Assembly: GCF_000585395.1 (NCBI RefSeq)
Contig: NZ_KK073875.1
Coordinates: 4,908,274 to 4,972,273 of the forward strand
Source: Saccharibacillus sacchari DSM 19268
GTDB lineage: Bacteria; Bacillota; Bacilli; Paenibacillales; Paenibacillaceae
DNA: 64,000 nucleotides
Reading direction: 5' to 3'
Under the pieces are notes generated by a model, which was not told the DNA's origin, did no database searches, and saw only the letters and a program-made list of their open reading frames with translations. The position numbers and the translations under genes are program-made. This document shows positions 1 through 64,000 of this stretch, piece after piece. How positions within the stretch are numbered: the first letter of the stretch is position 1; each line of letters starts with the position of its first letter.

Positions 1-1740
1 GAAGTACCCGGCATCCTGCCACTCCGCGCTCCAGACCGATTTATACGCTGCGGCGAAAGCTTCGTCAAGTCTGCCTTGAAGCTTCAGGCTCTGTGAAAGT
101 TGGTAAAAGGCTTCGCCGTCTCGCGGATTAGGGTTACGCTTGGTCACTCGCTGGACCGCAAGCCGGAAATGTCGCTCCGCGTCAACAAAAAGACCTCTGC
201 GCAGCAATAACGTGCCATATGCGATGTTGATGCGACTATCGAATTTGTCCCTTTTTAACCCTTCCAGATAGTAAGACTCCGGCTCAAAGGTGGCATGGCG
301 ATATTGCTCCAGATGAAGCCCGGCCAGATACAACTCCTCATTGCTCTGAAGTTCCGACGGTTCGGATAGCGGTTGCGCCGCTTCGGGAATTTGTTCGATT
401 TTTTCAGGCTGTGGCGTATAAGCGACCAACAACTGCCCCTCACTGTCGCGCACCGTCAAGGTCAGTTCATGATTTTGTAAACCGACAGGAATCTGAAGCT
501 GCGCTTCGTAGGAACCCGCAGGATCGAGAACCGCTTTTTCGGAAAGCAATGTCTCTGTCGGACTGTTCAATTCAATCCACGCTTCTTCATGAATCGATGT
601 TGCGTACACCCCGATTGTAGCCGTATAGCTCTCTGCATCGACTTCGAGGTTAACGGCTGCTTCTTTGGTCGCGTTTTTCACGATGCCAACCTGCTTATAC
701 GGCATGAAATACTGGGTAAACGTCTTTTCTTCGTACGGTTCAAGCCAGGTAAAGTCCGGTTGGTTGTCGGTAAAGACGCCCGTCATCAGCTCGATATAGG
801 GACCATCTTCATCCGTCAGGTTCCTATCCCAGGCCTGCCCGAACTCGCCATTACCCCATGTCCACTGCTTTTTCCCGGGCGAGATGTGGCGATTCGCGAC
901 ATGCAAAAGTCCCGAGCGCGCCGCATGATCGTAACCGCCGACGAAATTGTAATCCGACTTGTACGCCATGTACGAGGTCGGAACCGGAATATTGCGATAG
1001 CGCGAAATATCGACGCCCGCGGAATAATCCATTTTATAATACGTGCCTGTCGCTATCGGAAAACGGGACACGTCGCGCTTGCCATGATCGAACACCGCAG
1101 TAACGTCGGGCGGAAACACCGACTGGGTGTGCTCGTTCACGGCAACCGCCGGATTCGCCCACCATAAAAAAGTCTGCGCTTGCGGTGTTCGATTGTACAA
1201 CTGCGCCGCGATTTCCAGATAAGCTTTGCCCGGATACAGCGTGTAGCCTGCCGTCATCCGCGTTCCGTACATCCGGTCAATCTCCCCGATCCACACCGTT
1301 ACGCTGCCGTCAGCACGTTTTTCCAAACGATACTCAACCGGGCCGTACGTATTGGGACGATGATGCTGCGGCCAGTTGAACTCGATCCCTCCAGAAATCC
1401 AAGGACCCGCCAAACCGACCAACGCGGGCTTGATCACCTGATTGTAATAGACGAAATCTTGACCGTTGGTCCGATCCACCGCCCGGTAAATACGTCCGCC
1501 CAGCTCCGGCATCACTTCGATTCGCACATATTCGTTTTCCAGCACCACGATTTGATAAGGAACGGGCTTCTTCTCGTCTTCGATCCGGTCGATTACAGGG
1601 TGCGGATATACCCGACCGGAGCTTCCTTGATAGACCCTTTTTTCCAAAAACATCGGATTCTTATTCGGAGCGCCTACGCCATAGGTCGGAATGTGTACCG
1701 TTTCTTCCCAGATGTTCGCGCTTGCCGTCGATTCGATCAT
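1..1740 (-). CDS. DUF5107/TPR protein, C-terminus cut by window edge
   Basis: An open minus-strand frame runs from ATG 1740 (SD GGAGGG eight bases upstream) to the window edge, so only the N-terminal ~580 residues are present. The first ~330 residues carry the DUF5107 signature, including MPELGGRIYRAVDR and GGIEFNWPQHH; the rest becomes helical with TPR-like spacing. DUF5107/TPR proteins are usually found beside carbohydrate-use genes and have an aldose-epimerase/GH-like beta-sandwich look, but no reaction is established and I infer none. No signal peptide is seen, so it is probably cytoplasmic. It is divergent from an AraC regulator 150 bp away, which probably controls it. Confidence 0.85.
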   Translation of the reverse strand, partial: MIESTASANIWEETVHIPTYGVGAPNKNPMFLEKRVYQGSSGRVYPHPVIDRIEDEKKPVPYQIVVLENEYVRIEVMPELGGRIYRAVDRTNGQDFVYYNQVIKPALVGLAGPWISGGIEFNWPQHHRPNTYGPVEYRLEKRADGSVTVWIGEIDRMYGTRMTAGYTLYPGKAYLEIAAQLYNRTPQAQTFLWWANPAVAVNEHTQSVFPPDVTAVFDHGKRDVSRFPIATGTYYKMDYSAGVDISRYRNIPVPTSYMAYKSDYNFVGGYDHAARSGLLHVANRHISPGKKQWTWGNGEFGQAWDRNLTDEDGPYIELMTGVFTDNQPDFTWLEPYEEKTFTQYFMPYKQVGIVKNATKEAAVNLEVDAESYTATIGVYATSIHEEAWIELNSPTETLLSEKAVLDPAGSYEAQLQIPVGLQNHELTLTVRDSEGQLLVAYTPQPEKIEQIPEAAQPLSEPSELQSNEELYLAGLHLEQYRHATFEPESYYLEGLKRDKFDSRINIAYGTLLLRRGLFVDAERHFRLAVQRVTKRNPNPRDGEAFYQLSQSLKLQGRLDEAFAAAYKSVWSAEWQDAGYF

Positions 1741-1890
1741 TGCAATCCCTCCATATGAGAACATTGTGATAGCTCAAGCCTACCGCACCGAGTCCTTGTC
1801 GACCATTCACGAAATTCGGGATGTGATGGACGATTTTCGGATTGAGTTCTATACTGAGCGTGACTGCAATGAAAGGAGCAACGGCTTGAT

Positions 1891-2766
1891 ATGAGAAAAA
1901 AAGACGGCTTTGCCTCGGAAAAAATGCTGATCCTCCCGGCCTATCTGCTGGAGCAGCTCTCTTCGCATCCGTTGACGGGAGCCTTGTACATCACGGATAT
2001 CGGATACTTTCCGCATGCGCGCGATCATTATCGGGAACGGCCGGGAGGCTGTGACAGTTTTATTCTGATTCATTGCGAGGAAGGCCGAGGTTGCGTATCG
2101 ATTGGCGGCGTCCTCCATCCGATCGCTGAAAAGCAGCTTATCGTGATTCCGCCCGGCGTCGCGCATGCCTATTGGGCGGACGACGAACATCCCTGGACGA
2201 TTCGCTGGCTGCACTTTCAGGGATCACAAGCGACGCAATATGCCGAGCTGCTAAAGACGGGAACGGCTCCGATCACGTTGGGTGCAACGGACTCCGAGAC
2301 CTTTGCAGGTTTGTTCGGCCAGTGCTTCGATCTATTGTCCGGCAGCGCGTACTCCGCGTCTCATCGTATTCTTGCTATGCAGACTATTGCTTACGCGTTT
2401 AGTTTACTGGGTCTTGTGCCTGAACGGGCCGAGCATAACAGTCAGACCCGGCATATCGAAGCGGCTATCCGGCTGATGAACACCCGGCTCGAAGAGAGTC
2501 TGACTTTGGATGAGATTGCGCTCCATGTGAGATTGTCCCGGCAGCATCTCAATCATTTGTTTAAAAATGCAGTGGGATTCGCTCCGATCGACTATTATCT
2601 GCGATTGAAGATGCGACGGGCCTGCCAACTGCTGGATCTTACTCCGTTGACCGTTCAGGAGATTGCGCATTCGTTGGGGTTTAAAGATCCTTATTATTTC
2701 TCGCGGTTGTTCCATCGGACGATCGGAATGTCGCCTACTGCTTATCGGAGTAAGGTTAAGGGATGA
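1891..2766 (+). CDS. AraC family regulator with N-terminal cupin
   Basis: 291 residues. The N-terminal half (about 20-130) is an AraC cupin-type sugar-sensing domain, with the pattern IPPGVAHAYWADDE followed by WTIRWLHFQG. The C-terminal ~100 residues hold two HTH motifs (LDEIALHVRLSRQHLNHLFK and VQEIAHSLGFKDPYYFSRLF) and end in the family GMSPTAYR. ATG 1891 is preceded by GAAAGGAG. It sits divergently next to the DUF5107 gene and most likely activates it in response to a saccharide. The effector is unknown. A bidirectional terminator follows. Confidence 0.93.
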   Translation: MRKKDGFASEKMLILPAYLLEQLSSHPLTGALYITDIGYFPHARDHYRERPGGCDSFILIHCEEGRGCVSIGGVLHPIAEKQLIVIPPGVAHAYWADDEHPWTIRWLHFQGSQATQYAELLKTGTAPITLGATDSETFAGLFGQCFDLLSGSAYSASHRILAMQTIAYAFSLLGLVPERAEHNSQTRHIEAAIRLMNTRLEESLTLDEIALHVRLSRQHLNHLFKNAVGFAPIDYYLRLKMRRACQLLDLTPLTVQEIAHSLGFKDPYYFSRLFHRTIGMSPTAYRSKVKG

Positions 2767-2798
2767 TGGCATCGATCGTCGGTTAGGTAAAATAAAAA

Positions 2799-2837
2799 AG
2801 CCTTCAGTAATTACGCGAGCTGCGTAATCTGAAGGCT
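2799..2837. terminator. Bidirectional rho-independent terminator
   Basis: Stem AGCCTTCAG...CTGAAGGCT with an inner TTACGC/GCGTAA pair. An A-rich run on the left becomes a T tract for the minus strand. It separates the converging AraC gene and DinB gene. Confidence 0.85.
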
Positions 2838-2872
2838 GACGGAAACTTATAATGCCACGATTATAGATAGTA

Positions 2873-3349
2873 TTATGCCTTACTCGCCGCAGCCTGAGCT
2901 GCTTTGATCCGGTCGATCTGACCCAAATGCCGATCCACATGCGCGGAGAAGCCTCGGGCTATATCGGCGATGCTCACGGTGTTCCCTTGTGCGTTCACAC
3001 CGCTTTTTTCCCATTCATGCGGTTCCAGACGACGCAGCAGCAGGCCGTTATAACGAAGTTGAGCCTGGAAAAAAGCCAGAATATCCTCTGCCGAGCCTGC
3101 ATTCGTATGCTGATTTTCTACCCACTCATCCTGTGCGAAAGCGGGTAGAGTTTCTTGAGATCCGGCCAATACCGCACGAATACGGAAAGATACGATGATG
3201 CTATGATCGGCCAGATGGCCCAACACTTCGGTCACGCTCCAGCTATTCGATGCCGCTTTCCAGACTAGGCGCTGTTCGTCCAATCCTTCGATTGCTTGCG
3301 TCAGGCGGGCGTGGGTATCCAGAAAGTCTTCAATTACGGATTCACTCAT
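2873..3349 (-). CDS. DinB family protein
   Basis: 158 residues, typical for the DinB/DinB_2 four-helix-bundle fold. The conserved metal-ligand histidines are visible: HLADHS near residue 46 and HVDRHLGQIDRI near the C-terminus. ATG 3349 follows AAGGAGG. Members of this superfamily are metal-dependent and include thiol transferases for bacillithiol or mycothiol, but many are uncharacterised; this one cannot be assigned a substrate. It is a single-gene unit, convergent with the AraC gene and followed by the shared terminator. Confidence 0.9.
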   Translation of the reverse strand: MSESVIEDFLDTHARLTQAIEGLDEQRLVWKAASNSWSVTEVLGHLADHSIIVSFRIRAVLAGSQETLPAFAQDEWVENQHTNAGSAEDILAFFQAQLRYNGLLLRRLEPHEWEKSGVNAQGNTVSIADIARGFSAHVDRHLGQIDRIKAAQAAASKA

Positions 3350-3435
3350 AAAAAATCCTCCTTGTTCGGATTGTTTTTTGGCATCATTATTGTGAATTTT
3401 TCATGTATTGATTTTATTACTATTAAACAAACGGA

Positions 3436-4608
3436 TTACTCTGATGCATTCAGCGTTCCCAATGCACGGATTGCCAGTTCGGCTAGCAAAGCAGAGGCAT
3501 CGGGCAAAGCCGCTTCATCAAGCTCGAAAGCCGGATGATGCCATTCCTGACTGCCCGACGTGCCCACGAACAAAAACACGCCGGGAACTTGTTGCTGATA
3601 AAAGGAAAAATCTTCGCTGGCTGGCGACGTAACGCCTGAAGCCACGTTCAGACCCAGCGAAAATGCGGATTCTTTTGCAAGTTGGGTCAGCTTCGGATCG
3701 TTTACGACCGGAGGCGGCCCCCCACTCCAGCGCACGGAGGCTTCCGCTCCGAATGCTGCGGCAACGCCGCCTGCAATCTCGGCAAAGCGCTCCTTGATCC
3801 GCTCATGCACCTCTTCGTTAAACGAGCGGACCGTGCCTTGCAGCACCGCCGTATCCGGAATCACATTCCATGTATTGCCCGCATGAATTTGCGTGACGCT
3901 GACGACTGCCCGTTCCTGCGCGCTGATGCTTCGTCCGGTGATGGTCTGAAGTGCTGTGACGATCTGCGCCGCGGTTACGATCGGATCGACTCCGGCTTCC
4001 GGAACGGCGGCATGGGTCGCGACGCCTTTGACCGTTACGGTAAAGCCGTCCGAAGCCGCCATGATCGGTCCGGCTTCGATGCCGATCGTGCCTACAGGCA
4101 GATCCGGCTTGTTATGCTGGCCGATGATTGCGCCTACGCCTTCCAACACTCCGGCTTCGATCAACTGCTTGGCTCCTTTGGCACGTTCTTCGGCGGGTTG
4201 GAAGAGCAAGCGAACGGTTCCCGGCAGTTCCTGTTCGCGCAGCTTGAGCGTTTGGGCGGCGCCGATCAGGACAGCGGTATGGAAGTCGTGTCCGCAGGCG
4301 TGCATGTTGCCCGGAATTTCCGAAGCGTAGGGCAGTCCGGTTTCTTCTTGGATCGGCAGGGCGTCGATGTCCGCACGCAATGCGACAACAGGTCCGATTC
4401 CACTGCCGACCTCGGCGATCAGACCGGTTTTGAGTCCGTAATCGACAATGCGCACGCCGATCTTTTCCAGCGTTTGCTTGATGTAAGCCGTCGTCTCGTA
4501 TTCTTCGCCGGAGAGTTCCGGGAATCGGTGCAGGTGACGACGGATCGCGATCCAGTCTTCGGCGGTAAGGACGGATGACAGTGCGGCGGGTTCGGTGCGG
4601 TTGGACAT
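3436..4608 (-). CDS. M20D amidohydrolase (N-acyl amino acid deacylase/hippurate hydrolase family)
   Basis: 390 residues from ATG 4608, chosen because GGAG lies 8 bp upstream; longer in-frame starts would extend into repeat R1. Metal-site motifs of peptidase family M20D are present: ALRADIDALPIQEETGLPY, MHACGHDFH, LLFQPAEE and a late HHPAFELDE. These enzymes hydrolyse N-acetyl or N-acyl amino acids in the cytoplasm. It lies downstream of an amino-acid ABC importer and a GNAT gene on the same strand, the same set as B. subtilis yxeLMNOP and ytmI-tcy-ytnL, where modified cysteines are N-acetylated, processed and deacetylated. The 434-bp gap to the transporter holds repeats, so co-transcription is uncertain. 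Confidence 0.9.
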   Translation of the reverse strand: MSNRTEPAALSSVLTAEDWIAIRRHLHRFPELSGEEYETTAYIKQTLEKIGVRIVDYGLKTGLIAEVGSGIGPVVALRADIDALPIQEETGLPYASEIPGNMHACGHDFHTAVLIGAAQTLKLREQELPGTVRLLFQPAEERAKGAKQLIEAGVLEGVGAIIGQHNKPDLPVGTIGIEAGPIMAASDGFTVTVKGVATHAAVPEAGVDPIVTAAQIVTALQTITGRSISAQERAVVSVTQIHAGNTWNVIPDTAVLQGTVRSFNEEVHERIKERFAEIAGGVAAAFGAEASVRWSGGPPPVVNDPKLTQLAKESAFSLGLNVASGVTSPASEDFSFYQQQVPGVFLFVGTSGSQEWHHPAFELDEAALPDASALLAELAIRALGTLNASE

Positions 4609-4624
4609 GTGTGGGCTCCTTTCT

Positions 4625-4755
4625 GGGAATGGGGCGGAGGAAGAAATTCGTTCAAGACGCTGTCTCACTCGGAAAAAACTGATTAAAATTTTAGCGGAAG
4701 TTTCCGAGTTCAAAGGCGTCTTTCACTGAATTTCTCCCTCCGCTTTTCATTTCCC
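4625..4755. repeat. Structured intergenic repeat R1, copy 1
   Basis: Long imperfect hairpin. The outer arms GCGGAGG-AGAAATTC and GAATTTCTCCCTCCGC pair, the middle arms AAGACGC and GCGTCTT pair, and the apical arms CTCGGAAA and TTTCCGAG pair. Conserved unpaired strands are GTTC, TGTCTCA and TTCAAAG. It ends 5 bp before the SD of the M20 gene, so it would lie in that gene's leader if co-transcribed. Other copies are at 9024, 35285 and 56054. Confidence 0.85.
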
Positions 4756-4785
4756 ATGGGATAGGGGTTTTATTTAGGAAAGATC

Positions 4786-4806
4786 AACGTCTTTGAGATA
4801 GACGTT
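4786..4806. other. Small hairpin between repeat R1 and the hairpin array
   Basis: AACGTCT and AGACGTT form a perfect 7-bp stem with a 7-base loop. There is no T tract on either side, so it is not an obvious terminator. Confidence 0.5.
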
Positions 4807-4828
4807 GGTTGGATTTGTTGGGTTTCCG

Positions 4829-5043
4829 GTGTCGAAAGCACTACTCCGTCCATAACTGGACTACACCTTGCTTTCGACACTTGTGTGAATAACGCAGTTC
4901 CGTCCATAGCCGGACTCCGCCTCGTTATTCACTGTGGCATTGGCACGGAGCGCCCTTTAACAGGGCTTCAGCAGCCTTGCCAATGCCACTTGTGTGAATA
5001 ACGCGGTTCCGTCCATAACTGGACTCCGCCTCGTTATTCACAC
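4829..5043. repeat. Tandem array of four hairpins with a shared core
   Basis: Four consecutive units occupy 4829-4880, 4885-4932, 4934-4989 and 4992-5043. Each has a perfect 10-12-bp outer stem: GTGTCGAAAGCA, GTGAATAACG, GTGGCATTGGCA and GTGTGAATAACG, each with its exact complement. Inside, units 1, 2 and 4 keep a core of the form TCC-GTCC-ATARCY-GGAC-TMCRCCT; unit 3 has a related core with GCCCT/AGGGC. The last unit touches the stop codon of the ABC ATPase gene (minus strand), so the array forms the 3' flank of the importer operon. No similar unit was seen elsewhere in the window. Function unknown. Confidence 0.85.
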
Positions 5044-5795
5044 TAAATACTATAATTAGCCTCTGGCGTGATTCTGCGCAGAAACTGCTTCGTCCGTTCT
5101 TCCTTCGGATGTTGGAATACTTCGTCCGGCGTTCCTTCTTCCACGATCACGCCGCCGTCCATGAAGACGACGCGGTTTGCCACGTCGCGGGCGAAGCCCA
5201 TTTCGTGGGTCACGACGATCATGGTGATGCCTTCGCGGGCGATGGCGCGGATGACTTCCAGCACTTCGCCGACCAACTCGGGGTCGAGGGCGGAGGTCGG
5301 TTCGTCGAACAGGATCACTTCCGGTTCGAGTGCCAATGCACGGGCGATTCCGACGCGCTGCTGTTGACCGCCGGACAGGCGGCTCGGATATTCGTTCAGT
5401 TTGGCGCCGAGGCCGACTTTTTCGAGCAATCCAATACTGCGCTTGCGTGCTTCGGCCGCAGGCAGTCTTTTTACGACCAGCAGCGCCTCCATCACGTTTT
5501 CCAAAGCCGTCTTATGTCTGAAGAGATTATACTGCTGGAACACCATCGCCGTTTTGCGTCGGAGCTGCAAAATATCGCCGCGACGGGCGCGCGAGCAATC
5601 GACTTGAAAATCGCCGACGGCGATCTGTCCGCTGCCCGGCTTTTCCAAATAATTCACGCAGCGCAGCAAGGTCGTTTTGCCAGATCCGCTGGGACCCAGA
5701 ATGACGACTACTTCGCCTCGGTTCACGTTTAAGCTAATATCCTGAAGCACTTGATTGCGTCCGAAGGATTTAGAAATGTTACTCAATGCGATCAT
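5043..5795 (-). CDS. Polar amino acid ABC transporter, ATP-binding protein
   Basis: 250 residues, full length for the GlnQ/HisP/TcyC family. Walker [12 protein letters not shown] near residue 34, Q-loop [12 protein letters not shown], signature [15 protein letters not shown], Walker [14 protein letters not shown] and switch VVTHEMGFA are intact. It energises import of an amino acid from the membrane's cytoplasmic face. Its ATG (GGAGGTG upstream) overlaps the stop of the preceding permease by 4 bp, showing translational coupling. Substrate cannot be read from the ATPase; context suggests cystine or a modified cysteine. Confidence 0.95.
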
Positions 5796-6502
5796 GCGAC
5801 ACCTCCCCGGTTGTATGCGCCGACTCGTTTTTCGATCAAAGCCGCGACGCGTTCGATCAATACCGTCAAGCCCCAGAAGATCAGCGCCGCTGCCAGATAA
5901 GCTTCGAAGAACTTCCAGTTGGTCGAAGCCACGATCTGCGCTTTGGCGTTGATATCGACGACCGATACGGCAAAAGCCAGCGTCGAGCCGTGCAGCATGC
6001 CGATGACGGAGTTCGCCAGATTCGGCAGCGCGGCGGCCAGTGCCTGCGGGAACACGATGCGGCGCAGCGATTGGAATGTGGTCATGCCGACGGATTGCGC
6101 CGCCTCGACCTGTCCGCGATCCACCGCCAGAATTCCCGCACGTACCACTTCCGACATGTAGGCGCCCGCCGTGATCGAGAACGAGATATACGCAAAGCCG
6201 ATCATCGGAATCGACACGGAACGGAAGCTCCAGCCGAAGTGTTCAGCCAGTCCGTCGATCACCATCGGAAGTCCGAAATAAATGATCAATAGATGCGTAA
6301 GCATCGGCGTTCCCCGGATAAAGGTCACGTAAGCGGAAGCGATCTGCGCCAACACGGGAACCCGGTACATCCGAAGCATCGCCGTGACGGCTCCGATCAC
6401 AAAACCGGCTAACACGGATAGCACCGTAATCGACAACGTAGTCGGAATCGCGCCGAGCAGCTGCCAGAAGGCTGTCCAGATAAATGAAGGATCAAGTTGC
6501 AT
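5792..6502 (-). CDS. Amino acid ABC transporter permease
   Basis: 236 residues, HisM/GlnP family. Several hydrophobic helices surround the EAA loop [19 protein letters not shown], which docks on the ATPase. Start ATG 6502 overlaps the upstream permease stop by one base, with GGAGGCGGAG as SD. With its paralogue it would form a heterodimeric membrane channel. The pair of permeases matches the TcyL/TcyM arrangement of cystine-type importers, but this is contextual. Confidence 0.93.
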
Positions 6503-7284
6503 CAGGCTCCGCCTCCTTTCCCGGTATGGATATCAGCCAATGCCGTCCGGTACGAGCCGCGCTTTTTCAAACGGAAGATCGATTCGCGCTTGTCCTCCCT
6601 GATCTCATGGCGCGTCAAGCGACGTTCGGCGGCAAGCAGCAATTTTTCCAGAGTAAAGCTGATAATCAGATAAATGAACGCCAGCGCGATATACGTCTCG
6701 ATAAAATGCTGCGTCAGCGTACCGAGCGTCTGTGCTTTGCCTGTCATCTCCATCACGCCCAGCGTAAATGCCAGCGACGTATCTTTGAGCAAAGCGATAA
6801 CCAGATTGGAAAAAACGGGTACCGCGATCCCCAAAGCCTGAGGCAGAATGATCCGCGAAAAAGCTTGATACGGCGTCATGCCTGCGGCATAGGCTGCTTC
6901 GACTTGTCCGCGATCCACCGCTTCTACCGAAGCGCGAATCATCTCCGCCGCATAAGCGCCTGTGTGCAGTCCGTATGTCAAAATCACGAAAAACATCACG
7001 GGAGCGCGGGTCAAATCGAGTCCGACCAGCTTCAGTATTTCCGGCAAACCGTAGTAGAACAAGAATAATTGAATCAGAATCGGCGTGCCGCGGAAAAAGG
7101 ACAAATAGATGCCCGACAACGTCCGCAACACCGGAATCTTATACATGCGAGGGAGCGCGACCAGAAACCCGGCCACGATCCCCGTCAATAGCGAACCGGC
7201 GACAATCAAGAGCGTAACGCCCAAGGTGTCCAGCAGCTTCGGCAGGAACGAAAAGACGTAGCCGATATCAAAAGGCGCGCCCAT
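6502..7284 (-). CDS. Amino acid ABC transporter permease
   Basis: 260 residues, second HisM/GlnP-family permease. The EAA loop [19 protein letters not shown] is intact and N-terminal hydrophobic helices are clear. The C-terminus carries an extra basic tail of roughly 30 residues (EDKRESIFRLKKRGS region) facing the cytoplasm, longer than usual. ATG 7284 follows GAAAGGAG. It is separated from the binding-protein gene by an intercistronic hairpin and directly coupled to the next permease. Confidence 0.93.
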   Translation of the reverse strand: MGAPFDIGYVFSFLPKLLDTLGVTLLIVAGSLLTGIVAGFLVALPRMYKIPVLRTLSGIYLSFFRGTPILIQLFLFYYGLPEILKLVGLDLTRAPVMFFVILTYGLHTGAYAAEMIRASVEAVDRGQVEAAYAAGMTPYQAFSRIILPQALGIAVPVFSNLVIALLKDTSLAFTLGVMEMTGKAQTLGTLTQHFIETYIALAFIYLIISFTLEKLLLAAERRLTRHEIREDKRESIFRLKKRGSYRTALADIHTGKGGGA

Positions 7285-7318
7285 CGAAAGTCTCCTTTCT
7301 TTTACTCCCTATAATGGT

Positions 7319-7365
7319 GCGGATGCCGAAGCTTCGACAAAGTTGCTGTCGCCCCCGGCATCCGC
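7319..7365 (-). promoter_or_regulatory. Intercistronic hairpin between binding-protein and permease genes
   Basis: GCGGATGCCG and CGGCATCCGC form a perfect 10-bp stem, with an inner CGACA/TGTCG pair. There is no strong T tract. Such hairpins after a binding-protein gene usually stabilise the upstream mRNA or partially terminate, giving more binding protein than permease (inference). Confidence 0.65.
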
Positions 7366-7389
7366 TTGAATGTTCATTCTTTCGCTTGA

Positions 7390-8241
7390 TTATTCGGCAT
7401 GATCGCCTGTTACGTCGCTGCCCAGCCATTCCGTGCTCAGCGCGCTCAACGTACCGTCTTCTTTCAGTTCTTTGACTGCGCCGTCGATCGCGTCGGACAA
7501 CGCTTTTTCGTCGGCGTCGTCTTTGCGGAACACGTACAGCACGTCGTCCGATGTCAACTCTTCGCCCGTTTGTTTCAATTGGCCTTGCGGGTCGATGATC
7601 GGCAGAACGAAATCGGCTGCGATCGTCGCGTCGACGCGTCCCGAGACGACTTGGCTGACCGTATCGTTGGCTTGTCCGCTTTGATACACGATATCGATCT
7701 TCTTGTCGTTTTCTTTATTGTAGTTTTCAAGGATTTGCGCTTCGGCGCTCGTTGCGCTGGTCAGCACTTTTTTGCCTTGCAGATCGTCCAGCGACTTAAT
7801 GGAGTCATTGTCTTTGGCGACGACGATCCGGTTGCGCCAATGCGCGTAAGCTTCGGAGTTGAACGCGTACTTCTCTTCGCGTTCCGGGTTCTTTTCCATA
7901 ACGTGAGCAACCAGATCAATCTTGTCCGTTTCCAGGCTCAACAGCAGATTGCCGAAGTCCATCGTTTGGAATTCAAATTCGTATTGCGGCAGCAGTTCGT
8001 CAATCTTACGCAAAAGTTCGACGTCGAATCCGGTCAGTTTGCCGTTTTCGTCGATAAAGCACACCTGCGGGAACCCTGTTCCTGTGCCTACGACGATCTT
8101 TGTCACTTTCCCGCCTGTCGCGGCGGAGTCTGAACCGGAAGCTTGTGCCGCGGGTTCACTGTTCGTTCCGCACCCCGAAGCCAAAATCATCAGACCCAGC
8201 GCAGATACGATCAAACTCTTTTTTCTTTTTTTGAAGTTCAT
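7390..8241 (-). CDS. Amino acid ABC transporter substrate-binding lipoprotein
   Basis: 283 residues of SBP_bac_3 type. A lipoprotein signal peptide (basic KKRKK, hydrophobic core, lipobox LASGC with Cys24) anchors it outside the membrane. The family opening VGTGTGFPQVCFIDENGKLTGFDVELL and the later FNSEAYAHWRNRIVV segment match cystine/polar-amino-acid binding proteins. It is the second gene of the unit that begins with the GNAT gene. Ligand not determinable by eye; a cysteine derivative is favoured by neighbours. Confidence 0.93.
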   Translation of the reverse strand: MNFKKRKKSLIVSALGLMILASGCGTNSEPAAQASGSDSAATGGKVTKIVVGTGTGFPQVCFIDENGKLTGFDVELLRKIDELLPQYEFEFQTMDFGNLLLSLETDKIDLVAHVMEKNPEREEKYAFNSEAYAHWRNRIVVAKDNDSIKSLDDLQGKKVLTSATSAEAQILENYNKENDKKIDIVYQSGQANDTVSQVVSGRVDATIAADFVLPIIDPQGQLKQTGEELTSDDVLYVFRKDDADEKALSDAIDGAVKELKEDGTLSALSTEWLGSDVTGDHAE

Positions 8242-8284
8242 TTTATTTATCCCCTTTGAATGTGGTCGATTTTATGGTGATCGG

Positions 8285-8809
8285 CTAAACTTGGTTCGCA
8301 ACGCGGTCCGCATACGCGTAATCCGCGATATTTTTTCGGAACAGATACATGATCCCGTCTCCGTTTTTGGCGTCGATTTCCAGAATGCGTTCATATCCGC
8401 GGCGTTCGTACATCTCCACTAACCACGGATGCTTTTTCGCCGTCGCCAGCGTGACTTCGTCGTGTCCGTGCGTACCGAGGATGATCTCCCGTTCGACCCA
8501 GTCGAGCAATCGTCCGCCGTATCCTTTGTTCGAATATTCAGGATCGACCGCGAACCACTTGATAAACGGCAGTTCGGTGATCGCTTTGGCTTCTCCGCTG
8601 GTGGAATAAGTGACCGTGGCGACCACGATTCCGTTCTCCTCCAGCACGTAACACTCGTTGGCCTCGATGTTTTGCAGCACCATCGGGATATCGGCATGGG
8701 CCGCGGGCCAGTGCAATCCCAGCTCGCGAATCAGCTCGTAGGCTCCGTACGTAACGTCGACCAACCGCTGGGCATCTTCAGCCACGGCTCTCCGGAAAAC
8801 CTCACTCAT
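8285..8809 (-). CDS. GNAT family N-acetyltransferase
   Basis: 174 residues from ATG 8809 (GGGGGTG upstream); an earlier in-frame ATG at 8845 lacks an SD. The acetyl-CoA loop region FAVDPEYSNKGYGGRLLDWVE, with a variant Q/RxxGxG/A motif, and the C-terminal LVEMYERRGYE are typical. As first gene before an amino-acid importer and an M20 deacylase it parallels SnaA/YxeL or YtmI of B. subtilis, which N-acetylate S-modified cysteines. The monooxygenase of those loci is absent here, so the exact pathway is open. Confidence 0.85.
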   Translation of the reverse strand: MSEVFRRAVAEDAQRLVDVTYGAYELIRELGLHWPAAHADIPMVLQNIEANECYVLEENGIVVATVTYSTSGEAKAITELPFIKWFAVDPEYSNKGYGGRLLDWVEREIILGTHGHDEVTLATAKKHPWLVEMYERRGYERILEIDAKNGDGIMYLFRKNIADYAYADRVANQV

Positions 8810-8968
8810 TTTGTGCACCCCCGCTTTTAATTTTATATCACCCATTTGTTTACTCGGGATTGATTGCTGTTAACTTTATCACTCTGAAACGGCTCCGGCT
8901 AATAGAGTTTTTCGATTTGCTTATATAAAACATTGATAAGTGAACGTTGGAAGCTATTTTTGCGCATG

Positions 8969-8995
8969 AAAAAAGAGCGAAAGTTGGTTTCGCTC
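8969..8995 (-). terminator. Rho-independent terminator after the signalling operon
   Basis: On the minus strand GAGCGAAA and TTTCGCTC form an 8-bp stem with a 5-base loop, followed by TTTTTT. It lies about 220 bp beyond the HD-GYP/kinase stop, with repeat R1 copy 2 between, so R1 would be inside the operon's 3' UTR. Confidence 0.8.
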
Positions 8996-9023
8996 AAGGG
9001 GTTGAGAAAGTTACGTAGGAGGG

Positions 9024-9156
9024 GGAAGCGAGAAGACTGCGAGAAAAATTCGTTCAATTCGCTGTCTCACTCGGAAAATGGATGGGATTTGAATAAGGAA
9101 TTTTCCGAGTTCAAAGGCGTCTTTCACTGAATTTTTCTCTACGTCTTCTCGCTTCC
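9024..9156. repeat. Structured intergenic repeat R1, copy 2
   Basis: The most extended copy. The outer arms GGAAGCGAGAAGAC and GTCTTCTCGCTTCC pair perfectly over 14 bp, then GAGAAAAATTC pairs with GAATTTTTCTC, and the apical CTCGGAAAA pairs with TTTTCCGAG. Relative to copies 1 and 4 the lower stem has two extra A-T pairs on both strands, a compensatory change. In the left middle arm AAGACGC is replaced by AATTCGC, which weakens that helix. Confidence 0.85.
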
Positions 9157-9216
9157 AGTTACGTTTGGTTTTCTTGATACGTTAAGGCGAAAGCCAGCCT
9201 CCGCCTTACAGGATAA

Positions 9217-11436
9217 TCAAAGAGACAATCGATTCCCGGCGATCGCGGTTCGGGTTGTACCGGTGTCTTCATTCGGAATAGGCTTCGTTTGGACAAAGGT
9301 AGCTGTTTGCGGAAGGTTGCTTTTCGATTCGGCTTCGCCGGGGGCTTGGAGCATGCCGTCGAATTCTAATAGAACTCGGGTTCCTTTCGGGTCCGTGTAA
9401 AGGAACATCCGGTCTGCCGAAGCGTACATGACGCCGAATCCTCTGCCGAGCGAGCGTTTGCTGCTGTAGCCGGATACGACGAAAGTTTTCGGCAGCTCGT
9501 GCAGAGCGATTCCCGAGCCTTCGTCGTGTACCAGGACTTGAAGCGAACCTTCGCGCGCGAATGCGGTGACCTGTCCGCCCAGCGCATGCTTAAGCAGATT
9601 GGTTGCCGCTTCGGATACCGCCAGTTTCACCTGCATGATGCGCTTGGGATCGCCTTGCGGCATATAGCTTGCGGCCAGGTCGCGGCTTCGGGCGATATCC
9701 GTTCGTTCGGCCACCGTGACGGCTTCCAGACGCTCGCCCAGCCGACCCAGCAGTTCTTCCTTGGTTAGGCATAAGGAGACTTTGCCTTCCGACAAGGCCG
9801 ACATGATTTCCCGATAAGCATTCAGCGTCTCGGCATGCAGCTTATCCCGATAGGCGATTGCCGGGGTAATATCCGTTAATGCAATACGTACCTCGCCATA
9901 TTCCGGGTAGAAGTGAGCTTCGTACGTACGATCTTCGCACTTCAAAATTTCATAAAAGGAAGTCTGCTCCGCATCGGCGCGTCTCGCCAGCCGAACGATG
10001 TAAGCTTCAAGCGCCGGTTGTTCCAATCCGTACAACAAGCCGTCCGCTGCCAGTTTCAACATCGTGCTCGACCCTACATAGGAACCTTGCTCTTCGTCCG
10101 AATCGGAACCGCGTTCCGCAGTTTTCGCATATTCGTAAGATTCTTCCGGCTCGGGAAGCGGTCCGGATACCAGACCTCGCTGCTCCAGTTTCTCCCGCAC
10201 GCCCTGTACAAAACTTACATCCACGGCAGCGGCAAGTTGCGGATCGATCTCCCGGCCTGCTAACCGCTGGATGTAGGCGCAGACCGCCTCGTCATCATTT
10301 TCCCGTCTCAATACATGATCAAGCCGACTGGCGATAGACAAAATACGGGATTCATAAGGAATAGCTTTGCCTTTGAGTCCTATAGGGAAGCCTTTGCCAT
10401 CCCAGTGTTCATGATGATGCCGCACCCATTCGGCCGCGCGGCTATCCTCTGTCAGCGTGAGAATGATCTCCGCCCCTTTTTCGCTGTGGGAACGGTATTC
10501 GTCTTCCTCGGACAAAGATAACGCACCTCGTTTGTTAAACAAATAAGCGGGCAGCGTCGACTTTCCGATATCGTGCTGAATCGCCACCTGCACCAGCACC
10601 CTTTTTTTATCGCGCGGGTAGGCCAGACGGTCCAGCAAGTGGTCTGCAATGACCCCGCTTCGGATTCCGTGTCCTTCGAGATCTTTGGACAGCCGGGATT
10701 CGAACAGCAGGCTGAACCGTTCGAACGTACGCCGCCATCCCGCTACTTCGCGAACGTAGACGGTGGAAAAGTACAGGATGAAAAACAACAAAAGACCCGT
10801 ATAAGCCAACTCGTACGCCGTATCATCTTCCAACAGATTGCCGAGAAAATGCGGAATGACCACGATGCAAAGCAGAATCGGAACGAGGGTCTCGCGCAAT
10901 CGGCCCCGAATCCCCGCTAACCAAGCCGTCCCCGACAAAACTTTGCGCATTCCCGCATCCAGCGGAAGCTTTACGGCTTTGAAAGCCAATGCGGCAAGCG
11001 CCGCCTTCGCGTATAACGGTACATCCGGCCAAAGCGCGATCAGTCCGCCCAATGCCAAAGCGGCCCCGCATGTGCTTAACGTATAAATCGCCAATCGGGT
11101 CAACCAGCGCAGCGGATCAAATGCTTTGGGCCGAAAACCGCTTTGCCTGGCCTCGTTAGCCAAACAGCTGATGAATACGCCCAATAGCGCGGTGTAGAAG
11201 CCGAATCCTATCAGCAGGGACAAGAAGCCGATCAAGCCGGCTCCGAATTCTTCCCCGCTGATCAATCGGATCGGAAACAAATCGAGCAATAACGTGAGCA
11301 GCAAAATCGGCAGCACATGCGCCCAAGGGACTTGTCCGGCCCCGACGGCGAGAATCGCCCCGTAGAGAAATCCGGCCAACGCCCAAAATGGATACGGAGC
11401 AGGGTTCGTTGTATTCGGTGGTGTTTTCACGCTCAT
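9217..11436 (-). CDS. Membrane HD-GYP protein fused to an anti-sigma-type HATPase
   Basis: 739 residues from ATG 11436 (AAGGAAC SD). Residues ~14-225 form six or seven membrane helices. An HD-GYP domain follows, with HDIGK near 288, then HSEKGAEIIL and HHEHWDGKGFP near 345, the signature of cyclic-di-GMP phosphodiesterases with GFP for GYP. A PAS-like segment lies near 500-540. The C-terminus (~580-715) is an RsbW/RsbT-class ATPase: N-box SEAATNLLKHA, G1 DEGSGI and G2 LGRGFGV. It follows a STAS gene, FapA and a Rec-PP2C phosphatase in one operon, so it is probably the kinase of a partner-switching module. The combination with HD-GYP is unusual. Neither activity is proven. Confidence 0.88.
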   Translation of the reverse strand: MSVKTPPNTTNPAPYPFWALAGFLYGAILAVGAGQVPWAHVLPILLLTLLLDLFPIRLISGEEFGAGLIGFLSLLIGFGFYTALLGVFISCLANEARQSGFRPKAFDPLRWLTRLAIYTLSTCGAALALGGLIALWPDVPLYAKAALAALAFKAVKLPLDAGMRKVLSGTAWLAGIRGRLRETLVPILLCIVVIPHFLGNLLEDDTAYELAYTGLLLFFILYFSTVYVREVAGWRRTFERFSLLFESRLSKDLEGHGIRSGVIADHLLDRLAYPRDKKRVLVQVAIQHDIGKSTLPAYLFNKRGALSLSEEDEYRSHSEKGAEIILTLTEDSRAAEWVRHHHEHWDGKGFPIGLKGKAIPYESRILSIASRLDHVLRRENDDEAVCAYIQRLAGREIDPQLAAAVDVSFVQGVREKLEQRGLVSGPLPEPEESYEYAKTAERGSDSDEEQGSYVGSSTMLKLAADGLLYGLEQPALEAYIVRLARRADAEQTSFYEILKCEDRTYEAHFYPEYGEVRIALTDITPAIAYRDKLHAETLNAYREIMSALSEGKVSLCLTKEELLGRLGERLEAVTVAERTDIARSRDLAASYMPQGDPKRIMQVKLAVSEAATNLLKHALGGQVTAFAREGSLQVLVHDEGSGIALHELPKTFVVSGYSSKRSLGRGFGVMYASADRMFLYTDPKGTRVLLEFDGMLQAPGEAESKSNLPQTATFVQTKPIPNEDTGTTRTAIAGNRLSL

Positions 11437-11508
11437 CGGTTCCTTTCCTATAGGATATGCTATCCGTTTCAAGCTCCGGCATGACCCGTGCAAGCCGCGG
11501 AATCCTTC

Positions 11509-11820
11509 TTATTCGAAAACATCCTCGCCGAGAATCTCGCGGATCTGCAACAGCTCGAATACTTCCATCACTTCAGGACGCACATTCTCGATTTTGACCG
11601 TGCGCCCGCCTTCTCTCAATTCATCGACAGTGCGGATAATCAGACCAATGCCTGACGAGTCCACGAAGTATACTTCACCAAAATTCAAGCGCACGCTTGG
11701 ATATTCCGACACGATCGGCAAAATATCCTCTTCCAACACTTCGCCGCTCTCAATATCCAGATCTCCCTCAAATACAACGATCGCTTCTTCTTCACTTTTA
11801 TGGATCTGATAAGCAAACAT
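11509..11820 (-). CDS. STAS domain anti-sigma factor antagonist
   Basis: 103 residues covering a complete STAS domain of the SpoIIAA/RsbV type. The motif FVDSSGIGLIIR includes the serine that the cognate kinase phosphorylates in this family. ATG 11820 follows AGGAGGAAC. It lies between FapA and the HATPase protein. Expected role: when dephosphorylated by the PP2C phosphatase encoded upstream, it binds a partner and releases that partner's target. No sigma factor gene is near, so the target may be the FapA/HD-GYP protein or a remote sigma factor. Confidence 0.93.
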   Translation of the reverse strand: MFAYQIHKSEEEAIVVFEGDLDIESGEVLEEDILPIVSEYPSVRLNFGEVYFVDSSGIGLIIRTVDELREGGRTVKIENVRPEVMEVFELLQIREILGEDVFE

Positions 11821-11856
11821 GCTGTTCCTCCTCTTTGTATATGAAATGAATCATGA

Positions 11857-13908
11857 TTAGAATAGTAAAAGCTCGCCGGACGAGCCCAAGCGGGCATGTA
11901 CATTCGATGCCGCTTCGACGAACTGGAAGGAGCGACGGCCGATTTGCACGACGGTCCCTTCCATGACCCGAGTTGCGCGAATCACTGCCGTTTCCGGCAC
12001 CTGTAGTTTCGTAGCGACGCCGCCGGGAGCACCGACTTCCTTGACCGCGATTCCCCGACCCGCAAAGTAGACGCCGCCTCTTAGCGTACCGCCTGCCTCC
12101 AACTCGCCTTGGCAGTAGATCGTAGCGTTATAAGCACCTTTTGCCGCACGCACCTTTCCCCCGCAATAGACATGACTGTTTTGCACGTATTGAAGCTCGG
12201 CAAAAATAGGTCGGTCCTCCGGTCCGCTCACTGATTCGGCCAGCTCCAGCGTCCGTCTGCGGAACGCATCCAACTCGGCAGAATCCCGCAAACCGCCTTG
12301 TCGCAAATCCAGAAATCCATATTTGAGACGGTGTGCATAATCCTTCCAGTCCACATCAAGCTGCGCCTCATTTTTTGTAGCTTGCTCGGAGAAACGGGTA
12401 AGCACCGCATGCAAAGCTTTGAATTTCCCCCGAAGCAGAACGCTCAAAAGCGCTCCGAGTCCTGTCTGTTGAATATCGTTCAATTTGAATGCAGCCGTCT
12501 GGCCGAGCTGTTCGATCGCGGATTGGAGAAGCTGCGTTTGGGAAGCGATCTCCAGCAGCAGCGGTTCTACTTGATTGAAAAATTCGCTCCGCTTGCCGAC
12601 GCTGACATGAGCACCGATCAGATTGCCCGAGGCGATTAGCGAATAAGCAGCCTCAATCGTAGCCGAAGCGATCGGCCCCCGGATATTAATACTTCCGATC
12701 GCCTCCACATTCATTCCATTTTGAACGCCGCCCGAAATTTCGACATCGCCGCGGAAGCGGATATTGCCGGACTTCAGATCGACATCGCCGCGGTGCGACA
12801 GCTTCGGCAGCACCGAGAGATGAACCCGGAAGCCTTGATGCTTCATTCGCGGCATGCCCGAGCGAATCGCTACCGCCCGTCGGCCGTCCTCTGTAATCGA
12901 GACTCCCTCTCCGGCTGCCAACTCAATGGATTGGACAACACGCGGTTGAATCGGACGATCCAGCAGATCCCTGCCGGGACGACCCGGTCTTGCCGGGAAC
13001 GTCCGCGCCAGCACTTGACCCTCAATCACGGTCGGAAATTCCACAATCTCCCGATAGTCGATCGTGCCATCCTCACGACTTTGCGGACTTAGACGTTTAG
13101 TTTCGGTCTCAAAGTTGGTGCTGAACGTTCCATTCGCCCCTTCAACGGCAGACGATCCTTCCGCAATCACAAATACCCCAGGCTCTTCGGAGGTACACGC
13201 TTGCTTGATGATTTCGGCGCGAACACCGTAGATAACGCCGAGTTCCTTCAGCCTGCCTGCAACTTCGGCTTGAGGAATCGGAAGAAATGTCCGCCGTTCA
13301 GACACGGGAACCACCAGATTCGCCTGCGGTTTGCAGTCAAGCAGAGTGAATTGTCGCTCAAATCCGGGACGAACATGTAGCTCCGCGCGCAAGCAAGCTT
13401 CGTCAATCTCGATTCGCCAGATCGGCGCTTCCACTTTCGGCGCCGTCTCCAACTTCAATTCGTCACCGGGAGAAACGGATACTTTTCCGTCCATCTGCGT
13501 GCCGTTGCGATATAACACTGCACCGGACGGCGGCGTCAATAGAGGTAGTCTTGTGCCGGTCGCTTGAATATGGAACCTTCCATTATGGATGCCGATCCCG
13601 CCTTGTTCTTCGGAAGCAGGGTTCAAGACAGGAAGGGTCTCGATTTGAGTTTCTGTATTTTCATGAGAAGTCTCGGCAGTCGGAACGGTGATCTCCTGAC
13701 TTCCCGCAGACTGTAGTGCTGAAACTGATCCAGAGTCGATGACCGTGACTTTTACGACTGCGAGACGCGTACCCAGCCCAAGCACACCCCGACCGCCTGG
13801 CTCCAAAATTTCAATCTGCACGGATTCTCGCGAAACCGCCAGTAGTTTAAGGGCTTCGTCAACCGCCTGCTCGGCACTTTTAGCTCTGGTAATAATGGAT
13901 CTTTCCAT
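11857..13908 (-). CDS. FapA family protein (DUF342) with N-terminal Jag_N domain
   Basis: About 683 residues from ATG 13908; AAAGGAAG lies at proper distance, and ATGs at 13914 and 13944 are alternatives. Residues ~1-50 form a Jag_N-like module (SAEQAVDEAL, GRGVLGLG). The rest is the FapA/DUF342 region ending in a beta-solenoid-like stretch (IHGRFHIQ, GDVEISGGV, INIRGPIASATIEA, GVYFAGRGIAVKEVGAPGGV). FapA proteins are polymer-like and often adjoin signalling or motility genes, but the biochemical role is unknown. Its position between the phosphatase and STAS genes suggests it is a scaffold or target of the switch (inference). Confidence 0.88.
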   Translation of the reverse strand: MERSIITRAKSAEQAVDEALKLLAVSRESVQIEILEPGGRGVLGLGTRLAVVKVTVIDSGSVSALQSAGSQEITVPTAETSHENTETQIETLPVLNPASEEQGGIGIHNGRFHIQATGTRLPLLTPPSGAVLYRNGTQMDGKVSVSPGDELKLETAPKVEAPIWRIEIDEACLRAELHVRPGFERQFTLLDCKPQANLVVPVSERRTFLPIPQAEVAGRLKELGVIYGVRAEIIKQACTSEEPGVFVIAEGSSAVEGANGTFSTNFETETKRLSPQSREDGTIDYREIVEFPTVIEGQVLARTFPARPGRPGRDLLDRPIQPRVVQSIELAAGEGVSITEDGRRAVAIRSGMPRMKHQGFRVHLSVLPKLSHRGDVDLKSGNIRFRGDVEISGGVQNGMNVEAIGSINIRGPIASATIEAAYSLIASGNLIGAHVSVGKRSEFFNQVEPLLLEIASQTQLLQSAIEQLGQTAAFKLNDIQQTGLGALLSVLLRGKFKALHAVLTRFSEQATKNEAQLDVDWKDYAHRLKYGFLDLRQGGLRDSAELDAFRRRTLELAESVSGPEDRPIFAELQYVQNSHVYCGGKVRAAKGAYNATIYCQGELEAGGTLRGGVYFAGRGIAVKEVGAPGGVATKLQVPETAVIRATRVMEGTVVQIGRRSFQFVEAASNVHARLGSSGELLLF

Positions 13909-13960
13909 GGGCATTTCTTCCTTTCCCGCCATCCCTGGATTCATTGATCAACCCACGCTG

Positions 13961-15094
13961 TTACTCGTTTAGTTGAATCGACACAATACACACATCGTCG
14001 TTCTTGTCTTGCCCAAGCGCTGCCAACTTCTCCGTAAAGCGATCGTTGGGCAGATAGCGAATCCGGGACGCCACTTTTTCCAAACTGCCAATTCCTTCAC
14101 GGATCGACTTTCTCGGCGTCTCCACCAATCCATCCGTATACAGCAAAATTTTCCCCGGACTTTCATATCGGTAGATGCCACTCCCGCCTTCAATCTTTTT
14201 GCGAATCCCCAGGGGAACGCCCGTCTTTTCCAGATAATGCGCTTTCTGATCAGCTTGGAAAAACAGACCTGGCGGATGCCCCGCATTGAAGTAACGAATT
14301 TCCTTGGCCTCTTGGTCAATCAGCAGGTAAATGGCCGTCAGATAAATCGAGTCTCGGCTGCCGCCAAACAAACTGAACATCTGGCTATTCAACTCACGGC
14401 AGATTTCAGCAGGTTCCGAGATCCGCTTGACCATTCCGGCCAGCAAGGAGCGAACCGACATGCTGATTAATGCAGAAGACAATCCATGACCCGCCACATC
14501 AATTAACATGACGCCGCAGCGGTGTTCGTCGATCCGAGTCCAGTAAAACATATCTCCCGAGACTTCGTCCGACTGGATATACTGCGCGTGAATTTCGATA
14601 CTCGGCTCAAGCAACGGGGATGGAAGTACCGTTTTCTGTACCCGTTTCGCCAACTGCAATTCCTTCACCAGCCCGGCTTCGCGGCTTTTACGGATTTCCG
14701 TTTCTTTTTTCAGTCGGATTGCGGATTGCACGCGTGCGAGCAGCTCGTACTCCGGCGCTCCTTTTTCAATAAAATCCATACCGCCTGCTCCGAAAGCTTC
14801 CTTAAAGTGCCGTCGGTCACCCGTCAAAAAAATAATGGGCAAATCGGCGTAAGGCGGGCAGGCTTTGATAAGTCGGCAGGCTTCGATGCCGTCCATATCC
14901 GGCATCACGATATCGAGCAGGATCAGATCGAAGGCAGCGGCTTTACGCGGAACGCGTTCGCCGCTCATGCCGAGCCGTTCAAGGGCAACTTCCGCCGAGG
15001 AAGCCGTCTCGATCCCCGAGTAGCCAGCTTCGGACAGCACCTGTTTGAAATAAGCGAGATTCATCATCGAGTCGTCGACGATCAGTATGCTCAT
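13961..15094 (-). CDS. Response regulator fused to PP2C-type (SpoIIE/RsbU) phosphatase
   Basis: 377 residues from ATG 15094 (GGAGGAG SD; a GTG further upstream is less likely). Residues 1-125 are a receiver domain with the phospho-acceptor in LILLDIVMPDMDG and conserved VDDS. After a coiled linker, residues ~170-375 form a PPM/SpoIIE phosphatase, with SGDMFYW, DVAGHGLSSALIS and GKILLYTDGLVE metal motifs. It should dephosphorylate the STAS protein when activated by an unknown histidine kinase. It is the first gene of the signalling operon. A degenerate MITE-like element lies directly upstream of its SD. Confidence 0.93.
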   Translation of the reverse strand: MSILIVDDSMMNLAYFKQVLSEAGYSGIETASSAEVALERLGMSGERVPRKAAAFDLILLDIVMPDMDGIEACRLIKACPPYADLPIIFLTGDRRHFKEAFGAGGMDFIEKGAPEYELLARVQSAIRLKKETEIRKSREAGLVKELQLAKRVQKTVLPSPLLEPSIEIHAQYIQSDEVSGDMFYWTRIDEHRCGVMLIDVAGHGLSSALISMSVRSLLAGMVKRISEPAEICRELNSQMFSLFGGSRDSIYLTAIYLLIDQEAKEIRYFNAGHPPGLFFQADQKAHYLEKTGVPLGIRKKIEGGSGIYRYESPGKILLYTDGLVETPRKSIREGIGSLEKVASRIRYLPNDRFTEKLAALGQDKNDDVCIVSIQLNE

Positions 15095-15116
15095 GGCGTT
15101 TCTCCTCCGGTGCACC

Positions 15117-15173
15117 AGGGCCTATACGCAACGGTCAAAAGACTGCTATCGACGAGTTTGCGTACGCGCTTGG
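15117..15173. repeat. Degenerate copy of the MITE-like inverted repeat
   Basis: The left end AGGGCCTATACGCAA matches the left end of the 61539 element at 12 of 15 positions, and the right end GAGTTTGCGTAC matches its right end exactly over 12 bp before diverging. It ends 7 bp before the SD region of the Rec-PP2C gene, so it occupies the 5' UTR or promoter. The internal 25 bases are unlike the other copy. Confidence 0.55.
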
Positions 15174-15265
15174 ATAATCGTGATCGATAACCCGTTTTCA
15201 AGGCAAATAACGTTAAACAGGGTTATCTATATCATCGACAACAGATGTCCGATTGTTGAGATGAA

Positions 15266-15300
15266 CAAAAAACTCCATTTCCGTCAGGGGAAGTGGAGTT
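15266..15300 (-). terminator. Rho-independent terminator after the chromate transporter genes
   Basis: On the minus strand AACTCCACTTCC pairs with GGAAATGGAGTT (one mismatch), followed by TTTTT. Confidence 0.85.
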
Positions 15301-15319
15301 GCCGCAACTCGTTCAGGCT

Positions 15320-15859
15320 TCAAAAAATGACGATACCCGCTACTGCGGACAGCAGCAATACGACCAACGGATGCAGCTTGTACTTGACGATCGCCAATAG
15401 ACAACCGCCGCAGATCAACAGCATGCCTAACGTTTCCCAACCGAACAATCCGCCCGATTCCGCTTGTCCGCCGAACCCGAAAGAAATCGCGGCGTAGACA
15501 ATCAACGCGGTAATAATCGGTCGCAATCCGTAAAAAGCAGATCGAACACTCAGGCGGTCATGCAATCGGATGAAAAAAGCGGCGAGCAACACGACCAGAA
15601 TCAGCGAAGGCAAGATCATTCCCGTCGTCGCCACGATCGCTCCGGCAAGACCTCCCTGTTCATAGCCGATCAATGTCGCGCTATTGGTCGCAATAGATCC
15701 CGGCGCCATCCCCGACAAAGCCCCGATCTCCTGAAACTGTTCAATGCCGATCCAACCCATCCCGGCCGTCTCTCGTTGAATCAGACTCATGATCGCATAC
15801 CCGCCGCCAAAAGCCAGGCATCCGACGCGAAAAAACACAATAAAAAGTTCCCACAGCAT
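15320..15859 (-). CDS. Chromate transporter, C-terminal half-type (ChrA family)
   Basis: 179 residues from ATG 15859, supported by AAGGTG 6 bp upstream. Membrane protein of the CHR family with the motif FGGGYAMMSLIQRE-like near residue 20 (here FGGGYAIMSLIQRE) and GMAPGSIATNSATLIGY. Short-chain CHR proteins occur as adjacent pairs that together equal one long ChrA. It starts 11 bp after its partner's stop. The family exports chromate or related anions, but many members' substrates are untested. Confidence 0.88.
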   Translation of the reverse strand: MLWELFIVFFRVGCLAFGGGYAIMSLIQRETAGMGWIGIEQFQEIGALSGMAPGSIATNSATLIGYEQGGLAGAIVATTGMILPSLILVVLLAAFFIRLHDRLSVRSAFYGLRPIITALIVYAAISFGFGGQAESGGLFGWETLGMLLICGGCLLAIVKYKLHPLVVLLLSAVAGIVIF

Positions 15860-15870
15860 GGTATTCACCT

Positions 15871-16512
15871 TCAAATATAATATTCGGGCAGCATCGCTTC
15901 CTTATTCGATCTTTCCGACATTGGTTCCGTCTGTACATCAAGCTTTCTTGATCGCCGAATGCCCATAACAGCCATGCCGATCACCGGCCCGCCCAATATG
16001 AGCCAAACCGAGCTTAAATTCGTCAGCAGCAGCACCGCCAAAGCAGCAGCAGCAAGCATATAGGTGAGCGTATCAAATAACGATGCCCGTGCCATTTTCC
16101 AAGCCGCGACCAGGATCAGAGCCACGACCGCCGCATGAATGCCTTTGAGCGCCGCTTGAACCTTGACGTAGTCTTCGAAAAAAGAATAAGTCAAGCCCAA
16201 CAACAAAATAATGGCGAGCGTGGGCAGCGTAATGCCGCTTACCGCCGCGATCGCACCTACGACCCCGCCGAGCCGATAGCCGATAAAAGCAGCCGAGTTA
16301 ACCGCTACCCCGCCCGGCGCAGAGCCTGCGACCGAGACCATGTCTCCCATTTCTTCGGTTTTCATCCAGCCTTTGCGCTCCACGACTTCCTTTTCAATCG
16401 TTGCCATCATGGCGTAGCCGCCACCGAAGGTGGAAGGGCCAATCTTGAGAAAAGCGATAAAGATCTGCGGAAGCATCCGAAGCTCTGCCGACGTTACAGC
16501 CGCAAGTTTCAT
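15871..16512 (-). CDS. Chromate transporter, N-terminal half-type (ChrA family)
   Basis: 213 residues. The CHR signature is clear: GPSTFGGGYAMMATIEKE and SVAGSAPGGVAVNSAAFIGYR, followed by several hydrophobic helices. It is the upstream member of a paired short-chain ChrA arrangement in which the two proteins are thought to assemble with opposite topology. SD is AGAGG before ATG 16512. A likely extended -10 promoter (TGCTATAAT, minus strand) lies about 50 bp upstream. Confidence 0.9.
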   Translation of the reverse strand: MKLAAVTSAELRMLPQIFIAFLKIGPSTFGGGYAMMATIEKEVVERKGWMKTEEMGDMVSVAGSAPGGVAVNSAAFIGYRLGGVVGAIAAVSGITLPTLAIILLLGLTYSFFEDYVKVQAALKGIHAAVVALILVAAWKMARASLFDTLTYMLAAAALAVLLLTNLSSVWLILGGPVIGMAVMGIRRSRKLDVQTEPMSERSNKEAMLPEYYI

Positions 16513-16563
16513 TCGGTTCGCCTCTTTTCCTTTTTACGTTCCTTTATAAATTCCAATGGCTCT

Positions 16564-16572
16564 ATTATAGCA
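16564..16572 (-). promoter_or_regulatory. Extended -10 promoter element for the chromate genes
   Basis: The minus strand reads TGCTATAAT, a perfect extended -10. The upstream region is A/T-rich without a good -35. On the plus strand the same intergenic region has TATAAT at 16645-16650 that may serve the ROK gene. Confidence 0.55.
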
Positions 16573-16787
16573 CATTTTATCATTTTGATTTTAAGTTCCA
16601 TGAAAAAACAAACAAAATAATGAAAAAAGAAATGTAAACTGCTCTATAATATACTTATCCACACCACTATTTACCACAGTGAAATTAAGTCGATTATTCC
16701 TATGCTTTAAGTGTAGAAAAGAGACTGGCTGTGCTTTATACTGATTAATAACCAACTAACAAACTCGGAAATGGAGAGATTCGACTG

Positions 16788-17975
16788 ATGATCGCCCGTT
16801 CTCAAACGTCCATCCGCAAGGAAGTTTACCAGCGCATCCTCGAACTTGGCACCGTGTCCAAAGCCGAGCTGATGCAGGAATTCGCACTGACCAGCAGCAG
16901 CATGACCCGCCTCCTCGACGACTTGACCGCTCAGGAAATCATTCGGGTATCCGGACTCGGCAGTTCCACAGGCGGACGCAAACCGATCCTGTTCCAGACC
17001 AACCCTACATACCGTTATTTGCTCGGTCTCGAAATCTCGCGGATCTATTCGACGCTGGCGCTCTATGACATGCATTTGAATTTATTGGCCTCTACACGTT
17101 GGAAAATGGATGCGGACATGACGCCGGAGCGTCTGGTCGAACGCGTGGGCGCCGAAGCCGAACAGTTTCTCGCTGAGCATGAACTGAAACCGGAACGCTT
17201 GCTCGGCATCGGAATCGGCTCGGTCGGCCCGCTCGACCGGGAGCAGGGCGTCATTCGCCAACCGGAATTTTTTGCCGCTTCCGGTTGGAATGAAGTCCCG
17301 ATCTGTGAGCTGCTGGAGAAGCGTCTCGGCATTCCCGCACGACTGGATAACGGTTCGAATACCGCACTGCTCGGGGAAAACTGGGCACTGCGGGGACGAA
17401 GCGCCCAGCATTTGCTGTATGTCCATGCCGGAATCGGCCTGCGGGCCGCGATGATGTCCGAAGGACGTCTGATTCGCGGAGCCGCCGACGCCGAAGGAGC
17501 CGTGGGCCAGATGATTATCGCGACGGACGGACCTCGCTTTGAAGGACGGGGCAATCATGGCGCATGGGAAGCTTTCGTGTCCGTACGCGCACTGGAACAT
17601 CGGGTTCGCAACCAATTGAAGATCGGACGTCCGAGCTTGCTGACCGGACGCCATCCGGACGATATCACTTTCGCTGATTTGACGGAAGCTTTGGACGCGG
17701 ACGATGCGCTCGTTAAGGAGCAATTTACCGAAGCGGCCGCTTACTTGGGCATCGGACTTGCCAATCTGATCAATGTGCTTCACCCCGATAATGTGGTGCT
17801 GGGCGGACCGCTGATCGAAGCCCATCCGCTCGTTTACGAGACGGCTGTCGCGACCGCTTTGAAAAACATCGCGCGCGGACGGCAATACAGCCCCGCTTTT
17901 TCGCTCGCGGAGCTGAAAGAGAATGCCGTGGCGGCAGGTGCCGCTTTTATGTTGGTACAGGAATGGGCCGTGTAG
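16788..17975 (+). CDS. ROK family transcriptional regulator (XylR/NagC-like)
   Basis: 395 residues. N-terminal winged HTH at ~5-65 (VSKAELMQEFALTSSSMTRLLDDL), then a sugar-kinase-like ROK domain (GIGIGSVGPLDREQG; LLYVHAGIGLRAAMM; LANLINVLHPDNVVLGGP). The region equivalent to the zinc motif CxCGxxGCxE reads GPRFEGRGNHGAWE, so all three cysteines are missing. SD GGAGAG precedes ATG 16788. It lies upstream of the arabinofuranosidase genes and is convergent with an AraC gene, so it probably represses sugar-use genes. Effector unknown. Confidence 0.92.
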   Translation: MIARSQTSIRKEVYQRILELGTVSKAELMQEFALTSSSMTRLLDDLTAQEIIRVSGLGSSTGGRKPILFQTNPTYRYLLGLEISRIYSTLALYDMHLNLLASTRWKMDADMTPERLVERVGAEAEQFLAEHELKPERLLGIGIGSVGPLDREQGVIRQPEFFAASGWNEVPICELLEKRLGIPARLDNGSNTALLGENWALRGRSAQHLLYVHAGIGLRAAMMSEGRLIRGAADAEGAVGQMIIATDGPRFEGRGNHGAWEAFVSVRALEHRVRNQLKIGRPSLLTGRHPDDITFADLTEALDADDALVKEQFTEAAAYLGIGLANLINVLHPDNVVLGGPLIEAHPLVYETAVATALKNIARGRQYSPAFSLAELKENAVAAGAAFMLVQEWAV

Positions 17976-18001
17976 GACGTAAACCTATCGGTTCGTCCGT
18001 T

Positions 18002-18880
18002 CTAACGCGTATGCCGCTGCCGGAAACGAAGCGGCGAGATGCCGAAGCGCTCCGCAAATCGACGCGAAAAATAAGGCGCTGTCTCGAACCCGACCTTTTC
18101 TCCGACAGAAGCGACAGAAGCTTCGGTGCGCAGCAGCAACAACCGCGCCTGCTCCAACCGGCATTCCTCCAAATATTCCATAGGCGTCAGACCGTTGACC
18201 CGCTTCATGCAGCGGGTCAAATAGTTATAGTGGAAATGCAGCTCGTTCGACAAGATTGCTCCGGTCAACGGCTCCGCGTAATGCGCCCGAATATAGCGTT
18301 CCGTTCGCTCGGCCACGCTTTCCGCCGGGCTGCCCGACGGATCGCGGCGGCGCAAATCCAGCGAACGCAGCAATTCCTCGAACAATCGTTGACGCTCCCA
18401 AACCGCTCCCGACAAGCTTCGTTCTTCCAGACGCAGCAATCGTTCGCCTTCCCCGCTGCCTCCGGGCGCACCGGGAAGCGTGCCGAACTGCGGAAGCCGG
18501 ATCGTATACGGTAGCGTACCGAATTGCCCCGCATGTCGATCCCGATCCGCAAAGGCAGGCCCCTCCTCCTCCGCAACGCCCCACTCTCCCAAAGCACGAA
18601 AATGAATCCAAGCAAAGCTCGTCTCCTTCTCGCAGGGACGAACTGAATAATGATACCGATCCGGAAGCAGCAGCAAAGTATTTCCCGCGCCGACTTCCCA
18701 TTGTCGATCTTCTTCCCCGATAAACAGCATGCCCCGTTCAACCAGAATCAAGTCAAACATTCCGAGATCCCTGCGACTCGGATGCGCGTCTCCCGGTACG
18801 TAGACGCTTCGGCCGCATTCCGTAAAGTACGGAAAAGGCGGCGCAGCCAAATAAACAATCGGTCCTTCAGGCTGAGTCAT
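18002..18880 (-). CDS. AraC family regulator
   Basis: 292 residues. The N-terminal half has a cupin-like pattern (GDAHPSRRDLGMFDLILVERG; LLLLPDRYHYSVRP; SFAWIHFRALG). The C-terminal ~100 residues contain two HTH units (LSNELHFHYNYLTRCMKRV and VASVGEKVGFETAPYFSRRF) ending in GISPLRFRQ. It is divergent from the first GH127 gene with a 231-bp intergenic region and is therefore the best candidate activator of that gene. It ends only 26 bp from the ROK gene stop, with no terminator visible. Confidence 0.92.
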   Translation of the reverse strand: MTQPEGPIVYLAAPPFPYFTECGRSVYVPGDAHPSRRDLGMFDLILVERGMLFIGEEDRQWEVGAGNTLLLLPDRYHYSVRPCEKETSFAWIHFRALGEWGVAEEEGPAFADRDRHAGQFGTLPYTIRLPQFGTLPGAPGGSGEGERLLRLEERSLSGAVWERQRLFEELLRSLDLRRRDPSGSPAESVAERTERYIRAHYAEPLTGAILSNELHFHYNYLTRCMKRVNGLTPMEYLEECRLEQARLLLLRTEASVASVGEKVGFETAPYFSRRFAERFGISPLRFRQRHTR

Positions 18881-19111
18881 TTTAATCGATTCTCTCCTTC
18901 TTTTGTCCGCCTTTTATTCACGTTTCCCTTCATGCTCTATTCAGTTTTGTAAACGTAATCATCGAGAAATGTTACGATTCGCCCACCAGTGTGAAATCGG
19001 ACAACAATTTGGGGGATTTTATGAGTCGTTCCCTTTTATTTTAAGGAATATAATGAAATCATGCCAGGCTTAAATCACGCATGAATCTACGATCCGAAGG
19101 GAAGAATTGTA

Positions 19112-21106
19112 ATGAATCCGATTCCGAAACCGTCCGATGCAAAGCAGCACGCAGCCGTATCGCCAGCAGGCGTTACCCTGAGCGACCCATTCTGGTCCCC
19201 TTATACCGATCTTGTGCAAAATGTCGTGATCCCTTATCAATATGAAGCGATTCACGATCGGGCGCCCGGAGCCGAACCGAGCGGCGCTGTTCAAAACTTC
19301 CGTATTGCCGCCGGGCAAGCGGAAGGCGAATATGTCGGCTGGGTCTTCCAGGACAGCGACTTGGCGAAATGGCTGGAGGCCGTGGGCTATTCGCTTCAAA
19401 TCCGTCGCGACGCCGATCTCGAACGTCGCGCCGATGAACTCATCGACCTGATCGAAGCCGCGCAGCAACCGGACGGATATCTCAATACGTATTTCACGAT
19501 CAAGGAGCCGGGCAAACGTTGGACCGACCTGACGGATTGTCATGAGCTCTATTGCGCCGGACATATGATCGAAGCGGCTGTTGCCTACTACGAAGCAACA
19601 GGCAAAGATAAACTGCTTAATGTCATGAAACGCATGATCGAGCATGTCGAGACCGTATTCGGTACGGGCGAAGGGCAAATTCGCGGCTACGATGGTCACC
19701 AGGAAATCGAACTCGCATTGGTCAAACTCTACAATCTGACGAAAGAAGATCGTTATCTGAAGCTTGCGGCTTTCTTCATTAATGAACGGGGCCAAGAGCC
19801 GAACTTCATTCGCCGGGAGTGGGAACAGCGCGGCCGCCGCGGCCACTTCAGACCGCACGGCAGTTCCGACATCGACACCTCGTATTACCAGGCAGACAAG
19901 CCGGTGCGCGAACAAACCGTTGCCGTGGGCCATGCCGTTCGTGCCGTGTATATGTATACGGCAATGGCGGATTTGGCCCGTTTAACCGAAGATGCCGAAT
20001 TGAAAGCCGCCTGCCGCACGCTGTGGCACAATATCACGCGCACCCAGATGTATGTCACGGGCGGGATCGGTTCCACCCATCACGGCGAAGCATTCACCTT
20101 CGACTATGATCTGCCGAACGATACGATCTATGCCGAGACCTGTGCTTCGATCGGCCTGATCTTCTTTGCCCAGCGCATGCTGCTGCTCGAACCGAAATCC
20201 GAATACGCGGACGTGATGGAGCGTGCCTTGTACAACAACGTGCTTGGCTCCATGGCTCAGGACGGCAAACATTACTTCTACGTCAATCCGCTGGAAGTCT
20301 GGCCGCAAGCCTGCTCCTGCAACCCGGGCAAACACCATGTGAAATCGGAGCGCCAAGCCTGGTTCGGCTGCGCCTGCTGTCCGCCTAACGTAGCCCGTCT
20401 GCTCACCTCGCTCAACCGTTACGTCTATACGCAGCGCGGCGATACGCTCTATGCCAATCTGTACATCGGCAGCGAACTGTCGGCCGAACTCGGCGGCACT
20501 TCCGTTACGCTCAAACAGCAAGCCGAGCTTCCTTGGAGCGGAGCTGTTCGCTTCGAGATCGCAGCGGAGCAAAAAGCCCGTTTCGCCCTTGCACTCCGCG
20601 TACCGAACTGGTCGCCGGACATGACTGTCTCTATCAACGGAGAAGCCCTTGAGTTCTCACCTTCCGAGCTTCAAGACGGCTACCTGTTACTTGAACGCGA
20701 TTGGAACAACGGCGACGTGGTCGAAGTATCGCTAACGATCCAAACGACACTTGTCTACGCCGACACCCGCGTCCGCGCCGACGTCCACAAAGCCGCAATA
20801 CAACGCGGACCGCTGGTTTATTGCGCAGAAAGCGCCGATAACGGCGAATCCATCTTGACTCTGCGTCTAAGCCAAAACGCCATCTTCTCCGAACGCCCCG
20901 CCGACGATCTTCCCGGCGGCGCCATCGCAGTAGAGACCGAGGCGCTCCGCAGCGTAACGCCTGCAACCGACAACGAAGCCGACAGCTTGTACCGAACGCA
21001 ACCTCCTGTTCTTGAGCCTACCCGGCTGACCGCAGTCCCGTACTACCTATGGGGCAACCGCGGCCAAGGCGAAATGACCGTCTGGATGAACACGTCGGAA
21101 AACTAA
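19112..21106 (+). CDS. GH127 beta-L-arabinofuranosidase
   Basis: 664 residues, the usual length of HypBA1-type GH127 enzymes. The zinc/nucleophile set is present: ETCASIGL places Glu near 342 and Cys near 344, and FGCACCPPNVARLL places a Cys pair near 420, matching E338, C340, C417 and C418 of HypBA1. In that family the Cys acts as nucleophile and beta-L-arabinofuranose is released from arabino-oligosaccharides such as those on plant hydroxyproline-rich glycoproteins. There is no signal peptide, so it acts on imported substrate. GAAGGGAAG is the SD. A strong terminator follows. Confidence 0.93.
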   Translation: MNPIPKPSDAKQHAAVSPAGVTLSDPFWSPYTDLVQNVVIPYQYEAIHDRAPGAEPSGAVQNFRIAAGQAEGEYVGWVFQDSDLAKWLEAVGYSLQIRRDADLERRADELIDLIEAAQQPDGYLNTYFTIKEPGKRWTDLTDCHELYCAGHMIEAAVAYYEATGKDKLLNVMKRMIEHVETVFGTGEGQIRGYDGHQEIELALVKLYNLTKEDRYLKLAAFFINERGQEPNFIRREWEQRGRRGHFRPHGSSDIDTSYYQADKPVREQTVAVGHAVRAVYMYTAMADLARLTEDAELKAACRTLWHNITRTQMYVTGGIGSTHHGEAFTFDYDLPNDTIYAETCASIGLIFFAQRMLLLEPKSEYADVMERALYNNVLGSMAQDGKHYFYVNPLEVWPQACSCNPGKHHVKSERQAWFGCACCPPNVARLLTSLNRYVYTQRGDTLYANLYIGSELSAELGGTSVTLKQQAELPWSGAVRFEIAAEQKARFALALRVPNWSPDMTVSINGEALEFSPSELQDGYLLLERDWNNGDVVEVSLTIQTTLVYADTRVRADVHKAAIQRGPLVYCAESADNGESILTLRLSQNAIFSERPADDLPGGAIAVETEALRSVTPATDNEADSLYRTQPPVLEPTRLTAVPYYLWGNRGQGEMTVWMNTSEN

Positions 21107-21128
21107 TCGCTTTAGGCCCCAGCAACCA

Positions 21129-21162
21129 AGCGGCACCTTGCTACCGAGCAGGTGCCGCTTTT
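21129..21162 (+). terminator. Rho-independent terminator after GH127
   Basis: AGCGGCACCTTGCT and AGCAGGTGCCGCT form a nearly perfect stem followed by TTTT. Confidence 0.85.
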
Positions 21163-21323
21163 AGATGATGCGGGATAAGCCTTTTTAATGACCTTTTGAC
21201 ACCTGAACCCCCGTACCGATATCAGGTACGAGAATCTGATTCTTTCCTTTGCGCGTAAGGATGCTAGCGTATGATTATACGATTTCGCCGACTCGAAACC
21301 GCAACTGCTGCTCCGAAAAATCC

Positions 21324-21356
21324 AACCTTTTGATACTTATTCAAACGTTGCACCAT
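21324..21356 (+). promoter_or_regulatory. Promoter with 23-bp motif shared with the importer at 33.9 kb
   Basis: AACCTTTTGATACTTATTCAAAC at 21324-21346 matches the minus-strand motif at 33969-33947 with only two transitions. The motif contains a -35-like TTGATA; 17 bp later CCATTT sits at the -10 position in both sites. A partial match (CCTTTTGACACCTGAAC) lies near 21190. It probably marks an AraC-type activated promoter for the GH127-family gene at 21432. Confidence 0.65.
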
Positions 21357-21431
21357 TTACGCAGATGCAGGCGGTCGGTAAGCTGAAATGGAGAAGGATA
21401 TCCCTCATTCCCGACAGACAGGAGAATTGCC

Positions 21432-24005
21432 ATGCCGACCGAATCTTCTACGCCAACCGCGTTGCTCGACGATTATCGTCTTGACCGTGTTCGTATCGAC
21501 GATGCTTATTTACAAAATGCTTTCGCCAACGAAATTCGTTACTTGAAAAATTATAAGAACGATCGCCTGTTAGCGGGATTCCGTGAGACACGCGGACTGA
21601 TTCCGCTGGCCGAAAAGTATCCCGGCTGGGAAACGACCGAAATTCGCGGCCATACGCTCGGACACTATCTGAAGGCAGCTGCCCAAGCTTATGCGGCGTC
21701 CCGCGATGCCGAGCTGCTTGAGCAACTGAATCAACTGGTGGATGGCCTGGAGAAGTGCCGATTCGAAAGCGGTTATTTGTCGGCATTCCCGGAAGAACTG
21801 TTCGACCGGGTCGAGCAGCGCAAGCCGGCCTGGGTGCCGTGGTACACGATGCACAAGATCGTAGCCGGATTGACGGCGACGTTCGAATATACCGATAACC
21901 GTCTTGCGCTGGAACTGGCTTCGGGTCTTGGCGACTGGATCGCAGCACGGACAGCGGCCTGGACGCCGGAAATACGGACTGCCGTCCTGTCCGTCGAATA
22001 CGGCGGCATGAACGACTGCCTGTATGATTTGTACAAACTCACGCTTAAACCCGCCCACCTGCACGCTGCACATGCTTTTGACGAACTTAGCTTGTTCGGT
22101 CCGGTCCGCGAAGGTCAAGATATTTTGACGGGCAAGCATGCCAACACCACGATTCCGAAGTTTTTGGGCGCGCTCAACCGCTACCGGACCTTGGGCGAAA
22201 GCGAACGATTTTATCTGGAAGCAGCGGAAAGCTTTTGGACGATGGTCGTCGAACACCATAGTTATGTGACAGGGGGCAATAGCGAATGGGAACATTTCGG
22301 CGAGCCTGATCGACTGGATCGCGAACGTTCCAACTTCACTGCCGAGACCTGCAATACGTACAATATGCTGAAGTTGACGCGCGAGCTGTTCAAGCTGAGC
22401 GGAGATGTGAAATATGCAGATTTTTATGAAAATACATTCCTGAATGCTATCTTGTCATCCCAGCATCCGCATACCGGCATGACGATGTATTTCCAGCCGA
22501 TGGCGACGGGCTACTTCAAAGTCTACAGCTCGCCGTTCGAGCACTTCTGGTGCTGCACGGGTACGGGCATGGAGAGTTTCACCAAGCTGAATGACAGCTT
22601 GTATTTCCGTGGCGAGGACAGCATCGTCGTCCATCAATACATCTCTTCGGAGCTGGACGCCGAAGAATTCGGCCTCAAACTGACCCAGCGCTCCGCGTTG
22701 CCGGAGTCCGATACGGCGACGTTCACCGTATCGGCGACCCGGCCGCAAAGCAGCCGGATCTCGCTGCGCTTCCGCCTGCCGGAGTGGCTGGCCGGCGAAG
22801 CCGAGCTGACGCTCAACGGCGAGCGCTTCGCTGCGGAAGCGTCGGACGGCTTCGCCGTAGTGACCCGCGTCTGGGCCGACGGCGATACGGTCGAGCTTCG
22901 CCTGCCGATGACGCTGCGCGCGGTCGGCCTGCCCGACGCGCCGCATGCGGTCGCGTTCAAATACGGCCCGACCGTGCTCAGTGCCGGACTCGGCCGCGAG
23001 GACATGACCGAATCCGCTACGGGCGTCGCAGTCAGCGTGCCGACGAGAAGCATGCTCGTCAAAGACTTCCTGACCGTGCAAGGCAGCCCGGCCGATTGGC
23101 TGAAGTCTTTCGCTTCGCATTGGCAGCAGCGCGGCGATAAACCGGAATTCGTCCTCAAGGGCACCGACGAGGACGAACGGCTGGTCTTCGCGCCGCACTA
23201 CAAGCGGCACGGCGAACGTTACGGCATCTACTGGCGCGTCGTCCAAGCGGATTCTCCGGAACTTCAGCAGCATATTCTGGAAGGCAAGCGCAAAAGCCGG
23301 GTTGAAGACGCCACGATCGACAGTCTTCCGGTCGGAAACGACCAGTACGAACTGGAACATAAGATCCGCGGCGACAAGACGTTCGTCGACGTCTGGGACG
23401 GCAGCACGACTCGCCGCGCCGAAACAGGCGGTTCATTCGGCTATACGCTTAAGGTAAAGCCGAACGAAAAGCATGTGCTGGAAGTCACCTTTTTCTCCGG
23501 ACACCGCGGAGACCGCCCGATCACGATCGAGGCCGACGGAACGATCATTGCCGACGGCGTTCCGCCTTCCCGGATCGGACGCGGATTCCATACGCACCGC
23601 TACACGCTTTCCGCCGATCTGATCGGCGACCGGGATTCGCTGGATGTCACCTTCCGGGTCAGCGGCGAAGAGACCGGAATCTTCGATATCCTGCGCATCA
23701 TGAGTCCGTTCGATAACGAGCCTTCGCTGCGCAGACTGGAATTTTCTACAGGCCAGCTGGATACGCCGTTCGAGCCTTCTCGGATGCGTTATACGCTGCG
23801 CATTCCTGCGGATACCGAATCTCTTTCGTTCGAGGCTGCGCCCGCACGCAAAAACGGCTTGGTTTATGCCGACGGCGTATTGATCGAAGACACGCTGCGC
23901 CGCACGATGCAGCTTGCCGACGCGACTGCGAAGCTTCGTCTGACTTCCAAGGCGGAAGATCACGAGACGGCGAGAGATTATGTGATCAATATCGTCAAAT
24001 TCTAG
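21432..24005 (+). CDS. GH127/GH146-type (DUF1680) beta-L-arabinofuranosidase with C-terminal domains
   Basis: 857 residues. The catalytic alpha/alpha-barrel spans ~15-560: GHTLGHYLKAAAQAY, FTAETCNTYNMLKLTREL (Glu near 304, Cys near 306) and FWCCTGTGMESFTKLND (Cys pair near 373), so the metal-thiolate set is conserved. Its motifs differ from the first GH127 and look closer to GH146/DUF1680. Residues ~600-760 form a DUF6805-like beta domain, and the last ~90 a cadherin-like/Big sandwich. No signal peptide. Its promoter carries the motif found at the Lpl-type importer. The stop codon TAG forms the first bases of repeat R2. Confidence 0.88.
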   Translation: MPTESSTPTALLDDYRLDRVRIDDAYLQNAFANEIRYLKNYKNDRLLAGFRETRGLIPLAEKYPGWETTEIRGHTLGHYLKAAAQAYAASRDAELLEQLNQLVDGLEKCRFESGYLSAFPEELFDRVEQRKPAWVPWYTMHKIVAGLTATFEYTDNRLALELASGLGDWIAARTAAWTPEIRTAVLSVEYGGMNDCLYDLYKLTLKPAHLHAAHAFDELSLFGPVREGQDILTGKHANTTIPKFLGALNRYRTLGESERFYLEAAESFWTMVVEHHSYVTGGNSEWEHFGEPDRLDRERSNFTAETCNTYNMLKLTRELFKLSGDVKYADFYENTFLNAILSSQHPHTGMTMYFQPMATGYFKVYSSPFEHFWCCTGTGMESFTKLNDSLYFRGEDSIVVHQYISSELDAEEFGLKLTQRSALPESDTATFTVSATRPQSSRISLRFRLPEWLAGEAELTLNGERFAAEASDGFAVVTRVWADGDTVELRLPMTLRAVGLPDAPHAVAFKYGPTVLSAGLGREDMTESATGVAVSVPTRSMLVKDFLTVQGSPADWLKSFASHWQQRGDKPEFVLKGTDEDERLVFAPHYKRHGERYGIYWRVVQADSPELQQHILEGKRKSRVEDATIDSLPVGNDQYELEHKIRGDKTFVDVWDGSTTRRAETGGSFGYTLKVKPNEKHVLEVTFFSGHRGDRPITIEADGTIIADGVPPSRIGRGFHTHRYTLSADLIGDRDSLDVTFRVSGEETGIFDILRIMSPFDNEPSLRRLEFSTGQLDTPFEPSRMRYTLRIPADTESLSFEAAPARKNGLVYADGVLIEDTLRRTMQLADATAKLRLTSKAEDHETARDYVINIVKF

Positions 24006-24110
24006 TACTCTGTCCCCCTCAAATAGCAGGTTTACGTTTAGCCGAAACAAACACGGATCTAGTATGTTTCGGCCGAGCGTAACTTTACCTTCATCGGGTA
24101 CAGAGTACTA
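24003..24110. repeat. Structured intergenic repeat R2, copy A
   Basis: Outer arms TAGTACTCTGT and ACAGAGTACTA pair perfectly and begin at the GH127-family stop codon. Inside, TTACG pairs with CGTAA, then GCCGAAACA pairs with TGTTTCGGC. The same architecture with different stem bases occurs at 46830. No T tract follows, so it is not a simple terminator. Confidence 0.8.
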
Positions 24111-24122
24111 GGTCGAGGTGAC

Positions 24123-24168
24123 AAAAAAGACCTTTCCCCGCACTACGCGCGGCGAAAGGTCTTTTTTT
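24123..24168. terminator. Bidirectional rho-independent terminator
   Basis: AAAAAAGACCTTTC and GAAAGGTCTTTTTTT flank a short GC loop. It ends both the GH127-family gene and the converging GH43 operon. Confidence 0.9.
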
Positions 24169-24214
24169 CGTAAACCCGTTCTTTCTATTATATATGTTCG
24201 TTTATCGCGATCCG

Positions 24215-25210
24215 CTACTTTCCTACCTTGTCCGCATCTTCCGCTACGGCCGTATCCGGCTCGGGCACTCCGAAGTCCGGCAGCCCGTCTTCCCTCCACG
24301 CAAAGACTTTCACCCTCGCATGTCGGTTCGGGTCATATAGCGGGTCGCCTTCGATCTCTTTATAACTGCGAGCGTGATAAACCAGCAGGTCTTCGCCGTT
24401 CTCTCCGACCGTGAAGCAATTATGCCCCGGGCCGTATTGACCGTTTTCTTCGTTCGTTCGGAAAACAGGCTCCGGCAGTTTCGTCCACGCAGCCGCGTCC
24501 AGCAAATCCGCATCTTCATCGGCAAACAGCAGTCCCATGCAGTAATGATGGTCCGTCGCGCTGCCCGAGAAGGTCATCCATAACTTTCCGCCATGCTTCA
24601 CCACGGCCGCACCTTCATTCACGGAAAAACCGATTTTCTCCCAATCGTACTCGGGCTGGCTGATCATGGTTTGCGGGCCTTTGAGCGTCCAGCCGTTCTC
24701 CAGCTCGGAGATGTACAGGTTGGAATTGCCCGGGATGTTCGGATCTTTTTGCGCCCAAACGTAATAATGCTTGCCTCGATGTTCGAAAGAAGTCGCATCC
24801 AGCGCAAACGACTCCCAAGCCGTTTTGACCTGTCCTTTTTCGACCCATTGTCCTTCCAGCGGATTGGCCGACTCGTTCTCGAGCGCATACATGCGATGGT
24901 CGAACAGCCCTTCGTCCGTCTCCGTCGTATGGGCCGCCGCGAAATAGACATACCATTTGCCGTCCATCCGATGCAGCTCGGGAGCCCAGATGTTGGCGCT
25001 GAGCATGCCTTTTTCCCGCTTGCGCCAGATGACTTCAGGCTTGGCTTCCCGCAGTCCTTCTATAGTCGCTGCCCGCCGCAGCTCGATCCGGTCGTACTCC
25101 GGCACCGAAGCGGTAAAATAATAATAACCGTCGTCATGCTTGTAAATGAAAGGGTCCGCACGCTGTTCAATCAAAGGATTCGCATACCGTCTCGACACGT
25201 CCATCATCAT
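24215..25210 (-). CDS. GH43 family arabinosidase
   Basis: 331 residues, one five-bladed beta-propeller domain without signal peptide. The N-terminal NPLIEQRADPFIYKHDDGYYYFTASVPEYD carries the catalytic-base Asp; ALDATSFEH and the NEGAAVVKHGGKLW segment supply the other acidic residues. The SVPEYDR pattern resembles subfamily 26 exo-alpha-1,5-L-arabinofuranosidases, a tentative assignment. AAGGAG precedes three ATGs (25210, 25207, 25204); I keep the first. It is the last gene of an SBP-permease-permease-GH43 operon, which suggests it trims imported arabino-oligosaccharides in the cytoplasm. Confidence 0.9.
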   Translation of the reverse strand: MMMDVSRRYANPLIEQRADPFIYKHDDGYYYFTASVPEYDRIELRRAATIEGLREAKPEVIWRKREKGMLSANIWAPELHRMDGKWYVYFAAAHTTETDEGLFDHRMYALENESANPLEGQWVEKGQVKTAWESFALDATSFEHRGKHYYVWAQKDPNIPGNSNLYISELENGWTLKGPQTMISQPEYDWEKIGFSVNEGAAVVKHGGKLWMTFSGSATDHHYCMGLLFADEDADLLDAAAWTKLPEPVFRTNEENGQYGPGHNCFTVGENGEDLLVYHARSYKEIEGDPLYDPNRHARVKVFAWREDGLPDFGVPEPDTAVAEDADKVGK

Positions 25211-25243
25211 CTCTCTCCTTGCAAAGCTCAGAATAAAAATCAG

Positions 25244-26125
25244 TTATCCCTTCACCGCACCCGCTGTCATGCCGTCAATGAAGTATTTTTGGAACGCCAC
25301 GAACAGAATAAAGATCGGGATAATCGAGAAAAAGGAACCGACGATCAACAAATCATAGTTATTGCCGTAAGGCGTAAGCAGCGTTTTCAACCCGATCGGC
25401 AGCGTATATTTGCGTTCGTCGCTCAGCACCATGAACGGCCAAAGGAAATTGTTCCAGCTGTTCATCCCGTTCAGAATCGCCATCGCCGCGAAAGAAGGCT
25501 TCATGATCGGCAGGATCAAACGCAGATAAATGCCGTACTCGCTGGCGCCGTCTACTCGTCCCGCCGCGATGATTTCTTTCGGAATACCGCTCAGGTACTG
25601 CCGGAAAAAGAAGATCGTCGCCGCGCTGGCAATGCCCGGAAGCACGATTGCCGAGTACGTGTTCATCATGCCCAGATTGAAAATGAGCGTGTACAGCGGC
25701 AGCAGCAGGATTTCGAACGGTACCATCATGATCAGCAGGACGCAGATGAACAAAAAGTTTTTGCCTTTGAATTCATAGGCCGAAAAACCGTAAGCCACCG
25801 TCGCGCTGACCAACAGCGTAAGCGCAACCTGCACGACCGTCAGCAGCAGCGAGTTGAAAAACCAGGTGAAATAGGCATGCTGACCGGTGAACAGATACGT
25901 ATAATTGTCCAGGCTCATCACCGAAAGATCGAACTTTAAGTTCAGCCCGTAACGGATCAGCTCCTCGCCCGGTTTGAACGAAGCCAGAGCGATCGCGTAA
26001 AACGGAATCAGGATGATCCCGCACAGGATCGTGAACAGCACGAACAGCAGAATTTTGAGCGAAATTTCTTTTTTGGAACGCGTGACCGTATTTTCTTTCA
26101 GATTCAGCGCAGCTTCTCTTTTCAT
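25244..26125 (-). CDS. Carbohydrate ABC transporter permease, MalG/AraQ type
   Basis: 293 residues with about six membrane helices and the EAA motif AAGRVDGASEYGIYLRLILPIMKP. The C-terminus ends FQKYFIDGMTAGAVKG, as in sugar permeases of this class. AGGAGGATTGAC precedes ATG 26125, two bases after the partner permease stop. With the partner and the binding protein it imports an oligosaccharide, by context from arabinan. No ATPase gene is nearby; a shared MsmX-type ATPase is probable. Confidence 0.93.
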   Translation of the reverse strand: MKREAALNLKENTVTRSKKEISLKILLFVLFTILCGIILIPFYAIALASFKPGEELIRYGLNLKFDLSVMSLDNYTYLFTGQHAYFTWFFNSLLLTVVQVALTLLVSATVAYGFSAYEFKGKNFLFICVLLIMMVPFEILLLPLYTLIFNLGMMNTYSAIVLPGIASAATIFFFRQYLSGIPKEIIAAGRVDGASEYGIYLRLILPIMKPSFAAMAILNGMNSWNNFLWPFMVLSDERKYTLPIGLKTLLTPYGNNYDLLIVGSFFSIIPIFILFVAFQKYFIDGMTAGAVKG

Positions 26126-26126
26126 G

Positions 26127-27020
26127 TCAATCCTCCTTCTTGAACAGGCCGGAGAAGGCGAGCTGGATCATGTTGATCGTCATCGCCAACACCAGAAGCA
26201 CGATTCCGACGGCCGCTGCGTAACCGAGATTGCTTTTCTCGATCCCTTGGCGATACAAATAACCGACGATCGTGAGGCCGATGTTTTTCGGAGAATTGTT
26301 GCCGTTCCAGAGCATCAAGCTTTCGATGAACATGGCCAGACCCGCATAGATGCTGATCGTCAGCACGTAGATGGTCGTCGGCTTGAGCAGCGGCATCGTG
26401 ATCATGCGGAATTTCTGCCAAGCGGAAGCCCCGTCGATCGAAGCGGCTTCGTAATAATCGTCCGGAATGCTTTTAAGCCCCGACAAGAAGTACAACATAT
26501 TCACGCCCAACCAGCGCCAAGTCGCCAGAGCGAGCAGCGCGATAAAGCCGGTAACTTGACCTTTAAGAAACTTCACGGGCTCGATGCCGAACCAGCCCAG
26601 GAAGCTGTTGATCAGCGAGCCGTCCATTTCCCCGAACATGAGACGGAATACCGTACCTGCCACGACGACCGAAGTCAGCGCGGGGAAGAACAGCGAAGAT
26701 TTGAAAAATTCGCGGCCCCACATGAACTTGTTGTTGATCAGCACCGCCAGCAGCATCGGCAGCGGAATCAGGATCAACAGCGTGCACAGCATGTAAACCG
26801 CGCTGTTCATAACGGATTTGAGGAAGATTTTATCTCCCAGCAGCTTGGTGTAGTTATCCAATCCGATCCATTCGGTTTCCTGCCCCAACGTGATTTTTTG
26901 AAAACTCATCGTCACCGAACTTCCGAGCGGATACACCCAGAAAATCAAGAAAACGAGGATAAAAGGCAGCACGAATACGTAAGGAGCCACCTTTTGCGAA
27001 TACAGAAATCTTTTGATCAT
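26127..27020 (-). CDS. Carbohydrate ABC transporter permease, MalF/AraP type
   Basis: 297 residues. N-terminal helix FVLPFILVFLIFWVYPL, EAA motif AASIDGASAWQKFRMITMPLLKP and the usual six helices. It pairs with the downstream MalG-type permease. AAGGTG is its SD. A GC-rich hairpin separates it from the binding-protein gene. Confidence 0.93.
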   Translation of the reverse strand: MIKRFLYSQKVAPYVFVLPFILVFLIFWVYPLGSSVTMSFQKITLGQETEWIGLDNYTKLLGDKIFLKSVMNSAVYMLCTLLILIPLPMLLAVLINNKFMWGREFFKSSLFFPALTSVVVAGTVFRLMFGEMDGSLINSFLGWFGIEPVKFLKGQVTGFIALLALATWRWLGVNMLYFLSGLKSIPDDYYEAASIDGASAWQKFRMITMPLLKPTTIYVLTISIYAGLAMFIESLMLWNGNNSPKNIGLTIVGYLYRQGIEKSNLGYAAAVGIVLLVLAMTINMIQLAFSGLFKKED

Positions 27021-27046
27021 TGTTAAGCACCTTCTTTATAAACGCA

Positions 27047-27091
27047 CTCCCGTCCCGGCTGCCCCGTAAAATTCGGAACGGCGGGCGGGAG
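27047..27091 (-). promoter_or_regulatory. Intercistronic hairpin between binding-protein and permease genes
   Basis: CTCCCG and CGGGAG flank GCTGCCCCGT/ACGGCGGGC, giving an interrupted GC-rich stem with no T tract. It is placed like the hairpins at 7319 and 32102 and likely sets the ratio of binding protein to permease (inference). Confidence 0.6.
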
Positions 27092-27133
27092 CTTCGTCAA
27101 AATGGAAAACCTGTTTTCGCGTTCGTGCTTGGC

Positions 27134-28471
27134 TTACTGCAGTTCCTGCTCGATTTGCGCTTGCGCGTCGTCCAGCGCTTCCTTGATGTCTCTGCCGTCT
27201 TCGAAAATTTCGTTCAACGTCACGGTACAGAATACGTTATTAATCGTCGGCGATGCCGGAACCGATTTGACGTATTTGATTTCGTCGCGGATTTCGTTCA
27301 AGACGTCGAACGGATTGTTTTTGAAGTATTTCACGAACTCGTTTTCCGGATTGTGCGTTACTTCTTTCATGTCCCAAACTTTCATGTTGACCGGATCGAA
27401 GCCGAGCGTGTTCCAAATTTCCACGTTCGCTTCTTCGGACAATTTGGCGTAAGCCAGGAAATCTTTCGCCAATTGAACGTCTTTCGCCGTTTTGGTGACG
27501 ACCGTGCCCGTGCCGCCGCCGCCTACCGAACGAGGCATGCCTTTTTCGATGACCGGAATCGGCGCGATCGCGATTTTGCCCGCAAGGTCAGGCATGTAGT
27601 TCGTGAAACGGGACATCATCCACAGCGGCATGAATGCGGTTGCATAGTTGCCGGAATTATATTCGCCGTAAGCTTCTTCCGTATCCGGCTGTCCGCCCGC
27701 AATCGTGGAGATGACGTTGGCGTCTTGAAGATCTTTGAGAATTTGCAGGCCTTTGACCATTTCCGGCGTGTTGACCTGCGGATTGCCGTCGGCATCGGTA
27801 AAGTCGGAACCCTGTTGAGCCAGCATCATCGATTCCTGCCAAGCGGCGCTCGTGTCGGCCGTGCCCATGTATTTGCCTGTTTTTTCGTAAACTTGCTCGC
27901 CGGCTTTTTTGAAGTCGTCCCACGTTTCGATCTTCGTGTAGTCGACTCCGGCTTCTTCGAGAATTTCCGTATTGTAGAACGCGACCGAAGCTCCGACGTG
28001 CGTCGGAATTCCGTAATTTTGTCCGTCTTTGCTGTAGATGTCGATGCGGGATTTGACGATCGTATCGCGGTAAGGATCGATGACGTCGTTCAGAGGTTCG
28101 AGCTGAGGGGTGCCTTTGAGGAAGTCCGGGAATTTACCCAATTCGATATCGGCGATATCGGGTGCTCCCGTTCCGGTTTGCAGCGCGATCGAGAGCTTGT
28201 TATGCATATCGTCGTACGGCATAACGGTAACGTTGAGCTTGATCTGGCGATCCGGGTTTTCGGCATTCCATTTTTCCAGCATTTTCTCGAAGTGCTTGCC
28301 GTGCAGTTCGACGAATGTCCAATAGGACAATTCCGTTGCCCCTTCGCCGGCTCCCGCGTCGATCACCGACTGTTCGCCCGACGCATTGGTCGAAGACGAA
28401 TTGCCGCAGGCGGTAAGCAGCGACAAGAGCAGCGACAGCAGCATCAATGATACGATTCCTTTTTTCTTCAT
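27134..28471 (-). CDS. Carbohydrate ABC transporter substrate-binding lipoprotein
   Basis: 445 residues, SBP_bac_1 family. Signal peptide MKKKGIVSLMLL and lipobox LLTAC (Cys22) indicate an extracellular lipoprotein. Early YWTFVELHGKHFEKMLEKWN and GTGAPDIADIELGKFPDFL are typical of AraN/MalE-like proteins. It is the first gene of the GH43 operon and divergent from the ArsR-type regulator. An arabino-oligosaccharide ligand is inferred from the enzyme genes. Confidence 0.94.
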   Translation of the reverse strand: MKKKGIVSLMLLSLLLSLLTACGNSSSTNASGEQSVIDAGAGEGATELSYWTFVELHGKHFEKMLEKWNAENPDRQIKLNVTVMPYDDMHNKLSIALQTGTGAPDIADIELGKFPDFLKGTPQLEPLNDVIDPYRDTIVKSRIDIYSKDGQNYGIPTHVGASVAFYNTEILEEAGVDYTKIETWDDFKKAGEQVYEKTGKYMGTADTSAAWQESMMLAQQGSDFTDADGNPQVNTPEMVKGLQILKDLQDANVISTIAGGQPDTEEAYGEYNSGNYATAFMPLWMMSRFTNYMPDLAGKIAIAPIPVIEKGMPRSVGGGGTGTVVTKTAKDVQLAKDFLAYAKLSEEANVEIWNTLGFDPVNMKVWDMKEVTHNPENEFVKYFKNNPFDVLNEIRDEIKYVKSVPASPTINNVFCTVTLNEIFEDGRDIKEALDDAQAQIEQELQ

Positions 28472-28807
28472 GTTTGACCCTCCCGATTCTAATGTGTTCG
28501 TGACTGGTACGGCGTTCTTTCCGAAAACGGCGTCCGCTTCCCGACCGTTCGCATTCGCGGTTGAAGCGAACGAATCGGTCGAGCGCGTCGCGCATCCGGC
28601 GAAGCGGCATGCAGGGGCTCGGAACGTTCCTTTCGAATAGTCCGGATCGGGTATGTAGGTCGTTATGAAGATCCGGTCTTTTTCTCGCGAACAATCCGAA
28701 TTGCGACGATTTGGTACTTTTTTGTGAAACCCTTTTTATTTCAGTATAATTTAAAATGATTTATGTTATACTGAATGTATCCGCTTGCAAAATTAAAATA
28801 TCATACC

Positions 28808-28852
28808 GTTTCAAGCTTGTAAACAGTAAAGTTTAAATCTTTTTAGATAAAC
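28808..28852. promoter_or_regulatory. Two GTTT...AAAC dyads in the divergent regulatory region
   Basis: Two dyad symmetries occur here. GTTTCAAGCTTGTAAAC spans 28808-28824. GTTTAAATC-N6-GATAAAC spans 28831-28852. Their centres are about 25 bp apart. They lie between the sugar-importer operon (minus) and the ArsR-type regulator (plus) in a 612-bp, strongly AT-rich intergenic stretch that holds no other gene. They are candidate operators for that regulator. Assignment is by position and symmetry only. Confidence 0.45.
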
Positions 28853-29083
28853 CTAAAGGTTAATTTGTATTTTTTGTCTTCTCTTTTTCAACAAAAGAGT
28901 GGGACGTCCTGTTCTTAGTTTTAGACTTTTTTGAAGGTATGATGCTTAAAACTCAAATTTTTCGCGATTGTTTCGAAAAATCAATGGTGAAGGAGGATCA
29001 GTTAGGATTAGTACCGTTTTCGGTTTATAATAATGTAAAACAATAAAAGGTACGGAAATACATGCGAAAGCGGGGAAAAAGCA

Positions 29084-30046
29084 ATGATCGATATTAAAGA
29101 TTTGATGAGCGGCATCGACATTTTCAAAGCGCTCGGTTCCGAAATCCGGATTCAGATTATTCAACTGCTGTCCGGAAACGAAGAATTGAACCTGAACGAA
29201 ATCGCGCGAAAATTGGGACTCAGCAACGGAGCCGTTACTTTGCATATCAAAAAGCTCGAAGACTGCGGCTTGATCGAGATTCGAACGACCGGCGGCAAAC
29301 ACGGCATTCAAAAACTTTGTTATTTGAACAAAGACAAACTGATGGTCGATCTTCGAAGCAAAGAAGCCGACAATCTGTACGAAGTCGAAATTCAGGTCGG
29401 GCACTACAGCGACTACAAAGCTTTGCCGACCTGCGGCCTCGCGACCAAAGACAGCATCGTAGGCGATTTCGACGATCCCCGCTACTTTGCCGATCCGCAG
29501 CGAATCCATGCCGAAATTATCTGGCTGGCCGAAGGTTTTCTGGAATACCGCATTCCGAACTATTTGAAAGCGAACCAAACCTTCCGCGAGATTCAATTGT
29601 CGCTCGAGATCGGTTCCGAAGCGCCCGGCTATAATAACTACTATCCGTCCAATATTCATTTCTCCATGAACGGAATCGAATTGGGCAGTTGGATCAGTCC
29701 CGGCGATTTCGGCGACGTGCGCGGCACGTTCAATCCCGATTGGTGGCCGCCTCATCTCAATCAGTACGGCATGCTTAAACTGATTCGAATCAATAGCGAA
29801 GGAAGTTTTATCGACGGTTGTCGCATCTCCGACGTCACGTTGGAAGACATCCGTCTCGATTATCGCAGCGAGTTGACCTTCCGCATCGCCGTCACGGAAG
29901 AAAACATCAATAAACACGGTTTGACATTGTTCGGGCGCAACTTCGGCAATTATAGCCAGCACATGCTGGCACGCGTCATGTACAACGTCCATCAAAACGA
30001 ATTTCCGAACGACGAAAGCAGCGAAGATGCCCGGTCGGCGAAATGA
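29084..30046 (+). CDS. ArsR-type HTH regulator with large C-terminal sensor domain
   Basis: 320 residues, about three times a normal ArsR protein. Residues ~8-85 are a winged helix of ArsR type (FKALGSEIRIQIIQLL, LNLNEIARKLGLSNGAVTLHIKKLEDCGLIE). Residues ~95-310 are mostly beta-strand and aromatic-rich (GYNNYYPSNIHFSMNGIELG; FNPDWWPPHLNQYG), like a carbohydrate-binding jelly roll, with no metal-site cysteines. It is divergent from the SBP-permease-GH43 operon, so it probably senses an arabinose-derived ligand and controls that operon. The sensor function is inference. GGGGAAAAAG precedes ATG 29084. Confidence 0.88.
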   Translation: MIDIKDLMSGIDIFKALGSEIRIQIIQLLSGNEELNLNEIARKLGLSNGAVTLHIKKLEDCGLIEIRTTGGKHGIQKLCYLNKDKLMVDLRSKEADNLYEVEIQVGHYSDYKALPTCGLATKDSIVGDFDDPRYFADPQRIHAEIIWLAEGFLEYRIPNYLKANQTFREIQLSLEIGSEAPGYNNYYPSNIHFSMNGIELGSWISPGDFGDVRGTFNPDWWPPHLNQYGMLKLIRINSEGSFIDGCRISDVTLEDIRLDYRSELTFRIAVTEENINKHGLTLFGRNFGNYSQHMLARVMYNVHQNEFPNDESSEDARSAK

Positions 30047-30060
30047 ATGCGCGATATGCT

Positions 30061-30098
30061 AAAAAAGGCATCCGGCCTATAGGCCGGATGCCTTTTTT
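30061..30098. terminator. Bidirectional rho-independent terminator
   Basis: Perfect palindrome: AAAAAAGGCATCCGGCC, TATA loop, GGCCGGATGCCTTTTTT. It terminates the ArsR-type gene and the converging importer operon. Confidence 0.95.
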
Positions 30099-30154
30099 AT
30101 GACGGATATTCCGTTTTGCTCGGCGCATGTTCGCACTTGAGGGAGCCTCTGCGC

Positions 30155-31075
30155 TTAACCCTTCACGGAACCGATCATGACGCCTTTGTCGAAATACTTT
30201 TGCAGGAACGGATACACCAGCAGGATCGGGAGGGTCGATACGATAATGACGCCGTATTTAACCTGGTCGGCATACTGCTGCGCATAACCGCCTGCCGCGC
30301 CGCCGGAACCTGCTCCTTGCGAGAATACCTGATTGGAGAGCAAAATATCGCGCAGGACGATCTGAAGCGGTTGAAGATCGTTGCTGCGGATATAGATCAG
30401 GCCGGTGAAAAAGTCGTTCCAGTGCGCCACCAGATAATACAGGCCGATAACCGATACGATTGCTTTGGACAGCGGAAGCACGACCGAACCGAAGTAGCGG
30501 AAATGCGAACAGCCGTCCATCGCCGCCGCTTCGTACAGCTCTTTCGGTATCGAGCTTTCGAAAAAGGAACGGGCGATGATCAGATTGTACACGTTGACGC
30601 TGAACGGCAGGATGAACACCCACATCGTATTCAACAGGTGCAAATCTTTCATCAGCAGGTAAGTCGGGATCAGGCCGCCGCCGAAGAACAACGTCACGAC
30701 GAAAGCGAACATGATAAACCGTCTGGCGCGGAATTCCTGTCGGGACAGCACGTAAGCTGCGGGCAACGTAAAGAGCAGATTGACTGCCGTTCCGAGTACC
30801 GTATACAGAATCGTATTCCCGTACCCCGTCCAGATCCGCTGATCTTTGAATATCTCCGAATAACCGAAGAAACTGATATCTTTCGGGAAGATCGTCACCT
30901 GCCCCGTCGAGACGAGCGTGGAGTTGCTGATCGAAGCAATGACGACAAAATAGAGCGGATACACGATACTGAGAAAGATCAACAGACAAATCGCGAACAC
31001 GACCGCGTCGAACATCCACTCTCCGAAATTTCGTTTATGCGCAACTGCTTTTTGCTTTTTTTGTACAAGCTGCAT
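30155..31075 (-). CDS. Carbohydrate ABC transporter permease, LplC/YtcP type
   Basis: 306 residues with six predicted helices. The EAA motif ELYEAAAMDGCSHFRYFGSVVLPLSK and the C-terminal FLQKYFDKGVMIGSVKG are characteristic of the LplC/YtcP branch used by Paenibacillaceae for complex oligosaccharides. It is the last gene of an LplA-LplB-LplC-like operon. No ATPase gene accompanies it. Confidence 0.93.
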   Translation of the reverse strand: MQLVQKKQKAVAHKRNFGEWMFDAVVFAICLLIFLSIVYPLYFVVIASISNSTLVSTGQVTIFPKDISFFGYSEIFKDQRIWTGYGNTILYTVLGTAVNLLFTLPAAYVLSRQEFRARRFIMFAFVVTLFFGGGLIPTYLLMKDLHLLNTMWVFILPFSVNVYNLIIARSFFESSIPKELYEAAAMDGCSHFRYFGSVVLPLSKAIVSVIGLYYLVAHWNDFFTGLIYIRSNDLQPLQIVLRDILLSNQVFSQGAGSGGAAGGYAQQYADQVKYGVIIVSTLPILLVYPFLQKYFDKGVMIGSVKG

Positions 31076-31111
31076 AAGCCATTCGCTCCTTTCTTCGTAA
31101 GACCGTTCGTA

Positions 31112-32074
31112 TTACCACAGACTGGTCTCCGACGTTTTTCTCGCAATCAGGTTCATCGTGTACAGGAAGAAGAAGTTGATCAGCGTATTGAACAGTCCGA
31201 TCGCGGCCGAATAACTGAACTGATTGCTCACGATCCCGATCTTGTACACGTAAGTCGAGATGACCTCGGATACCGGAAGGTTAAGCGAGTTTTGCATCAG
31301 GAAAATCTTTTCGAACCCCGTACTGAGCACGCTGCCCATACTGAGGACGAACAAGATAATGATCGTCGGAATCAACGCCGGAATCTCGATATTGCGTATG
31401 GTCTGCCAGCGGCTTGCCCCGTCGATCTTCGAAGCGTCGTACAATTGCGGATCGACGGTCGATAACGCGGCCAAGTAAATAATGCTGTTCCAACCGCAAT
31501 GCTGCCAGATCTCGGACAACACATATACCGGAACGAAAGTCGACGTGGAACCGAGCAGATTGACGTCGCCCAACCCCATCGACTGAAGAATATGTCCGAT
31601 GACGCCGGAGTTCGGGGACAGCAGCACGTTCAGCAGGCCCACCATAACGACGATCGAAATGAAATGCGGCAGGTAAACAGTCGTTTGCAGCGCTTTTTTC
31701 GCCCGTTTCCAGCGCAGTTGATTGATGAGAAGCGCCAAAATGATCGGAGCAGGGAAACTGAGCACGACCGTGGAGAGACTGATCACGACTGTGTTACGCA
31801 TCAAGTCCGCAAATTGGTAGCTTTCAAAAAACTGTTTGAAATAAAACAAACCGCGCCATTCGCCGCCGGTCAACCCTTTGGCGAAGTTGTAGTCCCGGAA
31901 CGCGAGCTGGATGCCGTACATCGGAATATAGTTGAAAATGAAAATCACGACGATCGCGGGCAGGATCATGATCCATAGCTGATAATCGCGCCGGAACGTA
32001 TTGATCACCGTCGGCTTTTTCTTTTTGTAAGCCCGCAGATTAACCGGATTTTCGTAAGGGTTTTTGGGAACCAT
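31112..32074 (-). CDS. Carbohydrate ABC transporter permease, LplB/YteP type
   Basis: 320 residues. Long basic N-terminus, then IMILPAIVVIFIFNYIPMYGIQLAFRDY, the diagnostic opening of LplB-type permeases, and EAA motif ASKIDGASRWQTIRNIEIPAL. It pairs with the LplC-type permease downstream and the long binding protein upstream to import an oligosaccharide. Substrate unknown; the shared promoter motif links it to the GH127-family gene at 21432. Confidence 0.93.
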   Translation of the reverse strand: MVPKNPYENPVNLRAYKKKKPTVINTFRRDYQLWIMILPAIVVIFIFNYIPMYGIQLAFRDYNFAKGLTGGEWRGLFYFKQFFESYQFADLMRNTVVISLSTVVLSFPAPIILALLINQLRWKRAKKALQTTVYLPHFISIVVMVGLLNVLLSPNSGVIGHILQSMGLGDVNLLGSTSTFVPVYVLSEIWQHCGWNSIIYLAALSTVDPQLYDASKIDGASRWQTIRNIEIPALIPTIIILFVLSMGSVLSTGFEKIFLMQNSLNLPVSEVISTYVYKIGIVSNQFSYSAAIGLFNTLINFFFLYTMNLIARKTSETSLW

Positions 32075-32101
32075 TCGGCAGGTCTCTCCTTTCGCGAAAA
32101 C

Positions 32102-32136
32102 GGGAGCCGCCTTCGTATGGACGAAGACGGCCTCCC
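32102..32136 (-). promoter_or_regulatory. Intercistronic hairpin between binding-protein and permease genes
   Basis: GGGAGCCGCCTTCGT and ACGAAGACGGCCTCCC pair apart from two mismatches, with an ATGG loop and no T tract. Third instance in this window of a stable hairpin directly after a transporter binding-protein gene. Confidence 0.7.
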
Positions 32137-32142
32137 TGCTTT

Positions 32143-33762
32143 TTAATGCGTGCTCACGTATTCGTCATAGTATTTCTGGATGATTTCGATATTTTTGTCG
32201 ATGCCGGTCTTTTGCACGTTGCCGACGTATTCGTTCCACTGCTCTTCGACGCCGCCCTTAGTGATCCATTCCGCCCATTTGGACATCGTCAGCGACAGCA
32301 TGGCCGTGTTGTTCAGAGTCATCGTGTTGTTGTCCTCGACGCTGTACTTGATGAACATGCTCGGCAGGACGTCTTTTTCTTTGTCGATGCCGTCCAGCGC
32401 CGCCTTAAGCGGTTCCGTTTGCGCGCCGACCGACTGCATGTCCGTGCCTAACTCCAGCTTGAGCGAATCGGCGATGTACATCGGGCCGTTGTCCGCCCAC
32501 GTCGTCGTCCATTTCCATGTGCCCGGGTCCATCGCCGCGTCTTCCGGAGGCAGCACCGCGTACGAACCGTCGCCTTTGTCTTCGATGTTGGTGCCGATCG
32601 AACCGAACAACACCTGCATGCTGACGGTCGGATCGTACAGTTCATTGATGAACTTCATCGCGGCATCTTTGTTTTTGGACGTGGACGCCAGCGAGACCAT
32701 GTTGACGCCGTAGTTCAGCGAGTTATAATCGTACGTCCAGGACAGTTGATCGCTCGAGCCCGCATTTTCTTTCAGCGGAGCGAGCGATTCGTACTGCGGC
32801 GCCAACGTGTTGCCGACGCGGTCGGTTACTTCCCAACCCCACGTGAAGCCGACGGCTGCCGTGTCTCCGTTGCCGCGCGCGACCGACTGGTACTTCGTAT
32901 AATCCTGCGTGAATACTTCCGTATTGATCAGGCCGGCCGCGTAGCATTTGTGCAGGAACGCGACCAAATCTTTATAGCGCTCGTCCGTGAAAAAGTTTTT
33001 GACTTGCCCGTCTTCGACGAAATAGCCTTGGCCGCTGTTGTCGGTGAGCGTGATTCCCTGACTGCCCAGCAGTACCGTCGGCATAAACGCTCCGAAGCCG
33101 CCCGTGCCGCTCGGCGCGAAGTCCATCGGAATCTCGTCGTTCGCGTCTCCGTTGCCGTTGGCATCCTTCTCCTTAAACGCGACCAGCACGTCATACAGTT
33201 CATCCCAGTTGGTCGGTTCTTTCAGTCCCAGATTTTCCAGCCATTGCTTGTTGATAAACTGACGCGTCGTCGTCTCCGGCCAGAACCGCTGATACTTCGG
33301 CAGACCATAGATTTTCCCGTCAAGCTGCGTCGCAATCGCTTTCGTTTCCGGTTTTTCGTCGAACATCTTTTGGACATTCGGGGCATCGGCGGCAATCAAC
33401 GGCGTCATGTCTTCGAACAATCCCGGGAACTGCGCATAGTCGGCATCCGTAATCGCGTTCGGCCCGATGATCAGATCCGGGATGTCGCCGCCTGCGAGCA
33501 GAGCGCCCTTTTTCTGTCCCCAGTCCGCGCTGACTTCCTGCCATTCGATCTCGACGCCCGCTTTTTCTTCGACTTTTTGCAGCCATTCCATTTTCGAAAA
33601 TTCCTGCGTCAGCGGGTGCTTGGTCATGATCGCCGTCAGTTTGACTTTGCCGTCCGGCGTCGTTTGCCCACCTTCGCTGCTTCCTTCGTCCGAACCTCCG
33701 CACCCCGACAACAAACCTGCTCCAAGTGCCAGAACTGCCAGAATCGACATGCTTTTTTTCAT
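32143..33762 (-). CDS. LplA-type extracellular solute-binding lipoprotein
   Basis: 539 residues from ATG 33762 (GGAGGGAATCGG SD); a longer frame upstream is not supported. Signal peptide MKKSMSILAVLALGAG and lipobox LLSGC (Cys21). Length and motifs such as FSKMEWLQKVEEKAGVEIEW and LPKYQRFWPETTTRQFIN match the ~500-residue LplA family that binds longer oligosaccharides. It is the first gene of an importer operon, divergent from a cupin/AraC regulator, with the 23-bp shared motif in its promoter. Confidence 0.94.
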   Translation of the reverse strand: MKKSMSILAVLALGAGLLSGCGGSDEGSSEGGQTTPDGKVKLTAIMTKHPLTQEFSKMEWLQKVEEKAGVEIEWQEVSADWGQKKGALLAGGDIPDLIIGPNAITDADYAQFPGLFEDMTPLIAADAPNVQKMFDEKPETKAIATQLDGKIYGLPKYQRFWPETTTRQFINKQWLENLGLKEPTNWDELYDVLVAFKEKDANGNGDANDEIPMDFAPSGTGGFGAFMPTVLLGSQGITLTDNSGQGYFVEDGQVKNFFTDERYKDLVAFLHKCYAAGLINTEVFTQDYTKYQSVARGNGDTAAVGFTWGWEVTDRVGNTLAPQYESLAPLKENAGSSDQLSWTYDYNSLNYGVNMVSLASTSKNKDAAMKFINELYDPTVSMQVLFGSIGTNIEDKGDGSYAVLPPEDAAMDPGTWKWTTTWADNGPMYIADSLKLELGTDMQSVGAQTEPLKAALDGIDKEKDVLPSMFIKYSVEDNNTMTLNNTAMLSLTMSKWAEWITKGGVEEQWNEYVGNVQKTGIDKNIEIIQKYYDEYVSTH

Positions 33763-33935
33763 TCCGATTCCCTCCATTTTTTGATTGCCGGATTGCCGCA
33801 GAGAAGCAAAAAAGTATATGTGTATAATGCTTCTCCGTCTGCCTTCACGGCCCCCTTTTGATTTTCGACGCTTTTTTGAATCCGCTTTCAAATCGATTTG
33901 ATGACTCTAGATTAATCGCTTTTGACGGTCTTACA

Positions 33936-33969
33936 AATAGTTTAAAGTTCGAATAAGTGTCAAAAGGTT
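33936..33969 (-). promoter_or_regulatory. Promoter with 23-bp motif shared with the GH127-family gene
   Basis: The minus strand from 33969 reads AACCTTTTGACACTTATTCGAAC. TTGACA within it fits a -35, and 17 bp later comes CTATTT at the -10 position. The same arrangement with two substitutions is found at 21324. The rest of the 312-bp divergent region shows no other clear signal. Confidence 0.65.
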
Positions 33970-34077
33970 AGGTTTGTGAGGGAGGGTATCTAGTCGGTTG
34001 AGGGGTTTTGTGTTAGCTTTAAATTAGGGACTTCATGCGAAAAAAAGACAAAATCAGACAAAGGGGGCTCTGCTTTG

Positions 34078-34935
34078 ATGATTGCGTACGAACTATCTGT
34101 AGATACTCCGGTTGAGCTTGCGATTACCGGTAAATTCGTCGCGCCCGATGCCAACTGGATACATTTGAGCCGGACTCTGATGGACTATGAACTGATGGTC
34201 GTGACGGAGGGCGTGCTGTACCTGGCCGACGGTTCGCAGCAATTCACGGTAACCGAAGGCGAATATCTGCTGCTGCCGCCTTCTACTCAGCAATACGGCT
34301 ATAAGGTATCGTCTTGCAGCTTTTACTGGTTGCATTTTTCTTCGAAAGAGCAAAATGTGGTCACGGTGGACGCGACGGGAGGATTGCCTCGCAAAGAAGA
34401 TCAGAAGATTATTCTTCCGCGTTACGGGAAACTGAAAAGCCTGGAGAAAATGATCGTGATGATGAAGCAGCTTCAGGATTCGGTGCGCAGCTATGATATG
34501 TCGTCGCTTAACAATTACATGTCCACCGTCATTTTATGCGAGTTATATAACCAACTTTTTCACACCGACTCTACCCTGGTCAAAAAGACCCGGCAGGAGC
34601 AGCTTTACCACGATATCGTCGATTACATCAAATGGAACCGCGGCGAGCCTGTCAGGGTGTCGCAGATCGCGGACGTGTTCGGCTACAACGAGAAATATTT
34701 GTCGCATCTCTTCTCCTCGATTGCGGGCGTCTCGCTCAAACAGTATATTTTGCAGCAAAAAATGGAACTGGCCAAATACCTGCTCACCGACACGAACCAA
34801 AACATCAGCGAGGTCTCCGTCAAGCTGGGGTATACCGATTCCCACAATTTCATGAAAGCGTTTAAAAAGATCGTCGGGTTGACGCCGAGCGATTTTCGAA
34901 ATGCGTATGCCAAGCGATTGCTGTTTTACGAGTGA
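34078..34935 (+). CDS. AraC family regulator with cupin sensor (YesN/MsmR-like)
   Basis: 285 residues from ATG 34078 (AAGGGGG ten bases upstream; a TTG one codon earlier is possible). Cupin half: VTEGEYLLLPPSTQQYGYKV followed by SFYWLHFSS. HTH half: VSQIADVFGYNEKYLSHLFSSIAG and ISEVSVKLGYTDSHNFMKAFKK, ending GLTPSDFRNAYA. Divergent from the LplABC-like importer, so it most likely binds the motif overlapping that operon's -35 and, by motif sharing, the GH127-family promoter at 21.3 kb. Confidence 0.92.
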   Translation: MIAYELSVDTPVELAITGKFVAPDANWIHLSRTLMDYELMVVTEGVLYLADGSQQFTVTEGEYLLLPPSTQQYGYKVSSCSFYWLHFSSKEQNVVTVDATGGLPRKEDQKIILPRYGKLKSLEKMIVMMKQLQDSVRSYDMSSLNNYMSTVILCELYNQLFHTDSTLVKKTRQEQLYHDIVDYIKWNRGEPVRVSQIADVFGYNEKYLSHLFSSIAGVSLKQYILQQKMELAKYLLTDTNQNISEVSVKLGYTDSHNFMKAFKKIVGLTPSDFRNAYAKRLLFYE

Positions 34936-35076
34936 GCTCCAACCGATCAAGCAACAAAAACTTTTCGTTTTTTTCCGCGTATAACGAAGACATAAGGTTG
35001 TCGTTTCGGGTAAAGGTATAATACGTATTATGCCGAAATGACGTATTCGTTTGCCGGAAAGGAGCTGGCGGGCATC

Positions 35077-35271
35077 ATGTTCCTGTTTTTTCTGATTCTT
35101 GTTGCAATTGGGGCAGTGAACGTGCTGGCGCCGCAGTTCGTTTGGCGGATCCGGTACGGGAAACTGGCTGGAGAAAATTCGGAGCCGAATCCGTCTTTTT
35201 TGACGCTGAGCCGATTGGCGGGGATGATGGCTTTGGTGGGGGCGACGCTGATTTTGACGAATGGGTTGTGA
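35077..35271 (+). CDS. Small membrane protein, DUF6199-like
   Basis: 64 residues from ATG 35077 (AAAGGAG upstream with somewhat long spacing; an ATG at 35038 lies too close to a TATAAT box to be likely). Two hydrophobic segments (FLFFLILVAIGAVNVLAP and LAGMMALVGATLIL) flank a WRIRYG plus acidic loop, as in DUF6199 proteins. Function unknown. TATAAT near 35020 marks a plausible promoter. Confidence 0.65.
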   Translation: MFLFFLILVAIGAVNVLAPQFVWRIRYGKLAGENSEPNPSFLTLSRLAGMMALVGATLILTNGL

Positions 35272-35284
35272 AAAGTCCTATTCG

Positions 35285-35408
35285 TTGGGGAAGCTGGGGG
35301 GCTGCGGGGGAAATTCGTTCAAAACGCTGTCTCACGCAGAAAGCCTCCGGCTTTCCGCGTTCAAAGGCGTTTTTCACTGAATTTCCCCCTTCGCCTGTCG
35401 CTTCGCAA
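35285..35408. repeat. Structured intergenic repeat R1, copy 3
   Basis: The most divergent copy. The lower stem is GGGGGAAATTC with GAATTTCCCCC. The apical stem is ACGC-GAAAGCC with GGCTTTC-GCGT in place of the CTCGGAAA-type stem of the others. The conserved unpaired segments (GTTC, CTGTCTCA, TTCAAAGGCGT, TTTCACTGAA) are unchanged. It lies between the convergent DUF6199-like and phosphoesterase genes. Confidence 0.85.
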
Positions 35409-35431
35409 GAATAAGACCTTTTCACAGCAGT

Positions 35432-35475
35432 AGTCTTTCCTTTAAGGGGTAAAAGGGGAAGGCTTTTTGTTTTGG
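35432..35475 (+). terminator. Possible rho-independent terminator
   Basis: An interrupted stem (AGTCTTTCCTTT with AAAAGGGGAAGGCT) is followed by TTTTTGTTTT. It is imperfect, so confidence is low. Confidence 0.4.
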
Positions 35476-35559
35476 ATGTTGTAATCATCTAAATTTAAAT
35501 TTGTATGTATGTGCGTGTTGGAAGGCGTCGAGCTTGCCTCGAAGTTGGCACTTATCTCT

Positions 35560-36018
35560 TTAATCGATGCTGGGGAGGCTTTCTGAAGTGAGAATGCCTG
35601 ATTCATCGATCAGGAGGGCGTTGAGGCGGGCGCCAAATTTAATGCCGCCGTCGATGCCGATGATTTGGGAGCCGAACCAAGGGCTATGGAGGACAGGGTT
35701 GCCGTGCAGGTTGGAGCAGGCGTCGTGGCCGAAGATGACGGTTCGGTTGTTAGCATAAGGCAGAAGGCGGTGTTCGTTGCCGTCTAACCAGTTCAAAAAC
35801 AATTCATCGTGGTTACCGCCTAGTACTTGCACCTTTGCGGCATCTTGAGCACATAGATCCATGACGGCACGGACGGTGCCCAGAGAATCCGGGCCTCCGT
35901 CCACATAGTCGCCGAGCAGGAACAAACGGTCTTCGTTCGGTTTATAATCGATCTTTTGCAAAAGCGCCATCAATGTTTGAGCATGTCCGTGAATATCGGA
36001 TACCGCAATCGTTCTCAT
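35560..36018 (-). CDS. Metallophosphoesterase with internal deletion
   Basis: 152 residues, whereas PrpA/PrpE-like serine/threonine phosphatase relatives run to about 220-240. The N-terminal metal motifs SDIHGH, LLGDYVDGG and GGNHDELF are present, and the C-terminal NRTVIFGHDACSNLHG and IIGIDGGIKFGARLNAL align with family ends. The middle ~75 residues, including the usual VHAG metal histidine, are missing in frame. GDYVDRG has become GDYVDGG. It is probably inactive or a decaying gene. SD AGGAGG precedes ATG 36018. It lies 10 bp after the methyltransferase stop. Confidence 0.8.
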   Translation of the reverse strand: MRTIAVSDIHGHAQTLMALLQKIDYKPNEDRLFLLGDYVDGGPDSLGTVRAVMDLCAQDAAKVQVLGGNHDELFLNWLDGNEHRLLPYANNRTVIFGHDACSNLHGNPVLHSPWFGSQIIGIDGGIKFGARLNALLIDESGILTSESLPSID

Positions 36019-36027
36019 GGCTTCCTC

Positions 36028-36807
36028 CTACTTAATCGCCACGTAAAATAAACGCTCCGATTCCTCGTTGTTTTTTTTCCATTCAAAATCTGCATAAGTC
36101 TCTACGTTCGAAAAGCCTGCTCGCAGCAGTGCTTCGCGAAGCCACTCCGGATCGTAAGCGCGCTCCACATGGAATTCGTCGAAACGTTCGTAAGTGTCTT
36201 TCGATCTGCTTGAATCGCTTGGTCGGCGCACGAAAATTCGTAAATGATGCTCGATCTCCACGCGCTCTTCGTCTAACCCGCAAGTCCAAATATACGAGAT
36301 ATCGCCTTCGTCCAAAACGAAAGGTTGTTCTTCTTCATAGCGGAGCAATGTATTCGGGTGATGGACGTCGAACAAGAAGGTTCCGCCGGGCTTCAGACCC
36401 TCGCAGGTGGCACGAAAAGTAGCTTCGATCTGCTCTTCTTCGGTTAGATAATTCAAGCAATCGCAAAAGGAAATAACCGAATCGACAGGCTCGGGCGCGG
36501 CCCATTCCGTCATATCCTGACAAGCGAAACGAAGGCTTCCGCTGCGCAGCAGTCCCTGAAGCATCGGACGCTCATCCGCTTTGTCGCGTGCCACGGCCAA
36601 CATATCCTCCGACAAGTCGATTCCCGTCATTCGGTACCCCTGCTCGGCCAACATCGCGGTTAGCGTACCCGTCCCGCACCCCAGTTCGACGACCTCGCTC
36701 GGCTCGCCGTACTTTTTCCAGGCTTCCAGCGTGAATCTTTGCCACTTGGCATAAGGCATATCCTGCATGAGTTCATCGTATACGTATGCGAATTTTCCGT
36801 AAGACAT
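36028..36807 (-). CDS. Class I SAM-dependent methyltransferase (YqeM-like)
   Basis: 259 residues. Motif I VVELGCGTGTLTAMLAEQG near residue 37 and motif II MTGIDLSEDMLAVA define a SAM-binding Rossmann fold. Opening YGKFAYVYDELMQDMPY is typical of Bacillus YqeM, whose gene follows rsfS in the conserved cluster; here cvfB and a terminator intervene. Substrate unknown. Confidence 0.9.
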   Translation of the reverse strand: MSYGKFAYVYDELMQDMPYAKWQRFTLEAWKKYGEPSEVVELGCGTGTLTAMLAEQGYRMTGIDLSEDMLAVARDKADERPMLQGLLRSGSLRFACQDMTEWAAPEPVDSVISFCDCLNYLTEEEQIEATFRATCEGLKPGGTFLFDVHHPNTLLRYEEEQPFVLDEGDISYIWTCGLDEERVEIEHHLRIFVRRPSDSSRSKDTYERFDEFHVERAYDPEWLREALLRAGFSNVETYADFEWKKNNEESERLFYVAIK

Positions 36808-36856
36808 CTTTAGGCCCCTTCCCGTTCAACTTGTATCTTCTATGGGATTTTTTCCA

Positions 36857-36894
36857 TAAAAAAACGGCTCTTTCCTTTCTCGGAAACGAGCCGC
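36857..36894 (-). terminator. Rho-independent terminator after cvfB
   Basis: On the minus strand CGGCTCGTTTCC and GGAAAGAGCCG form a stem with one mismatch, followed by TTTTTTT. It ends the yqeG-to-cvfB operon before the methyltransferase gene. Confidence 0.85.
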
Positions 36895-36911
36895 TTGTAT
36901 CCTTTTAACGA

Positions 36912-37823
36912 TTACTCCGCGTCGGAAGAAGCTTCCTCAGGCGACTTCAGGCGCGTCCAGTTCTCATCCTGTTCGATCAGCCCCTGCTTCATCAATCGAC
37001 CCAGCGCGCGTTTGAACGCGGCTTTGCTGATTCCGAAGCGAAGCTTGATAATATCAGGTCCGGTCTTGTCCGAGTACGGCATCTGATTGCCTTCGCGGGT
37101 ACGCATATAGGCCAGAATCTTCTCCGCATCTTCGTCCATGCCGATCTCTTTCGGCTGCGCCATCGAGAGATTGACGCGACCGTCTTCTTCGCGGATCCGC
37201 GTAACGCGAACATCGATCACTTCGCCCAAACGCAGCGGACGCGGACGTTCCGAAGAATGGATCAGGCCGATCGCGCCGAAGCCCAGCACGCCGCCTTCGA
37301 TAATGACGAACGTTCCCATCTGAAGCGGACGGTACACGGTCGCTTTCATCCATTGGTTTTTCCACGATTCCGGAGCGTTGAAGCACAGCGGCGACAACTC
37401 TTCTTCACCCGATGTGCGGGCAAGCAATCGGCCCTGCTTATCGCGGTCCATCCGCACATAGATCCGGTCGCCGACTTCAGGTTGAAGCTCCGGCGTTTCC
37501 GGCAGCTCGCGCTTAGGCAACAGCAACTGACGGCCGAGACCCATTTCCAGGAAGCAGCCCAGACGCGGGTGAATGTCGGCTACTTCGAGAGCCGCGATTT
37601 CGCCGAAAGTCAGCAGCGGTTTTTTCATCGTGGCAATCAGGCGGTCTTCGGAGTCGTGGTGAATAAACACTTCCGTCTCCTGACCGTTGCGGAATTTCAT
37701 GTTGCCTGTACGTTCCGTATACGGCAGCAGTACTTCTTCCTCGCCGTTTGTCATGAAAAAGCCGTGCGGCGACACTTCGCGTGCGACCTTCAGCTTGACG
37801 ATTGTGCCGGCTTCGAGACTCAT
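36912..37823 (-). CDS. cvfB: S1-like RNA-binding protein CvfB (YitL family)
   Basis: 303 residues. An N-terminal pair of S1-like barrels (GTIVKLKVAREVSPHGFFM; GCFLEMGLGRQLLLPKRELP), a further S1 domain (GEVIDVRVTRIREEDGRVNLSMAQP) and a C-terminal winged helix (GISKAAFKRALGRLMKQGLI) match CvfB. The family binds RNA and affects virulence and expression in staphylococci. Its ATG overlaps the rsfS stop by 4 bp, so it is translationally coupled to the ribosome-maturation cluster. Confidence 0.92.
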   Translation of the reverse strand: MSLEAGTIVKLKVAREVSPHGFFMTNGEEEVLLPYTERTGNMKFRNGQETEVFIHHDSEDRLIATMKKPLLTFGEIAALEVADIHPRLGCFLEMGLGRQLLLPKRELPETPELQPEVGDRIYVRMDRDKQGRLLARTSGEEELSPLCFNAPESWKNQWMKATVYRPLQMGTFVIIEGGVLGFGAIGLIHSSERPRPLRLGEVIDVRVTRIREEDGRVNLSMAQPKEIGMDEDAEKILAYMRTREGNQMPYSDKTGPDIIKLRFGISKAAFKRALGRLMKQGLIEQDENWTRLKSPEEASSDAE

Positions 37824-38167
37824 ACGGTTTCCACCACTTTCGCATCCGACCAGACGCGTTCGATATTGTAATATTCGCGCTCATCGCGGTGGAACACATG
37901 AACGATCACGTCGCCGAGATCGATCAGTACCCAGCGTGCGGAGTCCATGCCTTCAATACCGCGGATCGGCGCGCCGGCATCATTTGCGCGTTTGCGCACT
38001 TCGTTCGCGATAGCTTGGACTTGAGTATCGGAATTACCGTGGCACACGACAAAATAATCGGCCACAAGCGAGATTCCGGTCAGATCCAACGCGACTACGT
38101 TCATTGCTTTTCTTTCCGCAACGGCCTCCGTCGCAAGTTGAAGCAATTCTTTTGGTTTTACACTCAT
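37820..38167 (-). CDS. rsfS: Ribosome silencing factor RsfS
   Basis: 115 residues, full length. Motifs ISLVADYFVVCHGNSDTQVQAIA and DSARWVLIDLGDVIVHVFHRDEREYYNIERVW are diagnostic. RsfS binds L14 of the large ribosomal subunit and blocks subunit joining in starvation. It follows yqeK closely and is coupled to cvfB. Confidence 0.97.
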   Translation of the reverse strand: MSVKPKELLQLATEAVAERKAMNVVALDLTGISLVADYFVVCHGNSDTQVQAIANEVRKRANDAGAPIRGIEGMDSARWVLIDLGDVIVHVFHRDEREYYNIERVWSDAKVVETV

Positions 38168-38170
38168 TCG

Positions 38171-38791
38171 TTATCCTCCCTTATTTTCGGTAACCGGCTT
38201 GGCCTGACCGGCCTGCTCGCGCTGGGCAAGCTGACGAATCAGGTCGTTGCGGGCCAGTACCGTTGTCGGAAATATCGTTTGTCCCCGTTCGACCAATACG
38301 CGAAGCGTCGAGTCGAATCCGGCGATCAAACCTTCTTCCAGGCTAAGCTGCGCTTTTTCCCGTATCAAATCCACGCCCGGAAAATCGCGTCCCGGCTCGA
38401 TGTAATCGGCCAAGCACACAATTTTGTCGAGCAACGTCATATTTTCGCGTCCCGACGTGTGGTAACGGATCGCATCGATCACTTCGCGGTCTTCAATGCC
38501 GTACTCGTGCTCTGCCACGTAAGCGCCGACCTCCGAATGCCACATCGGGGCATCGTAGTTGAGCAGGTCGGCATCGAGTCCGTTATCGGCGATCACCGCG
38601 GCCTGACGCTGCACCGGCCAATATTTGGCGACGTCGTGTATGATCGCGGCGAGTTCCGCCCTAGCGGGATCGGCACCGTAGCGCTCGGCCAATTCGATTG
38701 CCGATTGCATCACGCCGAGCGTATGACGCCATCTCCGATCCGGCATCTGCGACGACACATGCTCAATCAGTTCCTCGCGCTTAAGTCGCAT
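38171..38791 (-). CDS. yqeK: HD-domain Ap4A hydrolase YqeK
   Basis: 206 residues from ATG 38791 (AAAGGAG eight bases upstream), overlapping the nadD end by 11 bp. HD motifs HTLGVMQSAIEL, AAIIHDVAKYWP, HSEVGAYVAEH and YHTSGRENMTLLDKIVCLADYIEPGRDF match the symmetrical Ap4A phosphohydrolase YqeK. The C-terminal tail is slightly longer than in B. subtilis. Confidence 0.95.
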   Translation of the reverse strand: MRLKREELIEHVSSQMPDRRWRHTLGVMQSAIELAERYGADPARAELAAIIHDVAKYWPVQRQAAVIADNGLDADLLNYDAPMWHSEVGAYVAEHEYGIEDREVIDAIRYHTSGRENMTLLDKIVCLADYIEPGRDFPGVDLIREKAQLSLEEGLIAGFDSTLRVLVERGQTIFPTTVLARNDLIRQLAQREQAGQAKPVTENKGG

Positions 38792-39365
38792 GATTTTCGC
38801 TCCTTTGCAAATAATCATAGACTTTGTCCGGTACGAGGTAACGAGCTGAACGACCGCCTTTCAATCGCTCGCGAATCTCGGTTGACGAGATTTCGAGCTG
38901 CGGCATATCGACATGATCGATGACTTCGGCCACCGCTTCCGGAAGCACGGATCTGTCCAGCACGTAACCGGCGCGGCCGACGGCGGCAAAGCGAGTCATT
39001 TTTGCCAAATCTTCGATGCGTTCCCACTTCGGCAGATAATTGACCATATCCGTCCCGATAATAAAATGAAAATCATCATCGGGATATTGGCCGGTCAGCG
39101 TCTCCATCGTATCGGCACTGTACGACACGCCTCCGCGGCGCAGTTCAATATCCAATGTCCGAAAAGCAGGTTGTTCGCCGATGGCCAATTCCACCATGCG
39201 CAGCCGTTCGTCGCTGGAGAACCCGGCCTCGGCTTTATGCGGAGGGATATGGGAAGGCATGAACCAGACTTCATCCAAATCAAGCGCCTCGCGCACTGTT
39301 TCAGCGGCAACCAGGTGCCCGATATGAATCGGATCAAACGTTCCGCCCATAATTCCGATTTTCAA
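38781..39365 (-). CDS. nadD: Nicotinate-nucleotide adenylyltransferase
   Basis: 194 residues. GTFDPIHIGHLVAAE carries the nucleotidyltransferase HxGH motif, and ISSTEIRERLK the C-terminal ATP-binding loop. It makes nicotinate adenine dinucleotide in NAD synthesis. Translation begins at TTG 39365 (encoding MKIGIMGG), with GGAGGAG nine bases upstream; no ATG fits the conserved N-terminus. Confidence 0.96.
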   Translation of the reverse strand: MKIGIMGGTFDPIHIGHLVAAETVREALDLDEVWFMPSHIPPHKAEAGFSSDERLRMVELAIGEQPAFRTLDIELRRGGVSYSADTMETLTGQYPDDDFHFIIGTDMVNYLPKWERIEDLAKMTRFAAVGRAGYVLDRSVLPEAVAEVIDHVDMPQLEISSTEIRERLKGGRSARYLVPDKVYDYLQRSENHAT

Positions 39366-39391
39366 AACCGTCCACTCCTCCGCTTGCCTTT

Positions 39392-39682
39392 TTACGGCAG
39401 TTCGATTTGCTTGTGTTCGCGCGATTCTTTGTACAGGATGATCGTACGACCGATCACTTGCACCAATTCGGCTTCCGCAGCTTCGGCCAGCTCGACTCCG
39501 AGTTGTTTCGGCTCTTCCGCGCAGTTATTCAGCACCGATACTTTCATCAATTCCCGCAGCTCGATCGCCTCGTTGATATGGCGAACCAGTTGGTCATTGA
39601 GACCTCCCTTACCGATTTGGAAGATTGCATCGAGATGATGAGCCTGCGAACGCAGGTAGCGTTTTTGTTTGCCTGTCAGCAT
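39392..39682 (-). CDS. yhbY: CRS1/YhbY-type ribosome assembly RNA-binding protein
   Basis: 96 residues. LTGKQKRYLRSQAHHLDAIFQIGKGGL and the GxxG-like loop followed by LVQVIGRTIILYKESRE are diagnostic of the CRM/YhbY fold, which binds pre-50S rRNA. It sits between aroE and nadD in the standard order. Confidence 0.96.
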   Translation of the reverse strand: MLTGKQKRYLRSQAHHLDAIFQIGKGGLNDQLVRHINEAIELRELMKVSVLNNCAEEPKQLGVELAEAAEAELVQVIGRTIILYKESREHKQIELP

Positions 39683-39756
39683 AAGTTTAATTGACTCCTC
39701 TTTTTCGAAAATGACTGTGCTTATCGTTTATTTACCCATTTCAAATCACGTGACGG

Positions 39757-40596
39757 TCAGAGCTTCATGTTCGCAAGTACCGCGCTTCGCATTGCGTCGA
39801 CCGGAGCGGACACACCCGTCCAATACTCAAAGGCATAGGCTCCTTGATAGACGAACATGCCCAGTCCGCCGTGTATGCGGCAACCCTTTCGGCGCGCCAA
39901 TTGCAGCAGTCGGGTTTCCAGCGGATTATAAATCAAATCGCTGACGATCTCGGTGCCTTTCAGCAGCTCGATATCCAGCGGGACGTTATCCGTATGCGGA
40001 TGCATGCCGACCGAGGTCGTATTGATCACAAGGTCCGCATCTTGCAAAGCCTCGGCCGTGCGAGACGAAGGCAGCGCCACGATATCGGCCAGATCGCCCC
40101 ACTCGGACGCCAGCGCTTCGGCACGCTCCGGCGTCCGGTTCAGTAAGGTGATCCGGTCAGGCTTTTCGGCAGCCAACGCATAAATGATGCCGCGAGCAGC
40201 TCCGCCGGCCCCGAGCACAACGATGCGGCGGCCCGTAAGTTCAGCCGCCGCTTCTTCCTTCAAAGATCGAACGTAACCAATCCCGTCCGTATTGCGACCG
40301 ATCAAGCGACCGGCTTCATTCACGATCGTATTAACCGCTCCGATTCGCCGGGCATCTTCGGTCAACGCGTCGAGATATTGCATGACATGCTCTTTATGGG
40401 GAATCGTAACGTTAAGGCCGCGATAGCCTTCTTCCCGCATGGTGCGGATCATGTCTTCAAGCTGGTCCGGCTTCACATGCAGCACCGCATAATCGCCGGC
40501 AATCCCCCGCTCGCGCAGTGCGGCCGCATGCATGATCGGCGACTTGGAATGCGCGATCGGATCTCCGATCACGCCAAGCTTCAACGGTTGATTCAA
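39757..40596 (-). CDS. aroE: Shikimate dehydrogenase
   Basis: 279 residues. The shikimate pocket IAHSKSPIMH and catalytic Lys/Asp region NVTIPHKEHVMQYLD lie in the N-terminal half; NADP binding loop LGAGGAARGIIYAL follows, and NTTSVGMHP is conserved. It reduces 3-dehydroshikimate in aromatic biosynthesis. The start is TTG 40596 with AGGAGG eight bases upstream. Confidence 0.97.
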   Translation of the reverse strand: MNQPLKLGVIGDPIAHSKSPIMHAAALRERGIAGDYAVLHVKPDQLEDMIRTMREEGYRGLNVTIPHKEHVMQYLDALTEDARRIGAVNTIVNEAGRLIGRNTDGIGYVRSLKEEAAAELTGRRIVVLGAGGAARGIIYALAAEKPDRITLLNRTPERAEALASEWGDLADIVALPSSRTAEALQDADLVINTTSVGMHPHTDNVPLDIELLKGTEIVSDLIYNPLETRLLQLARRKGCRIHGGLGMFVYQGAYAFEYWTGVSAPVDAMRSAVLANMKL

Positions 40597-40620
40597 CGTC
40601 TCTTCCTCCTAAGCCTCAAG

Positions 40621-41745
40621 TTAAATCAGCGAATCCCGCATGATGACCTTAACGCCTTTCGGTGCATGCACCGCTACTTTCGCCCCGCTTTCACCGTTTG
40701 CTTTCACCCAGCCAAGACCGGAAACGAACAGGTCCTGTGCGCCGCCTTTGGGAATGCGGAACTCATGACGCGTCCAGTCGGGCATCTTCTCCGCTTCTTC
40801 GCGCGACGGCGGAGTCAGCAGTTCGCCGACATGGTCAGCGTACAGTTCGTCCGCGCGTCCAAGCTTGGTCCGATGCAGGTTCAAAGCTCCGCTTGTATAG
40901 AACGTGAACGATTGGCGCGCGCCTTCGATGAAGTCAAAACGAGCCAATCCTCCGATGAACAACGTTTGTCCTTCGTTCAGCTGATACACGGCCGGTTTCA
41001 GCGGCTTCTCCGGCATGATTTTAACCAGATCGCCCGGCGTTACCAATTCCGTATAGCGGGACGGGTACACGATCCCGGGCGTATCCACAATGTAACGACC
41101 GTCGTCAAGCGGGATATTGACCATATCCAGCGTCGTGCCCGGATAACGCGAAGTCGTCAATTCTTCTTCAAGGTCGCTGTAGTCGGTGATCAGGCGGTTA
41201 ATCAACGTCGATTTGCCGACATTGGTCGAACCGACGACATAGACGTCGCGATCCCCGCGGCGTTCTGCCACTTCCTGAAGCAAACGATCGAAGCCCAGAT
41301 TCTTTTTCGCGCTGCACAACACGATTTCTTCGGTCTTCAAGCCCAGTTCTTTCGCTTGCTTCTGTACCCAGTTCCGAACCTTGTTCCAGTTTGTCACTTT
41401 AGGCAGCAGATCGATCTTGTTAACCGCGAGAATAACCGGATTGCTGCCGACGAAGCGTTGCAGTCCGGTAATCACGCTACCCTGGAAGTCGAACAGATCG
41501 ACGATGTGAATAACCAGTGCTTTGCGTTCGCCGATCTGACCCAGCATACGCAGGAACTCGTCTTGATTCATCGCGACCGATGCAACTTCATTATAGTTTT
41601 TGATGCGGAAGCAACGGCGGCAGATTTGCGCGCCGTCCTCCTTCAGCTTCGGAATATATCCGATTCCTGCCGGGTCTTCCGTTTGAAGCGGTGCTCCGCA
41701 GCCGTTACAACGGATTACTGCGGAACCTTCAAGTCTTTCTGTCAT
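40621..41745 (-). CDS. yqeH: Circularly permuted ribosome-biogenesis GTPase YqeH
   Basis: 374 residues. An N-terminal zinc finger (CNGCG...ICRRCFRI) is followed by GTPase motifs in permuted order: G4 VNKIDLL, G5 CSAKKNLG, G1 GSTNVGKSTL and G3 DTPG. This order defines the YqeH/YRG family needed for 30S assembly. Its ATG overlaps the yqeG stop by 4 bp. Confidence 0.97.
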   Translation of the reverse strand: MTERLEGSAVIRCNGCGAPLQTEDPAGIGYIPKLKEDGAQICRRCFRIKNYNEVASVAMNQDEFLRMLGQIGERKALVIHIVDLFDFQGSVITGLQRFVGSNPVILAVNKIDLLPKVTNWNKVRNWVQKQAKELGLKTEEIVLCSAKKNLGFDRLLQEVAERRGDRDVYVVGSTNVGKSTLINRLITDYSDLEEELTTSRYPGTTLDMVNIPLDDGRYIVDTPGIVYPSRYTELVTPGDLVKIMPEKPLKPAVYQLNEGQTLFIGGLARFDFIEGARQSFTFYTSGALNLHRTKLGRADELYADHVGELLTPPSREEAEKMPDWTRHEFRIPKGGAQDLFVSGLGWVKANGESGAKVAVHAPKGVKVIMRDSLI

Positions 41746-42269
41746 TTCTTCTTTTCCTCCTCAAGCCACTTGCCCACCTTGCGCAGACGTCCAATTGCGA
41801 CACGCTCGACTTTTCGATTGAACCGCGTGCGCCAGCCTTCGTCGCTGATCGCGATCGGCAGCACCAGCACGGTGTACAAGCCCAATCTGTTCCCTCCGAG
41901 CACGTCGGTCAGCAGTTGATCGCCTACGACGATCGTCTGCTTTTCATTCAATTCCATAAGCTTCATCGCTTTACGGAACGGTGCATGGGACGGCTTGCGT
42001 GCCGCATGCACAAATCGGATATCGAGCGGCGTCGCAAAGACGGACACGCGGTTCATATTATTGTTGGATACGATCACAAGCTGAAAACCGAGTTCCTTCA
42101 CTTTTGCGAACCATGCAATCAGTTCAGGCGTAGCGTTAGGGGCTTTCGCTCCGACCAATGTATTATCCAGGTCAGTGACGATCCCCCGGTAGCCCCGGTT
42201 ATACAAATCTTCCAGATCGATATCAAATACGGTATCAACTTGGAGCTTCGGCAACAGTGCATCGAACAA
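41742..42269 (-). CDS. yqeG: HAD-superfamily IIIA phosphatase YqeG
   Basis: 175 residues if TTG 42269 is used (AGGTGACC upstream), which aligns the protein with family starts of the type (M)FxxLxPKLxVDTVFDIDL; an ATG at 42290 would add seven residues but has no SD. HAD motifs IVTDLDNTLVG, VIVSNNN and KPSHAPFRKAM plus VVGDQLLTDVLGG are intact. A role in ribosome assembly or phospholipid-like phosphatase activity is suggested in the family; unproven here. First gene of the yqeG-to-cvfB operon. Confidence 0.92.
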   Translation of the reverse strand: MFDALLPKLQVDTVFDIDLEDLYNRGYRGIVTDLDNTLVGAKAPNATPELIAWFAKVKELGFQLVIVSNNNMNRVSVFATPLDIRFVHAARKPSHAPFRKAMKLMELNEKQTIVVGDQLLTDVLGGNRLGLYTVLVLPIAISDEGWRTRFNRKVERVAIGRLRKVGKWLEEEKKK

Positions 42270-42331
42270 GTTGTGGTCACCTCGTTGCATTAGTCTTTAA
42301 ACTCAAACTATATCACAGTGAACGCTCCGCG

Positions 42332-44578
42332 TCAGCTACCGGATTGCGGCAAATTCGGCAGAACCGGATAGTACCCCTTCCAGCTCTTCCGCAGTCCGGA
42401 AGAATACTGCTGCATCTCTGCCCATTCCTCTGTCGTTACCCGTTCCGGACTATACCGGGCTTTTTCGAACATTCTCAGGATCGGAGCCAACGCGGCCTCC
42501 GTCCCGGTAACCGCTGCTTCCCAACGCGCAACCGATTCGCGCAGCGTCTCATTCTCTTCGCGCTTCAATCCTTTTCTCTTCAGGAAGCGCAGGAATCGCT
42601 CGGTTTCCAGCACGATTTTTTGACCGTCCGTAAGCGGACCGCCCATTCGCAGTCCCATGAAGAAGAAATAGATCGATCGACGGCGAAGCCAGAGCAGGTA
42701 GCTGCCCCAAGCCGCAACAACGACAGCCGCAGCGACAACAATAATCGGCACGATCTTCGAATCGTCTTGATCCGTCGAAGCGGAAGCCGCCTGTTCGGCT
42801 TGTTCTTCCTCTTGTTCCGGCTGCTGCTCGGGTTCTTGCGTCACGTCGGCATCGGCAGGAGTCACCGCTTCTTGCAGCAACGGCATATTGAATCCGCGCG
42901 TAGCTTCAACCGGTACCCAGCCGTAATCGCCGAAGTACACCTCAGCCCAAGAGTGGGCGTTAGCATTCGTGACTTCGTACTGCGAACTGTTTTCGTTTTC
43001 GGCAAACTGCTGCGGAATGTCGCTGGTCGCCGGGTTGCCCGGCGAATAACCTTTGACCCAACGCGCCGGAATGCCTTGCGAACGAGCCATCATCACCATG
43101 GCCGTAGAGAAGTAATCACAATATCCTTCTTCAATCTCGAACAGGAAACTTTCGACGAAATCATCGCTCTCCCGACGGGATAAAGCCGGGTTGTTCGTAT
43201 AGGTATAGTTTTGTTGCAGATATTGCTGAAGCAGGTAGACCTTCTCATACGGGGTCTCTCCGTCTTTTGTAATATCGGCTGCCAAATTCGTCACGCGCTG
43301 CGGAAATCCGCGCGGAACCTGCACATATCTAGGATCAACGCCGTTCGGATATAGTTCCGCGGCCGTCGCGGCTTTAAGCGAATCGACCGGAATCACGGGA
43401 ACTTCGGATGTAATCGTGTACGTTTTGGGATAGATCGTCGTTCCGCGGCCTGCGCGTTCCTGCCAATGCAGCTCGCCCTGTTCAGGCTTCCACTGCATGC
43501 GGGCTTCTCCGTTTTCAATATCCAGGCTCTCTACCGTATTGATGGAAAAGGCACCGAATAATACGGGATAAGTCGTATCGCCCTGCATCGTGACTCGCTG
43601 GCGCACCGTTTTGGTCGGCGTAAGCGGAGCGGCCTCGCGCTCCAAGGCTTGCTCGCGCTGCACGTCTTCAAGCGTACCCCAACCGCTGTCCGCATCCCAA
43701 CCGCTTCCGGTGTAAGTCATTCTCGTCTCGCCCCGCCAGTAGCTGCGCTCTGTCGATTCGACCGTCATAACCGGCGTGAAGTCGAAGTTGAATCCGCCGC
43801 CGAGCTGCCCGTCTTCGCGACTATAGCCCGACGCGGAAGCCTGTCCCTGGAGCAGACCGCTTCCGTTAAACGCAACATTCGAGGTTCCCTGCATCTGCCT
43901 CCAAGCCGTATACGGATCGGTCAATATGGGCTGCACAAACGGCATATTCACACCGGCCAAAATGACCAATGAAAAGACGACGGCCGTATTGATAAGCAAC
44001 TTGAACGGATTGCGCCGAATCGCCTTCCAACCTTTCGGAAAGCGGGATTGGAAGCGGCGAAAATGATCGCAGACCAACCAGCCCATCGTCGCAAACACGA
44101 TCCAGGCAACGGCTTTCCAGAGCGATACGACCGTAAAAGAATCCAGCGCGGCCAAAGGTACGATATTCAGAAAAGCAAAAACCAGAATACGCCGCTGGCT
44201 ATTGATGGCACGTACGCAAAACTCGAACAATAACCAGGCGATCAAGGCAAACCAAACATAAGGGAACATCGCCTCGGAAAATTGTTCGGCTCTTGCAGCC
44301 AACAGGCCCTCCGGTTGAAAAATGCCGTAACGCTCCAGCGTCGCGTACATGACGATCACAAAAAGAGCGGCCTTAAGCCCCAAGCGTAACCAGGATTCAG
44401 TCGGCAGCAGCACATGAACAATCGCGACCGCCGTCAATACACCGAGCACCAACGCATTCGTTTCGTCAAACCAGATGGTTCGTGTATAGGTTAACCACTG
44501 AATCGCAATGATCATTAACCAGACCGTCGAGACGCCCATGTACCACGATGACTTAAACGATTCAACCCACTTCTTCAT
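42332..44578 (-). CDS. Membrane transglutaminase-like protein (DUF3488-TgpA/YebA type)
   Basis: 748 residues. About six N-terminal membrane helices, an extracellular transglutaminase-like core (Cys in EEGYCDYFSTAMVMMARSQGIPARWVKGYSPG; His in ANAHSWAEVYF; VPVEATRGF), a Q/E-rich linker, one more helix and a C-terminal DUF4129-like helical tail. It overlaps the DUF58 stop by 4 bp. MoxR-DUF58-TgpA trios are widespread, thought to process or assemble a surface protein; the substrate is unknown. Confidence 0.93.
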   Translation of the reverse strand: MKKWVESFKSSWYMGVSTVWLMIIAIQWLTYTRTIWFDETNALVLGVLTAVAIVHVLLPTESWLRLGLKAALFVIVMYATLERYGIFQPEGLLAARAEQFSEAMFPYVWFALIAWLLFEFCVRAINSQRRILVFAFLNIVPLAALDSFTVVSLWKAVAWIVFATMGWLVCDHFRRFQSRFPKGWKAIRRNPFKLLINTAVVFSLVILAGVNMPFVQPILTDPYTAWRQMQGTSNVAFNGSGLLQGQASASGYSREDGQLGGGFNFDFTPVMTVESTERSYWRGETRMTYTGSGWDADSGWGTLEDVQREQALEREAAPLTPTKTVRQRVTMQGDTTYPVLFGAFSINTVESLDIENGEARMQWKPEQGELHWQERAGRGTTIYPKTYTITSEVPVIPVDSLKAATAAELYPNGVDPRYVQVPRGFPQRVTNLAADITKDGETPYEKVYLLQQYLQQNYTYTNNPALSRRESDDFVESFLFEIEEGYCDYFSTAMVMMARSQGIPARWVKGYSPGNPATSDIPQQFAENENSSQYEVTNANAHSWAEVYFGDYGWVPVEATRGFNMPLLQEAVTPADADVTQEPEQQPEQEEEQAEQAASASTDQDDSKIVPIIVVAAAVVVAAWGSYLLWLRRRSIYFFFMGLRMGGPLTDGQKIVLETERFLRFLKRKGLKREENETLRESVARWEAAVTGTEAALAPILRMFEKARYSPERVTTEEWAEMQQYSSGLRKSWKGYYPVLPNLPQSGS

Positions 44579-45840
44579 CGGATTCCTCCTTCCAGCACGG
44601 CCGGCAACTCGTCAAGACCGCCGACCCGGTAAGCCGCGACCCCCTTGGTCCGGAGCGAAGACGCCCACTGCCGGGACGCGTTGGAACTTTCTCCTTCCGA
44701 TCCAGGAGCTTCCGCGATCTGAACATGGCAAAAACTCATCTGATGCGTCTGCGCAAAGCGCACCAGTTCCATGACAGGACCGTCCGAGAGCGGCGTGAGC
44801 ACGACCAGAATGACGCCTTTCGGCAAGCGGGTCAATGCCGATTCAAGCCCTGTAAGCAGGGAACCGCCGCCCTTGGGATCTAAATCGACCAGGTGATCCA
44901 TCATCGCGTGCAATCTGGATCGTCCCTGCGCAGGTTCGAACACGCGAACTTCGCGTCCTAACGAGCACAGTCCCATCGGAATCGACTCGCGCCCTCCGTA
45001 TTCAAGCAGCGAGGCTGCTGTAGAGACCGCCGTCTCGAACTGTCTGGCCGAACGATAGTGATTCTCGTACGTGTCGAGCACGACCATCGTCTTAGGAATC
45101 GATTCATATTCAAATTCCTTGGATTTCCATTCCCCGGTGCGGGCCGTAGCGTTCCAGTGAATACGCGAGATCCGATCTCCGTAGACGTAATCGCGCACGC
45201 CCCCGACCTGATTCGTTTCGCGACCGGACACATGCCCTACCGACTGCGGCCCCAGCAGACGATTGCGTCGATCCAGGAGCTGCCATTTCGCGATATGGGC
45301 CGTTCTCGGCAGCACGCGGAATTCCCCGCGCGCCGAAAAGGAACCCCGATGCTCGATCAGACCGAAAATATCTTCCGTCACGCACTCCGTCTCGGAAAAA
45401 GCATAACGTCCGCGCTCTAGCGGAGGCGTCTGAAACAACAGTTCGCCGCGCCCGTTCAAGCTGGGCACCAGACTTTCTTCAAAGGACCAGGTCTCGCCGC
45501 TATGGCGCTTGAGCGTCTCCCGCACGATCACATAAGGCAAAGGCAAAAATCCGGGAATTTCCAAGTGCAGGCGAACCCGAATTTGATCGCCTGCATGCAG
45601 CACCCCGCCCCACTCGCCCGGTTCGCCGGAAAATTGACGCTCACCGCGAGCGCGCGCGATTCCGTTCAGGCCGCCGAATAACAGATATAAACCGAACAAT
45701 GTGACCATGGCGAACAGCATGATCGAAGTCTTGCCGCCCTGGAACAACAAATAGAACAGACAACACATCCAGACCGAGAGCAGCATCGACATTTTCGCCG
45801 GGGAAAGCTTCGGCTTAAAAAGATTCCAGATTTCCCGCAT
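44575..45840 (-). CDS. DUF58 domain protein
   Basis: 421 residues. Two N-terminal hydrophobic helices, then the DUF58 hallmark GDRISRIHWNATARTGEWKSKEFEYE and a vWA-like C-terminal region (TMVVLDTYEN; GVILVVLTPLSDGPV). DUF58 proteins pair with MoxR ATPases and membrane transglutaminases, as here. The gene begins 4 bp after moxR and overlaps the next gene. Confidence 0.93.
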   Translation of the reverse strand: MREIWNLFKPKLSPAKMSMLLSVWMCCLFYLLFQGGKTSIMLFAMVTLFGLYLLFGGLNGIARARGERQFSGEPGEWGGVLHAGDQIRVRLHLEIPGFLPLPYVIVRETLKRHSGETWSFEESLVPSLNGRGELLFQTPPLERGRYAFSETECVTEDIFGLIEHRGSFSARGEFRVLPRTAHIAKWQLLDRRNRLLGPQSVGHVSGRETNQVGGVRDYVYGDRISRIHWNATARTGEWKSKEFEYESIPKTMVVLDTYENHYRSARQFETAVSTAASLLEYGGRESIPMGLCSLGREVRVFEPAQGRSRLHAMMDHLVDLDPKGGGSLLTGLESALTRLPKGVILVVLTPLSDGPVMELVRFAQTHQMSFCHVQIAEAPGSEGESSNASRQWASSLRTKGVAAYRVGGLDELPAVLEGGIR

Positions 45841-45843
45841 CCG

Positions 45844-46800
45844 TTAACGTCCCATCGATACCGGCACGCTGCTGGCGGCCAGCAGATTACGGATGAGCGA
45901 TTCGGCATTCAGGCTGTCGAGGCGTGCTTCCGGGCGGATCAGAATACGATGCGGCAATACATAAGGCGCCAATTCCTTGATATCATCCGGCAAAACAAAG
46001 TCGCGTTCGTTAATGAAGGCATACGCCTTCGCCGCAAGCGAGAACGAGATCGAAGCGCGCGGGCTGGCACCCAACAATACGGATGGATGCTCGCGCGTCG
46101 CGCGGATGATGCCCAACATGTACGAGGTAACGGCGTCATTCATATGCACTTCGCGCACTTCCCGCTGGATCCCCGCGATCGTCGCCATGTCCGTAACCGC
46201 ATGAAGCTGATCCGCCGGCTGGCCGACGCGGTTGGCGCCGATCAGGCTTTTTTCCGTCTCCAAATCCGGATAGCCCATATGAAGCTTCATCATAAAGCGG
46301 TCAAGCTGCGCTTCCGGAAGCACGTAAGTACCCTCGAAGTCGATCGGGTTTTGCGTCGCGCACAGCATGAACGGATGCGGCAGCGGATGCGTCTCTCCGT
46401 CAACGGTCACGCTGCGCTCTTCCATGGCCTCCAGAAGGGCGGATTGCGTTTTGGTCGTCGCCCGGTTAATTTCGTCCGCAAGCAGAATATGGGACATGAT
46501 CGGACCCGGACGGAATTGGAAACGCTCTTCGCGGGGATGATAGATGGATACGCCCGTAATGTCGGTCGGCAGCAAATCGGGATTGCATTGAACGCGTCGA
46601 TACACGCCCTCCATCGAGCGAGACAAGGCTTTAATCATCTGCGTTTTGCCGGTACCGGGTACGTCTTCGATCAAGACATGCCCCCCGGCGAGCAACGCGG
46701 TCATCAATAATTTTATCTCAAAGGTTTTCCCCAGTATGCATGATTCAAGATTGGACCTTACTGCGGTAACGATCTGCATGGATTCGGAACTTACGGACAT
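45844..46800 (-). CDS. MoxR family AAA+ ATPase
   Basis: 318 residues. Walker A EDVPGTGKTQMIKAL, Walker B ILLADEINRATTKTQSALLEAMEE and sensor region FMLCATQNPIDFEGTYVLPEAQLDRF are complete. MoxR ATPases act as chaperones for DUF58/vWA partners. AGGAGG precedes ATG 46800. First gene of the MoxR-DUF58-TgpA operon; repeat R2 copy B lies 30 bp upstream. Confidence 0.95.
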   Translation of the reverse strand: MSVSSESMQIVTAVRSNLESCILGKTFEIKLLMTALLAGGHVLIEDVPGTGKTQMIKALSRSMEGVYRRVQCNPDLLPTDITGVSIYHPREERFQFRPGPIMSHILLADEINRATTKTQSALLEAMEERSVTVDGETHPLPHPFMLCATQNPIDFEGTYVLPEAQLDRFMMKLHMGYPDLETEKSLIGANRVGQPADQLHAVTDMATIAGIQREVREVHMNDAVTSYMLGIIRATREHPSVLLGASPRASISFSLAAKAYAFINERDFVLPDDIKELAPYVLPHRILIRPEARLDSLNAESLIRNLLAASSVPVSMGR

Positions 46801-46829
46801 ATGGACAACCTCCTAAGTCATTCTCCTAT

Positions 46830-46934
46830 TAGCTTGTCAACTCTCAATCAGAGGATTACGTTTGGCTGAAACGCACACGCTTTAGGTGCGTTTCAGCCAG
46901 GCGTAACCTTACTTTTGACGTTGACAAGGTACTA
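46830..46934. repeat. Structured intergenic repeat R2, copy B
   Basis: The outer arms CTTGTCAAC and GTTGACAAG pair, within TAG...CTA ends. Inside, TTACG pairs with CGTAA, then GGCTGAAACGCA pairs with TGCGTTTCAGCC. Compared with copy A the outer stem is different but complementary, and GCCGAAAC has become GCTGAAAC with GTTTCGGC becoming GTTTCAGC. It lies between the divergent moxR and M42 genes; the rest of that 336-bp gap shows no clear feature. Confidence 0.8.
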
Positions 46935-47136
46935 CTACCCTGTCAAAGCTTCTTGCAAAAGCCACTTCAGTAGTGCCTATATTGTACATGATCGAAGCCC
47001 TGAAAGCACATCCCGTGCCGGAAAAGAAGATTTGGTCGCGCGCCCGTGACAATTCTTGCATAAGCCTGCATACTAGAAGGATAGCGAACGCGGAGGTTTT
47101 TCGCGTTTCGGATTTTTTCGATAGGAGAGTGCATAG

Positions 47137-48210
47137 ATGAATAACGAAACATTGGCATTGTTTAAAGAGCTGACCGAGTTCCCGGCGGCACCCGGGTTTG
47201 AGCGCGATTTGCGCGCATTGGTCAAAGATAAACTGTCTGCTTACACAGAAGAATTCGTTCAAGACCGCATTGGCAGTTTGTTCGGAGTTAAGCGCGGTCC
47301 CGAGGACGGGCCGAAGGTTATGGTTGCCGGGCATTTCGATGAAGTCGGCTTCCTCGTAAACGGGATTACCGAAACCGGACTTGTCCGCTTCCAGCCGCTC
47401 GGCGGTTGGTGGAGCCAGGTCGTCCTGGGTCAACGTCTTCAAATCATCACCGAAAACGGTCCCGTTGTCGGCGTAGTCGGCTCGACTCCGAAGCATTTGC
47501 TGGGCGAAGCGGAAGCCAGTCGTCCTGTCGACCTGAAAATCATGTACATCGACCTCGGCGCCGACGATCGTGCGGAAGCGGAAAGCTTCGGCATTAAAGT
47601 CGGTCAACAGATCCTGCCGATTTGCGAGTTCACTCCCCTGTCCAATCCCAAGAAAATTATGGCTAAAGCCTGGGATAACCGTTATGGCGTAGGCCTTGCG
47701 ATCGAGTTAATGAAAGAAGTACACGGGGAGCAATTGCCCAATACGTTATACAGCGGAGCAACGGTTCAAGAAGAGGTCGGACTCCGCGGAGCACGAACAG
47801 CGGCAAACCTGATCCAACCCGACATTTTCTTCGCTTTGGACTGCAGCGCCGCGAACGATATGACGGGCGACCGCAACCTGTTCGGACATCTGGGACAAGG
47901 CGCGCTGCTTCGCATCTTCGATCCAACCATGATTACTCACCGAGGCCTGCTGGAGTACATTCAAGATACGGCTTCGACGCATAAAGTCAAAGTTCAACCG
48001 TTCATCTCGCCGGGCGGCACGGATGCGGGTCAAGTACACTTAAGCGGAATCGGCGTGCCTTCAACGGTCATCGGGATCTGCGGACGCTATATCCATACTT
48101 CTTCGTCGATCATTCACACGGATGATTACGCGGCAGCAAAAGAGCTTCTGATCCGTCTGGTTCGCGGATTGGACCGCACCACGCTCAATACGATTGTTGA
48201 ACGAGCGTAA
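47137..48210 (+). CDS. M42 family metallopeptidase
   Basis: 357 residues, full length. Metal and catalytic motifs [45 protein letters not shown] and the C-terminal SGGT-like SPGGTDAG with [11 protein letters not shown] are in place. These cobalt/zinc aminopeptidases (glutamyl aminopeptidase or YsdC-like) form dodecameric shells in the cytoplasm and trim peptides. AGGAGAG precedes ATG 47137. Single-gene unit, divergent from moxR. Confidence 0.95.
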
Positions 48211-48326
48211 AGTCAACCTGCATTTGTTCAAAAAATGATCTTTTTTATTATTTTTTAACCTTTACTTGTAAAAAACCATCAGAAAAAGACTGTCCCGTCC
48301 GATATAAGTCTTAAGGGGTGGTTTTA

Positions 48327-48584
48327 GTGGCAACTAAAGGACAAACGTTCTGCAAGTACAGCTATGAAACAAAGTTGAGAGCCGTTCAAATGCGTATGGA
48401 CGGAATGACCAAAAAGCAGGTGGCGAAAGAGCTCGGCATCTACGACCTCAATCGTCTGAAGATTTGGATGCGTAAATATAAAGCTGAAGGCGAACTAGGT
48501 CTAATTGACCACAGAGGCAGACGGGAAGACGCATACTTGGAGCAGGATTTCATGGAACCCGAGATGGCTGCCCAAAGCGTTTAA
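48327..48584 (+). CDS. Solo IS3-type OrfA/HTH protein (transposase remnant)
   Basis: 85 residues from GTG 48327, chosen because AAGGGGTG lies upstream and relatives begin MAxKGQTF. The HTH_Tnp_1-like core YETKLRAVQMRMDGMTKKQVAKELGI and LKIWMRKYKAEGELGL is clear, then RGRREDAY. The coiled-coil end of OrfA is missing and there is no OrfB downstream, nor inverted repeats that I can see. It could be a decayed IS or a domesticated DNA-binding protein. Confidence 0.7.
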   Translation: MATKGQTFCKYSYETKLRAVQMRMDGMTKKQVAKELGIYDLNRLKIWMRKYKAEGELGLIDHRGRREDAYLEQDFMEPEMAAQSV

Positions 48585-48620
48585 TGAATGCCCTGCATGA
48601 TTTCTCATCGTTGGTTGCAC

Positions 48621-48675
48621 AAAAAGCGGCAAACCCGAATCCAAGCTGAATCTCAGCCCGGGGACGCCGCTTTTT
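48621..48675 (+). terminator. Rho-independent terminator with long stem-loop
   Basis: AAAAAGCGGC and GCCGCTTTTT flank an inner CCG/CGG pair and a long loop. It follows the OrfA-like gene. Confidence 0.6.
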
Positions 48676-48722
48676 GGCGTATTGGTCGAAATACGATTCA
48701 AGCATGAATGGAGGCCTGTCGC

Positions 48723-49457
48723 GTGTTCGCTTCTTTTTTCTCTTCCAATGTTTCCGAGCCGTTTGCCGCATTTTCCGCCGCTCACCTGAGTGCATTGGGT
48801 TTATTTGCAGCTGCCGCAATTTCGATGTTTATTTTTCGAAGTGCAATCCGTTCCGGATCCAAACTTAAACAAGCGTTGCGCCTCATGCTTCTCATCGCTT
48901 TGGTTGCAACCGAAGTTTCTTTACATATCTGGTATATCGCGTCGGATGTCTGGAATGCTCGATATACATTACCGCTTGAGCTATGCAGTCTAATGCTTCT
49001 TGCCGCGATTATCATGCTGATTACGCGCAGCCGCTTTTTGGCCGGGCTTGTCTTTTTCGCGGGGATTGGAGGCGCTTTGCAGGCACTCTTGACGCCTAAC
49101 CTGGCTTACGAGTACCCGCATTTTCGTTTTGTGCAGTTTTTTATCGCTCACGCTGCCATTATTTTGTCCGCGCTCTACATGGTTTGGATCGAGCGTTTCC
49201 GTCCTACTTGGCGAACCGTTTTCACGGCAATGTTATCGCTGAACGTCATCGCGTTGGTCGTGTATCTGCTGGACTGGATTTTGGATGCCAATTACATGTT
49301 CTTGCGCAGAAAGCCGGATACCCCGTCCATACTCGATCTGTTCGGCGATTATCCGCTTTACATTTTGGTTGAAGAACTGCTGGCGCTTTTTACGTTTACT
49401 ACGCTGTATATCGTATTCTTCGCCATTCCGGATGCGCTGCGGCGAAAAAAAGAGTAA
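48723..49457 (+). CDS. TIGR02206 family integral membrane protein (YwaF-like)
   Basis: 244 residues from GTG 48723; GGAGG lies eight bases upstream, while the ATG at 48708 overlaps that SD. Seven predicted helices. Conserved segments HLSALGLFA, LHIWYIASDVWNARYTLPLELCSLMLL and LDANYMFLRRKPDTPSILDLFGDYPLYIL match TIGR02206/YwaF. Function unknown. Convergent with the SDR gene with 11 bp between stops. Confidence 0.9.
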   Translation: MFASFFSSNVSEPFAAFSAAHLSALGLFAAAAISMFIFRSAIRSGSKLKQALRLMLLIALVATEVSLHIWYIASDVWNARYTLPLELCSLMLLAAIIMLITRSRFLAGLVFFAGIGGALQALLTPNLAYEYPHFRFVQFFIAHAAIILSALYMVWIERFRPTWRTVFTAMLSLNVIALVVYLLDWILDANYMFLRRKPDTPSILDLFGDYPLYILVEELLALFTFTTLYIVFFAIPDALRRKKE

Positions 49458-49468
49458 AACAAGTTACT

Positions 49469-50254
49469 TTAAAGAAGCGATTCGGCACCGTCCACGAAAA
49501 TCTCCGTGCCGCTGATATGCGAAGAATCATCGGAGCTTAAGAACAGAACGAGCTTGGCGACTTCTTCCGGTTTGCCGGGACGCCCTTCCAGCGGATGGCT
49601 GCCTTCCGGGTATTCGACCGGAATCGCGATCTTTTTCAAATCGTCGCTCGGGAACGTGTTTTTGCCGATATTCGTTTCGATGGCGCCGGGACAAATGACG
49701 TTGACGCGAATCTTGTAACGGGCCAATTCCAGCGCCGCCATTTTCGCAAAAGCGACTTGTCCCGCTTTTGACGAGGAATACGCCGAAAAACCGGTACCCG
49801 AGAACGCGCGGCTTCCGTTGATGGAGCTTGTAATCACGACGCTTCCTCCCTGCTTTTTCAAGTAGGGGATCGTATATTTGACCGTAGCGAACGTCCCGCG
49901 CAGATTCGTCTCCAACGTCCGGTTCCAATCCTCGATTTCCATCGTTTCGATCGGAGCTGCCGCTCCGTTGATTCCCGCATTGGCGAAAACCGCATCGATC
50001 CGTCCCCATGTCTCGCCTACGCGCTGAACAGCCGCCTGCACCGATTCAGGACGCGATACGTCGCATTCGATCGCAAACGCTTCGCCGCCGGCTTTCTCGA
50101 TCTCCCGCTTCGTTTCTTCCGCCGTATCGGTCGTAAGTTCCAACAAAGCGACTTTCGCGCCTTCGGCGGCCAAAAGAATAGCGCTTGCTTTTCCGATTCC
50201 CGAACCTGCTCCTGTTACTACGGCTACTTTTCCGGCCATTCTTCCGTTTGTCAT
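49469..50254 (-). CDS. SDR family oxidoreductase (glucose 1-dehydrogenase/3-oxoacyl-ACP reductase type)
   Basis: 261 residues. Classical SDR motifs: VTGAGSGIGKASA at the N-terminus, NAGINGAA, a catalytic Ser in ITSSINGS and YSSSKAG. The C-terminus (FLSSDDSSHISGTEIFVDGAESLL) is that of classical tetrameric SDRs. Cofactor preference appears NAD(H)-like because of the acidic LLELTTD after strand 2. Substrate unknown. ATG 50254 has GGAGGAG. Confidence 0.93.
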   Translation of the reverse strand: MTNGRMAGKVAVVTGAGSGIGKASAILLAAEGAKVALLELTTDTAEETKREIEKAGGEAFAIECDVSRPESVQAAVQRVGETWGRIDAVFANAGINGAAAPIETMEIEDWNRTLETNLRGTFATVKYTIPYLKKQGGSVVITSSINGSRAFSGTGFSAYSSSKAGQVAFAKMAALELARYKIRVNVICPGAIETNIGKNTFPSDDLKKIAIPVEYPEGSHPLEGRPGKPEEVAKLVLFLSSDDSSHISGTEIFVDGAESLL

Positions 50255-50446
50255 ATGAATTCTCCTCCGTTTTCTTTAAAGGGTTGTCGGTATAAGCTTT
50301 GCTTGGTTTTGCGTTTCCGTCATGTATTCGGTAACCTTCTCGCTTTCTTCTGAAACCGTTTACGAGAACCGGATATAAAATGTTTTCAAAAATTTAAGGT
50401 TTACTATTGAATGCGACATCGCGATATGTTAAATTGATTAAGAACT

Positions 50447-50505
50447 TGAGAGTGACTCTCATTCTCCCGAGAATAAAACTCATTATCTCGACAATGAAAA
50501 TCATC
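50447..50505. promoter_or_regulatory. Fur-like 7-1-7 dyads
   Basis: TGAGAGTGACTCTCA at 50447-50461 is a perfect 7-1-7 palindrome. CGACAATGAAAATCA at 50489-50503 matches the Fur-box form TGATAATGATTATCA at 11 of 15 positions. An ACTCATTATC segment lies between. They are in the 421-bp gap between the SDR gene (minus) and the DUF1540 gene (plus), about 100 bp upstream of the latter's promoter. The regulator (Fur, PerR or Zur) cannot be decided. Confidence 0.4.
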
Positions 50506-50572
50506 CTCACTATTTCCGAACATTATCGGCATTTTTATTGCTGATTATTCATATTTTTTTATAAAACGCGGG

Positions 50573-50600
50573 TTGCGGACCTGCTTATTTGTGTTATATT
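50573..50600 (+). promoter_or_regulatory. Putative promoter of the DUF1540 gene
   Basis: TTGCGG, a 16-bp spacer and TATATT, about 75 bp before the start codon. Confidence 0.5.
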
Positions 50601-50675
50601 GATTTTAGAAGTTTTGTTGCCTCGTCGGTGAGTTTGCAGCAAACCAAAATCCAATATGACACGGAGGTTTTACAC

Positions 50676-50813
50676 ATGTCCACGATCCAATGCCAAGTTT
50701 CCGATTGCACGAACTGGGAATCCAACACTTGCACAGCCGAGAAGATCGAAGTTGTTTTCGCTCCGGATCACACTGCCGAGTGCACGACGTTCGAAGAAAA
50801 GCAAGAAGCTTAA
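50676..50813 (+). CDS. Small cysteine-rich DUF1540 protein
   Basis: 45 residues from ATG 50676 with GGAGG upstream. Four cysteines at 6, 11, 19 and 36 in the pattern CQVSDCTNWESNTCTAEKI...CTTF are the DUF1540 signature; they likely bind a metal ion. Related short proteins are common in sporeformers; the role is unknown. It is a single gene with its own terminator. Confidence 0.9.
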   Translation: MSTIQCQVSDCTNWESNTCTAEKIEVVFAPDHTAECTTFEEKQEA

Positions 50814-50830
50814 TTGCCACATTTATTCGT

Positions 50831-50887
50831 AAAAAGAAGGGTATCCCGCAAATCGTCTTCGGACTCCGGGACAACCCTTCTTTTTTG
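50831..50887. terminator. Bidirectional rho-independent terminator
   Basis: AAAAAGAAGGGTATCCCG and CGGGACAACCCTTCTTTTTT form a long stem. It separates the DUF1540 gene from the converging alpha-glucosidase gene. Confidence 0.9.
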
Positions 50888-50903
50888 TTCCGTTTTGAAT
50901 AGA

Positions 50904-52715
50904 TCAATCGGCTGCGCTTATGCGATAGATCGCGGATTGATAAGGAAGCAGATCAAGCATGCAGTCTCCCGTCCGGTCGCTTCGTCTCTGAAGCGGAACG
51001 CCGGACTTCGAGGGTGCCGAGGTTGCCAAGCCGCTGCCGAGCAGCAGTTCACCCTGTTCGATCAGGCATGCCCATTTCTCTTCGATACGGCAGCTTCGCG
51101 ATTGATTCGAGAGATTGACCAGCACGATCCAACGTTCCTCCGCCGCTGCGCGCACATAAGCGAACAACCACTCGTCTTCGAGCGCAAGCATGTTCAGATC
51201 GCCCCGTGCGGGAACTGGCGATTGTTGCCTCAGCCGGATCAATTGCCGATAGTGATTCAATACGGATGAAGAATCATTTTGCTCATCCTCCGCATTCGCG
51301 GCTTGTCCTTGAGGACTGAGCGGAATCCACGGCGTCCCGTCAGTAAATCCTGCTCCCGTTCCTGTTGTCCAATGCATCGGCGAACGTGCCCCGTCCCGAC
51401 TTCGCGCGTGCAGACTGACGAGAATGTCCCGCTCTGATTCCCCTTCAGCCAACCGTCTTTGATAGGCACTCACCGTTCCTTTATCGCGGTAGTCTTCGAG
51501 CGAGCGATAATTCGCGTTCGGCATGCCCAGCTCTTCGCCTTGGTACACAAGCGGAGTTCCGGGCAACGTATGCAAAAAGGTTCCGATCGCTTTTGCCGCG
51601 GCGTCGTTCCAGGCTTTGCCTTCCGTTCCTCCGACCCCTGCCCGATCGCCGAATAACGTACCGACCATGCGCGGATGATCGTGCGTGTTGAGATAAAGCG
51701 CATAGGCTCCTCGGTTGAACACCTCTTCATACCAGCGCACTACGCTTTCCTTCAGCATGGCAGGCGACCAATCGGGATCCGTTTTCCACGGATTGCCGAA
51801 ATCTTTGCCCATGCGAACCAATTCCATCTGAAGCACCATATCCATTTCTTTGCGCTCGGGCGCCGTGTAACGGACCACCTCGTCCATCGTCACCGTCGGC
51901 GCTTCGCCCAATGTCAGCGTGCCCGGATAGCGTCCGAATGTCGCTTCGTGCAGTTCGCGGAGCATCTCATGGATACGCGGACCGTTTTTATAAAACTGCT
52001 GTCCTCTCGGATGTCTCGCATCTTGAGGAGCATCCGGAAAATCCGGGTGCTTCGAGATCATATTGATCGCGTCAAGCCGGAAGCCGTCCACGCCTTTTTC
52101 CAACCAAAACCTGATCATTTCATACAGGTCCTGACGCATGGCTTCGCTGTCCCAATTCAAATCCGGCTGCTTTTTATCGAAAATATGCAGATAGTATTCG
52201 CCGGTTCGTTCATCGAGCTCCCAGGCCGACTCTTCGGAAAAAGAACGCCAGTTGTTGGGCGGGCCTCCGTCTGCCGCCGGCGGTTTCCAAATGTAATAGT
52301 CTCGATACGGATTGTTCGTCGAAGATCGGGAAGCCTCAAACCACGGATGCTCATCCGACGTATGGTTGATCACCAAATCCATAATGAGCTTGATGTCGCA
52401 TTCGTGTAGCTTGACAAGCAATTCTTCAAACTGCTGCAGCGTACCGTACGCGTCGTGAATCTTATAGTAATCCCGGATATCGTAACCGTTATCCTCCATC
52501 GGAGAATCGCATACCGGACCGATCCAGACCGCACTGACGCCAAGCTCGGCCAGATAGCCCACCTTCTCCAACATCCCGCCGATATCTCCCCATCCGTCGC
52601 CGTCGCTGTCTTTAAAACTCGGGGGATACAACTGGTACAACACGCCTTCCTGCCAGTCTCGCCCGATGCTTTGCTTCGTCTCGGCTGTATCGATTACCTT
52701 GTCTTTGGCCTCCAT
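50904..52715 (-). CDS. GH13 alpha-glucosidase (oligo-1,6-glucosidase subfamily)
   Basis: 603 residues from ATG 52715 (GGAGGAG SD). GH13 regions: VNHTSDEHPWF, GFRLDAINM with the nucleophile Asp, TLGEAPTVTMDEV with the acid/base Glu, and LNTHDHPRMVGTLFGD. The opening DWQEGVLYQLYPPSFKDSDGDGWGDIGGML and VDSP-like VCDSPMEDNGYDIRDYY place it with GH13_31 oligo-1,6-glucosidases/alpha-glucosidases. No signal peptide, so it acts on imported maltodextrin or isomalto-oligosaccharide. It is a single gene, divergent from the Gfo/Idh operon. Confidence 0.93.
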   Translation of the reverse strand: MEAKDKVIDTAETKQSIGRDWQEGVLYQLYPPSFKDSDGDGWGDIGGMLEKVGYLAELGVSAVWIGPVCDSPMEDNGYDIRDYYKIHDAYGTLQQFEELLVKLHECDIKLIMDLVINHTSDEHPWFEASRSSTNNPYRDYYIWKPPAADGGPPNNWRSFSEESAWELDERTGEYYLHIFDKKQPDLNWDSEAMRQDLYEMIRFWLEKGVDGFRLDAINMISKHPDFPDAPQDARHPRGQQFYKNGPRIHEMLRELHEATFGRYPGTLTLGEAPTVTMDEVVRYTAPERKEMDMVLQMELVRMGKDFGNPWKTDPDWSPAMLKESVVRWYEEVFNRGAYALYLNTHDHPRMVGTLFGDRAGVGGTEGKAWNDAAAKAIGTFLHTLPGTPLVYQGEELGMPNANYRSLEDYRDKGTVSAYQRRLAEGESERDILVSLHARSRDGARSPMHWTTGTGAGFTDGTPWIPLSPQGQAANAEDEQNDSSSVLNHYRQLIRLRQQSPVPARGDLNMLALEDEWLFAYVRAAAEERWIVLVNLSNQSRSCRIEEKWACLIEQGELLLGSGLATSAPSKSGVPLQRRSDRTGDCMLDLLPYQSAIYRISAAD

Positions 52716-52944
52716 CGTTCTCCTCCTCGCCGTTCTTCTTAGGGGATAACCGAAAAAAGACGCAGCTAAACAGCGAATGCTTTCAGATAAGAAGCAAATC
52801 GTAAACACGAAAAACATTCCGATTCCTTTGTCGTAATATTGAAGGTTAAATGTCGCATGCTTTTAGTGAATTCGCTATTTTCGTATGCTATTTTAAGTAT
52901 GGAAATGTCAGAATGTTGGATATCGAGTACAGGAGGGTTACACA

Positions 52945-53946
52945 TTGGGAATTCGCATAGGAAAAGTTAGTCTGTGGCATGTCCATGCTTGGGATTATAT
53001 CGGTCAAGCGCAGGCTCACCCCGACACGGACATCACGGCCGTATGGGATGAGATTCCGCAGAGAGGTCGCGAAGCCGCCGAGAAGCTCGGCGTGCCTTAC
53101 TACGAGACCTTGGATGAACTGCTCGCTTCGGATGAAGTGGACGCGGTCATTGTGGACGCGCCGACGAATCGGCACAAAGAAGTGATGATTGCTGCCGCTC
53201 GCGCGGGCAAACATATCTTTACGGAAAAGGTGATCGCTCCAACCGAAACGGAAGTGAAGGAAATTATTGCGGAAGTGGAACAGGCAGGTATCAAATTGAC
53301 GGTCTCCCTTCCTCGTCTGAACGACGGTTACACGCTGGCGATTCAGGATATCTTGGAACGCGGATTGCTGGGTCAAGTCACTTATGTCCGGGTCAGATTG
53401 TCGCATGACGGCGCGCTCGCGAACTGGCTGCCGGAGCATTTCTACAATGCCGAGCAGTGCGGCGGCGGCGCTTTGATCGACCTGGGCTGTCACCCGATGT
53501 ATCTGTCCGCGCTGTTCCTCGGCGAAGCGATCACCGGCGTCAGCGCCAACTTCGGCTACATAACAGGCAAAGAAGTCGAAGATAACGCTCTGGCTACGCT
53601 GTTTACGGCATCCGGCGCAATCGCTTCGGTAGAAGCCGGCTTCATCAATGCTTACTCTCCATTCACGGTGGAAGTGCACGGAACGGAAGGGACCGTTCTT
53701 TACGGCACGCCGGATAGCAAGCTGCTGCTTCGTTCCAAGCGAGACGAAGCAGCGGCTGAATGGACGGAACAGCCTTTGCCTGCCAACCGCGAAAGCGCGT
53801 TCGAGCAATGGGTTCGCCATATCCAAGAAGATACGCTCGCTTCGGAAAATATTGCCGCGGCGATCCAGCTTACGCGTCTGATGGAAGCAGCCAATCGTTC
53901 AGCGAAAACAGGTTCGGTCGTTTCCCCGCAAGAGCTGAACGGTTAA
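52945..53946 (+). CDS. Gfo/Idh/MocA family oxidoreductase
   Basis: 333 residues, beginning at TTG 52945 with GGAGG eight bases upstream. N-terminal Rossmann fold (IRIGKVSLWHVHAWDY, ITAVWDEIPQRG), the dinucleotide/substrate motif GKHIFTEKVIAPT with the EK-P-like catalytic Lys, and a C-terminal GGGALIDLGCHPMYL. These enzymes oxidise or epimerise sugars and inositols with NAD(P). The first glycine motif GxGxxG is replaced by GKVSLWHVH, an atypical form. First gene of a three-gene operon; substrate unknown. Confidence 0.92.
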   Translation: MGIRIGKVSLWHVHAWDYIGQAQAHPDTDITAVWDEIPQRGREAAEKLGVPYYETLDELLASDEVDAVIVDAPTNRHKEVMIAAARAGKHIFTEKVIAPTETEVKEIIAEVEQAGIKLTVSLPRLNDGYTLAIQDILERGLLGQVTYVRVRLSHDGALANWLPEHFYNAEQCGGGALIDLGCHPMYLSALFLGEAITGVSANFGYITGKEVEDNALATLFTASGAIASVEAGFINAYSPFTVEVHGTEGTVLYGTPDSKLLLRSKRDEAAAEWTEQPLPANRESAFEQWVRHIQEDTLASENIAAAIQLTRLMEAANRSAKTGSVVSPQELNG

Positions 53947-53947
53947 C

Positions 53948-54958
53948 ATGGGTGGACATATCGCGCATGCCGCGCCTTTTCCCTACGAGACGATGTTTGA
54001 AAAAAGCGATTTGCTGGAGCGGCTTGAGATTGCGGTGACCTGGGGCCACTACGAGATTCGCGTGCTGCGCTTTCATTTGACCTCATTCGAACCGGGGCGC
54101 GTCATTAGTTTTCATAATCACTCGACCTACGAATTTCATTTTATTCCGCGCGGAGCGGGCCGGGTCATTCTTGGCGATCAACCCTATTCCTTGTCGGACG
54201 GCATGCTGTATCTGACCGGCCCCGGCGTGATGCACTATCAAGAAGCCGATTCGCAGCAAGCGATGGAAGAGTTATGCCTGCATCTGGATATCGTGCCGAA
54301 GACCAATCCGTCCGTTGATCCGTGGGAAGCGGCGGAAGCGGAAGAATGCATGCAGAAACTGAACGCGCTTCCTCCTAGACCTACGCAGGACAGCTACGGC
54401 GCCATGCCTTGTTTTCTGGATGCTTATGAAGCCTGCGAGAGCAAACGACTCGGTTACTACACCGATATTCGAATGCAGGTCGTCTCGATTTTGCTAAAAA
54501 CGATTCAAGCGTACGATTCGGGCGACGTCGGAATGGAAGCGCCAAGTCGCGACATGGTGGCTTACCGCTACGAATACGCCGTCCGTTATATGGAAGCCAA
54601 CTACACGTCCGGGCTGCGCTTGGAAGACGTCGCGGAAAAGTTGGACCTCAGCGCTCGCCAGCTTCAACGTATTTTCCGCGATATTGATCCGACCCGGCCT
54701 TTCAGCCGCGTGCTGGAAGATATTCGATTGCGCGCGGTCTGCGATCGTCTGCGAACCGGAAGCCTGTCGATTGAGCGGATTGCCGAACTTGAAGGATTCT
54801 CGACAGCGGCTTACCTGCATACCGTTTTTCGCAAACGCATGGGCATGTCGCCTTCCGTGTATCGGAGAGCGAAACAATCCGAGCTGCATCGTCAGCCGGC
54901 CGAAGCGCCCATTCCCCTGTTTTCCCATTCCAAAAACGAGGTGAATCATCATGAGTAA
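53948..54958 (+). CDS. AraC family regulator with cupin domain
   Basis: 336 residues. A cupin sensor region occurs at ~45-110 (FEPGRVISFHNHSTYEFHFIPRGAG, LYLTGPGVMHYQ), followed by a ~100-residue linker and a C-terminal AraC HTH (LRLEDVAEKLDLSARQLQRIFR; IERIAELEGFSTAAYLHTVFRKRMGMSPSVYRR). It starts one base after the preceding Gfo/Idh stop without a strong SD and overlaps the next by 8 bp, so it is translationally coupled. It probably autoregulates the operon. Confidence 0.92.
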   Translation: MGGHIAHAAPFPYETMFEKSDLLERLEIAVTWGHYEIRVLRFHLTSFEPGRVISFHNHSTYEFHFIPRGAGRVILGDQPYSLSDGMLYLTGPGVMHYQEADSQQAMEELCLHLDIVPKTNPSVDPWEAAEAEECMQKLNALPPRPTQDSYGAMPCFLDAYEACESKRLGYYTDIRMQVVSILLKTIQAYDSGDVGMEAPSRDMVAYRYEYAVRYMEANYTSGLRLEDVAEKLDLSARQLQRIFRDIDPTRPFSRVLEDIRLRAVCDRLRTGSLSIERIAELEGFSTAAYLHTVFRKRMGMSPSVYRRAKQSELHRQPAEAPIPLFSHSKNEVNHHE

Positions 54959-56036
54959 AACGTATAAAATCGGTATCGTCGGCTGCGGCGGCATTGCCAA
55001 CGGCAAGCATCTTCCGAGTCTGAGCAAATTGAAAAACGTCGAACTGGTCGCCTTCTGCGATCTGGTGCCGGAGCGCGCGGAAGAAGCCGCAGCCAAATAC
55101 GGCAGCGAAGGCGCAAAAGTATACACCGACTATACCGAATTGCTGAAAGACGGTTCGATCGACATCGTGCACGTCCTGACGCCGAACGAATCGCACGCAC
55201 GCATCTCCATTGCGGCTCTGGAATCGGACAAACACGTCATGTGCGAAAAACCGATGGCCAAAACAGCAGCCGAAGCCCGTCAAATGGTCGAAGCGGCGAA
55301 AAAGTCCGGCAAAAAGCTGACCGTCGGTTACAACAACCGTTTCCGCCGCGACAGCCAGTATTTGAAAAAGATTTGCGAAGCGGGCATGCTCGGCAATATC
55401 TATTATGCCAAAGCGCATGCGATTCGCCGCAGAGCCGTTCCGACATGGGGCGTGTTCCTGGACGAAGAAAAGCAAGGCGGCGGCCCGTTGATCGATATCG
55501 GGACTCACGCGCTCGATCTGACGCTGTGGATGATGGATAACTACAAGCCGAAAGTCGTGCTGGGCACCAAATACCATGAGCTTTCCCAACGCGAGAACGC
55601 AGCGAATGCTTGGGGACCTTGGGACCCGGAGAAATTCAAAGTGGAAGACTCCGCATTCGGGATGATCGTGATGGAAAACGGAGCCACCGTGGTGCTGGAA
55701 TCGAGCTGGGCGATCAACTCGCTGGACGTGGACGAAGCGAAATGCAGCCTCAGCGGCAGCGAAGGCGGAGCGGACATGAAAGGCGGTCTGCGCATCAACG
55801 GCGAAGAGTTCGGCCGTCTGTATACGAAAGAAGTCGATTTGTCTTCCGGCGGCGTCGCGTTCTATGAAGGCAAAGCGGAAAGCGACTCCGATCTGGAGAT
55901 GTATCGTTGGATCGACGCGATCGAAAACGATCTGACGCCGACTGTGACGCCGGAGCAGGCATGCGTGGTGTCGGAGATTCTCGAAGCGATTTACGAGTCG
56001 GCGCGGACGGGCAAAGCGGTGTACCTCAACGAGTGA
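54951..56036 (+). CDS. Gfo/Idh/MocA family oxidoreductase
   Basis: 361 residues. Standard NAD(P) motif KIGIVGCGGIANGKHLPSL, the catalytic EKP motif in HVMCEKPMAKTAAEA and the GGGPLIDIGTHALDLTLWMMD segment are intact, unlike its operon partner. The C-terminal alpha/beta domain includes ESSWAIN and ends with the usual ACVVSEILEAIYESARTGK. Two linked dehydrogenases with an AraC regulator suggest stepwise sugar oxidation/epimerisation; substrate unknown. Confidence 0.94.
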   Translation: MSKTYKIGIVGCGGIANGKHLPSLSKLKNVELVAFCDLVPERAEEAAAKYGSEGAKVYTDYTELLKDGSIDIVHVLTPNESHARISIAALESDKHVMCEKPMAKTAAEARQMVEAAKKSGKKLTVGYNNRFRRDSQYLKKICEAGMLGNIYYAKAHAIRRRAVPTWGVFLDEEKQGGGPLIDIGTHALDLTLWMMDNYKPKVVLGTKYHELSQRENAANAWGPWDPEKFKVEDSAFGMIVMENGATVVLESSWAINSLDVDEAKCSLSGSEGGADMKGGLRINGEEFGRLYTKEVDLSSGGVAFYEGKAESDSDLEMYRWIDAIENDLTPTVTPEQACVVSEILEAIYESARTGKAVYLNE

Positions 56037-56053
56037 GTGAGTGTGGGCGCTTC

Positions 56054-56154
56054 GGGAGAAATTCGCTCAAGACGCTGTCTCACTCGGAAAAGTTGATTGG
56101 AATTTTTAGTTGAAGTTTTCCAAGTTCAAAGGCGTCTTTCGCTGAATTTCTCCC
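56054..56154. repeat. Structured intergenic repeat R1, copy 4
   Basis: The lower stem is GGGAGAAATTC with GAATTTCTCCC, and the apical stem is CTCGGAAAA with TTTTCCAAG (one G-C to G-T change). Uniquely here GTTC is GCTC on the left and TCACT is TCGCT on the right, a paired change. It lies between the converging Gfo/Idh operon and pullulanase gene. Confidence 0.85.
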
Positions 56155-56266
56155 TCCGCTGGCGTCTCGCTCGGAGGTAAAAAGTAAGGAATGATGCATG
56201 GCGGCTTTTTGATTAAGCCGCCGTATATCGGATTTTTGTATTTTAGTCAAAAATTTGGACAAAGCA

Positions 56267-56297
56267 AAGCCCCGGAGATTTCTTCCGGGGCTTATTT
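56267..56297 (+). terminator. Rho-independent terminator after the Gfo/Idh operon
   Basis: AAGCCCCGGA and TCCGGGGCTT form a perfect 10-bp stem followed by ATTT. It could also act in the opposite direction for the pullulanase gene. Confidence 0.8.
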
Positions 56298-56356
56298 GAT
56301 ACGAATGTCATTTTCAAAAAAGCTTTTTCTTCACGGTCCGGATCAGAATTAATGTA

Positions 56357-59300
56357 TCAGATTCCTGCACCGCGGTCGACGTCGCTTTTGGGAGCGTCGT
56401 CGGTTGGGGAAGAAGATTCCGGTTCGTCAGTATCGGTGTGGGACGCGGAGTACGCTTCCTGCGTCGAAGGTTCCGGCGAGGCAGTCCCGTCGCTCGGTTC
56501 GCCGGTGGAAGCTTGGTCGGTTTCCGGCGGAAGTTCCTCCGCTTCTCTGTCGGCCCGCGCTAATTCTTCGGCCGCGGCCCGCTCGGCGGCTTCCTGTTCA
56601 AGCTTCGCGAACTTTTCCTGCTCGAGCGGAACCGCCGATTCTTCCAATGCTTCCGCCGAGACGCGGAACTCGCCGCTGCGGATGCGGATACGCACCCAGT
56701 CTCCGGTGATCGCGCCCAGATCGATATAACGGTCGGCCGCGATGTCCTTTTTCTCCCACTCTTCATGTCGAACGATAAAGCCGAGGCTCAGCACGTCAGG
56801 GGCGACTTCGAGCAATGCGGACGCTTTGTCTTCGCCTATGTCGACAAAGTCCACGCGGCGGCTGCCGAAAGCGGCCCCCCACATCCATAAATTCCAGCCC
56901 GCATAATCATGATCTTCGCGTTCGTATTCCAGAATCAGCCGACGCTGCTCGTATTCGCGGACTTTTAGCGCCAATTGAGCCTGCACGCCGTCGCCGAAAA
57001 CGGAGATTACCGCGCGGCCGGGGCGGATGCCCGTTACCCTTCCTGCCTGGTTAACCGTCGCGATTCCGACGTCGCTGGAACGCCATTCGAGACGCGAAGC
57101 CGACATCGGATTGCCGAACGGGTCTTTGGGCTCGGCTTGAAGTTTGAGGCTGCGTCCGACATACAGACGCTGCACGCCTTCTTCCATCGTGATTCCGATC
57201 TGGTGCACCGTGCGGCGCTCGATCAGGATGGCCGTGCTGCTGCGCATATCGCCGCATACGGCGGTAATGAGCGCGCGCCCCATGCCGATCGTCCAGGCCG
57301 ATCCGTCGCGCCGAATAATGATTTTTTCCGGGTCGGACGAATGGTAGGAGACTTCGGCTTCCGGCATCCTCCGACCGCGCTGATCGCGCACCGTCGCGTG
57401 CAAGAACAGCTTTTCGCCGGGCTGAACGACTCCCGGCATGTTTTCCCACTCCAACAGCGCCGGGTCCGGCTTGTAGTCGTCCTCTTCGTCATAAAGCACC
57501 ATGCTCGAAAGCGCGGGCACATGCACGAAGTCGGACGCTTCTCCTAGCGCCTGCGTGCCGGCTCGGCGATGATCGACCACGATCTTCCACGCACGTCCGC
57601 GCGCGGGCAGTTCGATCGTTTGCTCCGATTCCGACGCGTTATGCACGACGACGATCGTTTTCCACAGATCGCCCCCTGCATGGTCGTTCAGCATAAACCC
57701 GACGACGCCGCCGTGCATGCGGAACACATCCATATGCTTTTCGATATCGCCGCGCGTTTTGAGCCGGAAAGCGCGGTGCGAACGTCTAAGCTCGATCAGG
57801 CCGCGTATATAATCCGTCACGCCGTGGAAGCGGTCTTTGTTGTTCCAACGGATCGCGTTGATGACGTCCGGACTGCGGTAACTGTTATGGTCGCCGAACT
57901 TGCTGCGCAGCAGTTCGTCGCCGGCACTGATGAACGGTACCCCTTGCGCCGTCAGCACGAGTCCGTACGCCAACAGCTGCCTTTTCACCAAATGATGCTC
58001 CAAAGGGTCGATATCGTTTAGCATGACGTAAGGATCGCTCGCTTCGACCGCCTGGGCCGCCGTCAGTCCCCGCGAAGGCTGTCCGTCATGGAAAGACAAG
58101 AAGCCTGTTTCTTCCCAGTTGCCCCGAGATTTGATCAGCTTGTCCCACAAAATCAGGTTATCGTGCGCCGTGACGTAATTGACGCTCTCCGCAGGTTCGG
58201 CCGCGAAATCGTGCACCGCTCCGCGAAGCCCCTGCGCGATCTCGCCTTCTTTTCCCGGCGCGCCGCTCACGAAGCCCGTCCCCCAACCGTCCCCGTCGCC
58301 TTTGAGCGCATTGCGGAAATTGTCGTTGAAGACCGCGAAGCCTCCGCCCTGCTGCGCGCCCTTGAGCGTCAACTCGCGCAGCGGAGAATCCAGCGCCGTC
58401 CACGGCTCGCCGTAGATCAGGATAGTCGGATCGACCTTTTCGTGCAGCACCGACGCGACCGTTCGCATCGTCGTCGTGTCGATCAATCCCATCAAGTCGA
58501 AGCGAAAGCCGTCGACGTGATACTCTTCCGCCCAATACAGCAGCGAATCGAGGATGTATTTGCGCACCATCGGACGTTCGGTAGCCAGCTCGTTGCCGAC
58601 GCCGGAGCCGTTGCTGAGCTGACCGTACTTGTTGAAGCGGTAAAAATAACCCGGCACGACCGGATCGAACGGTCCGTCCTCCACCGAAAACGTATGGTTG
58701 AACACGACGTCCACCACGACCCGGATTCCGCGGGCGTGCAGGGCCTGAACAAGCTTTTTCAACTCGCGGATGCGCGATTCCGGGTTATGCGGGTCCGAAG
58801 CATAAGAACCTTCGGGCACGTTATAATTTTGCGGATCATAGCCCCAGTTGTAAGATTCCGGCGTCACGTCGCATTCGTTGACCGTGCAAAAATCGTACAC
58901 CGGCAGCAGATGGACGTGCGTAACGCCGAGCTCTTCCAAATGGTCGATGCCGACCTTGCGCCCTTCCTTCGTGCGAATGCCGCTTTCCGTAAACGCCAAA
59001 TACTGGCCGGAATGATTCATTCTCGCGTCTTCCGAAGAGGAAAAATCACGCACGTGGAGCTCGTAAACGACCGAATCCACGGCATGCCTGAGCGGCGGGC
59101 GAATATCGCTTTCCCATCCTTCGGGATCGGTACGCTTCATGTTGACGATAGCTCCGCGCTGACCGTTGGCTGAAGCGGCTTTGGCATATGGATCGACGAC
59201 GTAACGGCTTTTCTCGTGCTCGCCGATCTTGTAGGTAATATGATAAAGGTAGTAATAGCCTTCCAGATCGCCGGGCACGACGATGCTCCACACGCCGTAC

Positions 59301-59530
59301 TCGTCTTCCTCCATCGTCAGCTCGCGGCCGCCCGAATGATCGGTGACCCGTCCTGCTTTGTCATATTGTCCTTCGTCTTCGTACAAGGCCACCCGCACCT
59401 TTTCCGCGCCGGGCACCCAAACTTTGAATGTGCTGTATTGCGGGGAAAACGTCAGCCCAAGATCCCCGTAAGGGTAAGCTTCGAAATCGGGACAGTCCAG
59501 TGTATCGTTAAAGCTCAGCGTATCGGCCAT
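56357..59530 (-). CDS. pulA: Type I pullulanase with C-terminal Big and CBM41 domains
   Basis: 1057 residues from ATG 59530 (AAGGGG SD; GTG three codons earlier possible). A CBM48-like domain (~25-125) precedes a GH13_14 catalytic domain with the pullulanase signature YNWGYDPQNY near 230, nucleophile GFRFDLMG near 344, acid/base LIYGEPW and YVTAHDNL. After ~690 come two Big-like domains (SYHSSDPEKIIIRRDG; LEWRSSDVGIATVNQAGRVTGIRPGRAVISV), then a CBM41/PUD-like domain (YEREDHDYAGWNLWMWG) and an acidic low-complexity tail rich in E, S, T and P. There is no signal peptide, although such binding domains are typical of secreted forms. It debranches alpha-1,6 linkages of glycogen or pullulan. Confidence 0.92.
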   Translation of the reverse strand: MADTLSFNDTLDCPDFEAYPYGDLGLTFSPQYSTFKVWVPGAEKVRVALYEDEGQYDKAGRVTDHSGGRELTMEEDEYGVWSIVVPGDLEGYYYLYHITYKIGEHEKSRYVVDPYAKAASANGQRGAIVNMKRTDPEGWESDIRPPLRHAVDSVVYELHVRDFSSSEDARMNHSGQYLAFTESGIRTKEGRKVGIDHLEELGVTHVHLLPVYDFCTVNECDVTPESYNWGYDPQNYNVPEGSYASDPHNPESRIRELKKLVQALHARGIRVVVDVVFNHTFSVEDGPFDPVVPGYFYRFNKYGQLSNGSGVGNELATERPMVRKYILDSLLYWAEEYHVDGFRFDLMGLIDTTTMRTVASVLHEKVDPTILIYGEPWTALDSPLRELTLKGAQQGGGFAVFNDNFRNALKGDGDGWGTGFVSGAPGKEGEIAQGLRGAVHDFAAEPAESVNYVTAHDNLILWDKLIKSRGNWEETGFLSFHDGQPSRGLTAAQAVEASDPYVMLNDIDPLEHHLVKRQLLAYGLVLTAQGVPFISAGDELLRSKFGDHNSYRSPDVINAIRWNNKDRFHGVTDYIRGLIELRRSHRAFRLKTRGDIEKHMDVFRMHGGVVGFMLNDHAGGDLWKTIVVVHNASESEQTIELPARGRAWKIVVDHRRAGTQALGEASDFVHVPALSSMVLYDEEDDYKPDPALLEWENMPGVVQPGEKLFLHATVRDQRGRRMPEAEVSYHSSDPEKIIIRRDGSAWTIGMGRALITAVCGDMRSSTAILIERRTVHQIGITMEEGVQRLYVGRSLKLQAEPKDPFGNPMSASRLEWRSSDVGIATVNQAGRVTGIRPGRAVISVFGDGVQAQLALKVREYEQRRLILEYEREDHDYAGWNLWMWGAAFGSRRVDFVDIGEDKASALLEVAPDVLSLGFIVRHEEWEKKDIAADRYIDLGAITGDWVRIRIRSGEFRVSAEALEESAVPLEQEKFAKLEQEAAERAAAEELARADREAEELPPETDQASTGEPSDGTASPEPSTQEAYSASHTDTDEPESSSPTDDAPKSDVDRGAGI

Positions 59531-59814
59531 ATCGTTCACCCCTTGTTGAAATCGTCGTATCCACGTTTATTTTAACAAGCATTCGTTCTTTAAGGAAAGA
59601 AAAACCCTGCGGCGACTTCAAGCTAAACGGCTATCTTTTTATTCAACTGCTTATCGCCGAACATCCGGAATGCGTACTGAAGGCTATCGAATCGTTCGCC
59701 CGTTATTGCTTCGCATCCCTGCTAACCTGACTTACTTTATAATTGGACGAAAAAGAACCGTAGGACGCACAATCTTTCATACTTTCTCGCAACAATGCTC
59801 ATTTATTCGCTTAT

Positions 59815-59845
59815 CAAAAAACGGAGTGTCCTCGACACTCCGTTA
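59815..59845 (-). terminator. Rho-independent terminator after the GNAT gene
   Basis: AACGGAGTGTC and GACACTCCGTT form a perfect stem with a 3-base loop; minus-strand T6 follows. The remaining ~280 bp up to the pullulanase start show no other feature. Confidence 0.9.
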
Positions 59846-59874
59846 CTCCGGCATGGCAACCCATGCCTGAAAGC

Positions 59875-60408
59875 TTATTCGCCGAGGCGCAAGCCGAGAA
59901 TCACAAGATCGCGTTCAACCCCGTCCAGCACAGCCACGCGCGGCAGATTCCCCCAAGATTCAAAACCGTATTTTTTGAGCAAACCCAGACTCGGCGCATT
60001 ATGCCCGAATACAAAGCCGAGCAGCGTATGAACGCCAAGTGCAGGACTTTCGTCGACTGCTTTTTGCAACAGGCGGCTGCCGGCTCCGGTACCGCGCAGG
60101 GACTCGTCCACGTAAATACTGACCTCGGCCGTCGCATTGTAAGCGGGACGTCCGTAGAAGGATTGCAAACTGACCCAAGCAAGCACGCGACCGTTTTGCC
60201 GCATCACCCAAAGGGGTCTGCGAGACGGTTCATGTTCCGCAAACCAGGCATGACGACTTTCAACCGTAATCGGTTCAAGATCGGCGGTGACCATGCGTCC
60301 GGCAATCGTGGAATTGTAGATATCCACGATCGCAGGCAGGTCTTCGAACGTAGCCAGTTCGATCAGCGGTTGTTCATTGGATGTTGTTGTTTCATTGGAT
60401 GTCGTCAT
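59875..60408 (-). CDS. GNAT family N-acetyltransferase (phosphinothricin acetyltransferase-like)
   Basis: 177 residues from ATG 60408 (GGGGAC upstream). [22 protein letters not shown] gives the acetyl-CoA loop RGTGAG, and [31 protein letters not shown] matches the PAT/Bar/YwnH branch. That branch acetylates amino-acid-like toxins (phosphinothricin, methionine sulfoximine). Its N-terminus has an odd NETTTSNE repeat. Likely co-transcribed with the SDR gene 41 bp upstream. Confidence 0.9.
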
Positions 60409-60449
60409 GTTGCAGTCCCCTTTTCCATAGATCAAACTTCTTTTTATAT

Positions 60450-61298
60450 TTAGCTTAAGCCGACCTCGACCTCGCTCCACTCCCACAGTTTGGCTGCCGC
60501 TTCATCGTCTTCGGCTTTACGATCCAAACTTTTGGGCTGGCTTCGATAAAAATACTCGCGCGATATCCCCTCAACCTCGGGACTATCCGCCAGATAGACA
60601 GCCGTGGAAGCTCCTTCAGCAGGCGTCTGGAACGAAGGCAGCTTGCCAAGCGCGCGATACACGCCTTGTCCAAATCCGGTGCCGCGGTCAATGCCGAGCT
60701 GCGTCAATACCGCGCCGGGATGGAGTGCATTAACGGCTATTCCGGAATCGTAGGTTCGCAGTGCCAATTCGCGCGCAAATAAAATATTGGCAAGCTTGGA
60801 CTGGCCGTACGATTTGATCACATTGTAGCTTTGACGCAAATGCGGATCTTCAAAGTGGATTCGGCCTGCTTTGTAAGCCCCGGAAGCGACCACCACGATC
60901 CGGCCGCGATCCGCAGCCTGCACCAAGCCCAGCAGCAGATTCGTAGCCAAAAAATGTCCCAGATGATTAACGCCAAGCGCCAGCTCGAAACCGTCCTTCG
61001 TCTCCTGGCGCTTGGGACTGATCACGCCCGCGTTATTGATCAATACGTCTAGGCTGGATACACGCCCGTGGATGTCGTCGGCAAACTGCCGAATCGAAGA
61101 TAATTCCGCCAGGTCGCCCCGTACGAGTTCGGCTGAACCGCTTCCTCCTGCGACTTCCACCTCGCGCAAGGCCTTTTCGCCCCGCTCCTGATTGCGACAG
61201 AGCATCAGAACCCGGTATCCCCGCTGCACCAATTCGATCGAAGTCGCGAGTCCCATGCCCGCGTTAGCGCCTGTTACGAGTGCTGTTTTTCCGTTCAA
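60450..61298 (-). CDS. SDR family NAD(P)-dependent oxidoreductase (retinol dehydrogenase-like)
   Basis: 282 residues, beginning at TTG 61298 (GGAGGAG SD). [46 protein letters not shown] and the active site [13 protein letters not shown] are typical of the large WW-oxidoreductase/RDH-like SDR class with NADP preference (Arg in CRNQERG). Substrate cannot be inferred. Upstream region 61299-61418 holds no recognised gene. Confidence 0.92.
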
Positions 61299-61418
61299 GC
61301 CGTTCTCCTCCTTTTGAAGTGGAACAAAGTGCTGAATGATTGCTTGATCAGGTATTGATTATCCTCCATCATAAACCAGCATAACGTGACATGACAATTA
61401 GAGCGTGTCGCGAATCAA

Positions 61419-61538
61419 TCACGCTTGACTGAGAACCGTGATAAACTCGTCAAAAGAATCCGTAACCTCGGCCAGCTCTTCCCCGTCCATTAGCCAAACT
61501 CGGATGCTTCCCGGACTTCGATTTTCATCCAAATCAAT
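61419..61538 (-). pseudogene. C-terminal remnant of a SUKH (SMI1/KNR4) family gene
   Basis: A minus-strand frame with no start encodes ~38 residues ending in TGA, including the stretches NRSPGSIRVWLMDGEE and VTDSFDEFITVLSQA. The latter is the usual C-terminus of SUKH/SMI1 proteins, which are often immunity proteins of contact-dependent toxin systems. The frame is cut at 61538 by the MITE-like element at 61539-61608, and no upstream part of the gene exists on the far side. Assignment rests on a short motif. Confidence 0.55.
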
Positions 61539-61608
61539 TAGGGCGTGTACGCAAACTCAGCGCCGTGCATCTTGATCTGCTTCCGGCGGAGTTTGCGTAC
61601 ACGCCCTA
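61539..61608. mobile_element. MITE-like element with 20-bp perfect inverted repeats
   Basis: TAGGGCGTGTACGCAAACTC (61539-61558) is perfectly complementary to 61589-61608. TA lies at both ends, as for a TA target-site duplication of IS630/mariner or IS5-like transposition. Inside, CGCCG and CGGCG extend the stem. There is no coding capacity. It borders the SUKH remnant. A degenerate copy lies at 15117. Confidence 0.7.
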
Positions 61609-61647
61609 GAAAACAATTTCCTCCTTATCCGAACAGAACGTCAAAAC

Positions 61648-61695
61648 GGGCAGCACTCCACAGTGTTTTTCGCACTGTGGAGTGCCGCCCTTTTT
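61648..61695. terminator. Strong bidirectional terminator after gcvH
   Basis: GGGCAGCACTCCACAGTG and CACTGTGGAGTGCCGCCC form an 18-bp stem with one mismatch, followed by TTTTT (plus) and GTTTTG (minus). Confidence 0.9.
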
Positions 61696-61713
61696 GCATT
61701 CCGAATATCGGAT

Positions 61714-62106
61714 TTAGTCCGCTTGCTCGGCTTCGTACTGTTCAGGCGTCAGAAGTTCTGCCAGCAGTCCTTCCGCTTCGCCGTCCGGCGCGATCTCGAT
61801 CATCCAACCGCCGCCGTAAGGCACGCTGTTGACCAATTCAGGCTCGCTTTCCAAGGCTCCGTTCACCGCTGCGATCGTACCGCCGACCGGGCAGAACAGA
61901 TCCGATACGGTCTTAACGGACTCGATCGAACCGATGCTTGCTTCCGCCGCAACAGCAGACCCTTCTTCCGGCAATTCGACAAATACGATATCGCCAAGCT
62001 GATGCTGCGCGAAATCGGTAATGCCGAGACGCAGATTGCCGTTAGCCAGCTTTTCCACCCATTCATGATCCTTGGTATAGTACAGACCTGCTTTCACTTC
62101 GCTCAT
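61714..62106 (-). CDS. gcvH: Glycine cleavage system H protein
   Basis: 130 residues, full length. The lipoylated lysine is K65 in GSIESVKTVSDLF, with GITDFAQHQLGDIVFVELP before it and NSVPYGGGWMIEI after it. It shuttles the aminomethyl group between the P, T and L proteins. It lies outside the gcvT-gcvPA operon, transcribed divergently from it with its own terminator. Confidence 0.97.
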   Translation of the reverse strand: MSEVKAGLYYTKDHEWVEKLANGNLRLGITDFAQHQLGDIVFVELPEEGSAVAAEASIGSIESVKTVSDLFCPVGGTIAAVNGALESEPELVNSVPYGGGWMIEIAPDGEAEGLLAELLTPEQYEAEQAD

Positions 62107-62256
62107 CGTCTACTTCGCTCCATTTCGCTGTATTGCCGAACATTCGGCATATTTAAAGTTTTGCTTGTTCGGGAATTTTCCGCGCTTTTAGCTTAAAGCA
62201 GCCTATTTGGCGTGTCAATGTTCCTCACAATATTTTTGGTAAAATTCAAACTTTTG

Positions 62257-62286
62257 TTGACAACACACAGGCGCATCCCTTAATAA
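62257..62286 (+). promoter_or_regulatory. Promoter of the gcvT-gcvPA operon
   Basis: TTGACA at 62257-62262 and TAATAA at 62281-62286 with an 18-bp spacer, about 70 bp before the first glycine aptamer. Confidence 0.6.
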
Positions 62287-62354
62287 TTAGGATAAAGCAT
62301 TTGATCCGCATTTGGCAAAAAACGAACGTTGCATCATATTCGCATAGGCGAATG

Positions 62355-62655
62355 AAAGCATAGGGAGAGAGTACCGGACGCTTACGCGATCGCGGGTACC
62401 GCCGAAGGAGTAAGCCGGATCGATGGATCGCGGTGAATCTCTCAGGCAAAAGGACCTTTGCCGGACGCCACTCTGGAGAGCATCCGCGCGTTAAGCTTAG
62501 GCCAATGCCTGACACGCTGGCGGATCACCCAAGGGGAAACCTGCTTCAAGGCGGGGTAACTCTCAGGTATCAAGGACAGAGCCCTTACGACTGGACCCTT
62601 CTTCCCCTTTTGGCGGGAAAGGGGTCGGTCTTTGGGCACCTGTCCTTTTTTGTTG
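62355..62655 (+). ncRNA. Tandem glycine riboswitch with terminator platform
   Basis: Aptamer 1 (~62360-62457) has GGGAGAGAGTACCGGACGC, GCCGAAGGAGTAAGCC and ATCTCTCAGGCAAAAGGACC. Aptamer 2 (~62470-62582) has CTCTGGAGAGCATCCG, CACCCAAGGGGAAACC, GCGGGGTAACTCTCAGGTATC and AAGGACAGAG. These are the conserved features of tandem glycine riboswitches. AAGGACAG of aptamer 2 can alternatively pair with CTGTCCTT at 62640-62647, which precedes TTTTTT, giving a terminator. Glycine binding should favour the aptamer and so switch gcvT on, as known for B. subtilis gcvT. Confidence 0.95.
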
Positions 62656-62697
62656 ATCGCGAACACCAAATTCGATTCACAAGGAGACTTTGAAACG

Positions 62698-63849
62698 ATG
62701 ACTTCTCTCAAGCGAACCCCGCTCTACCCTCTGTATGCGGAAACCGGCGAGCCGCGCTGCATCGACTTCGGCGGTTGGGAGCTGCCCGTACAATTCCATG
62801 GCATTCAAAAAGAACACGAAGCGGTACGCGAGCGTGCAGGACTGTTCGACGTATCGCACATGGGCGAATTTATTCTGAGCGGCGAAGGCGTGCGCGACTT
62901 CCTTTCCCGACTGACGACAGGCGATATTCATTCTTTGGAGGTCGGTCAAGCTCTCTACACCTTCATGTGCTACGAGAACGGCGGGGTTGTGGATGATCTG
63001 CTGGTGTACCAGATTCGCGAAGGTCATTTTATGTTGGTCGTCAATGCGGGAAATATCGAGAAGGATGCGGCATGGATACTCTCGCATAAGCCCGAGTCTA
63101 TCAATTTCCGCGACGTTTCCGAAGGCACCGCGCTGATCGCGCTGCAAGGCCCGGCTGCTTTGCAGATTCTCAAAAAGGTCTGCAACGAGCCTGCGCTCGA
63201 CGAACTCAAGCCTTTCCATTTTATCGAAACCGGCGTGTTTGAAGGCACGATGGCTCAAGTGTCTCGCACCGGCTATACCGGCGAAGACGGGTTCGAGATT
63301 TATGCCGCTCCCGAATTCGTTGCAAAAATTTGGCGCGACCTAATCGCAGCGGGCGAAGAGTTCGGTCTGCTGCCGTGCGGTCTGGGCGCACGCGATACGC
63401 TGCGCTTTGAAGCGAAACTGCCGCTATACGGTCAAGAATTATCGGCAGACATCACACCGTTCGAAGCTGGACTAGGTTACTTCGTCAAGCTGGGCAAAGG
63501 TGACTTTATCGGACGCGAAGCGCTCGCCGCCCAAAAAGAAGCGGGCATACCGCGCAAGCTGGTCGGTCTGGAAATGATCGACCGCGGCATCGCGCGTTCG
63601 CATTATCCGGTGTTTGCGGGCGATCGTCAGATCGGCGAAGTGACCACTGGAACCCAATCTCCAACGCTGAAGCGCAATCTCGCTCTGGCGCTGATCGAAG
63701 CGGAATTTGCGCCGATCGGCACGCAGGTCGAAGTCGAAATTCGCGGCAAAAAGCTGAAAGCCGAAGTGGTCAAAGCTCCTTTTTATAAAAACACGCCTGC
63801 CCATAAAGCTCTGATTCAACAATCCGAAAAGGGAGTGAACACGCCTTGA
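62698..63849 (+). CDS. gcvT: Aminomethyltransferase, glycine cleavage T protein
   Basis: 383 residues from ATG 62698, with AAGGAG a rather long 11 bp upstream. Motifs [48 protein letters not shown] and [20 protein letters not shown] are standard for GcvT, which moves the methylene group to tetrahydrofolate. First gene of the riboswitch-controlled operon; its stop overlaps the gcvPA start. Confidence 0.97.
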
Positions 63850-64000
63850 AGAAGCACCGCTATATTCCGATGACCCAGCAGAACGAACGCGACATGCTCG
63901 CTGCCGTTGGCGCCGAAAGTATCGAAGACCTGTTCGTTGACATTCCAAAAAACGTCCGTTACGAAGGCACGCTGCCGATGTCATCCGCACTGGACGAAGC
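63846..64000 (+). CDS. gcvPA: Glycine dehydrogenase (decarboxylating) subunit 1, partial
   Basis: Only the first ~51 residues are in the window. [17 protein letters not shown] and SIEDLFVDIPKNVRY are typical of GcvPA starts. Translation begins at TTG 63846 within TTGA, overlapping the gcvT stop by 4 bp, with AAGGGAG ten bases upstream. It decarboxylates glycine with GcvPB, presumably encoded just outside the window. Confidence 0.93.
   Translation, partial: MKKHRYIPMTQQNERDMLAAVGAESIEDLFVDIPKNVRYEGTLPMSSALDE

Follow-up and report, generated by a model that had tools for sequence, protein, structure and literature searches.

R1, a repeated hairpin element present four times in the window (the whole 64,000-nucleotide stretch of the Saccharibacillus sacchari genome under study), appears to be a gene-less MITE family mobilised by a DDE transposase of the IS1182 family, a reading to which we give a probability of roughly three in four and under which the transposase would move the element in trans. 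The family unites two properties that usually occur apart, namely strong base-pair covariation and transposition at terminators. The MITE label alone leaves the conservation of the fold unexplained. The preliminary description of the window had favoured a selected structure over a passive repeat; this is a false choice, as the stems indeed covary and the type A copies, at least, look mobile. Its own counter-proposal, a MITE family, holds in part, given that type A shares its ends with an insertion sequence (IS) and has duplicated terminator hairpins.

Size, distribution and gene context of the family

All four window copies were confirmed in the sequence, together with the blocks and complementary stems ascribed to them, and the block TTCAAAGGCGTCTTTCACTGAA yielded 4 matches with at most 3 mismatches against none in 100 shuffles. 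The family, initially taken to comprise these four members alone, is far larger: 185 copies (105 on the plus and 80 on the minus strand) were gathered in the genome after two matches (2807696 and 5758199) had been removed and an odd variant (3462142) kept by eye. Additional sites carry an alternative core, and the family has at least 185 and roughly 200 members in this genome. The genome contains 169 exact matches to a two-block pattern, as against none in its reversed control, which excludes chance; since the exact patterns used for both the genome and the family searches fix the loop letters, the invariance of the loops is partly built into these counts, and a model search that leaves the loop letters freer returned at least 150 matches.

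Matches to R1 were found in all 16 genomes of the genus, including 144 exact copies in S. endophyticus (G015), and the common core pattern in 45 of 197 genomes of the Paenibacillaceae. The latter belong to 11 genera, 10 of them credible, as the sole match of genus g12 (L322) is unpaired; in the other genera, the alike cores occur in few copies per genome, as judged by eye. The uniform plus orientation noted previously is true of the window but not of the genome as a whole, and the copies show no replichore bias, a relationship to replication that the preliminary description had raised. Among the 183 copies with usable neighbours (two of the 185 lack these), 70 lie between convergent, 104 between tandem and 9 between divergent genes, as against 21, 116 and 55, respectively, of 192 element-free gene pairs. 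No copy (0/185) lies inside a gene as called by a codon-usage script that carries errors, and an element of this length has no room for a transposase.

By a loose motif rule, which likewise carries errors, 74 of the 178 classified copies were assigned to type A and 104 to type B, with 7 of the 185 omitted from the type and flank analysis for lack of anchors. Type B copies have the inner body in common with type A, and no type A ends were seen on them by eye in this genome.

Copies in the window

The window elements are about 135-190 bp long. Copy 1 (type B; 4623..4757, plus strand) is a hairpin element occupying the leader of the gene for an M20 peptidase (ORF 3436-4713, minus strand), and its inner parts comprise a CGC (4658-4660), the upper loop TGTCTC (4661-4666), the apical hairpin and a TCAAAG (4710-4715). 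S. endophyticus has a different apical domain at the orthologous locus, with the pairing retained. Copy 2 (type A; 8996..9183, plus strand) is complete and has degenerate ends of the IS1182 type, TTGAGAAAGTTACG ... TTTTCTTGA. It is preceded by a terminator-like hairpin with an A-run before it (GAGCGAAAGTTGGTTTCGCTC, 8975..8995) and followed by a second hairpin (AAGGCGAAAGCCAGCCTCCGCCTT, 9184..9207) that is possibly the diverged partner of the first, this pair being outside those that pass the control threshold described below. The copy was found at the orthologous site of G015, and no element was detected within 420 orthologous bases of G002, G003, G008, G010, G013 and G014.

Copy 3 (type B; 35271..35423, plus strand) has a short apical hairpin, with the triloop TCC (GGA on the other strand), and outer arms AAAAGTCCTATTCG / GAATAAGACCTTTT. 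Copy 4 (type B; 56040..56175, plus strand) starts at the stop codon of the GFO/IDH/MocA oxidoreductase gene 5' of it (54951-56036), ends before the next terminator and displays a GCTC/TCGC variant of the lower pair. It was found in G015 and also in G014, where the stems are very different yet paired, and no element was detected within 420 orthologous bases of G002, G003, G008, G010 and G013.

A probable partner insertion sequence and duplicated terminator hairpins

The profile PF13751 matches five places in the genome above its cut-off, two of which are near-identical copies of a 1568-bp IS of the IS1182 family (6055488-6057055 and 3475368-3476935; 1559 of 1568 positions identical). The first 190 residues of its transposase hit NCBIfam model NF033551 (IS1182) with an E-value of 1.6e-62 and 212 bits, a score below the whole-protein cut-off of 270 on account of this shortened query, and PF05598 is matched by the N-terminal part as well. 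In the copy that was read, two frames each encode part of the transposase, so that its activity is only putative. The IS ends in common with R1 elements are CAGGCTGTCGAGAAA (IS CAGGCTGTCGAGAAACTC and CAGAATGTCGAGAAACCC against element CAGGCTGTCGAGAAAGTTAC and CAACGTGTCGAGAAAGTC), and these ends, of about 15 bp, are all that the two share, no common interior having been seen. Each of the two IS copies (2/2 in G000) lies between exact 20/21-bp duplications of a hairpin, AGGCTCCGATGCCGGAGCCT and ACCACGGTCAGATACCGTGGT. The IS in G003 is similarly flanked by a 31-bp hairpin duplication, and that in G002 sits between two different hairpins. No PF13751 match was obtained in S. endophyticus despite its many exact R1 copies, and no parent transposase was noticed by eye at other sites with type A ends, in 19 windows of about 460-660 bases.

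Type A elements show a comparable arrangement. Of the 74 copies, 27 have flanking direct repeats of terminator hairpins that surpass the 99% level of a cross-copy control, where about 0.7 would be expected, and the other 47 do not; the repeats measure 14-36 bp, and in 18 of the 27 cases an A-run precedes them, in 21 a T-run follows. In type B, flanking direct repeats are above control in 4 and inverted repeats in 9 of 104 copies. Inverted matching of the type A flanks also exceeds its own control in 27 of 74 copies because the flanking hairpins are palindromes, and among the 35 copies passing either test the inverted score is higher in 26, the direct in 8, and one is equal. The A- and T-runs add to the inverted score. 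When the hairpin loops alone are compared (n=25), the direct alignment fits better in 13, the inverted in 6, with 6 ties. Target duplication is the better, though not the only, reading of these flanks. For the copy at 3439777, the empty site in S. endophyticus contains one single hairpin.

Under the MITE reading, the transposase would recognise the ends CAGGCTGTCGAGAAAG.../...CTTTCTCGACACGTTG and target rho-independent terminator hairpins, and insertion would leave a hairpin of about 14-36 bp on both sides, in the order A-run, hairpin, element, hairpin, T-run; the sequences of the IS and of part of type A support such end recognition and layout. As the T-run is found only beyond the far hairpin copy, transcripts coming from either neighbouring gene should read through R1 before they terminate. 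The connection to the IS appears direct for type A alone, with type B, and with it three of the four window copies, linked by homology. A type B-bodied copy in G002 (L247) carries IS-type ends. Type B members are probably older or terminally changed forms, or else insertions that replaced a stem-loop in the manner of IS1272.

Architecture and covariation of the hairpin

R1 forms one long hairpin in which the internal motifs are fixed, while the stems change freely and compensate. The shared blocks, originally described as unpaired, are only partly so: GTTCAAGACGC pairs with GCGTCTTTCAC but for two mismatches, which among the 141 of 185 copies whose structure was parsed (44 being unparsed) are TC/TC in 95 and paired as TC/GA in 34. 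The internal loop TGTCTC/TCAAAG is present in 132 of these 141, and an outer 3x3 loop, TNC/TNC, together with the outer arms extends past the element as first delimited.

The proposed covariation of the stems was observed within the genome, at orthologous loci and across genera. Within the genome, 34 copies (alignment A1, from which long or odd rows were left out by choice) contain 98 double-change cells against 27.3 in shuffles, with a covariation score of 0.228 as compared to 0.109 shuffled and at most 0.113 slid. The cross-genus alignment (A3; 22 chosen rows, with near-duplicates and L322 left out and row L320 truncated) gives a score of 0.545 against 0.148 shuffled and at most 0.189 slid, with two of five measures lacking a clear excess over shuffles, namely the pairs with a double change (10 against 8.4, with 60 of 500 shuffles as high) and the further pair types (25 against 21.1, with 20 of 500 as high). 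In the 24 usable ortholog pairs out of 40 (16 were not usable) there are 18 double Watson-Crick changes, 1 other double change and 47 single changes. Wobble-type cells number 80 of 4089 (27 G.T and 53 A.C), an asymmetry inflated by shared ancestry.

When read on the opposite strand, the motifs become GNA/GNA, tandem G.A mismatches and GNA triloops, and DNA energies favour that strand in 109 of the 141 copies and disfavour it in 29. Hence, folding probably involves the strand opposite to the one put forward in the preliminary description, although RNA energies disagree, slightly favouring the latter (87 against 53; n=141). These opposite-strand motifs suggest that the element may act as a folded single strand or as cruciform DNA, which could place its ends side by side for the transposase. 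A MITE requires only its ends, and a need of the transposase for the R1 hairpin is hypothetical. We tentatively consider the possibility that the DNA hairpin, not an RNA, is the selected object and that an IS1182-type transposase picks both donor and target by shape; in such a case, the core would have retained its shape in about ten genera of a single bacterial family despite turnover of the stems.

Alternative explanations

Strong covariation is normally counted as proof of a functional RNA, and R1 might be a 3' UTR element or attenuator whose transcript fold is selected, with mobility being secondary. The covariation both within the genome and across genera would suit this, as would the alike cores in few copies per genome in other genera (by eye), the proximity of the core to the stop codon (within 150 nt) in 103 of the 112 copies in sense with the preceding gene, the slight preference of RNA energies, and a type B copy (1421042) that by eye ends in a T-run directly after the closed stem. 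We nevertheless regard it as rather doubtful, given that the loops, mismatches and DNA energies suit the opposite strand, wobble-type cells are rare, type A copies behave as transposed units, and no Rfam model matches at threshold. Copies in tandem gene pairs are moreover antisense (62) more often than sense (42), leaving sense orientation unsupported as a sign of RNA function.

The covariation could alternatively stem from mutation, with template switching between arms or conversion between copies keeping a passive MITE paired. Double changes with few wobble intermediates, the predominance of Watson-Crick outcomes among double changes in the ortholog pairs, the swap of the whole apical domain at the orthologous site of window copy 1, and the inverted matching of type A flanks, which often beats direct matching, are consistent with such a process. 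Against it, the internal loops TNC/TNC, TC/TC and TGTCTC/TCAAAG stay fixed mismatches instead of being perfected, and a like plan is seen in other genera, for which reasons we consider it improbable, to a similar degree as a functional RNA. The flanking hairpins, too, might owe their form to such mutational events.

Mobilisation of a REP/REPIN by a RAYT (Y1 HUH) transposase acting on single-stranded hairpins would accord with the high copy number, extragenic hairpins and DNA-type loops, but PF01797 is found in 1 of 16 genus genomes and is absent from this genome and G015, and terminator duplications are unexpected under this mechanism; it is rejected for this genome as extremely unlikely, barring a diverged Y1 enzyme missed by the profile. 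Readings as an integron attC-like site, a group II intron or a tyrosine-recombinase element were briefly weighed and set aside.

Implications

Should the hairpin serve as a DNA substrate, covariation by itself would be no evidence of RNA, and IS1182 transposition would become testable as a process directed by shape at both ends. R1 insertions, many of which neighbour terminators, further offer natural material for studying how gene 3' ends are rewired, and the family supplies a covariance model of a kind of repeat missing from Rfam as searched here.

Comparison with known systems

The view that R1 belongs to no named family agrees with the Rfam searches, which gave no match in the window at the gathering threshold, and permissive searches of its parts brought up nothing but similarities well short of the cut-off, eukaryotic miRNA precursors among them (27.9 bits where 130 are required); searches of the open-access literature returned no description of the family. 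REP sequences and REPINs resemble R1 as hairpin-shaped extragenic repeats in high copy, but REP sequences are shorter, this genome lacks a Y1 transposase, and type A has flanking hairpin repeats.

The BOX elements of Streptococcus pneumoniae, compared by plan only, are likewise high-copy, short, modular, strongly folded and enriched near gene 3' ends, and their movement by a resident IS with similar ends has been proposed (PMC3049150); in R1, by contrast, the modules are located at internal loops, covariation of the stems extends across genera, and terminator hairpins enclose many copies. The pneumococcal SPRITE, described in the same source, is also a terminator-associated repeat at gene 3' ends, whereas R1 is not a simple stem with a T-tract, and for type A the terminator serves as target, not as element.

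A likeness in mechanism exists to IS1272/TnSha1, whose transposase belongs to the same family as that of the probable partner IS of R1. IS1272 inserts at terminator hairpins without sequence specificity (PMC4923244), and a published model has duplication of the stem-loop at both ends as one of its branches (PMC5678879). Deletion or replacement of the stem-loop without target duplication is reported for IS1272, a route rejected for the G000 IS copies and the 27 type A elements, which have a hairpin on both sides. Unlike IS1272, R1 lacks a transposase of its own, and in the present genome duplicated hairpins enclose both IS copies and flank 27 of the 74 type A elements.

Abundance and phyletic spread of the R1 element

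The preliminary description placed four copies of the structured repeat R1 in the window (4625-4755, 9024-9156, 35285-35408 and 56054-56154), and re-reading of the sequence confirms these coordinates. Its view of R1 as a four-copy family does not hold, as 185 copies, retained after fetching the surroundings of matches, were collected from the single 6.08 Mb contig of the S. sacchari genome. An exact two-block pattern recovers 169 matches in this genome (102 on the + strand, 67 on the - strand) and 0 in a reversed control, and a covariance model built on 34 copies recovers at least 150. The true count exceeds 185, given further sites that combine type A ends (see below) with an alternative core (GGTCGCGTGTTGAAATCGGG...CCCGATTTCAAAGGCGAACACT being one example).

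The covariance model matches all 16 genomes of the genus, with 2 to at least 150 matches each, and 34 of 118 genomes of the family, 23 of which lie outside the genus and match weakly (best E 1.5e-8). The alternative core pattern is present in 45 of 197 family genomes, representing 11 of 19 genera including the genus itself, with 0 matches in the reversed control; the lone match in one genus (g12) is unpaired. By eye, many of the 24 loci read share an outer plan. At two loci of another genus of the family (L321 and L334) the core element occurs in three tandem copies with periods of ~220-260 bp.

Structural anatomy and covariation of the stems

Read from the outside inwards on the strand given in the preliminary description, R1 comprises its ends, an outer stem, a 3x3 loop, a lower stem (GGGAGAAATTC/GAATTTCTCCC, plus variants), a bulged T, a middle stem, an upper loop, and an apical stem with its loop. 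Among 141 parsed copies, the 3x3 loop, TNC/TNC, takes the form TGC/TCC in 93, the bulged T is present in 140, and the upper loop reads TGTCTC/TCAAAG in 132, and the middle stem bears two mismatches (TC/TC) in 95 and has the same positions paired as TC/GA in 34. The strands adjoining the middle stem can be replaced by two optional modules, both of which include a small hairpin of their own. The ends distinguish two outer forms, namely type A (CAGGCTGTCGAGAAAGT...ACTTTCTCGACACGTTG; window copy 2) and type B (AAAGTCCTGTTCG...CGAACAGGACTTT; window copies 1, 3 and 4). One copy near 5669600 (L266) contains a second core, and a type A end pair lacking a core and adjoining a hairpin near 3884353 on the - strand (L260) is a possible deletion remnant.

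The earlier observation that the stems differ yet stay complementary is borne out, with covariation above both shuffled and slid controls. In a 37-pair structure across 34 copies, 89.0% of cells pair, versus 82.9% in shuffled and at most 52.1% in slid alignments, and double-change cells number 98 versus 27.3 in shuffles. Among 24 usable pairs of the 40 orthologous copy pairs shared with S. endophyticus, 18 base pairs switched from Watson-Crick to Watson-Crick on both sides, alongside 47 single changes and 1 other double change. The cross-genus covariation score, from 15 pairs in 22 chosen sequences (the search pattern made five pairs invariant), is 0.545; shuffled alignments give 0.148 and slid ones no more than 0.189. 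Two of five measures are weaker. Taken together, the covariation within the genome, at orthologs and across genera indicates that selection, or else a mutational process based on pairing, preserves the complementarity of the stems, as judged against controls that leave relatedness in.

The features of the opposite strand favor, short of proof, folded DNA of that strand as the relevant form. There, TNC/TNC becomes GNA/GNA and the TC/TC mismatches read as tandem G.A; among 18 short apical loops, 15 (TNC) turn into GNA triloops, which are unusually stable in DNA. DNA energies make the opposite strand the stabler in 109 of 141 copies, and the reverse holds in 29 (p about 1e-14); RNA energies show a slight preference for the strand of the preliminary description (87 vs 53 copies; p 0.008). 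Cells with G.T or A.C total 80 of 4089, which is few for an RNA. The hairpin may serve transposition as DNA.

Gene context and flanking hairpins

The 183 copies with neighbors lie between convergent (70), tandem (104; 42 sense, 62 antisense) or divergent (9) genes, as against 21, 116 and 55 respectively for 192 element-free pairs from the same stretches, a distribution that fits insertion at terminators. Where a copy is in sense with the preceding gene, no more than 150 nt separate the stop codon from the start of the core in 103 of 112 cases. Facing pairs ~200-420 bp apart occur at 21206/21546, 977512/977853, 2381333/2381550, 2895408/2895660, 3319195/3319615 and 4325502/4325736, some also in S. 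endophyticus. The - strand copies at 4325736 and 4326605, 0.87 kb apart, have common flanks as far as shown, suggesting local duplication; an N-run follows the latter. Separately, a tandem glycine riboswitch, its two aptamers matching RF00504 at 64.8 and 35.8 bits, occupies window positions 62352-62581.

Many type A elements sit between two similar terminator-like hairpins. In 27 of 74 usable type A copies, a good third, flanking direct repeats of 14-36 bp score above the 99% level obtained by pairing flanks of different copies as a control; of these 27, 18 have an A-run ahead of the left repeat and 21 a T-run past the right one. Being palindromes, these flanks also match inverted above control (27/74). 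When the A- and T-runs are included, 26 of the 35 copies that pass either comparison score higher inverted; for hairpin loops alone (n=25), the direct match is superior in 13 and the inverted one in 6, and 6 are tied. The sole clear empty site found is the S. endophyticus counterpart of the copy at 3439777, which has one hairpin. Window copy 2 is shared with S. endophyticus, and copy 4 with S. endophyticus and G014; at the orthologous sites neither was seen in G002, G003, G008, G010 and G013, nor copy 2 in G014, all of the same genus.

A resident IS1182 element as candidate partner

The PF01797 (Y1/RAYT) domain is matched in one of 16 genus genomes, and a profile search found none in S. sacchari. 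PF13751 has 5 matches in S. sacchari and 0 in S. endophyticus, and is matched in 5 of 16 genus genomes, 4 of them over cut-off. Two near-identical 1568 bp insertion sequences of S. sacchari start with CAGGCTGTCGAGAAACTC and end, in reverse complement, with CAGAATGTCGAGAAACCC; an N-terminal piece of their transposase matches the IS1182 model and PF05598. They are bordered by exact hairpin duplications of 20 and 21 bp, outside which the first copy has an A-run and a T-run and the second an A-run only. A copy in G003 has a 31-bp duplication, and one in G002 is bordered by two different hairpins. The genome harbors an IS1182 element with the ends and target habit of type A R1, and we infer that this element moves R1, type B being a putative product of the same process as type A. 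An R1-like element of another genus (L330) has, by eye, IS-like ends (TGTTGAGAAACCC...GGGTTTCTCAACA). Near 3475300 (L313) an IS1182 copy directly adjoins an apparent type A end outside the counted 185, and other IS1182-type loci of this genome (L314, L316) show an end-like TTTGTCGACAGTCTG adjoining hairpins.

Terminator hairpins are also the reported target of the related IS1272, part of the hairpin being deleted (PMC4923244), and in a model of its insertion the stem-loop is either replaced or duplicated at both ends (PMC5678879).
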